From Nereocystis luetkeana (lineage: Eukaryota > Sar > Phaeophyceae > Laminariales > Laminariaceae): a stretch of DNA of 64,000 bases. Of this stretch, positions 1 through 64,000 are shown in pieces (positions within the stretch are counted from its first letter, which is position 1; each line of letters starts with the position of its first letter). The position numbers and the translations under genes were made by a program. The notes under the pieces are model-generated. The model was given only the letters and a program-made list of their open reading frames with translations. It had not been told where the DNA came from and ran no database searches. The stretch spans positions 6,671,680-6,735,679 of the forward strand of contig JARUPZ010000018.1 of NCBI GenBank assembly GCA_031213475.1, in the 5' to 3' direction.

Positions 1-363
1 AAGGCGCGAAGCGCAACAAAATGTTCCCTCCCATGGAACGATCAGTCATCACTGGGAGTTACTGGGGGTCTTGGGTAACCACGAACTACAACCACGGCGG
101 AAATTCAAGGCCGGGTCACGACATGCGGCGACCAGTACTGGTACGAAGACTCGACTACGTATCTTCAAGGATCCACAACGACCATTCTTCTACTCGTGGA
201 CTAGCACCTACCTAGGATACAGTACTACCACCAACATCCAGCCCACAGTAGATACGACGTGGGGACACCAGCCGGATTAATTATGTGGGTATCCTCCCCC
301 CCTCCCAAGAGCCTTCGTTCCTTGCTACGAGTAACCGGTCTCGAAGGCGCGAAGCGAAACAAA

Positions 364-1402
364 ATGTTCCCTCCCATGGAACGATCAGTCATCACTGGGA
401 GTTACTGGGGGTCTTGGGTAACCACGAACTACAACCACGGCAGAAATTCAAGGCCGGGTCACGACATGCGGCGACCAGTACTGGTACGAAGACTCGACTA
501 CGTATCTTCAAGGATCCACAACGACCATGCTCCTACTCGTGGACTAGCACCTACCTAGGATACAGTACTACCACCAACCTCCAGCCCACAGTAGATACGA
601 CGTGGGGACACCAGCCGGATTAACTCTGTGGGTATCCTCCCCCCCTCCCAAGAGCCTTCGTTCCTTGCTACGAGTAACCGGTCTCGAACAAATGGCGCGA
701 AGCGAAACAAAATGTTCCCTCCCATGAAACGATCAGTCATCACTGGGAGTTACTGGGGGTCTTGGGTAACCACGAACTACAACCACGGCAGAAATTAAAG
801 GCCGGGTCACGACATGCGGCGACCAGTACTGGTACGAAGACTCGACTACGTATCTTCAAGGATCCACAACGACCATCCTCCTACTCGTGGACTAGCACCT
901 ACCTAGGATACAGTACTACCACCAACCTCCAGCCCACAGTAGATACGACGTGGGGACACCAGCCGGATTAATTATGTGGGTATCCTCCCCCCCTCCCAAG
1001 AGCCTTCGTTCCTTGCTACGAGTAGCCGGTCTCGAAGGCGCGAAGCGAAACAAAATGTTCCCTCCCATGGAACGATCAGTCATCACTGGGAGTTACTGGG
1101 GGTCTTGGGTAACCACGAACTACAACCACGGCAGAAATTCAAGGCCCTGTCACGACATGCGGCGACCAGTACTGGTACGAAGACTCGACTAGGTATCTTC
1201 AAGGATCCACAACGACCATCCTCCTACTCGTGGACTAGCACCTACCTAGGATACAGTACTACCACCAACCTCCAGCCCACAGTAGATACGACGTGGGGAC
1301 ACCAGCCGGATTAATTATGTGGGTATCCTCCCCCCCTCCCAAGAGCCTTCGTTCCTTGCTACGAGTAACCGGTCTCGAACAAATGGCGCGAAGCGAAACA
1401 AA
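364..1402 (+). repeat. Rare 3-unit module, copy 1
   Basis: Three consecutive units carry a rare set of alleles: CCATGCTCC instead of CCATCCTCC with TAACTCTG near the end of the first unit, CCCATGAAAC instead of CCCATGGAAC at the start of the second, and GAGTAGCC plus the 343-bp linker form before the third. The same order occurs at 2447-3485 and 12848-13886. This copy differs by a CAAAT linker (others AAAAT) and AATTAAAG in the middle unit. The third unit has a private doublet change GG to CT at 1147-1148. Confidence 0.88.
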
Positions 1403-4140
1403 ATGTTCCCTCCCATGGAACGATCAGTCATCACTGGGAGTTACTGGGGGTCTTGGGTAACCACGAACTACAACCACGGCAGAAATTAAAGGCCGGGTCA
1501 CGACATGCGGCGACCAGTACTGGTACGAAGACTCGACTACGTATCTTCAAGGATCCACAACGACCATCCTCCTACTTGTGGACTAGCACCTACCTAGGAT
1601 ACAGTACTACCACCAACCTCCAGCCCACAGTAGATACGACGTGGGGACACCAGCCGTATTAATTATGTGGGTATCCTCCCCCCCTCCCAAGAGACTTCGT
1701 TCCTTGCTACGAGTAACCGGTCTCGAACAAATGGCGCGAAGCGAAACAAAATGTTCCCTCCCATGGAACGATCAGTCATCACTGGGAGTTACTGGGGGTC
1801 TTGGGTAACCACGAACTACAACCACGGCAGAAATTCAAGGCCGGGTCACGACATGCGGCGACCAGTACTGGTACGAAGACTCGACTAGGTATCTTCAAGG
1901 ATCCACAACGACCATCCTCCTACTCGTGGACTAGCACCTATCTAGGATACAGTACTACCACCAACCTCCAGCCCACAGTAGATACGACGTGGGGACACCA
2001 GCCGGATTAATTATGTGGGTATCCTCCCCCCCTCCCAAGAGCCTTCGTTCCTTGCTACGAGTAACCGGTCTCGAACAAATGGCGCGAAGCGAAACAAAAT
2101 GTTCCCTCCCATGGAACGATCAGTCATCACTGGGATTTACTGGGGGTCTTGGGTAACCACGAACTACAACCACGGCAGAAATTAAAGGCCGGGTCACGAC
2201 ATGCGGCGACCAGTACTGGTACGAAGACTCGACTACGTATCTTCAAGGATCCACAACGACCATCCTCCTACTTGTGGACTAGCACCTACCTAGGATACAG
2301 TACTACCACCAACCTCCAGCCCACAGTAGATACGACGTGGGGACACCAGCCGTATTAATTATGTGGGTATCCTCCCCCCCTCCCAAGAGCCTTCGTTCCT
2401 TGCTACGAGTAACCGGTCTCGAACAAATGGCGCGAAGCGAAACAAAATGTTCCCTCCCATGGAACGATCAGTCATCACTGGGAGTTACTGGGGGTCTTGG
2501 GTAACCACGAACTACAACCACGGCAGAAATTCAAGGCCGGGTCACGACATGCGGCGACCAGTACTGGTACGAAGACTCGACTACGTATCTTCAAGGATCC
2601 ACAACGACCATGCTCCTACTCGTGGACTAGCACCTACCTAGGATACAGTACTACCACCAACCTCCAGCCCACAGTAGATACGACGTGGGGACACCAGCCG
2701 GATTAACTCTGTGGGTATCCTCCCCCCCTCCCAAGAGCCTTCGTTCCTTGCTACGAGTAACCGGTCTCGAAAAAATGGCGCGAAGCGAAACAAAATGTTC
2801 CCTCCCATGAAACGATCAGTCATCACTGGGAGTTACTGGGGGTCTTGGGTAACCACGAACTACAACCACGGCAGAAATTCAAGGCCGGGTCACGACATGC
2901 GGCGACCAGTACTGGTACGAAGACTCGACTACGTATCTTCAAGGATCCACAACGACCATCCTCCTACTCGTGGACTAGCACCTACCTAGGATACAGTACT
3001 ACCACCAACCTCCAGCCCACAGTAGATACGACGTGGGGACACCAGCCGGATTAATTATGTGGGTATCCTCCCCCCCTCCCAAGAGCCTTCGTTCCTTGCT
3101 ACGAGTAGCCGGTCTCGAAGGCGCGAAGCGAAACAAAATGTTCCCTCCCATGGAACGATCAGTCATCACTGGGAGTTACTGGGGGTCTTGGGTAACCACG
3201 AACTACAACCACGGCAGAAATTCAAGGCCGGGTCACGACATGCGGCGACCAGTACTGGTACGAAGACTCGACTAGGTATCTTCAAGGATCCACAACGACC
3301 ATCCTCCTACTCGTGGACTAGCACCTACCTAGGATACAGTACTACCACCAACCTCCAGCCCACAGTAGATACGACGTGGGGACACCAGCCGGATTAATTA
3401 TGTGGGTATCCTCCCCCCCTCCCAAGAGCCTTCGTTCCTTGCTACGAGTAACCGGTCTCGAACAAATGGCGCGAAGCGAAACAAAATGTTCCCTCCCATG
3501 GAACGATCAGTCATCACTGGGAGTTACTGGGGGTCTTGGGTAACCACGAACTACAACCACGGCAGAAATTAAAGGCCGGGTCACGACATGCGGCGACCAG
3601 TACTGGTACGAAGACTCGACTACGTATCTTCAAGGATCCACAACGACCATCCTCCTACTTGTGGACTAGCACCTACCTAGGATACAGTACTACCACCAAC
3701 CTCCAGCCCACAGTAGATACGACGTGGGGACACCAGCCGTATTAATTATGTGGGTATCCTCCCCCCCTCCCAAGAGCCTTCGTTCCTTGCTACGAGTAAC
3801 CGGTCTCGAACAAATGGCGCGAAGCGAAACAAAATGTTCCCTCCCATGGAACGATCAGTCATCACTGGGAGTTACTGGGGGTCTTGGGTAACCACGAACT
3901 ACAACCACGGCAGAAATTCAAGGCCGGGTCACGACATGCGGCGACCAGTACTGGTACGAAGACTCGACTACGTATCTTCAAGGATCCACAACGACCATCC
4001 TCCTACTCGTGGACTAGCACCTACCTAGGATACAGTACTACCACCAACCTCCAGCCCACAGTAGATACGACGTGGGGACACCAGCCGGATTAATTATGTG
4101 GGTATCCTCCCCCCCTCCCAAGAGCCTTCGTTCCTTGCTA
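1403..4140 (+). repeat. Long-range segmental repeat, copy A (partner 11804-14541)
   Basis: Eight consecutive anchors (1403, 1751, 2099, 2447, 2795, 3138, 3486, 3834) recur at +10,401 bp with the same spacings. They share rare alleles: GAGACTTCG for GAGCCTTCG at the first junction, CACCTATCTAGG, CCATGCTCC, TAACTCTG, the AAAAT linker and CCCATGAAAC. Differences are few: linker CAAAT versus AAAA before the first unit, ACTACG versus ACTACT in the first unit, a G to T at 2136 here, and the CTG change at 12848 there. Common descent of the two segments is clear; whether by duplication or distant conversion is not. Confidence 0.88.
2447..3485 (+). repeat. Rare 3-unit module, copy 2
   Basis: It shows the same allele order as the module at 364: CCATGCTCC and TAACTCTG, then an AAAAT linker with CCCATGAAAC, then GAGTAGCC with no linker insertion. 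It matches the copy at 12848 more closely than that at 364. The CCATGCTCC unit gains a short complementary pair, CCCACAG and CTGTGGG, where other units have CCCACA and TGTGGG. Confidence 0.88.
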
Positions 4141-4176
4141 CGAGTAGCCGGTCTCGAAGGCGCGAAGCGAAACAAA
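3138..4176 (+). repeat. 3-unit higher-order repeat, copy 1
   Basis: The unit order is: a GAGTAGCC/343-form unit with ACTAGG; a unit with AATTAAAG, TACTTGTGG and GTATTAATT; and a standard unit. The same trio follows at once at 4177. Length is 1039 bp. Confidence 0.85.
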
Positions 4177-5219
4177 ATGTTCCCTCCCATGGAACGATCA
4201 GTCATCACTGGGAGTTACTGGGGGTCTTGGGTAACCACGAACTACAACCACGGCAGAAATTCAAGGCCGGGTCACGACATGCGGCGACCAGTACTGGTAC
4301 GAAGACTCGACTAGGTATCTTCAAGGATCCACAACGACCATCCTCCTACTCGTGGACTAGCACCTACCTAGGATACAGTACTACCACCAACCTCCAGCCC
4401 ACAGTAGATACGACGTGGGGACACCAGCCGGATTAATTATGTGGGTATCCTCCCCCCCTCCCAAGAGCCTTCGTTCCTTGCTACGAGTAACCGGTCTCGA
4501 ACAAATGGCGCGAAGCGAAACAAAATGTTCCCTCCCATGGAACGATCAGTCATCACTGGGAGTTACTGGGGGTCTTGGGTAACCACGAACTACAACCACG
4601 GCAGAAATTAAAGGCCGGGTCACGACATGCGGCGACCAGTACTGGTACGAAGACTCGACTACGTATCTTCAAGGATCCACAACGACCATCCTCCTACTTG
4701 TGGACTAGCACCTACCTAGGATACAGTACTACCACCAACCTCCAGCCCACAGTAGATACGACGTGGGGACACCAGCCGTATTAATTATGTGGGTATCCTC
4801 CCCCCCTCCCAAGAGCCTTCGTTCCTTGCTACGAGTAACCGGTCTCGAACAAATGGCGCGAAGCGAAACAAAATGTTCCCTCCCATGGAACGATCAGTCA
4901 TCACTGGGAGTTACTGGGGGTCTTGGGTAACCACGAACTACAACCACGGCAGAAATTCAAGGCCGGGTCACGACATGCGGCGACCAGTACTGGTACGAAG
5001 ACTCGACTACGTATCTTCAAGGATCCACAACGACCATCCTCCTACTCGTGGACTAGCACCTACCTAGGATACAGTACTACCACCAACCTCCAGCCCACAG
5101 TAGATACGACGTGGGGACACCAGCCGGATTAATTATGTGGGTATCCTCCCCCCCTCCCAAGAGCCTTCGTTCCTTGCTACGAGTAACCGGTCTCGAAAAA
5201 AGGCGCGAAGCGAAACAAA
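4177..5219 (+). repeat. 3-unit higher-order repeat, copy 2 (also start of the 9-unit repeat)
   Basis: It repeats the trio of 3138-4176 allele for allele, except that the following linker is AAAA instead of a GAGTAGCC junction without insertion. The same trio recurs at 7296-8338 and, as part of the 10.4-kb-offset repeat, at 13539-14577. Confidence 0.85.
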
Positions 5220-6782
5220 ATGTTCCCTCCCATGGAACGATCAGTCATCACTGGGAGTTACTGGGGGTCTTGGGTAACCACGAACTACAACCACGGCAGA
5301 AATTCAAGGCCGGGTCACGACATGCGGCGACCAGTACTGGTACGAAGACTCGACTAGGTATCTTCAAGGATCCACAACGACCATCCTCCTACTCGTGGAC
5401 TAGCACCTACCTAGGATACAGTACTACCACCAACCTCCAACCCACAGTAGATACGACGTGGGGACACTAGCCGGATTAATTATGTGGGTATCCTCCCCCC
5501 CTCCCAAGAGCCTTCGTTCCTTGCTACGAGTAACCGGTCTCGAACAAATGGCGCGAAGCGAAACAAAATGTTCCCTCCCATGGAACGATCAGTCATCACT
5601 GGGAGTTACTGGGGGTCTTGGGTAACCACGAACTACAACCACGGCAGAAATTCAAGGCCGGGTCACGACATGCGGCGACCAGTACTGGTACGAAGACTCG
5701 ACTACGTATCTTCAAGGATCCACAACGACCATCCTCCTACTCGTGGACTAGCACCTACCTAGGATACAGTACTACCACCAACCTCCAGCCCACAGTAGAT
5801 ACGACGTGGGGACACCAGCCGGATTAATTATGTGGGTATCCTCCCCCCCTCCCAAGAGCCTTCGTTCCTTCCTACGAGTAACCGGTCTCGAAAAAAGGCG
5901 CGAAGCGAAACAAAATGTTCCCTCCCATGGAACGATCAGTCATCACTGGGAGTTACTGGGGGTCTTGGGTAACCACGAACTACAACCACGGCAGAAATTC
6001 AAGGCCGGGTCACGACATGCGGCGACCAGTACTGGTACGAAGACTCGACTAGGTATCTTCAAGGATCCACAACGACCATCCTCCTACTCGTGGACTAGCA
6101 CCTACCTAGGATACAGCACTACCACCAACCTCCAACCCACAGTAGATACGACGTGGGGACACCAGCCGGATTAATTATGTGGGTATCCTCCCCCCCTCCC
6201 AAGAGCCTTCGTTCCTTGCTACGAGTAACCGGTCTCGAAGGCGCGAAGCGAAACAAAATGTTCCCTCCCATGGAACGATCAGTCATCACTGGGAGTTACT
6301 GGGGGTCTTGGGTAACCACGAACTACAACCACGGCAGAAATTCAAGGCCGGGTCACGACATGCGGCGACCAGTACTGGTACGAAGACTCGACTACGTATC
6401 TTCAAGGATCCACAACGACCATCCTCCTACTCGTGGACTAGCACCTACCTAGGATACAGTACTACCACCAACCTCCAGCCCACAGTAGATACGACGTGGG
6501 GACACCAGCCGGATTATTTATGTGGGTATCCTCCCCCCCTCCCAAGAGCCTTCGTTCCTTGCTACGAGTAACCGGTCTCGAACAAATGGCGCGAAGCGAA
6601 ACAAAATGTTCCCTCCCATGGAACGATCAGTCATCACTGGGAGTTACTGGGGGTCTTGGGTAACCACGAACTACAACCACGGCAGAAATTCAAGGCCGGG
6701 TCACGACATGCGGCGACCAGTACTGGTACGAAGACTCGACTACGTATCTTCAAGGATCCACAACGACCATCCTCCTACTCGT

Positions 6783-6972
6783 AAACTAGCACCTACCTAG
6801 GATACAGTACTACCACCAACCTCCAGCCCACAGTAGATACGACGTGGGGGCACCAGCCGGATTAAATATGTGAGTATCCTCCCCCCCTCTAAAGAGCCTT
6901 CGTTCCTTGCTACGAGTAACCGGTCTCGAAAAAAGGCGCGAAGCGAAACAAAATGTTCCCTCCCATGGAACA
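6783..6972 (+). repeat. Marker variant junction, occurrence 1
   Basis: This is a distinctive haplotype across the end of one unit and the start of the next. It comprises GG to AA at 6783-6784 (TACTCGTAAAC), A to G at 6850, T to A at 6866, G to A at 6873, CC to TA at 6890-6891 (CTCTAAAG), an AAAA linker, and G to A at 6972 (GGAACAATC). It marks the end of a higher-order block. The next occurrence starts 3114 bp on, nine units later. Confidence 0.92.
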
Positions 6973-7295
6973 ATCAGTCATCACTGGGAGTTACTGGGGG
7001 TCTTGGGTAACCACGAACTACAACCACGGCAGAAATTCAAGGCCGGGTCACGACATGCGGCGACCAGTACTGGTACGAAGACTCGACTAGGTATCTTCAA
7101 GGACCCACAACGACCATCCTCCTACTCGTGGACTAGCACCTACCTAGGATACAGTACTACCACCAACCTCCAGCCCACAGTAGATACGACGTGGGGACAC
7201 CAGCCGGATTAATTATGTGGGTATCCTCCCCCCCTCCCAAGAGCCTTCGTTCCTTGCTACGAGTAGCCGGTCTCGAAGGCGCGAAGCGAAACAAA

Positions 7296-10200
7296 ATGTT
7301 CCCTCCCATGGAACGATCAGTCATCACTGGGAGTTACTGGGGGTCTTGGGTAACCACGAACTACAACCACGGCAGAAATTCAAGGCCGGGTCACGACATG
7401 CGGCGACCAGTACTGGTACGAAGACTCGACTAGGTATCTTCAAGGATCCACAACGACCATCCTCCTACTCGTGGACTAGCACCTACCTAGGATACAGTAC
7501 TACCACCAACCTCCAGCCCACAGTAGATACGACGTGGGGACACCAGCCGGATTAATTATGTGGGTATCCTCCCCCCCTCCCAAGAGCCTTCGTTCCTTGC
7601 TACGAGTAACCGGTCTCGAACAAATGGCGCGAAGCGAAACAAAATGTTCCCTCCCATGGAACGATCAGTCATCACTGGGAGTTACTGGGGGTCTTGGGTA
7701 ACCACGAACTACAACCACGGCAGAAATTAAAGGCCGGGTCACGACATGCGGCGACCAGTACTGGTACGAAGACTCGACTACGTATCTTCAAGGATCCACA
7801 ACGACCATCCTCCTACTTGTGGACTAGCACCTACCTAGGATACAGTACTACCACCAACCTCCAGCCCACAGTAGATACGACGTGGGGACACCAGCCGTAT
7901 TAATTATGTGGGTATCCTCCCCCCCTCCCAAGAGCCTTCGTTCCTTGCTACGAGTAACCGGTCTCGAACAAATGGCGCGAAGCGAAACAAAATGTTCCCT
8001 CCCATGGAACGATCAGTCATCACTGGGAGTTACTGGGGGTCTTGGGTAACCACGAACTACAACCACGGCAGAAATTCAAGGCCGGGTCACGACATGCGGC
8101 GACCAGTACTGGTACGAAGACTCGACTACGTATCTTCAAGGATCCACAACGACCATCCTCCTACTCGTGGACTAGCACCTACCTAGGATACAGTACTACC
8201 ACCAACCTCCAGCCCACAGTAGATACGACGTGGGGACACCAGCCGGATTAATTATGTGGGTATCCTCCCCCCCTCCCAAGAGCCTTCGTTCCTTGCTACG
8301 AGTAACCGGTCTCGAAAAAAGGCGCGAAGCGAAACAAAATGTTCCCTCCCATGGAACGATCAGTCATCACTGGGAGTTACTGGGGGTCTTGGGTAACCAC
8401 GAACTACAACCACGGCAGAAATTCAAGGCCGGGTCACGACATGCGGCGACCAGTACTGGTACGAAGACTCGACTAGGTATCTTCAAGGATCCACAACGAC
8501 CATCCTCCTACTCGTGGACTAGCACCTACCTAGGATACAGTACTACCACCAACCTCCAACCCACAGTAGATACGACGTGGGGACACTAGCCGGATTAATT
8601 ATGTGGGTATCCTCCCCCCCTCCCAAGAGCCTTCGTTCCTTGCTACGAGTAACCGGTCTCGAAGGCGCGAAGCGAAACAAAATGTTCCCTCCCATGGAAC
8701 GATCAGTCATCACTGGGAGTTACTGGGGGTCTTGGGTAACCACGAACTACAACCACGGCAGAAATTCAAGGCCGGGTCACGACATGCGGCGACCAGTACT
8801 GGTACGAAGACTCGACTACGTATCTTCAAGGATCCACAACGACCATCCTCCTACTCGTGGACTAGCACCTACCTAGGATACAGTACTACCACCAACCTCC
8901 AGCCCACAGTAGATACGACGTGGGGACACCAGCCGGATTAATTATGTGGGTATCCTCCCCCCCTCCCAAGAGCCTTCGTTCCTTCCTACGAGTAACCGGT
9001 CTCGAAAAAAGGCGCGAAGCGAAACAAAATGTTCCCTCCCATGGAACGATCAGTCATCACTGGGAGTTACTGGGGGTCTTGGGTAACCACGAACTACAAC
9101 CACGGCAGAAATTCAAGGCCGGGTCACGACATGCGGCGACCAGTACTGGTACGAAGACTCGACTAGGTATCTTCAAGGATCCACAACGACCATCCTCCTA
9201 CTCGTGGACTAGCACCTACCTAGGATACAGCACTACCACCAACCTCCAACCCACAGTAGATACGACGTGGGGACACCAGCCGGATTAATTATGTGGGTAT
9301 CCTCCCCCCCTCCCAAGAGCCTTCGTTCCTTGCTACGAGTAACCGGTCTCGAAGGCGCGAAGCGAAACAAAATGTTCCCTCCCATGGAACGATCAGTCAT
9401 CACTGGGAGTTACTGGGGGTCTTGGGTAACCACGAACTACAACCACGGCAGAAATTCAAGGCCGGGTCACGACATGCGGCGACCAGTACTGGTACGAAGA
9501 CTCGACTACGTATCTTCAAGGATCCACAACGACCATCCTCCTACTCGTGGACTAGCACCTACCTAGGATACAGTACTACCACCAACCTCCAGCCCACAGT
9601 AGATACGACGTGGGGACACCAGCCGGATTATTTATGTGGGTATCCTCCCCCCCTCCCAAGAGCCTTCGTTCCTTGCTACGAGTAACCGGTCTCGAACAAA
9701 TGGCGCGAAGCGAAACAAAATGTTCCCTCCCATGGAACGATCAGTCATCACTGGGAGTTACTGGGGGTCTTGGGTAACCACGAACTACAACCACGGCAGA
9801 AATTCAAGGCCGGGTCACGACATGCGGCGACCAGTACTGGTACGAAGACTCGACTACGTATCTTCAAGGATCCACAACGACCATCCTCCTACTCGTAAAC
9901 TAGCACCTACCTAGGATACAGTACTACCACCAACCTCCAGCCCACAGTAGATACGACGTGGGGGCACCAGCCGGATTAAATATGTGAGTATCCTCCCCCC
10001 CTCTAAAGAGCCTTCGTTCCTTGCTACGAGTAACCGGTCTCGAAAAAAGGCGCGAAGCGAAACAAAATGTTCCCTCCCATGGAACAATCAGTCATCACTG
10101 GGAGTTACTGGGGGTCTTGGGTAACCACGAACTACAACCACGGCAGAAATTCAAGGCCGGGTCACGACATGCGGCGACCAGTACTGGTACGAAGACTCGA

Positions 10201-10414
10201 CTAGGTATCTTCAAGGATCCACAACGACCATCCTCCTACTCGTGGACTAGCACCTACCTAGGATACAGTACTACCACCAACCTCCAGCCCACAGTAGATA
10301 CGACGTGGGGACACCAGCCGGATTAATTATGTGGGTATCCTCCCCCCCTCCCAAGAGCCTTCGTTCCTTGCTACGAGTAACCGGTCTCGAACAAATGGCG
10401 CGAAGCGAAACAAA
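7296..10414 (+). repeat. 9-unit higher-order repeat, copy 2 (3119 bp)
   Basis: Anchors are 7296, 7644, 7992, 8339, 8682, 9029, 9372, 9720 and 10067, carrying the same ordered allele series as copy 1. The total length is equal because the missing 5-bp linker before 8682 is balanced by a 5-bp longer linker at the exit to 10415. Part of it (about 7850-9500) recurs at +7282 bp, at about 15132-16785. Confidence 0.9.
9897..10086 (+). repeat. Marker variant junction, occurrence 2
   Basis: It has the same full set of changes as at 6783. It closes the second 9-unit block. The next occurrence is 25 units (8667 bp) further on, so intervening blocks have lost it or never had it. Confidence 0.92.
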
Positions 10415-11803
10415 ATGTTCCCTCCCATGGAACGATCAGTCATCACTGGGAGTTACTGGGGGTCTTGGGTAACCACGAACTACAACCACGGCAGAAATTA
10501 AAGGCCGGGTCACGACATGCGGCGACCAGTACTGGTACGAAGACTCGACTACGTATCTTCAAGGATCCACAACGACCATCCTCCTACTTGTGGACTAGCA
10601 CCTACCTAGGATACAGTACTACCACCAACCTCCAGCCCACAGTAGATACGACGTGGGGACACCAGCCGTATTAATTATGTGGGTATCCTCCCCCCCTCCC
10701 AAGAGCCTTCGTTCCTTGCTACGAGTAACCGGTCTCGAACAAATGGCGCGAAGCGAAACAAAATGTTCCCTCCCATGGAACGATCAGTCATCACTGGGAG
10801 TTACTGGGGGTCTTGGGTAACCACGAACTACAACCACGGCAGAAATTCAAGGCCGGGTCACGACATGCGGCGACCAGTACTGGTACGAAGACTCGACTAC
10901 GTATCTTCAAGGATCCACAACGACCATCCTCCTACTCGTGGACTAGCACCTACCTAGGATACAGTACTACCACCAACCTCCAGCCCACAGTAGATACGAC
11001 GTGGGGACACCAGCCGGATTAATTATGTGGGTATCCTCCCCCCCTCCCAAGAGCCTTCGTTCCTTGCTACGAGTAACCGGTCTCGAAAAAAGGCGCGAAG
11101 CGAAACAAAATGTTCCCTCCCATGGAACGATCAGTCATCACTGGGAGTTACTGGGGGTCTTGGGTAACCACGAACTACAACCACGGCAGAAATTCAAGGC
11201 CGGGTCACGACATGCGGCGACCAGTACTGGTACGAAGACTCGACTAGGTATCTTCAAGGATCCACAACGACCATCCTCCTACTCGTGGACTAGCACCTAC
11301 CTAGGATACAGTACTACCACCAACCTCCAACCCACAGTAGATACGACGTGGGGACACTAGCCGGATTAATCATGTGGGTATCCTCCCCCCCTCCCAAGAG
11401 CCTTCGTTCCTTGCTACGAGTAACCGGTCTCGAAAAAAGGCGCGAAGCGAAACAAAATGTTCCCTCCCATGGAACGATCAGTCATCACTGGGAGTTACTG
11501 GGGGTCTTGGGTAACCACGAACTACAACCACGGCAGAAATTCAAGGCCGGGTCACGACATGCGGCGACCAGTACTGGTACGAAGACTCGACTAGGTATCT
11601 TCAAGGATCCACAACGACCATCCTCCTACTCGTGGACTAGCACCTACCTAGGATACAGTACTACCACCAACCTCCAACCCACAGTAGATACGACGTGGGG
11701 ACACTAGCCGGATTAATCATGTGGGTATCCTCCCCCCCTCCCAAGAGCCTTCGTTCCTTGCTACGAGTAACCGGTCTCGAAAAAAGGCGCGAAGCGAAAC
11801 AAA

Positions 11804-14541
11804 ATGTTCCCTCCCATGGAACGATCAGTCATCACTGGGAGTTACTGGGGGTCTTGGGTAACCACGAACTACAACCACGGCAGAAATTAAAGGCCGGGTC
11901 ACGACATGCGGCGACCAGTACTGGTACGAAGACTCGACTACTTATCTTCAAGGATCCACAACGACCATCCTCCTACTTGTGGACTAGCACCTACCTAGGA
12001 TACAGTACTACCACCAACCTCCAGCCCACAGTAGATACGACGTGGGGACACCAGCCGTATTAATTATGTGGGTATCCTCCCCCCCTCCCAAGAGACTTCG
12101 TTCCTTGCTACGAGTAACCGGTCTCGAACAAATGGCGCGAAGCGAAACAAAATGTTCCCTCCCATGGAACGATCAGTCATCACTGGGAGTTACTGGGGGT
12201 CTTGGGTAACCACGAACTACAACCACGGCAGAAATTCAAGGCCGGGTCACGACATGCGGCGACCAGTACTGGTACGAAGACTCGACTAGGTATCTTCAAG
12301 GATCCACAACGACCATCCTCCTACTCGTGGACTAGCACCTATCTAGGATACAGTACTACCACCAACCTCCAGCCCACAGTAGATACGACGTGGGGACACC
12401 AGCCGGATTAATTATGTGGGTATCCTCCCCCCCTCCCAAGAGCCTTCGTTCCTTGCTACGAGTAACCGGTCTCGAACAAATGGCGCGAAGCGAAACAAAA
12501 TGTTCCCTCCCATGGAACGATCAGTCATCACTGGGAGTTACTGGGGGTCTTGGGTAACCACGAACTACAACCACGGCAGAAATTAAAGGCCGGGTCACGA
12601 CATGCGGCGACCAGTACTGGTACGAAGACTCGACTACGTATCTTCAAGGATCCACAACGACCATCCTCCTACTTGTGGACTAGCACCTACCTAGGATACA
12701 GTACTACCACCAACCTCCAGCCCACAGTAGATACGACGTGGGGACACCAGCCGTATTAATTATGTGGGTATCCTCCCCCCCTCCCAAGAGCCTTCGTTCC
12801 TTGCTACGAGTAACCGGTCTCGAACAAATGGCGCGAAGCGAAACAAACTGTTCCCTCCCATGGAACGATCAGTCATCACTGGGAGTTACTGGGGGTCTTG
12901 GGTAACCACGAACTACAACCACGGCAGAAATTCAAGGCCGGGTCACGACATGCGGCGACCAGTACTGGTACGAAGACTCGACTACGTATCTTCAAGGATC
13001 CACAACGACCATGCTCCTACTCGTGGACTAGCACCTACCTAGGATACAGTACTACCACCAACCTCCAGCCCACAGTAGATACGACGTGGGGACACCAGCC
13101 GGATTAACTCTGTGGGTATCCTCCCCCCCTCCCAAGAGCCTTCGTTCCTTGCTACGAGTAACCGGTCTCGAAAAAATGGCGCGAAGCGAAACAAAATGTT
13201 CCCTCCCATGAAACGATCAGTCATCACTGGGAGTTACTGGGGGTCTTGGGTAACCACGAACTACAACCACGGCAGAAATTCAAGGCCGGGTCACGACATG
13301 CGGCGACCAGTACTGGTACGAAGACTCGACTACGTATCTTCAAGGATCCACAACGACCATCCTCCTACTCGTGGACTAGCACCTACCTAGGATACAGTAC
13401 TACCACCAACCTCCAGCCCACAGTAGATACGACGTGGGGACACCAGCCGGATTAATTATGTGGGTATCCTCCCCCCCTCCCAAGAGCCTTCGTTCCTTGC
13501 TACGAGTAGCCGGTCTCGAAGGCGCGAAGCGAAACAAAATGTTCCCTCCCATGGAACGATCAGTCATCACTGGGAGTTACTGGGGGTCTTGGGTAACCAC
13601 GAACTACAACCACGGCAGAAATTCAAGGCCGGGTCACGACATGCGGCGACCAGTACTGGTACGAAGACTCGACTAGGTATCTTCAAGGATCCACAACGAC
13701 CATCCTCCTACTCGTGGACTAGCACCTACCTAGGATACAGTACTACCACCAACCTCCAGCCCACAGTAGATACGACGTGGGGACACCAGCCGGATTAATT
13801 ATGTGGGTATCCTCCCCCCCTCCCAAGAGCCTTCGTTCCTTGCTACGAGTAACCGGTCTCGAACAAATGGCGCGAAGCGAAACAAAATGTTCCCTCCCAT
13901 GGAACGATCAGTCATCACTGGGAGTTACTGGGGGTCTTGGGTAACCACGAACTACAACCACGGCAGAAATTAAAGGCCGGGTCACGACATGCGGCGACCA
14001 GTACTGGTACGAAGACTCGACTACGTATCTTCAAGGATCCACAACGACCATCCTCCTACTTGTGGACTAGCACCTACCTAGGATACAGTACTACCACCAA
14101 CCTCCAGCCCACAGTAGATACGACGTGGGGACACCAGCCGTATTAATTATGTGGGTATCCTCCCCCCCTCCCAAGAGCCTTCGTTCCTTGCTACGAGTAA
14201 CCGGTCTCGAACAAATGGCGCGAAGCGAAACAAAATGTTCCCTCCCATGGAACGATCAGTCATCACTGGGAGTTACTGGGGGTCTTGGGTAACCACGAAC
14301 TACAACCACGGCAGAAATTCAAGGCCGGGTCACGACATGCGGCGACCAGTACTGGTACGAAGACTCGACTACGTATCTTCAAGGATCCACAACGACCATC
14401 CTCCTACTCGTGGACTAGCACCTACCTAGGATACAGTACTACCACCAACCTCCAGCCCACAGTAGATACGACGTGGGGACACCAGCCGGATTAATTATGT
14501 GGGTATCCTCCCCCCCTCCCAAGAGCCTTCGTTCCTTGCTA
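11804..14541 (+). repeat. Long-range segmental repeat, copy B (partner 1403-4140)
   Basis: It matches copy A unit for unit at 10,401 bp. The correspondence continues loosely to about 15,880 (anchors 14578, 14926, 15274, 15621 still keep the offset) but with several allele switches. For example GAGTAACC replaces GAGTAGCC near 14546, and ACTACG replaces ACTAGG in the unit at 14578. The edge therefore looks like patchwork conversion rather than one clean breakpoint. Confidence 0.85.
12848..13886 (+). repeat. Rare 3-unit module, copy 3
   Basis: It corresponds to 2447-3485 at an offset of exactly 10,401 bp. The first unit has CTGTTCCC in place of ATGTTCCC at 12848. I saw that change in only one other unit, at 31924. 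This is part of the longer duplication described at 11804-14541. Confidence 0.88.
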
Positions 14542-15131
14542 CGAGTAACCGGTCTCGAAGGCGCGAAGCGAAACAAAATGTTCCCTCCCATGGAACGATC
14601 AGTCATCACTGGGAGTTACTGGGGGTCTTGGGTAACCACGAACTACAACCACGGCAGAAATTCAAGGCCGGGTCACGACATGCGGCGACCAGTACTGGTA
14701 CGAAGACTCGACTACGTATCTTCAAGGATCCACAACGACCATCCTCCTACTCGTGGACTAGCACCTACCTAGGATACAGTACTACCACCAACCTCCAGCC
14801 CACAGTAGATACGACGTGGGGACACCAGCCGGATTAATTATGTGGGTATCCTCCCCCCCTCCCAAGAGCCTTCGTTCCTTGCTACGAGTAACCGGTCTCG
14901 AACAAATGGCGCGAAGCGAAACAAAATGTTCCCTCCCATGGAACGATCAGTCATCACTGGGAGTTACTGGGGGTCTTGGGTAACCACGAACTACAACCAC
15001 GGCAGAAATTCAAGGCCGGGTCACGACATGCGGCGACCAGTACTGGTACGAAGACTCGACTACGTATCTTCAAGGATCCACAACGACCATCCTCCAACTT
15101 GTGGACTAGCACCTACCTAGGATACAGTACT

Positions 15132-16785
15132 ACCACCAACCTCCAGCCCACAGTAGATACGACGTGGGGACACCAGCCGTATTAATTATGTGGGTATCCT
15201 CCCCCCCTCCCAAGAGCCTTCGTTCCTTGCTACGAGTAACCGGTCTCGAACAAATGGCGCGAAGCGAAACAAAATGTTCCCTCCCATGGAACGATCAGTC
15301 ATCACTGGGAGTTACTGGGGGTCTTGGGTAACCACGAACTACAACCACGGCAGAAATTCAAGGCCGGGTCACGACATGCGGCGACCAGTACTGGTACGAA
15401 GACTCGACTACGTATCTTCAAGGATCCACAACGACCATCCTCCTACTCGTGGACTAGCACCTACCTAGGATACAGTACTACCACCAACCTCCAGCCCACA
15501 GTAGATACGACGTGGGGACACCAGCCGGATTAATTATGTGGGTATCCTCCCCCCCTCCCAAGAGCCTTCGTTCCTTGCTACGAGTAACCGGTCTCGAAAA
15601 AAGGCGCGAAGCGAAACAAAATGTTCCCTCCCATGGAACGATCAGTCATCACTGGGAGTTACTGGGGGTCTTGGGTAACCACGAACTACAACCACGGCAG
15701 AAATTCAAGGCCGGGTCACGACATGCGGCGACCAGTACTGGTACGAAGACTCGACTAGGTATCTTCAAGGATCCACAACGACCATCCTCCTACTCGTGGA
15801 CTAGCACCTACCTAGGATACAGTACTACCACCAACCTCCAACCCACAGTAGATACGACGTGGGGACACTAGCCGGATTAATTATGTGGGTATCCTCCCCC
15901 CCTCCCAAGAGCCTTCGTTCCTTGCTACGAGTAACCGGTCTCGAAGGCGCGAAGCGAAACAAAATGTTCCCTCCCATGGAACGATCAGTCATCACTGGGA
16001 GTTACTGGGGGTCTTGGGTAACCACGAACTACAACCACGGCAGAAATTCAAGGCCGGGTCACGACATGCGGCGACCAGTACTGGTACGAAGACTCGACTA
16101 CGTATCTTCAAGGATCCACAACGACCATCCTCCTACTCGTGGACTAGCACCTACCTAGGATACAGTACTACCACCAACCTCCAGCCCACAGTAGATACGA
16201 CGTGGGGACACCAGCCGGATTAATTATGTGGGTATCCTCCCCCCCTCCCAAGAGCCTTCGTTCCTTCCTACGAGTAACCGGTCTCGAAAAAAGGCGCGAA
16301 GCGAAACAAAATGTTCCCTCCCATGGAACGATCAGTCATCACTGGGAGTTACTGGGGGTCTTGGGTAACCACGAACTACAACCACGGCAGAAATTCAAGG
16401 CCGGGTCACGACATGCGGCGACCAGTACTGGTACGAAGACTCGACTAGGTATCTTCAAGGATCCACAACGACCATCCTCCTACTCGTGGACTAGCACCTA
16501 CCTAGGATACAGCACTACCACCAACCTCCAACCCACAGTAGATACGACGTGGGGACACCAGCCGGATTAATTATGTGGGTATCCTCCCCCCCTCCCAAGA
16601 GCCTTCGTTCCTTGCTACGAGTAACCGGTCTCGAAGGCGCGAAGCGAAACAAAATGTTCCCTCCCATGGAACGATCAGTCATCACTGGGAGTTACTGGGG
16701 GTCTTGGGTAACCACGAACTACAACCACGGCAGAAATTCAAGGCCGGGTCACGACATGCGGCGACCAGTACTGGTACGAAGACTC
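15132..16785 (+). repeat. Partial copy of the 9-unit repeat (offset 7282 bp)
   Basis: Anchors 15274, 15621, 15964 and 16311 match 7992, 8339, 8682 and 9029 at exactly +7282 bp, with the same allele series (CCAACCC with CACTAG, then CCTTCCTAC, then CAGCAC). The next unit, at 16654, departs: it has ACTAGG, CACTAG and TAATCATG where the partner has ACTACG and TATTTATG. The copy is thus truncated by a switch to another unit type. Confidence 0.8.
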
Positions 16786-18563
16786 GACTAGGTATCTTCA
16801 AGGATCCACAACGACCATCCTCCTACTCGTGGACTAGCACCTACCTAGGATACAGTACTACCACCAACCTCCAACCCACAGTAGATACGACGTGGGGACA
16901 CTAGCCGGATTAATCATGTGGGTATCCTCCCCCCCTCCCAAGAGCCTTCGTTCCTTGCTACGAGTAACCGGTCTCGAAAAAAGGCGCGAAGCGAAACAAA
17001 ATGTTCCCTCCCATGGAACGATCAGTCATCACTGGGAGTTACTGGGGGTCTTGGGTAACCACGAACTACAACCACGGCAGAAATTAAAGGCCGGGTCACG
17101 ACATGCGGCGACCAGTACTGGTACGAAGACTCGACTACGTATCTTCAAGGATCCACAACGACCATCCTCCTACTCGTGGACTAGCACCTACCTAGGATAC
17201 AGTACTACCACCAACCTCCAGCCCACAGTAGATACGACGTGGGGACACCAGCCGGATTATTTATGTGGGTATCCTCCCCCCCTCCCAAGAGCCTTCGTTC
17301 CTTGCTACGAGTAACCGGTCTCGAACAAATGGCGCGAAGCGAAACAAAATGTTCCCTCCCATGGAACGATCAGTCATCACTGGGAGTTACTGGGGGTCTT
17401 GGGTAACCACGAACTACAACCACGGCAGAAATTAAAGGCCGGGTCACGACATGCGGCGACCAGTACTGGTACGAAGACTCGACTAGGTATCTTCAAGGAT
17501 CCACAACGACCATCCTCCTACTCGTGGACTAGCACCTACCTAGGATACAGTACTACCACCAACCTCCAGCCCACAGTAGATACGACGTGGGGACACCAGC
17601 CGGATTAATTATGTGGGTATCCTCCCCCCCTCCCAAGAGCCTTCGTTCCTTCCTACGAGTAACCGGTCTCGAAAAAAGGCGCGAAGCGAAACAAAATGTT
17701 CCCTCCCATGGAACGATCAGTCATCACTGGGAGTTACTGGGGGTCTTGGGTAACCACGAACTACAACCACGGCAGAAATTCAAGGCCGGGTCACGACATG
17801 CGGCGACCAGTACTGGTACGAAGACTCGACTAGGTATCTTCAAGGATCCACAACGACCATCCTCCTACTCGTGGACTAGCACCTACCTAGGATACAGCAC
17901 TACCACCAACCTCCAACCCACAGTAGATACGACGTGGGGACACCAGCCGGATTAATTATGTGGGTATCCTCCCCCCCTCCCAAGAGCCTTCGTTCCTTGC
18001 TACGAGTAACCGGTCTCGAAGGCGCGAAGCGAAACAAAATGTTCCCTCCCATGGAACGATCAGTCATCACTGGGAGTTACTGGGGGTCTTGGGTAACCAC
18101 GAACTACAACCACGGCAGAAATTCAAGGCCGGGTCACGACATGCGGCGACCAGTACTGGTACGAAGACTCGACTACGTATCTTCAAGGATCCACAACGAC
18201 CATCCTCCTACTCGTGGACTAGCACCTACCTAGGATACAGTACTACCACCAACCTCCAGCCCACAGTAGATACGACGTGGGGACACCAGCCGGATTATTT
18301 ATGTGGGTATCCTCCCCCCCTCCCAAGAGCCTTCGTTCCTTGCTACGAGTAACCGGTCTCGAACAAATGGCGCGAAGCGAAACAAAATGTTCCCTCCCAT
18401 GGAACGATCAGTCATCACTGGGAGTTACTGGGGGTCTTGGGTAACCACGAACTACAACCACGGCAGAAATTCAAGGCCGGGTCACGACATGCGGCGACCA
18501 GTACTGGTACGAAGACTCGACTACGTATCTTCAAGGATCCACAACGACCATCCTCCTACTCGT

Positions 18564-18753
18564 AAACTAGCACCTACCTAGGATACAGTACTACCACCAA
18601 CCTCCAGCCCACAGTAGATACGACGTGGGGGCACCAGCCGGAATAAATATGTGAGTATCCTCCCCCCCTCTAAAGAGCCTTCGTTCCTTGCTACGAGTAA
18701 CCGGTCTCGAAAAAAGGCGCGAAGCGAAACAAAATGTTCCCTCCCATGGAACA
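18564..18753 (+). repeat. Marker variant junction, occurrence 3
   Basis: It has the same set, with one private T to A nearby (GGAATAAATATG where the others have GGATTAAATATG, about 18643). The four-unit context with anchors 17696, 18039, 18387 and 18734 recurs at exactly +12,500 bp at 30196-31234. The next marker is 11 units (3822 bp) later. Confidence 0.92.
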
Positions 18754-21700
18754 ATCAGTCATCACTGGGAGTTACTGGGGGTCTTGGGTAACCACGAACT
18801 ACAACCACGGCAGAAATTCAAGGCCGGGTCACGACATGCGGCGACCAGTACTGGTACGAAGACTCGACTAGGTATCTTCAAGGATCCACAACGACCATCC
18901 TCCTACTCGTGGACTAGCACCTACCTAGGATACAGTACTACCACCAACCTCCAGCCCACAGTAGATACGACGTGGGGACACCAGCCGGATTAATTATGTG
19001 GGTATCCTCCCCCCCTCCCAAGAGCCTTCGTTCCTTGCTACGAGTAACCGGTCTCGAACAAATGGCGCGAAGCGAAACAAAATGTTCCCTCCCATGGAAC
19101 GATCAGTCATCACTGGGAGTTACTGGGGGTCTTGGGTAACCACGAACTACAACCACGGCAGAAATTCAAGGCCGGGTCACGACATGCGGCGACCAGTACT
19201 GGTACGAAGACTCGACTACGTATCTTCAAGGATCCACAACGACCATCCTCCTACTTGTGGACTAGCACCTACCTAGGATACAGTACTACCACCAACCTCC
19301 AGCCCACAGTAGATACGACGTGGGGACACCAGCCGTATTAATTATGTGGGTATCCTCCCCCCCTCCCAAGAGCCTTCGTTCCTTGCTACGAGTAACCGGT
19401 CTCGAACAAATGGCGCGAAGCGAAACAAAATGTTCCCTCCCATGGAACGATCAGTCATCACTGGGAGTTACTGGGGGTCTTGGGTAACCACGAACTACAA
19501 CCACGGCAGAAATTCAAGGCCGGGTCACGACATGCGGCGACCAGTACTGGTACGAAGACTCGACTACGTATCTTCAAGGATCCACAACGACCATCCTCCT
19601 ACTCGTGGACTAGCACCTACCTAGGATACAGTACTACCACCAACCTCCAGCCCACAGTAGATACGACGTGGGGACACCAGCCGGATTAATTATGTGGGTA
19701 TCCTCCCCCCCTCCCAAGAGCCTTCGTTCCTTGCTACGAGTAACCGGTCTCGAAAAAAGGCGCGAAGCGAAACAAAATGTTCCCTCCCATGGAACGATCA
19801 GTCATCACTGGGAGTTACTGGGGGTCTTGGGTAACCACGAACTACAACCACGGCAGAAATTCAAGGCCGGGTCACGACATGCGGCGACCAGTACTGGTAC
19901 GAAGACTCGACTAGGTATCTTCAAGGATCCACAACGACCATCCTCCTACTCGTGGACTAGCACCTACCTAGGATACAGTACTACCACCAACCTCCAACCC
20001 ACAGTAGATACGACGTGGGGACACTAGCCGGATTAATCATGTGGGTATCCTCCCCCCCTCCCAAGAGCCTTCGTTCCTTGCTACGAGTAACCGGTCTCGA
20101 AAAAAGGCGCGAAGCGAAACAAAATGTTCCCTCCCATGGAACGATCAGTCATCACTGGGAGTTACTGGGGGTCTTGGGTAACCACGAACTACAACCACGG
20201 CAGAAATTCAAGGCCGGGTCACGACATGCGGCGACCAGTACTGGTACGAAGACTCGACTACGTATCTTCAAGGATCCACAACGACCATCCTCCTACTTGT
20301 GGACTAGCACCTACCTAGGATACAGTACTACCACCAACCTCCAGCCCACAGTAGATACGACGTGGGGACACCAGCCGTATTAATTATGTGGGTATCCTCC
20401 CCCCCTCCCAAGAGCCTTCGTTCCTTGCTACGAGTAACCGGTCTCGAACAAATGGCGCGAAGCGAAACAAAATGTTCCCTCCCATGGAACGATCAGTCAT
20501 CACTGGGAGTTACTGGGGGTCTTGGGTAACCACGAACTACAACCACGGCAGAAATTCAAGGCCGGGTCACGACATGCGGCGACCAGTACTGGTACGAAGA
20601 CTCGACTACGTATCTTCAAGGATCCACAACGACCATCCTCCTACTCGTGGACTAGCACCTACCTAGGATACAGTACTACCACCAACCTCCAGCCCACAGT
20701 AGATACGACGTGGGGACACCAGCCGGATTAATTATGTGGGTATCCTCCCCCCCTCCCAAGAGCCTTCGTTCCTTGCTACGAGTAACCGGTCTCGAAAAAA
20801 GGCGCGAAGCGAAACAAAATGTTCCCTCCCATGGAACGATCAGTCATCACTGGGAGTTACTGGGGGTCTTGGGTAACCACGAACTACAACCACGGCAGAA
20901 ATTCAAGGCCGGGTCACGACATGCGGCGACCAGTACTGGTACGAAGACTCGACTAGGTATCTTCAAGGATCCACAACGACCATCCTCCTACTCGTGGACT
21001 AGCACCTACCTAGGATACAGTACTACCACCAACCTCCAACCCACAGTAGATACGACGTGGGGACACTAGCCGGATTAATCATGTGGGTATCCTCCCCCCC
21101 TCCCAAGAGCCTTCGTTCCTTGCTACGAGTAACCGGTCTCGAAAAAAGGCGCGAAGCGAAACAAAATGTTCCCTCCCATGGAACGATCAGTCATCACTGG
21201 GAGTTACTGGGGGTCTTGGGTAACCACGAACTACAACCACGGCAGAAATTCAAGGCCGGGTCACGACATGCGGCGACCAGTACTGGTACGAAGACTCGAC
21301 TAGGTATCTTCAAGGATCCACAACGACCATCCTCCTACTCGTGGACTAGCACCTACCTAGGATACAGTACTACCACCAACCTCCAACCCACAGTAGATAC
21401 GACGTGGGGACACTAGCCGGATTAATCATGTGGGTATCCTCCCCCCCTCCCAAGAGCCTTCGTTCCTTGCTACGAGTAACCGGTCTCGAAAAAAGGCGCG
21501 AAGCGAAACAAAATGTTCCCTCCCATGGAACGATCAGTCATCACTGGGAGTTACTGGGGGTCTTGGGTAACCACGAACTACAACCACGGCAGAAATTAAA
21601 GGCCGGGTCACGACATGCGGCGACCAGTACTGGTACGAAGACTCGACTACGTATCTTCAAGGATCCACAACGACCATCCTCCTACTCGTGGACTAGCACC

Positions 21701-22555
21701 TACCTAGGATACAGTACTACCACCAACCTCCAGCCCACAGTAGATACGACGTGGGGACACCAGCCGGATTATTTATGTGGGTATCCTCCCCCCCTCCCAA
21801 GAGCCTTCGTTCCTTGCTACGAGTAACCGGTCTCGAACAAATGGCGCGAAGCGAAACAAAATGTTCCCTCCCATGGAACGATCAGTCATCACTGGGAGTT
21901 ACTGGGGGTCTTGGGTAACCACGAACTACAACCACGGCAGAAATTCAAGGCCGGGTCACGACATGCGGCGACCAGTACTGGTACGAAGACTCGACTACGT
22001 ATCTTCAAGGATCCACAACGACCATCCTCCTACTCGTGGACTAGCACCTACCTAGGATACAGTACTACCACCAACCTCCAGCCCACAGTAGATACGACGT
22101 GGGGACACCAGCCGGATTATTTATGTGGGTATCCTCCCCCCCTCCCAAGAGCCTTCGTTCCTTGCTACGAGTAACCGGTCTCGAACAAATGGCGCGAAGC
22201 GAAACAAAATGTTCCCTCCCATGGAACGATCAGTCATCACTGGGAGTTACTGGGGGTCTTGGGTAACCACGAACTACAACCACGGCAGAAATTCAAGGCC
22301 GGGTCACGACATGCGGCGACCAGTACTGGTACGAAGACTCGACTACGTATCTTCAAGGATCCACAACGACCATCCTCCTACTCGTAAACTAGCACCTACC
22401 TAGGATACAGTACTACCACCAACCTCCAGCCCACAGTAGATACGACGTGGGGGCACCAGCCGGATTAAATATGTGAGTATCCTCCCCCCCTCTAAAGAGC
22501 CTTCGTTCCTTGCTACGAGTAACCGGTCTCGAAAAAAGGCGCGAAGCGAAACAAA
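18734..22555 (+). repeat. 11-unit block between markers 3 and 4
   Basis: Eleven units open with GGAACAATC and end in the marker. In order: GGAACAATC; TACTTGTGG/GTATTAATT; standard; TAATCATG type; TACTTGTGG/GTATTAATT; standard; two TAATCATG units; two TATTTATG units; marker. Units 2-4 and 5-7 are themselves a short repeat. No 343-bp unit occurs here. Confidence 0.83.
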
Positions 22556-22575
22556 ATGTTCCCTCCCATGGAACA
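22386..22575 (+). repeat. Marker variant junction, occurrence 4
   Basis: It has the full allele set. It closes the 11-unit block and opens the first 7-unit block; the next marker is 2432 bp away. Confidence 0.92.
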
Positions 22576-24987
22576 ATCAGTCATCACTGGGAGTTACTGG
22601 GGGTCTTGGGTAACCACGAACTACAACCACGGCAGAAATTCAAGGCCGGGTCACGACATGCGGCGACCAGTACTGGTACGAAGACTCGACTAGGTATCTT
22701 CAAGGATCCACAACGACCATCCTCCTACTCGTGGACTAGCACCTACCTAGGATACAGTACTACCACCAACCTCCAGCCCACAGTAGATACGACGTGGGGA
22801 CACCAGCCGGATTAATTATGTGGGTATCCTCCCCCCCTCCCAAGAGCCTTCGTTCCTTGCTACGAGTAACCGGTCTCGAACAAATGGCGCGAAGCGAAAC
22901 AAAATGTTCCCTCCCATGGAACGATCAGTCATCACTGGGAGTTACTGGGGGTCTTGGGTAACCACGAACTACAACCACGGCAGAAATTAAAGGCCGGGTC
23001 ACGACATGCGGCGACCAGTACTGGTACGAAGACTCGACTACGTATCTTCAAGGATCCACAACGACCATCCTCCTACTTGTGGACTAGCACCTACCTAGGA
23101 TACAGTACTACCACCAACCTCCAGCCCACAGTAGATACGACGTGGGGACACCAGCCGTATTAATTATGTGGGTATCCTCCCCCCCTCCCAAGAGCCTTCG
23201 TTCCTTGCTACGAGTAACCGGTCTCGAACAAATGGCGCGAAGCGAAACAAAATGTTCCCTCCCATGGAACGATCAGTCATCACTGGGAGTTACTGGGGGT
23301 CTTGGGTAACCACGAACTACAACCACGGCAGAAATTCAAGGCCGGGTCACGACATGCGGCGACCAGTACTGGTACGAAGACTCGACTACGTATCTTCAAG
23401 GATCCACAACGACCATCCTCCTACTCGTGGACTAGCACCTACCTAGGATACAGTACTACCACCAACCTCCAGCCCACAGTAGATACGACGTGGGGACACC
23501 AGCCGGATTAATTATGTGGGTATCCTCCCCCCCTCCCAAGAGCCTTCGTTCCTTGCTACGAGTAACCGGTCTCGAAAAAAGGCGCGAAGCGAAACAAAAT
23601 GTTCCCTCCCATGGAACGATCAGTCATCACTGGGAGTTACTGGGGGTCTTGGGTAACCACGAACTACAACCACGGCAGAAATTCAAGGCCGGGTCACGAC
23701 ATGCGGCGACCAGTACTGGTACGAAGACTCGACTAGGTATCTTCAAGGATCCACAACGACCATCCTCCTACTCGTGGACTAGCACCTACCTAGGATACAG
23801 TACTACCACCAACCTCCAACCCACAGTAGATACGACGTGGGGACACTAGCCGGATTAATCATGTGGGTATCCTCCCCCCCTCCCAAGAGCCTTCGTTCCT
23901 TGCTACGAGTAACCGGTCTCGAAAAAAGGCGCGAAGCGAAACAAAATGTTCCCTCCCATGGAACGATCAGTCATCACTGGGAGTTACTGGGGGTCTTGGG
24001 TAACCACGAACTACAACCACGGCAGAAATTCAAGGCCGGGTCACGACATGCGGCGACCAGTACTGGTACGAAGACTCGACTAGGTATCTTCAAGGATCCA
24101 CAACGACCATCCTCCTACTCGTGGACTAGCACCTACCTAGGATACAGTACTACCACCAACCTCCAACCCACAGTAGATACGACGTGGGGACACTAGCCGG
24201 ATTAATCATGTGGGTATCCTCCCCCCCTCCCAAGAGCCTTCGTTCCTTGCTACGAGTAACCGGTCTCGAAAAAAGGCGCGAAGCGAAACAAAATGTTCCC
24301 TCCCATGGAACGATCAGTCATCACTGGGAGTTACTGGGGGTCTTGGGTAACCACGAACTACAACCACGGCAGAAATTCAAGGCCGGGTCACGACATGCGG
24401 CGACCAGTACTGGTACGAAGACTCGACTACGTATCTTCAAGGATCCACAACGACCATCCTCCTACTCGTGGACTAGCACCTACCTAGGATACAGTACTAC
24501 CACCAACCTCCAGCCCACAGTAGATACGACGTGGGGACACCAGCCGGATTATTTATGTGGGTATCCTCCCCCCCTCCCAAGAGCCTTCGTTCCTTGCTAC
24601 GAGTAACCGGTCTCGAACAAATGGCGCGAAGCGAAACAAAATGTTCCCTCCCATGGAACGATCAGTCATCACTGGGAGTTACTGGGGGTCTTGGGTAACC
24701 ACGAACTACAACCACGGCAGAAATTAAAGGCCGGGTCACGACATGCGGCGACCAGTACTGGTACGAAGACTCGACTACGTATCTTCAAGGATCCACAACG
24801 ACCATCCTCCTACTCGTAAACTAGCACCTACCTAGGATACAGTACTACCACCAACCTCCAGCCCACAGTAGATACGACGTGGGGGCACCAGCCGGATTAA
24901 ATATGTGAGTATCCTCCCCCCCTCTAAAGAGCCTTCGTTCCTTGCTACGAGTAACCGGTCTCGAAAAAAGGCGCGAAGCGAAACAAA
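22556..24987 (+). repeat. 7-unit higher-order repeat, copy 1 (2432 bp)
   Basis: Anchors are 22556, 22904, 23252, 23599, 23946, 24293 and 24641. Order: GGAACAATC; AATTAAAG with TACTTGTGG and GTATTAATT; standard; two TAATCATG units; TATTTATG; marker. The first four unit types are shared with the next two copies. Confidence 0.87.
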
Positions 24988-25007
24988 ATGTTCCCTCCCA
25001 TGGAACA
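24818..25007 (+). repeat. Marker variant junction, occurrence 5
   Basis: It has the full allele set. Its host unit (anchor 24641) carries AATTAAAG instead of the AATTCAAG seen in the other marker units, so the left part of this unit has been exchanged. The next marker is 2433 bp on. Confidence 0.92.
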
Positions 25008-27420
25008 ATCAGTCATCACTGGGAGTTACTGGGGGTCTTGGGTAACCACGAACTACAACCACGGCAGAAATTCAAGGCCGGGTCACGACATGCGGCGACC
25101 AGTACTGGTACGAAGACTCGACTAGGTATCTTCAAGGATCCACAACGACCATCCTCCTACTCGTGGACTAGCACCTACCTAGGATACAGTACTACCACCA
25201 ACCTCCAGCCCACAGTAGATACGACGTGGGGACACCAGCCGGATTAATTATGTGGGTATCCTCCCCCCCTCCCAAGAGCCTTCGTTCCTTGCTACGAGTA
25301 ACCGGTCTCGAACAAATGGCGCGAAGCGAAACAAAATGTTCCCTCCCATGGAACGATCAGTCATCACTGGGAGTTACTGGGGGTCTTGGGTAACCACGAA
25401 CTACAACCACGGCAGAAATTAAAGGCCGGGTCACGACATGCGGCGACCAGTACTGGTACGAAGACTCGACTACGTATCTTCAAGGATCCACAACGACCAT
25501 CCTCCTACTTGTGGACTAGCACCTACCTAGGATACAGTACTACCACCAACCTCCAGCCCACAGTAGATACGACGTGGGGACACCAGCCGTATTAATTATG
25601 TGGGTATCCTCCCCCCCTCCCAAGAGCCTTCGTTCCTTGCTACGAGTAACCGGTCTCGAACAAATGGCGCGAAGCGAAACAAAATGTTCCCTCCCATGGA
25701 ACGATCAGTCATCACTGGGAGTTACTGGGGGTCTTGGGTAACCACGAACTACAACCACGGCAGAAATTCAAGGCCGGGTCACGACATGCGGCGACCAGTA
25801 CTGGTACGAAGACTCGACTACGTATCTTCAAGGATCCACAACGACCATCCTCCTACTCGTGGACTAGCACCTACCTAGGATACAGTACTACCACCAACCT
25901 CCAGCCCACAGTAGATACGACGTGGGGACACCAGCCGGATTAATTATGTGGGTATCCTCCCCCCCTCCCAAGAGCCTTCGTTCCTTGCTACGAGTAACCG
26001 GTCTCGAACAAATGGCGCGAAGCGAAACAAAATGTTCCCTCCCATGGAACGATCAGTCATCACTGGGAGTTACTGGGGGTCTTGGGTAACCACGAACTAC
26101 AACCACGGCAGAAATTCAAGGCCGGGTCACGACATGCGGCGACCAGTACTGGTACGAAGACTCGACTAGGTATCTTCAAGGATCCACAACGACCATCCTC
26201 CTACTCGTGGACTAGCACCTACCTAGGATACAGTACTACCACCAACCTCCAACCCACAGTAGATACGACGTGGGGACACTAGCCGGATTAATCATGTGGG
26301 TATCCTCCCCCCCTCCCAAGAGCCTTCGTTCCTTGCTACGAGTAACCGGTCTCGAAAAAAGGCGCGAAGCGAAACAAAATGTTCCCTCCCATGGAACGAT
26401 CAGTCATCACTGGGAGTTACTGGGGGTCTTGGGTAACCACGAACTACAACCACGGCAGAAATTAAAGGCCGGGTCACGACATGCGGCGACCAGTACTGGT
26501 ACGAAGACTCGACTACGTATCTTCAAGGATCCACAACGACCATCCTCCTACTCGTGGACTAGCACCTACCTAGGATACAGTACTACCACCAACCTCCAGC
26601 CCACAGTAGATACGACGTGGGGACACCAGCCGGATTAATTATGTGGGTATCCTCCCCCCCTCCCAAGAGCCTTCGTTCCTTGCTACGAGTAACCGGTCTC
26701 GAAAAAAGGCGCGAAGCGAAACAAAATGTTCCCTCCCATGGAACGATCAGTCATCACTGGGAGTTACTGGGGGTCTTGGGTAACCACGAACTACAACCAC
26801 GGCAGAAATTAAAGGCCGGGTCACGACATGCGGCGACCAGTACTGGTACGAAGACTCGACTAGGTATCTTCAAGGATCCACAACGACCATCCTCCTACTC
26901 GTGGACTAGCACCTACCTAGGATACAGTACTACCACCAACCTCCAGCCCACAGTAGATACGACGTGGGGACACCAGCCGGATTATTTATGTGGGTATCCT
27001 CCCCCCCTCCCAAGAGCCTTCGTTCCTTGCTACGAGTAACCGGTCTCGAACAAATGGCGCGAAGCGAAACAAAATGTTCCCTCCCATGGAACGATCAGTC
27101 ATCACTGGGAGTTACTGGGGGTCTTGGGTAACCACGAACTACAACCACGGCAGAAATTCAAGGCCGGGTCACGACATGCGGCGACCAGTACTGGTACGAA
27201 GACTCGACTACGTATCTTCAAGGATCCACAACGACCATCCTCCTACTCGTAAACTAGCACCTACCTAGGATACAGTACTACCACCAACCTCCAGCCCACA
27301 GTAGATACGACGTGGGGGCACCAGCCGGATTAAATATGTGAGTATCCTCCCCCCCTCTAAAGAGCCTTCGTTCCTTGCTACGAGTAACCGGTCTCGAAAA
27401 AAGGCGCGAAGCGAAACAAA
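24988..27420 (+). repeat. 7-unit higher-order repeat, copy 2 (2433 bp)
   Basis: Anchors 24988 to 27074 correspond to copy 1 at +2432/2433 bp. Unit 4 has a CAAAT linker in place of AAAA. Units 5 and 6 are replaced by AATTAAAG units (one with GGATTAATTATG, one with ACTAGG and TATTTATG). Unit 7 is the marker. Confidence 0.87.
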
Positions 27421-27440
27421 ATGTTCCCTCCCATGGAACA
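27251..27440 (+). repeat. Marker variant junction, occurrence 6
   Basis: It has the full allele set and closes the second 7-unit block. The next marker is 11 units (3813 bp) on. Confidence 0.92.
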
Positions 27441-29848
27441 ATCAGTCATCACTGGGAGTTACTGGGGGTCTTGGGTAACCACGAACTACAACCACGGCAG
27501 AAATTCAAGGCCGGGTCACGACATGCGGCGACCAGTACTGGTACGAAGACTCGACTAGGTATCTTCAAGGATCCACAACGACCATCCTCCTACTCGTGGA
27601 CTAGCACCTACCTAGGATACAGTACTACCACCAACCTCCAGCCCACAGTAGATACGACGTGGGGACACCAGCCGGATTAATTATGTGGGTATCCTCCCCC
27701 CCTCCCAAGAGCCTTCGTTCCTTGCTACGAGTAACCGGTCTCGAACAAATGGCGCGAAGCGAAACAAAATGTTCCCTCCCATGGAACGATCAGTCATCAC
27801 TGGGAGTTACTGGGGGTCTTGGGTAACCACGAACTACAACCACGGCAGAAATTAAAGGCCGGGTCACGACATGCGGCGACCAGTACTGGTACGAAGACTC
27901 GACTACGTATCTTCAAGGATCCACAACGACCATCCTCCTACTTGTGGACTAGCACCTACCTAGGATACAGTACTACCACCAACCTCCAGCCCACAGTAGA
28001 TACGACGTGGGGACACCAGCCGTATTAATTATGTGGGTATCCTCCCCCCCTCCCAAGAGCCTTCGTTCCTTGCTACGAGTAACCGGTCTCGAACAAATGG
28101 CGCGAAGCGAAACAAAATGTTCCCTCCCATGGAACGATCAGTCATCACTGGGAGTTACTGGGGGTCTTGGGTAACCACGAACTACAACCACGGCAGAAAT
28201 TCAAGGCCGGGTCACGACATGCGGCGACCAGTACTGGTACGAAGACTCGACTACGTATCTTCAAGGATCCACAACGACCATCCTCCTACTCGTGGACTAG
28301 CACCTACCTAGGATACAGTACTACCACCAACCTCCAGCCCACAGTAGATACGACGTGGGGACACCAGCCGGATTAATTATGTGGGTATCCTCCCCCCCTC
28401 CCAAGAGCCTTCGTTCCTTGCTACGAGTAACCGGTCTCGAACAAATGGCGCGAAGCGAAACAAAATGTTCCCTCCCATGGAACGATCAGTCATCACTGGG
28501 AGTTACTGGGGGTCTTGGGTAACCACGAACTACAACCACGGCAGAAATTCAAGGCCGGGTCACGACATGCGGCGACCAGTACTGGTACGAAGACTCGACT
28601 AGGTATCTTCAAGGATCCACAACGACCATCCTCCTACTCGTGGACTAGCACCTACCTAGGATACAGTACTACCACCAACCTCCAACCCACAGTAGATACG
28701 ACGTGGGGACACTAGCCGGATTAATCATGTGGGTATCCTCCCCCCCTCCCAAGAGCCTTCGTTCCTTGCTACGAGTAACCGGTCTCGAAAAAAGGCGCGA
28801 AGCGAAACAAAATGTTCCCTCCCATGGAACGATCAGTCATCACTGGGAGTTACTGGGGGTCTTGGGTAACCACGAACTACAACCACGGCAGAAATTAAAG
28901 GCCGGGTCACGACATGCGGCGACCAGTACTGGTACGAAGACTCGACTACGTATCTTCAAGGATCCACAACGACCATCCTCCTACTCGTGGACTAGCACCT
29001 ACCTAGGATACAGTACTACCACCAACCTCCAGCCCACAGTAGATACGACGTGGGGACACCAGCCGGATTAATTATGTGGGTATCCTCCCCCCCTCCCAAG
29101 AGCCTTCGTTCCTTGCTACGAGTAACCGGTCTCGAAAAAAGGCGCGAAGCGAAACAAAATGTTCCCTCCCATGGAACGATCAGTCATCACTGGGAGTTAC
29201 TGGGGGTCTTGGGTAACCACGAACTACAACCACGGCAGAAATTAAAGGCCGGGTCACGACATGCGGCGACCAGTACTGGTACGAAGACTCGACTACGTAT
29301 CTTCAAGGATCCACAACGACCATCCTCCTACTCGTGGACTAGCACCTACCTAGGATACAGTACTACCACCAACCTCCAGCCCACAGTAGATACGACGTGG
29401 GGACACCAGCCGGATTAATTATGTGGGTATCCTCCCCCCCTCCCAAGAGCCTTCGTTCCTTGCTACGAGTAACCGGTCTCGAACAAAGGCGCGAAGCGAA
29501 ACAAAATGTTCCCTCCCATGGAACGATCAGTCATCACTGGGAGTTACTGGGGGTCTTGGGTAACCACGAACTACAACCACGGCAGAAATTCAAGGCCGGG
29601 TCACGACATGCGGCGACCAGTACTGGTACGAAGACTCGACTAGGTATCTTCAAGGACCCACAACGACCATCCTCCTACTCGTGGACTAGCACCTACCTAG
29701 GATACAGTACTACCACCAACCTCCAACCCACAGTAGATACGACGTGGGGACACTAGCCGGATTAATCATGTGGGTATCCTCCCCCCCTCCCAAGAGCCTT
29801 CGTTCCTTGCTACGAGTAACCGGTCTCGAAGGCGCGAAGCGAAACAAA
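27421..29848 (+). repeat. 7-unit higher-order repeat, copy 3 (derived)
   Basis: The first five units (27421, 27769, 28117, 28465, 28812) match copy 2 at +2433 bp. Unit 6 (29159) has ACTACG and GGATTAATTATG instead of ACTAGG and TATTTATG. Unit 7 (29506) is not a marker unit: it has the CAAA linker and GGACCC, the two alleles that define block IV, combined with ACTAGG, CCAACCC, CACTAG and TAATCATG. Four further units lead to the last marker, so the block is also the start of an 11-unit interval. Confidence 0.84.
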
Positions 29849-31063
29849 ATGTTCCCTCCCATGGAACGATCAGTCATCACTGGGAGTTACTGGGGGTCTT
29901 GGGTAACCACGAACTACAACCACGGCAGAAATTCAAGGCCGGGTCACGACATGCGGCGACCAGTACTGGTACGAAGACTCGACTACGTATCTTCAAGGAT
30001 CCACAACGACCATCCTCCTACTCGTGGACTAGCACCTACCTAGGATACAGTACTACCACCAACCTCCAGCCCACAGTAGATACGACGTGGGGACACCAGC
30101 CGGATTAATTATGTGGGTATCCTCCCCCCCTCCCAAGAGCCTTCGTTCCTTGCTACGAGTAACCGGTCTCGAAAAAAGGCGCGAAGCGAAACAAAATGTT
30201 CCCTCCCATGGAACGATCAGTCATCACTGGGAGTTACTGGGGGTCTTGGGTAACCACGAACTACAACCACGGCAGAAATTCAAGGCCGGGTCACGACATG
30301 CGGCGACCAGTACTGGTACGAAGACTCGACTAGGTATCTTCAAGGATCCACAACGACCATCCTCCTACTCGTGGACTAGCACCTACCTAGGATACAGCAC
30401 TACCACCAACCTCCAACCCACAGTAGATACGACGTGGGGACACCAGCCGGATTAATTATGTGGGTATCCTCCCCCCCTCCCAAGAGCCTTCGTTCCTTGC
30501 TACGAGTAACCGGTCTCGAAGGCGCGAAGCGAAACAAAATGTTCCCTCCCATGGAACGATCAGTCATCACTGGGAGTTACTGGGGGTCTTGGGTAACCAC
30601 GAACTACAACCACGGCAGAAATTCAAGGCCGGGTCACGACATGCGACGACCAGTACTGGTACGAAGACTCGACTACGTATCTTCAAGGATCCACAACGAC
30701 CATCCTCCTACTCGTGGACTAGCACCTACCTAGGATACAGTACTACCACCAACCTCCAGCCCACAGTAGATACGACGTGGGGACACCAGCCGGATTATTT
30801 ATGTGGGTATCCTCCCCCCCTCCCAAGAGCCTTCGTTCCTTGCTACGAGTAACCGGTCTCGAACAAATGGCGCGAAGCGAAACAAAATGTTCCCTCCCAT
30901 GGAACGATCAGTCATCACTGGGAGTTACTGGGGGTCTTGGGTAACCACGAACTACAACCACGGCAGAAATTCAAGGCCGGGTCACGACATGCGGCGACCA
31001 GTACTGGTACGAAGACTCGACTACGTATCTTCAAGGATCCACAACGACCATCCTCCTACTCGT

Positions 31064-31253
31064 AAACTAGCACCTACCTAGGATACAGTACTACCACCAA
31101 CCTCCAGCCCACAGTAGATACGACGTGGGGGCACCAGCCGGATTAAATATGTGAGTATCCTCCCCCCCTCTAAAGAGCCTTCGTTCCTTGCTACGAGTAA
31201 CCGGTCTCGAAAAAAGGCGCGAAGCGAAACAAAATGTTCCCTCCCATGGAACA
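31064..31253 (+). repeat. Marker variant junction, occurrence 7 (last full one)
   Basis: It has the full allele set. The unit before it (anchor 30539) has a private G to A giving ATGCGACGACC. After this point only a partial marker is seen, near 32511-32535, with GGGGGCACC, TTAAATATG and GTGAGTATCC but neither CTCTAAAG nor TACTCGTAAAC. None occurs in block IV. Confidence 0.92.
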
Positions 31254-31576
31254 ATCAGTCATCACTGGGAGTTACTGGGGGTCTTGGGTAACCACGAACT
31301 ACAACCACGGCAGAAATTCAAGGCCGGGTCACGACATGCGGCGACCAGTACTGGTACGAAGACTCGACTAGGTATCTTCAAGGATCCACAACGACCATCC
31401 TCCTACTCGTGGACTAGCACCTACCTAGGATACAGTACTACCACCAACCTCCAACCCACAGTAGATACGACGTGGGGACACCAGCCGGATTAATTATGTG
31501 GGTATCCTCCCCCCCTCCCAAGAGCCTTCGTTCCTTGCTACGAGTAACCGGTCTCGAAGGCGCGAAGCGAAACAAA

Positions 31577-33307
31577 ATGTTCCCTCCCATGGAACGATCA
31601 GTCATCACTGGGAGTTACTGGGGGTCTTGGGTAACCACGAACTACAACCACGGCAGAAATTCAAGGCCGGGTCATGACATGCGGCGACCAGTACTGGTAC
31701 GAAGACTCGACTACGTATCTTCCAGGATCCACAACGTTCATCCTCCTACTCGTGGACTAGCACCTATCTAGGATACAGTACTACCACCAACCTCCAGCCC
31801 ACAGTAGATACGACGTGGGGACACCAGCCGGATTAATTATGTGGGTATCCTCCCCCCCTCCCAAGAGCCTTCGTTCCTTGCTACGAGTAACCGGTCTCGA
31901 AAAAAAGCGCGAAGCGAAACAAACTGTTCCCTCCCATGGAACGATCAGTCATCACTGGGAGTTACTGGGGGTCTTGGGTAACCACGGACTACAACCACGG
32001 CAGAAATTCAAGGCCGGGTCACGACATGCGGCGACTAGTACTGGTACGAAGACTCGACTAGGTATCTTCAAGGATCCACAACGACCATCCTCCTACTCGT
32101 GGACTAGCACCTACCTAGGATACAGTACTACCACCAACCTCCAACCCACAGTAGATACGACGTGGGGACACCAGCCGGATTAATTATGTGGGTATCCTCC
32201 CCCCCTCCCAAGAGCCTTCGTTCCTTGCTACGAGTAACCGGTCTCGAAGGCGCGAAGCGAAACAAAATGTTCCCTCCCATGGAACGATCAGTCATCACTG
32301 GGAGTTACTGGGGGTCTTGGGTAACCACGAACTACAACCACGGCAGAAATTCAAGGCCGGGTCACGACATGCGGCGACCAGTACTGGTACGAAGACTCGA
32401 CTACGTATCTTCAAGGATCCACAACGACCATCCTCCTACTCGTGGACTAGCACCTACCTAGGATACAGTACTACCACCAACCTCCAGCCCACAGTAGATA
32501 CGACGTGGGGGCACCAGCCGGATTAAATATGTGAGTATCCTCCCCCCCTCCCAAGAGCCTTCGTTCCTTGCTACGAGCAACCGGTCTCGAACAAAGGCGC
32601 GAAGCGAAACAAAATGTTCCCTCCCATGGAACGATCAGTCATCACTGGGAGTTACTGGGGGTCTTGGGTAACCACGAACTACAACCACGGCAGAAATTAA
32701 AGGCCGGGTCACGACATGCGGCGACCAGTACTGGTACGAAGACTCGACTACGTATCTTCAAGGATCCACAACGACCATCCTCCTACTCGTGGACTAGCAC
32801 CTACCTAGGATACAGTACTACCACCAACCTCCAGCCCACAGTAGATACGACGTGGGGACACCAGCCGGATTAATTATGTGGGTATCCTCCCCCCCTCCCA
32901 AGAGCCTTCGTTCCTTGCTACGAGTAACCGGTCTCGAAAAAAGGCGCGAAGCGAAACAAAATGTTCCCTCCCATGGAACGATCAGTCATCACTGGGAGTT
33001 ACTGGGGGTCTTGGGTAACCACGAACTACAACCACGGCAGAAATTAAAGGCCGGGTCACGACATGCGGCGACCAGTACTGGTACGAAGACTCGACTACGT
33101 ATCTTCAAGGACCCACAACGACCATCCTCCTACTCGTGGACTAGCACCTACCTAGGATACAGTACTACCACCAACCTCCAGCCCACAGTAGATACGACGT
33201 GGGGACACCAGCCGGATTAATTATGTGGGTATCCTCCCCCCCTCCCAAGAGCCTTCGTTCCTTGCTACGAGTAACCGGTCTCGAACAAAGGCGCGAAGCG
33301 AAACAAA
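31577..33307 (+). repeat. Degenerate transition zone between old and homogenised arrays
   Basis: Five units show an excess of private changes: C to T at 31675, A to C at 31723, AC to TT at 31737-31738, C to T at 31767 (shared with two older units), G to A at 31906 beside the linker, CTG for ATG at 31924, A to G at 31987, C to T at 32036 (breaks the palindrome), a partial marker near 32511-32535, and T to C giving GAGCAACC near 32578. The last two units bring in block IV alleles one at a time: the CAAA linker before 32614, then GGACCC at 33109-33114. Confidence 0.87.
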
Positions 33308-33684
33308 ATGTTCCCTCCCATGGAACGATCAGTCATCACTGGGAGTTACTGGGGGTCTTGGGTAACCACGAACTACAACCACGGCAGAAATTCAAGGCCG
33401 GGTCACGACATGCGGCGACCAGTACTGGTACGAAGACTCGACTACGTATCTTCAAGGACCCACAACGACCATCCTCCTACTCGTGGACTAGCACCTACCT
33501 AGGATACAGTACTACCACCAACCTCCAGCCCACAGTAGATACGACGTGGGGACACCAGCCGGATTAATTATGTGGGTATCCTCCCCCCCTCCCAAGAGCC
33601 TTCGTTCCTTGCTACGAGTAACCGGTCTCGAACAAAGGCGCGAAGCGAAACAAAATGTTCCCTCCCATGGAACGATCAGTCATC

Positions 33685-33704
33685 ACTGGGAGTTACTGGG
33701 GGTC
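33685..33704 (+). repeat. 10-bp imperfect tandem duplication inside the unit
   Basis: ACTGGGAGTT is followed at once by ACTGGGGGTC, matching at 8 of 10 positions. It is present in every unit examined and so predates the array. One unit has a private G to T in the first half at 2136. Confidence 0.75.
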
Positions 33705-33764
33705 TTGGGTAACCACGAACTACAACCACGGCAGAAATTCAAGGCCGGGTCACGACATGCGGCG

Positions 33765-33776
33765 ACCAGTACTGGT
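33765..33776. other. 12-bp perfect palindrome ACCAGTACTGGT (one per unit)
   Basis: The sequence equals its own reverse complement and contains a ScaI site. It lies at the same place in essentially every unit; the one broken copy I found is at 32036, where C to T gives ACTAGTACTGGT. The core CAGTACT recurs about 90 bp downstream in each unit. A conserved dyad could be a binding site for a dimeric protein, but no such protein is implied by the sequence. Confidence 0.85.
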
Positions 33777-33847
33777 ACGAAGACTCGACTACGTATCTTC
33801 AAGGACCCACAACGACCATCCTCCTACTCGTGGACTAGCACCTACCT

Positions 33848-33929
33848 AGGATACAGTACTACCACCAACCTCCAGCCCACAGTAGATACGACGTGGGGAC
33901 ACCAGCCGGATTAATTATGTGGGTATCCT
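33848..33929. other. Intra-unit inverted repeats AGGATAC/GTATCCT and CCCACA/TGTGGG
   Basis: AGGATAC at 33848-33854 is the exact reverse complement of GTATCCT at 33923-33929, with 68 nt between. Within that span CCCAC at 33876-33880 can pair with GTGGG at 33893-33897 across 12 nt, or CCCACA at 33876-33881 with TGTGGG at 33918-33923. The arms are short and mutually exclusive in part, so stable extrusion is unproven. Confidence 0.5.
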
Positions 33930-33940
33930 CCCCCCCTCCC
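33926..33940 (+). other. 15-nt pyrimidine tract with C7 (one per unit)
   Basis: TCCTC followed by CCCCCCTCCC gives an uninterrupted pyrimidine run; the minus strand is correspondingly G-rich with runs of three and seven G. It is constant in length wherever I looked, and the marker units change only its right edge (CTCTAAAG). It could favour unusual DNA structure, but it falls short of four GGG runs. Confidence 0.75.
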
Positions 33941-33979
33941 AAGAGCCTTCGTTCCTTGCTACGAGTAACCGGTCTCGAA

Positions 33980-33983
33980 CAAA
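33980..33983 (+). other. Length-setting linker (CAAA in the homogenised unit)
   Basis: Between TCTCGAA and GGCGCG each unit has one of five states: nothing (343 bp), AAAA or CAAA (347 bp), CAAAT or AAAAT (348 bp). In the heterogeneous part I count 17, 33 (one with an adjacent base change), 3, 41 and 2 respectively, which accounts exactly for the anchor spacing. CGAA occurs on both sides of the linker, which could promote slippage. All block IV units have CAAA. Confidence 0.92.
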
Positions 33984-36900
33984 GGCGCGAAGCGAAACAA
34001 AATGTTCCCTCCCATGGAACGATCAGTCATCACTGGGAGTTACTGGGGGTCTTGGGTAACCACGAACTACAACCACGGCAGAAATTCAAGGCCGGGTCAC
34101 GACATGCGGCGACCAGTACTGGTACGAAGACTCGACTACGTATCTTCAAGGACCCACAACGACCATCCTCCTACTCGTGGACTAGCACCTACCTAGGATA
34201 CAGTACTACCACCAACCTCCAGCCCACAGTAGATACGACGTGGGGACACCAGCCGGATTAATTATGTGGGTATCCTCCCCCCCTCCCAAGAGCCTTCGTT
34301 CCTTGCTACGAGTAACCGGTCTCGAACAAAGGCGCGAAGCGAAACAAAATGTTCCCTCCCATGGAACGATCAGTCATCACTGGGAGTTACTGGGGGTCTT
34401 GGGTAACCACGAACTACAACCACGGCAGAAATTCAAGGCCGGGTCACGACATGCGGCGACCAGTACTGGTACGAAGACTCGACTACGTATCTTCAAGGAC
34501 CCACAACGACCATCCTCCTACTCGTGGACTAGCACCTACCTAGGATACAGTACTACCACCAACCTCCAGCCCACAGTAGATACGACGTGGGGACACCAGC
34601 CGGATTAATTATGTGGGTATCCTCCCCCCCTCCCAAGAGCCTTCGTTCCTTGCTACGAGTAACCGGTCTCGAACAAAGGCGCGAAGCGAAACAAAATGTT
34701 CCCTCCCATGGAACGATCAGTCATCACTGGGAGTTACTGGGGGTCTTGGGTAACCACGAACTACAACCACGGCAGAAATTCAAGGCCGGGTCACGACATG
34801 CGGCGACCAGTACTGGTACGAAGACTCGACTACGTATCTTCAAGGACCCACAACGACCATCCTCCTACTCGTGGACTAGCACCTACCTAGGATACAGTAC
34901 TACCACCAACCTCCAGCCCACAGTAGATACGACGTGGGGACACCAGCCGGATTAATTATGTGGGTATCCTCCCCCCCTCCCAAGAGCCTTCGTTCCTTGC
35001 TACGAGTAACCGGTCTCGAACAAAGGCGCGAAGCGAAACAAAATGTTCCCTCCCATGGAACGATCAGTCATCACTGGGAGTTACTGGGGGTCTTGGGTAA
35101 CCACGAACTACAACCACGGCAGAAATTCAAGGCCGGGTCACGACATGCGGCGACCAGTACTGGTACGAAGACTCGACTACGTATCTTCAAGGACCCACAA
35201 CGACCATCCTCCTACTCGTGGACTAGCACCTACCTAGGATACAGTACTACCACCAACCTCCAGCCCACAGTAGATACGACGTGGGGACACCAGCCGGATT
35301 AATTATGTGGGTATCCTCCCCCCCTCCCAAGAGCCTTCGTTCCTTGCTACGAGTAACCGGTCTCGAACAAAGGCGCGAAGCGAAACAAAATGTTCCCTCC
35401 CATGGAACGATCAGTCATCACTGGGAGTTACTGGGGGTCTTGGGTAACCACGAACTACAACCACGGCAGAAATTCAAGGCCGGGTCACGACATGCGGCGA
35501 CCAGTACTGGTACGAAGACTCGACTACGTATCTTCAAGGACCCACAACGACCATCCTCCTACTCGTGGACTAGCACCTACCTAGGATACAGTACTACCAC
35601 CAACCTCCAGCCCACAGTAGATACGACGTGGGGACACCAGCCGGATTAATTATGTGGGTATCCTCCCCCCCTCCCAAGAGCCTTCGTTCCTTGCTACGAG
35701 TAACCGGTCTCGAACAAAGGCGCGAAGCGAAACAAAATGTTCCCTCCCATGGAACGATCAGTCATCACTGGGAGTTACTGGGGGTCTTGGGTAACCACGA
35801 ACTACAACCACGGCAGAAATTCAAGGCCGGGTCACGACATGCGGCGACCAGTACTGGTACGAAGACTCGACTACGCATCTTCAAGGACCCACAACGACCA
35901 TCCTCCTACTCGTGGACTAGCACCTACCTAGGATACAGTACTACCACCAACCTCCAGCCCACAGTAGATACGACGTGGGGACACCAGCCGGATTAATTAT
36001 GTGGGTATCCTCCCCCCCTCCCAAGAGCCTTCGTTCCTTGCTACGAGTAACCGGTCTCGAACAAAGGCGCGAAGCGAAACAAAATGTTCCCTCCCATGGA
36101 ACGATCAGTCATCACTGGGAGTTACTGGGGGTCTTGGGTAACCACGAACTACAACCACGGCAGAAATTCAAGGCCGGGTCACGACATGCGGCGACCAGTA
36201 CTGGTACGAAGACTCGACTACGTATCTTCAAGGACCCACAACGACCATCCTCCTACTCGTGGACTAGCACCTACCTAGGATACAGTACTACCACCAACCT
36301 CCAGCCCACAGTAGATACGACGTGGGGACACCAGCCGGATTAATTATGTGGGTATCCTCCCCCCCTCCCAAGAGCCTTCGTTCCTTGCTACGAGTAACCG
36401 GTCTCGAACAAAGGCGCGAAGCGAAACAAAATGTTCCCTCCCATGGAACGATCAGTCATCACTGGGAGTTACTGGGGGTCTTGGGTAACCACGAACTACA
36501 ACCACGGCAGAAATTCAAGGCCGGGTCACGACATGCGGCGACCAGTACTGGTACGAAGACTCGACTACGTATCTTCAAAAGGACCCACAACGACCATCCT
36601 CCTACTCGTGGACTAGCACCTACCTAGGATACAGTACTACCACCAACCTCCAGCCCACAGTAGATACGACGTGGGGACACCAGCCGGATTAATTATGTGG
36701 GTATCCTCCCCCCCTCCCAAGAGCCTTCGTTCCTTGCTACGAGTAACCGGTCTCGAACAAAGGCGCGAAGCGAAACAAAATGTTCCCTCCCATGGAACGA
36801 TCAGTCATCACTGGGAGTTACTGGGGGTCTTGGGTAACCACGAACTACAACCACGGCAGAAATTCAAGGCCGGGTCACGACATGCGGCGACCAGTACTGG

Positions 36901-39900
36901 TACGAAGACTCGACTACGTATCTTCAAGGACCCACAACGACCATCCTCCTACTCGTGGACTAGCACCTACCTAGGATACAGTACTACCACCAACCTCCAG
37001 CCCACAGTAGATACGACGTGGGGACACCAGCCGGATTAATTATGTGGGTATCCTCCCCCCCTCCCAAGAGCCTTCGTTCCTTGCTACGAGTAACCGGTCT
37101 CGAACAAAGGCGCGAAGCGAAACAAAATGTTCCCTCCCATGGAACGATCAGTCATCACTGGGAGTTACTGGGGGTCTTGGGTAACCACGAACTACAACCA
37201 CGGCAGAAATTCAAGGCCGGGTCACGACATGCGGCGACCAGTACTGGTACGAAGACTCGACTACGTATCTTCAAGGACCCACAACGACCATCCTCCTACT
37301 CGTGGACTAGCACCTACCTAGGATACAGTACTACCACCAACCTCCAGCCCACAGTAGATACGACGTGGGGACACCAGCCGGATTAATTATGTGGGTATCC
37401 TCCCCCCCTCCCAAGAGCCTTCGTTCCTTGCTACGAGTAACCGGTCTCGAACAAAGGCGCGAAGCGAAACAAAATGTTCCCTCCCATGGAACGATCAGTC
37501 ATCACTGGGAGTTACTGGGGGTCTTGGGTAACCACGAACTACAACCACGGCAGAAATTCAAGGCCGGGTCACGACATGCGGCGACCAGTACTGGTACGAA
37601 GACTCGACTACGTATCTTCAAGGACCCACAACGACCATCCTCCTACTCGTGGACTAGCACCTACCTAGGATACAGTACTACCACCAACCTCCAGCCCACA
37701 GTAGATACGACGTGGGGACACCAGCCGGATTAATTATGTGGGTATCCTCCCCCCCTCCCAAGAGCCTTCGTTCCTTGCTACGAGTAACCGGTCTCGAACA
37801 AAGGCGCGAAGCGAAACAAAATGTTCCCTCCCATGGAACGATCAGTCATCACTGGGAGTTACTGGGGGTCTTGGGTAACCACGAACTACAACCACGGCAG
37901 AAATTCAAGGCCGGGTCACGACATGCGGCGACCAGTACTGGTACGAAGACTCGACTACGTATCTTCAAGGACCCACAACGACCATCCTCCTACTCGTGGA
38001 CTAGCACCTACCTAGGATACAGTACTACCACCAACCTCCAGCCCACAGTAGATACGACGTGGGGACACCAGCCGGATTAATTATGTGGGTATCCTCCCCC
38101 CCTCCCAAGAGCCTTCGTTCCTTGCTACGAGTAACCGGTCTCGAACAAAGGCGCGAAGCGAAACAAAATGTTCCCTCCCATGGAACGATCAGTCATCACT
38201 GGGAGTTACTGGGGGTCTTGGGTAACCACGAACTACAACCACGGCAGAAATTCAAGGCCGGGTCACGACATGCGGCGACCAGTACTGGTACGAAGACTCG
38301 ACTACGTATCTTCAAGGACCCACAACGACCATCCTCCTACTCGTGGACTAGCACCTACCTAGGATACAGTACTACCACCAACCTCCAGCCCACAGTAGAT
38401 ACGACGTGGGGACACCAGCCGGATTAATTATGTGGGTATCCTCCCCCCCTCCCAAGAGCCTTCGTTCCTTGCTACGAGTAACCGGTCTCGAACAAAGGCG
38501 CGAAGCGAAACAAAATGTTCCCTCCCATGGAACGATCAGTCATCACTGGGAGTTACTGGGGGTCTTGGGTAACCACGAACTACAACCACGGCAGAAATTC
38601 AAGGCCGGGTCACGACATGCGGCGACCAGTACTGGTACGAAGACTCGACTACGTATCTTCAAGGACCCACAACGACCATCCTCCTACTCGTGGACTAGCA
38701 CCTACCTAGGATACAGTACTACCACCAACCTCCAGCCCACAGTAGATACGACGTGGGGACACCAGCCGGATTAATTATGTGGGTATCCTCCCCCCCTCCC
38801 AAGAGCCTTCGTTCCTTGCTACGAGTAACCGGTCTCGAACAAAGGCGCGAAGCGAAACAAAATGTTCCCTCCCATGGAACGATCAGTCATCACTGGGAGT
38901 TACTGGGGGTCTTGGGTAACCACGAACTACAACCACGGCAGAAATTCAAGGCCGGGTCACGACATGCGGCGACCAGTACTGGTACGAAGACTCGACTACG
39001 TATCTTCAAGGACCCACAACGACCATCCTCCTACTCGTGGACTAGCACCTACCTAGGATACAGTACTACCACCAACCTCCAGCCCACAGTAGATACGACG
39101 TGGGGACACCAGCCGGATTAATTATGTGGGTATCCTCCCCCCCTCCCAAGAGCCTTCGTTCCTTGCTACGAGTAACCGGTCTCGAACAAAGGCGCGAAGC
39201 GAAACAAAATGTTCCCTCCCATGGAACGATCAGTCATCACTGGGAGTTACTGGGGGTCTTGGGTAACCACGAACTACAACCACGGCAGAAATTCAAGGCC
39301 GGGTCACGACATGCGGCGACCAGTACTGGTACGAAGACTCGACTACGTATCTTCAAGGACCCACAACGACCATCCTCCTACTCGTGGACTAGCACCTACC
39401 TAGGATACAGTACTACCACCAACCTCCAGCCCACAGTAGATACGACGTGGGGACACCAGCCGGATTAATTATGTGGGTATCCTCCCCCCCTCCCAAGAGC
39501 CTTCGTTCCTTGCTACGAGTAACCGGTCTCGAACAAAGGCGCGAAGCGAAACAAAATGTTCCCTCCCATGGAACGATCAGTCATCACTGGGAGTTACTGG
39601 GGGTCTTGGGTAACCACGAACTACAACCACGGCAGAAATTCAAGGCCGGGTCACGACATGCGGCGACCAGTACTGGTACGAAGACTCGACTACGTATCTT
39701 CAAGGACCCACAACGACCATCCTCCTACTCGTGGACTAGCACCTACCTAGGATACAGTACTACCACCAACCTCCAGCCCACAGTAGATACGACGTGGGGA
39801 CACCAGCCGGATTAATTATGTGGGTATCCTCCCCCCCTCCCAAGAGCCTTCGTTCCTTGCTACGAGTAACCGGTCTCGAACAAAGGCGCGAAGCGAAACA

Positions 39901-42900
39901 AAATGTTCCCTCCCATGGAACGATCAGTCATCACTGGGAGTTACTGGGGGTCTTGGGTAACCACGAACTACAACCACGGCAGAAATTCAAGGCCGGGTCA
40001 CGACATGCGGCGACCAGTACTGGTACGAAGACTCGACTACGTATCTTCAAGGACCCACAACGACCATCCTCCTACTCGTGGACTAGCACCTACCTAGGAT
40101 ACAGTACTACCACCAACCTCCAGCCCACAGTAGATACGACGTGGGGACACCAGCCGGATTAATTATGTGGGTATCCTCCCCCCCTCCCAAGAGCCTTCGT
40201 TCCTTGCTACGAGTAACCGGTCTCGAACAAAGGCGCGAAGCGAAACAAAATGTTCCCTCCCATGGAACGATCAGTCATCACTGGGAGTTACTGGGGGTCT
40301 TGGGTAACCACGAACTACAACCACGGCAGAAATTCAAGGCCGGGTCACGACATGCGGCGACCAGTACTGGTACGAAGACTCGACTACGTATCTTCAAGGA
40401 CCCACAACGACCATCCTCCTACTCGTGGACTAGCACCTACCTAGGATACAGTACTACCACCAACCTCCAGCCCACAGTAGATACGACGTGGGGATACCAG
40501 CCGGATTAATTATGTGGGTATCCTCCCCCCCTCCCAAGAGCCTTCGTTCCTTGCTACGAGTAACCGGTCTCGAACAAAGGCGCGAAGCGAAACAAAATGT
40601 TCCCTCCCATGGAACGATCAGTCATCACTGGGAGTTACTGGGGGTCTTGGGTAACCACGAACTACAACCACGGCAGAAATTCAAGGCCGGGTCACGACAT
40701 GCGGCGACCAGTACTGGTACGAAGACTCGACTACGTATCTTCAAGGACCCACAACGACCATCCTCCTACTCGTGGACTAGCACCTACCTAGGATACAGTA
40801 CTACCACCAAATTCCAGCCCACAGTAGATACGACGTGGGGACACCAGCCGGATTAATTATGTGGGTATCCTCCCCCCCTCCCAAGAGCCTTCGTTCCTTG
40901 CTACGAGTAACCGGTCTCGAACAAAGGCGCGAAGCGAAACAAAATGTTCCCTCCCATGGAACGATCAGTCATCACTGGGAGTTACTGGGGGTCTTGGGTA
41001 ACCACGAACTACAACCACGGCAGAAATTCAAGGCCGGGTCACGACATGCGGCGACCAGTACTGGTACGAAGACTCGACTACGTATCTTCAAGGACCCACA
41101 ACGACCATCCTCCTACTCGTGGACTAGCACCTACCTAGGATACAGTACTACCACCAACCTCCAGCCCACAGTAGATACGACGTGGGGACACCAGCCGGAT
41201 TAATTATGTGGGTATCCTCCCCCCCTCCCAAGAGCCTTCGTTCCTTGCTACGAGTAACCGGTCTCGAACAAAGGCGCGAAGCGAAACAAAATGTTCCCTC
41301 CCATGGAACGATCAGTCATCACTGGGAGTTACTGGGGGTCTTGGGTAACCACGAACTACAACCACGGCAGAAATTCAAGGCCGGGTCACGACATGCGGCG
41401 ACCAGTACTGGTACGAAGACTCGACTACGTATCTTCAAGGACCCACAACGACCATCCTCCTACTCGTGGACTAGCACCTACCTAGGATACAGTACTACCA
41501 CCAACCTCCAGCCCACAGTAGATACGACGTGGGGACACCAGCCGGATTAATTATGTGGGTATCCTCCCCCCCTCCCAAGAGCCTTCGTTCCTTGCTACGA
41601 GTAACCGGTCTCGAACAAAGGCGCGAAGCGAAACAAAATGTTCCCTCCCATGGAACGATCAGTCATCACTGGGAGTTACTGGGGGTCTTGGGTAACCACG
41701 AACTACAACCACGGCAGAAATTCAAGGCCGGGTCACGACATGCGGCGACCAGTACTGGTACGAAGACTCGACTACGTATCTTCAAGGACCCACAACGACC
41801 ATCCTCCTACTCGTGGACTAGCACCTACCTAGGATACAGTACTACCACCAACCTCCAGCCCACAGTAGATACGACGTGGGGACACCAGCCGGATTAATTA
41901 TGTGGGTATCCTCCCCCCCTCCCAAGAGCCTTCGTTCCTTGCTACGAGTAACCGGTCTCGAACAAAGGCGCGAAGCGAAACAAAATGTTCCCTCCCATGG
42001 AACGATCAGTCATCACTGGGAGTTACTGGGGGTCTTGGGTAACCACGAACTACAACCACGGCAGAAATTCAAGGCCGGGTCACGACATGCGGCGACCAGT
42101 ACTGGTACGAAGACTCGACTACGTATCTTCAAGGACCCACAACGACCATCCTCCTACTCGTGGACTAGCACCTACCTAGGATACAGTACTACCACCAACC
42201 TCCAGCCCACAGTAGATACGACGTGGGGACACCAGCCGGATTAATTATGTGGGTATCCTCCCCCCCTCCCAAGAGCCTTCGTTCCTTGCTACGAGTAACC
42301 GGTCTCGAACAAAGGCGCGAAGCGAAACAAAATGTTCCCTCCCATGGAACGATCAGTCATCACTGGGAGTTACTGGGGGTCTTGGGTAACCACGAACTAC
42401 AACCACGGCAGAAATTCAAGGCCGGGTCACGACATGCGGCGACCAGTACTGGTACGAAGACTCGACTACGTATCTTCAAGGACCCACAACGACCATCCTC
42501 CTACTCGTGGACTAGCACCTACCTAGGATACAGTACTACCACCAACCTCCAGCCCACAGTAGATACGACGTGGGGACACCAGCCGGATTAATTATGTGGG
42601 TATCCTCCCCCCCTCCCAAGAGCCTTCGTTCCTTGCTACGAGTAACCGGTCTCGAACAAAGGCGCGAAGCGAAACAAAATGTTCCCTCCCATGGAACGAT
42701 CAGTCATCACTGGGAGTTACTGGGGGTCTTGGGTAACCACGAACTACAACCACGGCAGAAATTCAAGGCCGGGTCACGACATGCGGCGACCAGTACTGGT
42801 ACGAAGACTCGACTACGTATCTTCAAGGACCCACAACGACCATCCTCCTACTCGTGGACTAGCACCTACCTAGGATACAGTACTACCACCAACCTCCAGC

Positions 42901-45900
42901 CCACAGTAGATACGACGTGGGGACACCAGCCGGATTAATTATGTGGGTATCCTCCCCCCCTCCCAAGAGCCTTCGTTCCTTGCTACGAGTAACCGGTCTC
43001 GAACAAAGGCGCGAAGCGAAACAAAATGTTCCCTCCCATGGAACGATCAGTCATCACTGGGAGTTACTGGGGGTCTTGGGTAACCACGAACTACAACCAC
43101 GGCAGAAATTCAAGGCCGGGTCACGACATGCGGCGACCAGTACTGGTACGAAGACTCGACTACGTATCTTCAAGGACCCACAACGACCATCCTCCTACTC
43201 GTGGACTAGCACCTACCTAGGATACAGTACTACCACCAACCTCCAGCCCACAGTAGATACGACGTGGGGACACCAGCCGGATTAATTATGTGGGTATCCT
43301 CCCCCCCTCCCAAGAGCCTTCGTTCCTTGCTACGAGTAACCGGTCTCGAACAAAGGCGCGAAGCGAAACAAAATGTTCCCTCCCATGGAACGATCAGTCA
43401 TCACTGGGAGTTACTGGGGGTCTTGGGTAACCACGAACTACAACCACGGCAGAAATTCAAGGCCGGGTCACGACATGCGGCGACCAGTACTGGTACGAAG
43501 ACTCGACTACGTATCTTCAAGGACCCACAACGACCATCCTCCTACTCGTGGACTAGCACCTACCTAGGATACAGTACTACCACCAACCTCCAGCCCACAG
43601 TAGATACGACGTGGGGACACCAGCCGGATTAATTATGTGGGTATCCTCCCCCCCTCCCAAGAGCCTTCGTTCCTTGCTACGAGTAACCGGTCTCGAACAA
43701 AGGCGCGAAGCGAAACAAAATGTTCCCTCCCATGGAACGATCAGTCATCACTGGGAGTTACTGGGGGTCTTGGGTAACCACGAACTACAACCACGGCAGA
43801 AATTCAAGGCCGGGTCACGACATGCGGCGACCAGTACTGGTACGAAGACTCGACTACGTATCTTCAAGGACCCACAACGACCATCCTCCTACTCGTGGAC
43901 TAGCACCTACCTAGGATACAGTACTACCACCAACCTCCAGCCCACAGTAGATACGACGTGGGGACACCAGCCGGATTAATTATGTGGGTATCCTCCCCCC
44001 CTCCCAAGAGCCTTCGTTCCTTGCTACGAGTAACCGGTCTCGAACAAAGGCGCGAAGCGAAACAAAATGTTCCCTCCCATGGAACGATCAGTCATCACTG
44101 GGAGTTACTGGGGGTCTTGGGTAACCACGAACTACAACCACGGCAGAAATTCAAGGCCGGGTCACGACATGCGGCGACCAGTACTGGTACGAAGACTCGA
44201 CTACGTATCTTCAAGGACCCACAACGACCATCCTCCTACTCGTGGACTAGCACCTACCTAGGATACAGTACTACCACCAACCTCCAGCCCACAGTAGATA
44301 CGACGTGGGGACACCAGCCGGATTAATTATGTGGGTATCCTCCCCCCCTCCCAAGAGCCTTCGTTCCTTGCTACGAGTAACCGGTCTCGAACAAAGGCGC
44401 GAAGCGAAACAAAATGTTCCCTCCCATGGAACGATCAGTCATCACTGGGAGTTACTGGGGGTCTTGGGTAACCACGAACTACAACCACGGCAGAAATTCA
44501 AGGCCGGGTCACGACATGCGGCGACCAGTACTGGTACGAAGACTCGACTACGTATCTTCAAGGACCCACAACGACCATCCTCCTACTCGTGGACTAGCAC
44601 CTACCTAGGATACAGTACTACCACCAACCTCCAGCCCACAGTAGATACGACGTGGGGACACCAGCCGGATTAATTATGTGGGTATCCTCCCCCCCTCCCA
44701 AGAGCCTTCGTTCCTTGCTACGAGTAACCGGTCTCGAACAAAGGCGCGAAGCGAAACAAAATGTTCCCTCCCATGGAACGATCAGTCATCACTGGGAGTT
44801 ACTGGGGGTCTTGGGTAACCACGAACTACAACCACGGCAGAAATTCAAGGCCGGGTCACGACATGCGGCGACCAGTACTGGTACGAAGACTCGACTACGT
44901 ATCTTCAAGGACCCACAACGACCATCCTCCTACTCGTGGACTAGCACCTACCTAGGATACAGTACTACCACCAACCTCCAGCCCACAGTAGATACGACGT
45001 GGGGACACCAGCCGGATTAATTATGTGGGTATCCTCCCCCCCTCCCAAGAGCCTTCGTTCCTTGCTACGAGTAACCGGTCTCGAACAAAGGCGCGAAGCG
45101 AAACAAAATGTTCCCTCCCATGGAACGATCAGTCATCACTGGGAGTTACTGGGGGTCTTGGGTAACCACGAACTACAACCACGGCAGAAATTCAAGGCCG
45201 GGTCACGACATGCGGCGACCAGTACTGGTACGAAGACTCGACTACGTATCTTCAAGGACCCACAACGACCATCCTCCTACTCGTGGACTAGCACCTACCT
45301 AGGATACAGTACTACCACCAACCTCCAGCCCACAGTAGATACGACGTGGGGACACCAGCCGGATTAATTATGTGGGTATCCTCCCCCCCTCCCAAGAGCC
45401 TTCGTTCCTTGCTACGAGTAACCGGTCTCGAACAAAGGCGCGAAGCGAAACAAAATGTTCCCTCCCATGGAACGATCAGTCATCACTGGGAGTTACTGGG
45501 GGTCTTGGGTAACCACGAACTACAACCACGGCAGAAATTCAAGGCCGGGTCACGACATGCGGCGACCAGTACTGGTACGAAGACTCGACTACGTATCTTC
45601 AAGGACCCACAACGACCATCCTCCTACTCGTGGACTAGCACCTACCTAGGATACAGTACTACCACCAACCTCCAGCCCACAGTAGATACGACGTGGGGAC
45701 ACCAGCCGGATTAATTATGTGGGTATCCTCCCCCCCTCCCAAGAGCCTTCGTTCCTTGCTACGAGTAACCGGTCTCGAACAAAGGCGCGAAGCGAAACAA
45801 AATGTTCCCTCCCATGGAACGATCAGTCATCACTGGGAGTTACTGGGGGTCTTGGGTAACCACGAACTACAACCACGGCAGAAATTCAAGGCCGGGTCAC

Positions 45901-48900
45901 GACATGCGGCGACCAGTACTGGTACGAAGACTCGACTACGTATCTTCAAGGACCCACAACGACCATCCTCCTACTCGTGGACTAGCACCTACCTAGGATA
46001 CAGTACTACCACCAACCTCCAGCCCACAGTAGATACGACGTGGGGACACCAGCCGGATTAATTATGTGGGTATCCTCCCCCCCTCCCAAGAGCCTTCGTT
46101 CCTTGCTACGAGTAACCGGTCTCGAACAAAGGCGCGAAGCGAAACAAAATGTTCCCTCCCATGGAACGATCAGTCATCACTGGGAGTTACTGGGGGTCTT
46201 GGGTAACCACGAACTACAACCACGGCAGAAATTCAAGGCCGGGTCACGACATGCGGCGACCAGTACTGGTACGAAGACTCGACTACGTATCTTCAAGGAC
46301 CCACAACGACCATCCTCCTACTCGTGGACTAGCACCTACCTAGGATACAGTACTACCACCAACCTCCAGCCCACAGTAGATACGACGTGGGGACACCAGC
46401 CGGATTAATTATGTGGGTATCCTCCCCCCCTCCCAAGAGCCTTCGTTCCTTGCTACGAGTAACCGGTCTCGAACAAAGGCGCGAAGCGAAACAAAATGTT
46501 CCCTCCCATGGAACGATCAGTCATCACTGGGAGTTACTGGGGGTCTTGGGTAACCACGAACTACAACCACGGCAGAAATTCAAGGCCGGGTCACGACATG
46601 CGGCGACCAGTACTGGTACGAAGACTCGACTACGTATCTTCAAGGACCCACAACGACCATCCTCCTACTCGTGGACTAGCACCTACCTAGGATACAGTAC
46701 TACCACCAACCTCCAGCCCACAGTAGATACGACGTGGGGACACCAGCCGGATTAATTATGTGGGTATCCTCCCCCCCTCCCAAGAGCCTTCGTTCCTTGC
46801 TACGAGTAACCGGTCTCGAACAAAGGCGCGAAGCGAAACAAAATGTTCCCTCCCATGGAACGATCAGTCATCACTGGGAGTTACTGGGGGTCTTGGGTAA
46901 CCACGAACTACAACCACGGCAGAAATTCAAGGCCGGGTCACGACATGCGGCGACCAGTACTGGTACGAAGACTCGACTACGTATCTTCAAGGACCCACAA
47001 CGACCATCCTCCTACTCGTGGACTAGCACCTACCTAGGATACAGTACTACCACCAACCTCCAGCCCACAGTAGATACGACGTGGGGACACCAGCCGGATT
47101 AATTATGTGGGTATCCTCCCCCCCTCCCAAGAGCCTTCGTTCCTTGCTACGAGTAACCGGTCTCGAACAAAGGCGCGAAGCGAAACAAAATGTTCCCTCC
47201 CATGGAACGATCAGTCATCACTGGGAGTTACTGGGGGTCTTGGGTAACCACGAACTACAACCACGGCAGAAATTCAAGGCCGGGTCACGACATGCGGCGA
47301 CCAGTACTGGTACGAAGACTCGACTACGTATCTTCAAGGACCCACAACGACCATCCTCCTACTCGTGGACTAGCACCTACCTAGGATACAGTACTACCAC
47401 CAACCTCCAGCCCACAGTAGATACGACGTGGGGACACCAGCCGGATTAATTATGTGGGTATCCTCCCCCCCTCCCAAGAGCCTTCGTTCCTTGCTACGAG
47501 TAACCGGTCTCGAACAAAGGCGCGAAGCGAAACAAAATGTTCCCTCCCATGGAACGATCAGTCATCACTGGGAGTTACTGGGGGTCTTGGGTAACCACGA
47601 ACTACAACCACGGCAGAAATTCAAGGCCGGGTCACGACATGCGGCGACCAGTACTGGTACGAAGACTCGACTACGTATCTTCAAGGACCCACAACGACCA
47701 TCCTCCTACTCGTGGACTAGCACCTACCTAGGATACAGTACTACCACCAACCTCCAGCCCACAGTAGATACGACGTGGGGACACCAGCCGGATTAATTAT
47801 GTGGGTATCCTCCCCCCCTCCCAAGAGCCTTCGTTCCTTGCTACGAGTAACCGGTCTCGAACAAAGGCGCGAAGCGAAACAAAATGTTCCCTCCCATGGA
47901 ACGATCAGTCATCACTGGGAGTTACTGGGGGTCTTGGGTAACCACGAACTACAACCACGGCAGAAATTCAAGGCCGGGTCACGACATGCGGCGACCAGTA
48001 CTGGTACGAAGACTCGACTACGTATCTTCAAGGACCCACAACGACCATCCTCCTACTCGTGGACTAGCACCTACCTAGGATACAGTACTACCACCAACCT
48101 CCAGCCCACAGTAGATACGACGTGGGGACACCAGCCGGATTAATTATGTGGGTATCCTCCCCCCCTCCCAAGAGCCTTCGTTCCTTGCTACGAGTAACCG
48201 GTCTCGAACAAAGGCGCGAAGCGAAACAAAATGTTCCCTCCCATGGAACGATCAGTCATCACTGGGAGTTACTGGGGGTCTTGGGTAACCACGAACTACA
48301 ACCACGGCAGAAATTCAAGGCCGGGTCACGACATGCGGCGACCAGTACTGGTACGAAGACTCGACTACGTATCTTCAAGGACCCACAACGACCATCCTCC
48401 TACTCGTGGACTAGCACCTACCTAGGATACAGTACTACCACCAACCTCCAGCCCACAGTAGATACGACGTGGGGACACCAGCCGGATTAATTATGTGGGT
48501 ATCCTCCCCCCCTCCCAAGAGCCTTCGTTCCTTGCTACGAGTAACCGGTCTCGAACAAAGGCGCGAAGCGAAACAAAATGTTCCCTCCCATGGAACGATC
48601 AGTCATCACTGGGAGTTACTGGGGGTCTTGGGTAACCACGAACTACAACCACGGCAGAAATTCAAGGCCGGGTCACGACATGCGGCGACCAGTACTGGTA
48701 CGAAGACTCGACTACGTATCTTCAAGGACCCACAACGACCATCCTCCTACTCGTGGACTAGCACCTACCTAGGATACAGTACTACCACCAACCTCCAGCC
48801 CACAGTAGATACGACGTGGGGACACCAGCCGGATTAATTATGTGGGTATCCTCCCCCCCTCCCAAGAGCCTTCGTTCCTTGCTACGAGTAACCGGTCTCG

Positions 48901-51900
48901 AACAAAGGCGCGAAGCGAAACAAAATGTTCCCTCCCATGGAACGATCAGTCATCACTGGGAGTTACTGGGGGTCTTGGGTAACCACGAACTACAACCACG
49001 GCAGAAATTCAAGGCCGGGTCACGACATGCGGCGACCAGTACTGGTACGAAGACTCGACTACGTATCTTCAAGGACCCACAACGACCATCCTCCTACTCG
49101 TGGACTAGCACCTACCTAGGATACAGTACTACCACCAACCTCCAGCCCACAGTAGATACGACGTGGGGACACCAGCCGGATTAATTATGTGGGTATCCTC
49201 CCCCCCTCCCAAGAGCCTTCGTTCCTTGCTACGAGTAACCGGTCTCGAACAAAGGCGCGAAGCGAAACAAAATGTTCCCTCCCATGGAACGATCAGTCAT
49301 CACTGGGAGTTACTGGGGGTCTTGGGTAACCACGAACTACAACCACGGCAGAAATTCAAGGCCGGGTCACGACATGCGGCGACCAGTACTGGTACGAAGA
49401 CTCGACTACGTATCTTCAAGGACCCACAACGACCATCCTCCTACTCGTGGACTAGCACCTACCTAGGATACAGTACTACCACCAACCTCCAGCCCACAGT
49501 AGATACGACGTGGGGACACCAGCCGGATTAATTATGTGGGTATCCTCCCCCCCTCCCAAGAGCCTTCGTTCCTTGCTACGAGTAACCGGTCTCGAACAAA
49601 GGCGCGAAGCGAAACAAAATGTTCCCTCCCATGGAACGATCAGTCATCACTGGGAGTTACTGGGGGTCTTGGGTAACCACGAACTACAACCACGGCAGAA
49701 ATTCAAGGCCGGGTCACGACATGCGGCGACCAGTACTGGTACGAAGACTCGACTACGTATCTTCAAGGACCCACAACGACCATCCTCCTACTCGTGGACT
49801 AGCACCTACCTAGGATACAGTACTACCACCAACCTCCAGCCCACAGTAGATACGACGTGGGGACACCAGCCGGATTAATTATGTGGGTATCCTCCCCCCC
49901 TCCCAAGAGCCTTCGTTCCTTGCTACGAGTAACCGGTCTCGAACAAAGGCGCGAAGCGAAACAAAATGTTCCCTCCCATGGAACGATCAGTCATCACTGG
50001 GAGTTACTGGGGGTCTTGGGTAACCACGAACTACAACCACGGCAGAAATTCAAGGCCGGGTCACGACATGCGGCGACCAGTACTGGTACGAAGACTCGAC
50101 TACGTATCTTCAAGGACCCACAACGACCATCCTCCTACTCGTGGACTAGCACCTACCTAGGATACAGTACTACCACCAACCTCCAGCCCACAGTAGATAC
50201 GACGTGGGGACACCAGCCGGATTAATTATGTGGGTATCCTCCCCCCCTCCCAAGAGCCTTCGTTCCTTGCTACGAGTAACCGGTCTCGAACAAAGGCGCG
50301 AAGCGAAACAAAATGTTCCCTCCCATGGAACGATCAGTCATCACTGGGAGTTACTGGGGGTCTTGGGTAACCACGAACTACAACCACGGCAGAAATTCAA
50401 GGCCGGGTCACGACATGCGGCGACCAGTACTGGTACGAAGACTCGACTACGTATCTTCAAGGACCCACAACGACCATCCTCCTACTCGTGGACTAGCACC
50501 TACCTAGGATACAGTACTACCACCAACCTCCAGCCCACAGTAGATACGACGTGGGGACACCAGCCGGATTAATTATGTGGGTATCCTCCCCCCCTCCCAA
50601 GAGCCTTCGTTCCTTGCTACGAGTAACCGGTCTCGAACAAAGGCGCGAAGCGAAACAAAATGTTCCCTCCCATGGAACGATCAGTCATCACTGGGAGTTA
50701 CTGGGGGTCTTGGGTAACCACGAACTACAACCACGGCAGAAATTCAAGGCCGGGTCACGACATGCGGCGACCAGTACTGGTACGAAGACTCGACTACGTA
50801 TCTTCAAGGACCCACAACGACCATCCTCCTACTCGTGGACTAGCACCTACCTAGGATACAGTACTACCACCAACCTCCAGCCCACAGTAGATACGACGTG
50901 GGGACACCAGCCGGATTAATTATGTGGGTATCCTCCCCCCCTCCCAAGAGCCTTCGTTCCTTGCTACGAGTAACCGGTCTCGAACAAAGGCGCGAAGCGA
51001 AACAAAATGTTCCCTCCCATGGAACGATCAGTCATCACTGGGAGTTACTGGGGGTCTTGGGTAACCACGAACTACAACCACGGCAGAAATTCAAGGCCGG
51101 GTCACGACATGCGGCGACCAGTACTGGTACGAAGACTCGACTACGTATCTTCAAGGACCCACAACGACCATCCTCCTACTCGTGGACTAGCACCTACCTA
51201 GGATACAGTACTACCACCAACCTCCAGCCCACAGTAGATACGACGTGGGGACACCAGCCGGATTAATTATGTGGGTATCCTCCCCCCCTCCCAAGAGCCT
51301 TCGTTCCTTGCTACGAGTAACCGGTCTCGAACAAAGGCGCGAAGCGAAACAAAATGTTCCCTCCCATGGAACGATCAGTCATCACTGGGAGTTACTGGGG
51401 GTCTTGGGTAACCACGAACTACAACCACGGCAGAAATTCAAGGCCGGGTCACGACATGCGGCGACCAGTACTGGTACGAAGACTCGACTACGTATCTTCA
51501 AGGACCCACAACGACCATCCTCCTACTCGTGGACTAGCACCTACCTAGGATACAGTACTACCACCAACCTCCAGCCCACAGTAGATACGACGTGGGGACA
51601 CCAGCCGGATTAATTATGTGGGTATCCTCCCCCCCTCCCAAGAGCCTTCGTTCCTTGCTACGAGTAACCGGTCTCGAACAAAGGCGCGAAGCGAAACAAA
51701 ATGTTCCCTCCCATGGAACGATCAGTCATCACTGGGAGTTACTGGGGGTCTTGGGTAACCACGAACTACAACCACGGCAGAAATTCAAGGCCGGGTCACG
51801 ACATGCGGCGACCAGTACTGGTACGAAGACTCGACTACGTATCTTCAAGGACCCACAACGACCATCCTCCTACTCGTGGACTAGCACCTACCTAGGATAC

Positions 51901-54900
51901 AGTACTACCACCAACCTCCAGCCCACAGTAGATACGACGTGGGGACACCAGCCGGATTAATTATGTGGGTATCCTCCCCCCCTCCCAAGAGCCTTCGTTC
52001 CTTGCTACGAGTAACCGGTCTCGAACAAAGGCGCGAAGCGAAACAAAATGTTCCCTCCCATGGAACGATCAGTCATCACTGGGAGTTACTGGGGGTCTTG
52101 GGTAACCACGAACTACAACCACGGCAGAAATTCAAGGCCGGGTCACGACATGCGGCGACCAGTACTGGTACGAAGACTCGACTACGTATCTTCAAGGACC
52201 CACAACGACCATCCTCCTACTCGTGGACTAGCACCTACCTAGGATACAGTACTACCACCAACCTCCAGCCCACAGTAGATACGACGTGGGGACACCAGCC
52301 GGATTAATTATGTGGGTATCCTCCCCCCCTCCCAAGAGCCTTCGTTCCTTGCTACGAGTAACCGGTCTCGAACAAAGGCGCGAAGCGAAACAAAATGTTC
52401 CCTCCCATGGAACGATCAGTCATCACTGGGAGTTACTGGGGGTCTTGGGTAACCACGAACTACAACCACGGCAGAAATTCAAGGCCGGGTCACGACATGC
52501 GGCGACCAGTACTGGTACGAAGACTCGACTACGTATCTTCAAGGACCCACAACGACCATCCTCCTACTCGTGGACTAGCACCTACCTAGGATACAGTACT
52601 ACCACCAACCTCCAGCCCACAGTAGATACGACGTGGGGACACCAGCCGGATTAATTATGTGGGTATCCTCCCCCCCTCCCAAGAGCCTTCGTTCCTTGCT
52701 ACGAGTAACCGGTCTCGAACAAAGGCGCGAAGCGAAACAAAATGTTCCCTCCCATGGAACGATCAGTCATCACTGGGAGTTACTGGGGGTCTTGGGTAAC
52801 CACGAACTACAACCACGGCAGAAATTCAAGGCCGGGTCACGACATGCGGCGACCAGTACTGGTACGAAGACTCGACTACGTATCTTCAAGGACCCACAAC
52901 GACCATCCTCCTACTCGTGGACTAGCACCTACCTAGGATACAGTACTACCACCAACCTCCAGCCCACAGTAGATACGACGTGGGGACACCAGCCGGATTA
53001 ATTATGTGGGTATCCTCCCCCCCTCCCAAGAGCCTTCGTTCCTTGCTACGAGTAACCGGTCTCGAACAAAGGCGCGAAGCGAAACAAAATGTTCCCTCCC
53101 ATGGAACGATCAGTCATCACTGGGAGTTACTGGGGGTCTTGGGTAACCACGAACTACAACCACGGCAGAAATTCAAGGCCGGGTCACGACATGCGGCGAC
53201 CAGTACTGGTACGAAGACTCGACTACGTATCTTCAAGGACCCACAACGACCATCCTCCTACTCGTGGACTAGCACCTACCTAGGATACAGTACTACCACC
53301 AACCTCCAGCCCACAGTAGATACGACGTGGGGACACCAGCCGGATTAATTATGTGGGTATCCTCCCCCCCTCCCAAGAGCCTTCGTTCCTTGCTACGAGT
53401 AACCGGTCTCGAACAAAGGCGCGAAGCGAAACAAAATGTTCCCTCCCATGGAACGATCAGTCATCACTGGGAGTTACTGGGGGTCTTGGGTAACCACGAA
53501 CTACAACCACGGCAGAAATTCAAGGCCGGGTCACGACATGCGGCGACCAGTACTGGTACGAAGACTCGACTACGTATCTTCAAGGACCCACAACGACCAT
53601 CCTCCTACTCGTGGACTAGCACCTACCTAGGATACAGTACTACCACCAACCTCCAGCCCACAGTAGATACGACGTGGGGACACCAGCCGGATTAATTATG
53701 TGGGTATCCTCCCCCCCTCCCAAGAGCCTTCGTTCCTTGCTACGAGTAACCGGTCTCGAACAAAGGCGCGAAGCGAAACAAAATGTTCCCTCCCATGGAA
53801 CGATCAGTCATCACTGGGAGTTACTGGGGGTCTTGGGTAACCACGAACTACAACCACGGCAGAAATTCAAGGCCGGGTCACGACATGCGGCGACCAGTAC
53901 TGGTACGAAGACTCGACTACGTATCTTCAAGGACCCACAACGACCATCCTCCTACTCGTGGACTAGCACCTACCTAGGATACAGTACTACCACCAACCTC
54001 CAGCCCACAGTAGATACGACGTGGGGACACCAGCCGGATTAATTATGTGGGTATCCTCCCCCCCTCCCAAGAGCCTTCGTTCCTTGCTACGAGTAACCGG
54101 TCTCGAACAAAGGCGCGAAGCGAAACAAAATGTTCCCTCCCATGGAACGATCAGTCATCACTGGGAGTTACTGGGGGTCTTGGGTAACCACGAACTACAA
54201 CCACGGCAGAAATTCAAGGCCGGGTCACGACATGCGGCGACCAGTACTGGTACGAAGACTCGACTACGTATCTTCAAGGACCCACAACGACCATCCTCCT
54301 ACTCGTGGACTAGCACCTACCTAGGATACAGTACTACCACCAACCTCCAGCCCACAGTAGATACGACGTGGGGACACCAGCCGGATTAATTATGTGGGTA
54401 TCCTCCCCCCCTCCCAAGAGCCTTCGTTCCTTGCTACGAGTAACCGGTCTCGAACAAAGGCGCGAAGCGAAACAAAATGTTCCCTCCCATGGAACGATCA
54501 GTCATCACTGGGAGTTACTGGGGGTCTTGGGTAACCACGAACTACAACCACGGCAGAAATTCAAGGCCGGGTCACGACATGCGGCGACCAGTACTGGTAC
54601 GAAGACTCGACTACGTATCTTCAAGGACCCACAACGACCATCCTCCTACTCGTGGACTAGCACCTACCTAGGATACAGTACTACCACCAACCTCCAGCCC
54701 ACAGTAGATACGACGTGGGGACACCAGCCGGATTAATTATGTGGGTATCCTCCCCCCCTCCCAAGAGCCTTCGTTCCTTGCTACGAGTAACCGGTCTCGA
54801 ACAAAGGCGCGAAGCGAAACAAAATGTTCCCTCCCATGGAACGATCAGTCATCACTGGGAGTTACTGGGGGTCTTGGGTAACCACGAACTACAACCACGG

Positions 54901-57900
54901 CAGAAATTCAAGGCCGGGTCACGACATGCGGCGACCAGTACTGGTACGAAGACTCGACTACGTATCTTCAAGGACCCACAACGACCATCCTCCTACTCGT
55001 GGACTAGCACCTACCTAGGATACAGTACTACCACCAACCTCCAGCCCACAGTAGATACGACGTGGGGACACCAGCCGGATTAATTATGTGGGTATCCTCC
55101 CCCCCTCCCAAGAGCCTTCGTTCCTTGCTACGAGTAACCGGTCTCGAACAAAGGCGCGAAGCGAAACAAAATGTTCCCTCCCATGGAACGATCAGTCATC
55201 ACTGGGAGTTACTGGGGGTCTTGGGTAACCACGAACTACAACCACGGCAGAAATTCAAGGCCGGGTCACGACATGCGGCGACCAGTACTGGTACGAAGAC
55301 TCGACTACGTATCTTCAAGGACCCACAACGACCATCCTCCTACTCGTGGACTAGCACCTACCTAGGATACAGTACTACCACCAACCTCCAGCCCACAGTA
55401 GATACGACGTGGGGACACCAGCCGGATTAATTATGTGGGTATCCTCCCCCCCTCCCAAGAGCCTTCGTTCCTTGCTACGAGTAACCGGTCTCGAACAAAG
55501 GCGCGAAGCGAAACAAAATGTTCCCTCCCATGGAACGATCAGTCATCACTGGGAGTTACTGGGGGTCTTGGGTAACCACGAACTACAACCACGGCAGAAA
55601 TTCAAGGCCGGGTCACGACATGCGGCGACCAGTACTGGTACGAAGACTCGACTACGTATCTTCAAGGACCCACAACGACCATCCTCCTACTCGTGGACTA
55701 GCACCTACCTAGGATACAGTACTACCACCAACCTCCAGCCCACAGTAGATACGACGTGGGGACACCAGCCGGATTAATTATGTGGGTATCCTCCCCCCCT
55801 CCCAAGAGCCTTCGTTCCTTGCTACGAGTAACCGGTCTCGAACAAAGGCGCGAAGCGAAACAAAATGTTCCCTCCCATGGAACGATCAGTCATCACTGGG
55901 AGTTACTGGGGGTCTTGGGTAACCACGAACTACAACCACGGCAGAAATTCAAGGCCGGGTCACGACATGCGGCGACCAGTACTGGTACGAAGACTCGACT
56001 ACGTATCTTCAAGGACCCACAACGACCATCCTCCTACTCGTGGACTAGCACCTACCTAGGATACAGTACTACCACCAACCTCCAGCCCACAGTAGATACG
56101 ACGTGGGGACACCAGCCGGATTAATTATGTGGGTATCCTCCCCCCCTCCCAAGAGCCTTCGTTCCTTGCTACGAGTAACCGGTCTCGAACAAAGGCGCGA
56201 AGCGAAACAAAATGTTCCCTCCCATGGAACGATCAGTCATCACTGGGAGTTACTGGGGGTCTTGGGTAACCACGAACTACAACCACGGCAGAAATTCAAG
56301 GCCGGGTCACGACATGCGGCGACCAGTACTGGTACGAAGACTCGACTACGTATCTTCAAGGACCCACAACGACCATCCTCCTACTCGTGGACTAGCACCT
56401 ACCTAGGATACAGTACTACCACCAACCTCCAGCCCACAGTAGATACGACGTGGGGACACCAGCCGGATTAATTATGTGGGTATCCTCCCCCCCTCCCAAG
56501 AGCCTTCGTTCCTTGCTACGAGTAACCGGTCTCGAACAAAGGCGCGAAGCGAAACAAAATGTTCCCTCCCATGGAACGATCAGTCATCACTGGGAGTTAC
56601 TGGGGGTCTTGGGTAACCACGAACTACAACCACGGCAGAAATTCAAGGCCGGGTCACGACATGCGGCGACCAGTACTGGTACGAAGACTCGACTACGTAT
56701 CTTCAAGGACCCACAACGACCATCCTCCTACTCGTGGACTAGCACCTACCTAGGATACAGTACTACCACCAACCTCCAGCCCACAGTAGATACGACGTGG
56801 GGACACCAGCCGGATTAATTATGTGGGATCCTCCCCCCCTCCCAAGAGCCTTCGTTCCTTGCTACGAGTAACCGGTCTCGAACAAAGGCGCGAAGCGAAA
56901 CAAAATGTTCCCTCCCATGGAACGATCAGTCATCACTGGGAGTTACTGGGGGTCTTGGGTAACCACGAACTACAACCACGGCAGAAATTCAAGGCCGGGT
57001 CACGACATGCGGCGACCAGTACTGGTACGAAGACTCGACTACGTATCTTCAAGGACCCACAACGACCATCCTCCTACTCGTGGACTAGCACCTACCTAGG
57101 ATACAGTACTACCACCAACCTCCAGCCCACAGTAGATACGACGTGGGGACACCAGCCGGATTAATTATGTGGGTATCCTCCCCCCCTCCCAAGAGCCTTC
57201 GTTCCTTGCTACGAGTAACCGGTCTCGAACAAAGGCGCGAAGCGAAACAAAATGTTCCCTCCCATGGAACGATCAGTCATCACTGGGAGTTACTGGGGGT
57301 CTTGGGTAACCACGAACTACAACCACGGCAGAAATTCAAGGCCGGGTCACGACATGCGGCGACCAGTACTGGTACGAAGACTCGACTACGTATCTTCAAG
57401 GACCCACAACGACCATCCTCCTACTCGTGGACTAGCACCTACCTAGGATACAGTACTACCACCAACCTCCAGCCCACAGTAGATACGACGTGGGGACACC
57501 AGCCGGATTAATTATGTGGGTATCCTCCCCCCCTCCCAAGAGCCTTCGTTCCTTGCTACGAGTAACCGGTCTCGAACAAAGGCGCGAAGCGAAACAAAAT
57601 GTTCCCTCCCATGGAACGATCAGTCATCACTGGGAGTTACTGGGGGTCTTGGGTAACCACGAACTACAACCACGGCAGAAATTCAAGGCCGGGTCACGAC
57701 ATGCGGCGACCAGTACTGGTACGAAGACTCGACTACGTATCTTCAAGGACCCACAACGACCATCCTCCTACTCGTGGACTAGCACCTACCTAGGATACAG
57801 TACTACCACCAACCTCCAGCCCACAGTAGATACGACGTGGGGACACCAGCCGGATTAATTATGTGGGTATCCTCCCCCCCTCCCAAGAGCCTTCGTTCCT

Positions 57901-60900
57901 TGCTACGAGTAACCGGTCTCGAACAAAGGCGCGAAGCGAAACAAAATGTTCCCTCCCATGGAACGATCAGTCATCACTGGGAGTTACTGGGGGTCTTGGG
58001 TAACCACGAACTACAACCACGGCAGAAATTCAAGGCCGGGTCACGACATGCGGCGACCAGTACTGGTACGAAGACTCGACTACGTATCTTCAAGGACCCA
58101 CAACGACCATCCTCCTACTCGTGGACTAGCACCTACCTAGGATACAGTACTACCACCAACCTCCAGCCCACAGTAGATACGACGTGGGGACACCAGCCGG
58201 ATTAATTATGTGGGTATCCTCCCCCCCTCCCAAGAGCCTTCGTTCCTTGCTACGAGTAACCGGTCTCGAACAAAGGCGCGAAGCGAAACAAAATGTTCCC
58301 TCCCATGGAACGATCAGTCATCACTGGGAGTTACTGGGGGTCTTGGGTAACCACGAACTACAACCACGGCAGAAATTCAAGGCCGGGTCACGACATGCGG
58401 CGACCAGTACTGGTACGAAGACTCGACTACGTATCTTCAAGGACCCACAACGACCATCCTCCTACTCGTGGACTAGCACCTACCTAGGATACAGTACTAC
58501 CACCAACCTCCAGCCCACAGTAGATACGACGTGGGGACACCAGCCGGATTAATTATGTGGGTATCCTCCCCCCCTCCCAAGAGCCTTCGTTCCTTGCTAC
58601 GAGTAACCGGTCTCGAACAAAGGCGCGAAGCGAAACAAAATGTTCCCTCCCATGGAACGATCAGTCATCACTGGGAGTTACTGGGGGTCTTGGGTAACCA
58701 CGAACTACAACCACGGCAGAAATTCAAGGCCGGGTCACGACATGCGGCGACCAGTACTGGTACGAAGACTCGACTACGTATCTTCAAGGACCCACAACGA
58801 CCATCCTCCTACTCGTGGACTAGCACCTACCTAGGATACAGTACTACCACCAACCTCCAGCCCACAGTAGATACGACGTGGGGACACCAGCCGGATTAAT
58901 TATGTGGGTATCCTCCCCCCCTCCCAAGAGCCTTCGTTCCTTGCTACGAGTAACCGGTCTCGAACAAAGGCGCGAAGCGAAACAAAATGTTCCCTCCCAT
59001 GGAACGATCAGTCATCACTGGGAGTTACTGGGGGTCTTGGGTAACCACGAACTACAACCACGGCAGAAATTCAAGGCCGGGTCACGACATGCGGCGACCA
59101 GTACTGGTACGAAGACTCGACTACGTATCTTCAAGGACCCACAACGACCATCCTCCTACTCGTGGACTAGCACCTACCTAGGATACAGTACTACCACCAA
59201 CCTCCAGCCCACAGTAGATACGACGTGGGGACACCAGCCGGATTAATTATGTGGGTATCCTCCCCCCCTCCCAAGAGCCTTCGTTCCTTGCTACGAGTAA
59301 CCGGTCTCGAACAAAGGCGCGAAGCGAAACAAAATGTTCCCTCCCATGGAACGATCAGTCATCACTGGGAGTTACTGGGGGTCTTGGGTAACCACGAACT
59401 ACAACCACGGCAGAAATTCAAGGCCGGGTCACGACATGCGGCGACCAGTACTGGTACGAAGACTCGACTACGTATCTTCAAGGACCCACAACGACCATCC
59501 TCCTACTCGTGGACTAGCACCTACCTAGGATACAGTACTACCACCAACCTCCAGCCCACAGTAGATACGACGTGGGGACACCAGCCGGATTAATTATGTG
59601 GGTATCCTCCCCCCCTCCCAAGAGCCTTCGTTCCTTGCTACGAGTAACCGGTCTCGAACAAAGGCGCGAAGCGAAACAAAATGTTCCCTCCCATGGAACG
59701 ATCAGTCATCACTGGGAGTTACTGGGGGTCTTGGGTAACCACGAACTACAACCACGGCAGAAATTCAAGGCCGGGTCACGACATGCGGCGACCAGTACTG
59801 GTACGAAGACTCGACTACGTATCTTCAAGGACCCACAACGACCATCCTCCTACTCGTGGACTAGCACCTACCTAGGATACAGTACTACCACCAACCTCCA
59901 GCCCACAGTAGATACGACGTGGGGACACCAGCCGGATTAATTATGTGGGTATCCTCCCCCCCTCCCAAGAGCCTTCGTTCCTTGCTACGAGTAACCGGTC
60001 TCGAACAAAGGCGCGAAGCGAAACAAAATGTTCCCTCCCATGGAACGATCAGTCATCACTGGGAGTTACTGGGGGTCTTGGGTAACCACGAACTACAACC
60101 ACGGCAGAAATTCAAGGCCGGGTCACGACATGCGGCGACCAGTACTGGTACGAAGACTCGACTACGTATCTTCAAGGACCCACAACGACCATCCTCCTAC
60201 TCGTGGACTAGCACCTACCTAGGATACAGTACTACCACCAACCTCCAGCCCACAGTAGATACGACGTGGGGACACCAGCCGGATTAATTATGTGGGTATC
60301 CTCCCCCCCTCCCAAGAGCCTTCGTTCCTTGCTACGAGTAACCGGTCTCGAACAAAGGCGCGAAGCGAAACAAAATGTTCCCTCCCATGGAACGATCAGT
60401 CATCACTGGGAGTTACTGGGGGTCTTGGGTAACCACGAACTACAACCACGGCAGAAATTCAAGGCCGGGTCACGACATGCGGCGACCAGTACTGGTACGA
60501 AGACTCGACTACGTATCTTCAAGGACCCACAACGACCATCCTCCTACTCGTGGACTAGCACCTACCTAGGATACAGTACTACCACCAACCTCCAGCCCAC
60601 AGTAGATACGACGTGGGGACACCAGCCGGATTAATTATGTGGGTATCCTCCCCCCCTCCCAAGAGCCTTCGTTCCTTGCTACGAGTAACCGGTCTCGAAC
60701 AAAGGCGCGAAGCGAAACAAAATGTTCCCTCCCATGGAACGATCAGTCATCACTGGGAGTTACTGGGGGTCTTGGGTAACCACGAACTACAACCACGGCA
60801 GAAATTCAAGGCCGGGTCACGACATGCGGCGACCAGTACTGGTACGAAGACTCGACTACGTATCTTCAAGGACCCACAACGACCATCCTCCTACTCGTGG

Positions 60901-63900
60901 ACTAGCACCTACCTAGGATACAGTACTACCACCAACCTCCAGCCCACAGTAGATACGACGTGGGGACACCAGCCGGATTAATTATGTGGGTATCCTCCCC
61001 CCCTCCCAAGAGCCTTCGTTCCTTGCTACGAGTAACCGGTCTCGAACAAAGGCGCGAAGCGAAACAAAATGTTCCCTCCCATGGAACGATCAGTCATCAC
61101 TGGGAGTTACTGGGGGTCTTGGGTAACCACGAACTACAACCACGGCAGAAATTCAAGGCCGGGTCACGACATGCGGCGACCAGTACTGGTACGAAGACTC
61201 GACTACGTATCTTCAAGGACCCACAACGACCATCCTCCTACTCGTGGACTAGCACCTACCTAGGATACAGTACTACCACCAACCTCCAGCCCACAGTAGA
61301 TACGACGTGGGGACACCAGCCGGATTAATTATGTGGGTATCCTCCCCCCCTCCCAAGAGCCTTCGTTCCTTGCTACGAGTAACCGGTCTCGAACAAAGGC
61401 GCGAAGCGAAACAAAATGTTCCCTCCCATGGAACGATCAGTCATCACTGGGAGTTACTGGGGGTCTTGGGTAACCACGAACTACAACCACGGCAGAAATT
61501 CAAGGCCGGGTCACGACATGCGGCGACCAGTACTGGTACGAAGACTCGACTACGTATCTTCAAGGACCCACAACGACCATCCTCCTACTCGTGGACTAGC
61601 ACCTACCTAGGATACAGTACTACCACCAACCTCCAGCCCACAGTAGATACGACGTGGGGACACCAGCCGGATTAATTATGTGGGTATCCTCCCCCCCTCC
61701 CAAGAGCCTTCGTTCCTTGCTACGAGTAACCGGTCTCGAACAAAGGCGCGAAGCGAAACAAAATGTTCCCTCCCATGGAACGATCAGTCATCACTGGGAG
61801 TTACTGGGGGTCTTGGGTAACCACGAACTACAACCACGGCAGAAATTCAAGGCCGGGTCACGACATGCGGCGACCAGTACTGGTACGAAGACTCGACTAC
61901 GTATCTTCAAGGACCCACAACGACCATCCTCCTACTCGTGGACTAGCACCTACCTAGGATACAGTACTACCACCAACCTCCAGCCCACAGTAGATACGAC
62001 GTGGGGACACCAGCCGGATTAATTATGTGGGTATCCTCCCCCCCTCCCAAGAGCCTTCGTTCCTTGCTACGAGTAACCGGTCTCGAACAAAGGCGCGAAG
62101 CGAAACAAAATGTTCCCTCCCATGGAACGATCAGTCATCACTGGGAGTTACTGGGGGTCTTGGGTAACCACGAACTACAACCACGGCAGAAATTCAAGGC
62201 CGGGTCACGACATGCGGCGACCAGTACTGGTACGAAGACTCGACTACGTATCTTCAAGGACCCACAACGACCATCCTCCTACTCGTGGACTAGCACCTAC
62301 CTAGGATACAGTACTACCACCAACCTCCAGCCCACAGTAGATACGACGTGGGGACACCAGCCGGATTAATTATGTGGGTATCCTCCCCCCCTCCCAAGAG
62401 CCTTCGTTCCTTGCTACGAGTAACCGGTCTCGAACAAAGGCGCGAAGCGAAACAAAATGTTCCCTCCCATGGAACGATCAGTCATCACTGGGAGTTACTG
62501 GGGGTCTTGGGTAACCACGAACTACAACCACGGCAGAAATTCAAGGCCGGGTCACGACATGCGGCGACCAGTACTGGTACGAAGACTCGACTACGTATCT
62601 TCAAGGACCCACAACGACCATCCTCCTACTCGTGGACTAGCACCTACCTAGGATACAGTACTACCACCAACCTCCAGCCCACAGTAGATACGACGTGGGG
62701 ACACCAGCCGGATTAATTATGTGGGTATCCTCCCCCCCTCCCAAGAGCCTTCGTTCCTTGCTACGAGTAACCGGTCTCGAACAAAGGCGCGAAGCGAAAC
62801 AAAATGTTCCCTCCCATGGAACGATCAGTCATCACTGGGAGTTACTGGGGGTCTTGGGTAACCACGAACTACAACCACGGCAGAAATTCAAGGCCGGGTC
62901 ACGACATGCGGCGACCAGTACTGGTACGAAGACTCGACTACGTATCTTCAAGGACCCACAACGACCATCCTCCTACTCGTGGACTAGCACCTACCTAGGA
63001 TACAGTACTACCACCAACCTCCAGCCCACAGTAGATACGACGTGGGGACACCAGCCGGATTAATTATGTGGGTATCCTCCCCCCCTCCCAAGAGCCTTCG
63101 TTCCTTGCTACGAGTAACCGGTCTCGAACAAAGGCGCGAAGCGAAACAAAATGTTCCCTCCCATGGAACGATCAGTCATCACTGGGAGTTACTGGGGGTC
63201 TTGGGTAACCACGAACTACAACCACGGCAGAAATTCAAGGCCGGGTCACGACATGCGGCGACCAGTACTGGTACGAAGACTCGACTACGTATCTTCAAGG
63301 ACCCACAACGACCATCCTCCTACTCGTGGACTAGCACCTACCTAGGATACAGTACTACCACCAACCTCCAGCCCACAGTAGATACGACGTGGGGACACCA
63401 GCCGGATTAATTATGTGGGTATCCTCCCCCCCTCCCAAGAGCCTTCGTTCCTTGCTACGAGTAACCGGTCTCGAACAAAGGCGCGAAGCGAAACAAAATG
63501 TTCCCTCCCATGGAACGATCAGTCATCACTGGGAGTTACTGGGGGTCTTGGGTAACCACGAACTACAACCACGGCAGAAATTCAAGGCCGGGTCACGACA
63601 TGCGGCGACCAGTACTGGTACGAAGACTCGACTACGTATCTTCAAGGACCCACAACGACCATCCTCCTACTCGTGGACTAGCACCTACCTAGGATACAGT
63701 ACTACCACCAACCTCCAGCCCACAGTAGATACGACGTGGGGACACCAGCCGGATTAATTATGTGGGTATCCTCCCCCCCTCCCAAGAGCCTTCGTTCCTT
63801 GCTACGAGTAACCGGTCTCGAACAAAGGCGCGAAGCGAAACAAAATGTTCCCTCCCATGGAACGATCAGTCATCACTGGGAGTTACTGGGGGTCTTGGGT

Positions 63901-64000
63901 AACCACGAACTACAACCACGGCAGAAATTCAAGGCCGGGTCACGACATGCGGCGACCAGTACTGGTACGAAGACTCGACTACGTATCTTCAAGGACCCAC

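Follow-up and report, generated by a model that had tools for sequence, protein, structure and literature searches.

A 347-bp satellite array in two parts

The window, i.e. the whole stretch of 64,000 bp that was analysed, is occupied from end to end by one tandem array. Tandem Repeats Finder returns it as one row with a period of 347, 184.5 copies and 98% matches, and the stretch contains 0 N bases. The long head-to-tail arrangement of highly similar units is that of satellite DNA, and in a search of 1,400 bp against Rfam and of two ORFs against Pfam it did not show itself as a gene array, either of RNA genes or of coding repeats. Three features describe its layout:

1..64000, unstranded: single head-to-tail 347-bp satellite array, continuing beyond both ends of the window
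1..33046, unstranded: diverse flank, an ordered mosaic with 40 unit types among units 0-93 and 16.0 differences/kb
33047..64000, unstranded: uniform core, with identical sequence in 83 of 88 complete units and with five private events

Cuts were made at a conserved 12-mer, and the 184 sites delimit 183 complete units. Their length is 347 bp in 122 cases, 348 in 43, 343 in 16, 349 in 1 and 346 in 1. After alignment, 47 unit types are distinguished among the 183. In the numbering used below, the border between the two parts falls inside unit 94; units 0-93 precede it, and the 88 complete units that follow are numbered 95-182.

An RNA gene array was rejected after a search of 1,400 bp (33,001-34,400) against Rfam, which gave no match with E up to 1. 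A coding repeat was rejected as well: 347 is not divisible by three, and the two ORFs tested against Pfam yielded a single match, in one ORF, with E 0.14, which lies under the curated cut-off and is taken as chance. The unit is not an ancient dimer of two half-units either, a single direct repeat having been found in it, of 8 nt. The unit at 33,293-33,639 carries two 10-nt inverted repeat pairs, each 90% complementary, with arms 228 and 273 nt apart. Single-strand folding of the unit is not unusual (z = 0.08). The 347-bp unit used as a query had no match in the plasmid or phage collections searched, and one 25-mer of it had none in collections of genome contigs or viral contigs, a scope that leaves eukaryote genomes and Dfam/Repbase outside. 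Twelve fragments of the unit, taken from six places on both strands, had no match in the literature searched. A repeat of about 347 bp is reported for Crepis pyrenaica (PMC12589258); no link to it is claimed, there being no sequence for comparison.

The diverse flank

The 94 units of the flank fall into 40 types. Identical neighbours are rare (3 of 93 pairs), with a mean neighbour difference (lag 1) of 5.98 events, which bears out the first-pass annotation where it described neighbours before about 33 kb as differing at many sites and in length. The same annotation called this part a mosaic. The term is right, with the qualification that the order of units is non-random: ordered neighbour pairs recur in 47/93 cases, while 2000 permutations give a mean of 10.9 and a maximum of 25. 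Unit types therefore recur in fixed order, as in a higher-order repeat. Lag similarity points the same way, as values this low were reached by 5/2000 permutations over lags 1-30 and by 0/2000 over lags 1-40. Strongest at lags of 25, 30 and 36 units rather than at one short period, the lag structure is significant but spread across several lags.

The longest exact repeat of the flank comprises two copies:

9354..11888, unstranded: first copy, 2,535 bp, seven units, lag 12489
21,843-24,377, unstranded: second copy, with the same seven unit types

This repeat is read as a recent block duplication or exchange within the flank. Recombination of alleles within units is also present, with all four combinations found in 43/325 pairs of common two-state columns; several of these columns stem from a single 4-base deletion and are not independent. 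Flank units owe their differences in length mostly to a single short tract close to the end of the unit, which reads CAAA, AAAA or CAAAT or has lost 4 bases; this tract is a handy marker of unit type.

The border and the uniform core

The change from flank to core takes place within one unit. Two features define the border, the second of them chosen after the distribution of private changes had been seen:

33047..33111, unstranded: switch interval, in register, 0 inserted bases, from the last flank letter to the first core-specific letter
30524..33292, unstranded: border zone, units 87-94, rich in private changes, with 8/18 of the private events of the window

Unit 94 (32,946-33,292) holds both an A at 33,046, the last flank letter, and a C at 33,112, the first core-specific one, which places the switch within 33,047-33,111. 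The core unit, in whatever rotation, is first matched by an exact 347-mer at 33,047, and no such match begins earlier. The position of 33,047 that had been proposed for the switch is accordingly exact to the base, and the junction, described beforehand as sharp, is confined to 65 bp with the register kept. Such an in-register switch fits homologous exchange or strand invasion. The C at 33,112 turns GGATCC into GGACCC. The same GGACCC is found at 7,101 and 29,654, within two flank units that in other respects differ from the core; there it could be either a recurrent change or a short conversion tract. The core-specific letter is not wholly new in the array.

Beyond the border the array is uniform at the level of one unit. 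The 30,954 bp up to the window end correspond to 89.2 units, in agreement with the earlier count of about 89, and the far edge of the uniform block falls beyond 64 kb, so that the window ends inside it. The block had been called near-clonal apart from five small events, at roughly one event per 6 kb. This stands: 83/88 complete units are identical, the others carry one event each, and the density is one per 6.2 kb, or 0.16 per kb (95% interval 0.05-0.38). They comprise two single substitutions (T>C at 35,876 and C>T at 40,495), one double substitution (CC>AT at 40,811-40,812), one insertion (+AA at 36,577) and one deletion (-T at 56,828). All are private, a private event being one found in just one of the 183 units. 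Neighbour pairs are identical in 78/87 cases, and the mean between-unit difference is 0.39/kb in the core vs 16.0/kb in the flank. The first quarter of the block contains four of the five events (p = 0.016, the split having been chosen post hoc); a test on mean position gives p = 0.051. The crowding of variants toward the border is a hint only. One long interval is free of variants:

40813..56827, unstranded: longest variant-free stretch, about 16.0 kb, where the copy number is least secure

The gap between the events that bound this stretch, 16,016 bp, is of ordinary size for five random events (p = 0.16).

Uniformity of this degree might also be produced by the assembly. A repeat loop could have been walked an arbitrary number of times, or correction and polishing could have flattened variants, in which case the true copy number or diversity would differ from that in the contig. 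Reads shorter than the 16.0-kb variant-free stretch would leave the copy number unanchored there. The authors of HiCanu (PMC7545148) state that near-identical repeat copies can be homogenised by the self-correction step of the original Canu, and they report collapsed repeats. Moreover, a consensus quality of about Q38 would give five events in 31 kb as well; the private events may themselves be errors, which counts against a reading of the core in biological terms. On the other side, an assembler that duplicates variant-bearing pieces would be expected to repeat core variants, and no such duplicated piece was found within the core, each of the five events being seen once. General flattening by polishing is contradicted by the diversity that survives in the flank, and the absence of N bases likewise speaks against an artefact. 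The main HiFi error is homopolymer length (PMC7545148), whereas the core events include one double substitution (CC>AT) and two single substitutions. An artefact of assembly or consensus is on balance held to be unlikely, though far from negligible.

Origin and age of the uniform core

The most probable origin of the core is a recent, fast amplification of one unit, or of a very short identical run, to at least 89 copies, followed by little turnover. The 83 identical units among 88 and the five events, all of them private, support such a burst. The tandem copies would have arisen beside a part of the array that is itself diverse and shuffled in multi-unit blocks. Afterwards, a few point changes would have gathered in the block, none of them copied to neighbours. 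The copying could have taken place through out-of-register break-induced replication or similar sister-strand copying, or through rolling-circle copying and reinsertion. We infer that the burst was biological and took one of these routes, which the sequence does not separate. Break-induced replication is favoured for satellites in general by a review (PMC12321929).

Alternatively, unequal exchange or conversion could be going on at a higher rate in the core than in the flank and hold the core uniform at steady state; the border would then be the edge of this domain. The position of four of the five core events in the first quarter of the block agrees with this, as does the density of private events at the border, which is expected if homogenisation weakens near an edge: units 87-94, a zone chosen post hoc, make up 8/183 units and hold 8/18 of the private events of the window, four of them in unit 90 (31,562-31,908) alone, vs 5 in the 88 core units. 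Simulation argues against it. When array size was held constant while duplication and deletion went on, all variants were private in 0/4 accepted runs of an earlier simulation; as this number was too thin, the simulation was repeated at other rates and gave such an outcome in 1/138 accepted runs (360 run). Growth from one unit gave private variants only in 7/16, 10/33 and 3/15 cases (exactly five events) when 8 mutations were expected afterwards, in 71/354, 46/365 and 2/285 with 3 expected later mutations, and in 22/738, 14/700 and 0/651 with no later mutations. Under another mutation scheme, with no quiet period and with 4-6 events accepted, the values were 34/191 and 55/466 for one-unit steps, 1/6 and 68/472 for steps up to 4, and 1/21 for steps up to 16. 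Private-only variation is rare at constant size and commoner after growth with later mutation, so a burst followed by little turnover fits best. Growth without a later quiet period is disfavoured by these models, less so in its single-unit form under the other mutation scheme.

The density of private mutations also speaks against faster turnover in the core. The interior of the flank (units 8-86) has 3 private events in 79 units vs 5 in 88 for the core (p = 0.73; events are few and the power is little). Since the core density is not lower than that of the flank interior, turnover is not visibly faster in the core, and homogenisation at steady state is considered quite improbable. The eight leftmost units hold 2 private events, whose partners may lie outside the window.

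The same comparison bears on age. The first-pass annotation had proposed a young core next to an older flank, and a homogenised block does adjoin a diverse one across a border that can be located, as amplification models predict. The part of the proposal that does not stand is a flank that is simply older: its ordered recurrence, its exact 2,535-bp repeat and its private density argue otherwise. By this weak test, the newest layer of the flank is not measurably older than the core. The two sides differ in standing variation, the core having passed through a one-unit bottleneck and the flank having kept its diversity. Recent turnover seems to have occurred on both sides, by copying from a single founder in the core and by shuffling of multi-unit blocks in the flank. 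A stronger version of this reading would have both halves turning over equally recently by different copying modes, multi-unit on the left and single-unit on the right, with the border as a persistent seam that lies beyond the reach of both and gathers private mutations; it is considered improbable.

For the burst itself, a mutation rate of 1e-8 per base per generation, an assumed value, gives an age of roughly 5,000 to 38,000 generations. Some or all of the core events may be consensus errors, and the burst would then be younger.

Expansion is a kind of satellite behaviour that is already known. A more homogeneous, younger satellite block adjoining a more divergent satellite is described as layered expansion (PMC12321929, PMC11406182), and the uniform block beside diverse satellite found here resembles that of human alpha satellite, as well as that of Papaver PCEN338, for which layered expansion is also invoked. 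The human case differs in that its uniform centre is a higher-order repeat and its divergent flank is monomeric (PMC12321929), whereas in this array it is the diverse side that is ordered in multi-unit blocks, and the uniform side repeats a single unit. The Papaver case, unlike this one, involves different satellite families. Layered expansion has older layers on both sides, while the window shows one edge, at which no age difference of the newest layer was found. Arabidopsis CEN178/CEN180 is similar in description: its unit is short, its arrays are locally homogeneous and its higher-order blocks are short (PMC12321929). The unit here is 347 bp, not 178.

If the assembly is right, the border between a one-unit expansion and a shuffled multi-unit satellite is resolved to 65 bp, and the mutations on the uniform side are few enough to date the burst. 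The similar density of private mutations on both sides calls for caution against equating satellite diversity with age.
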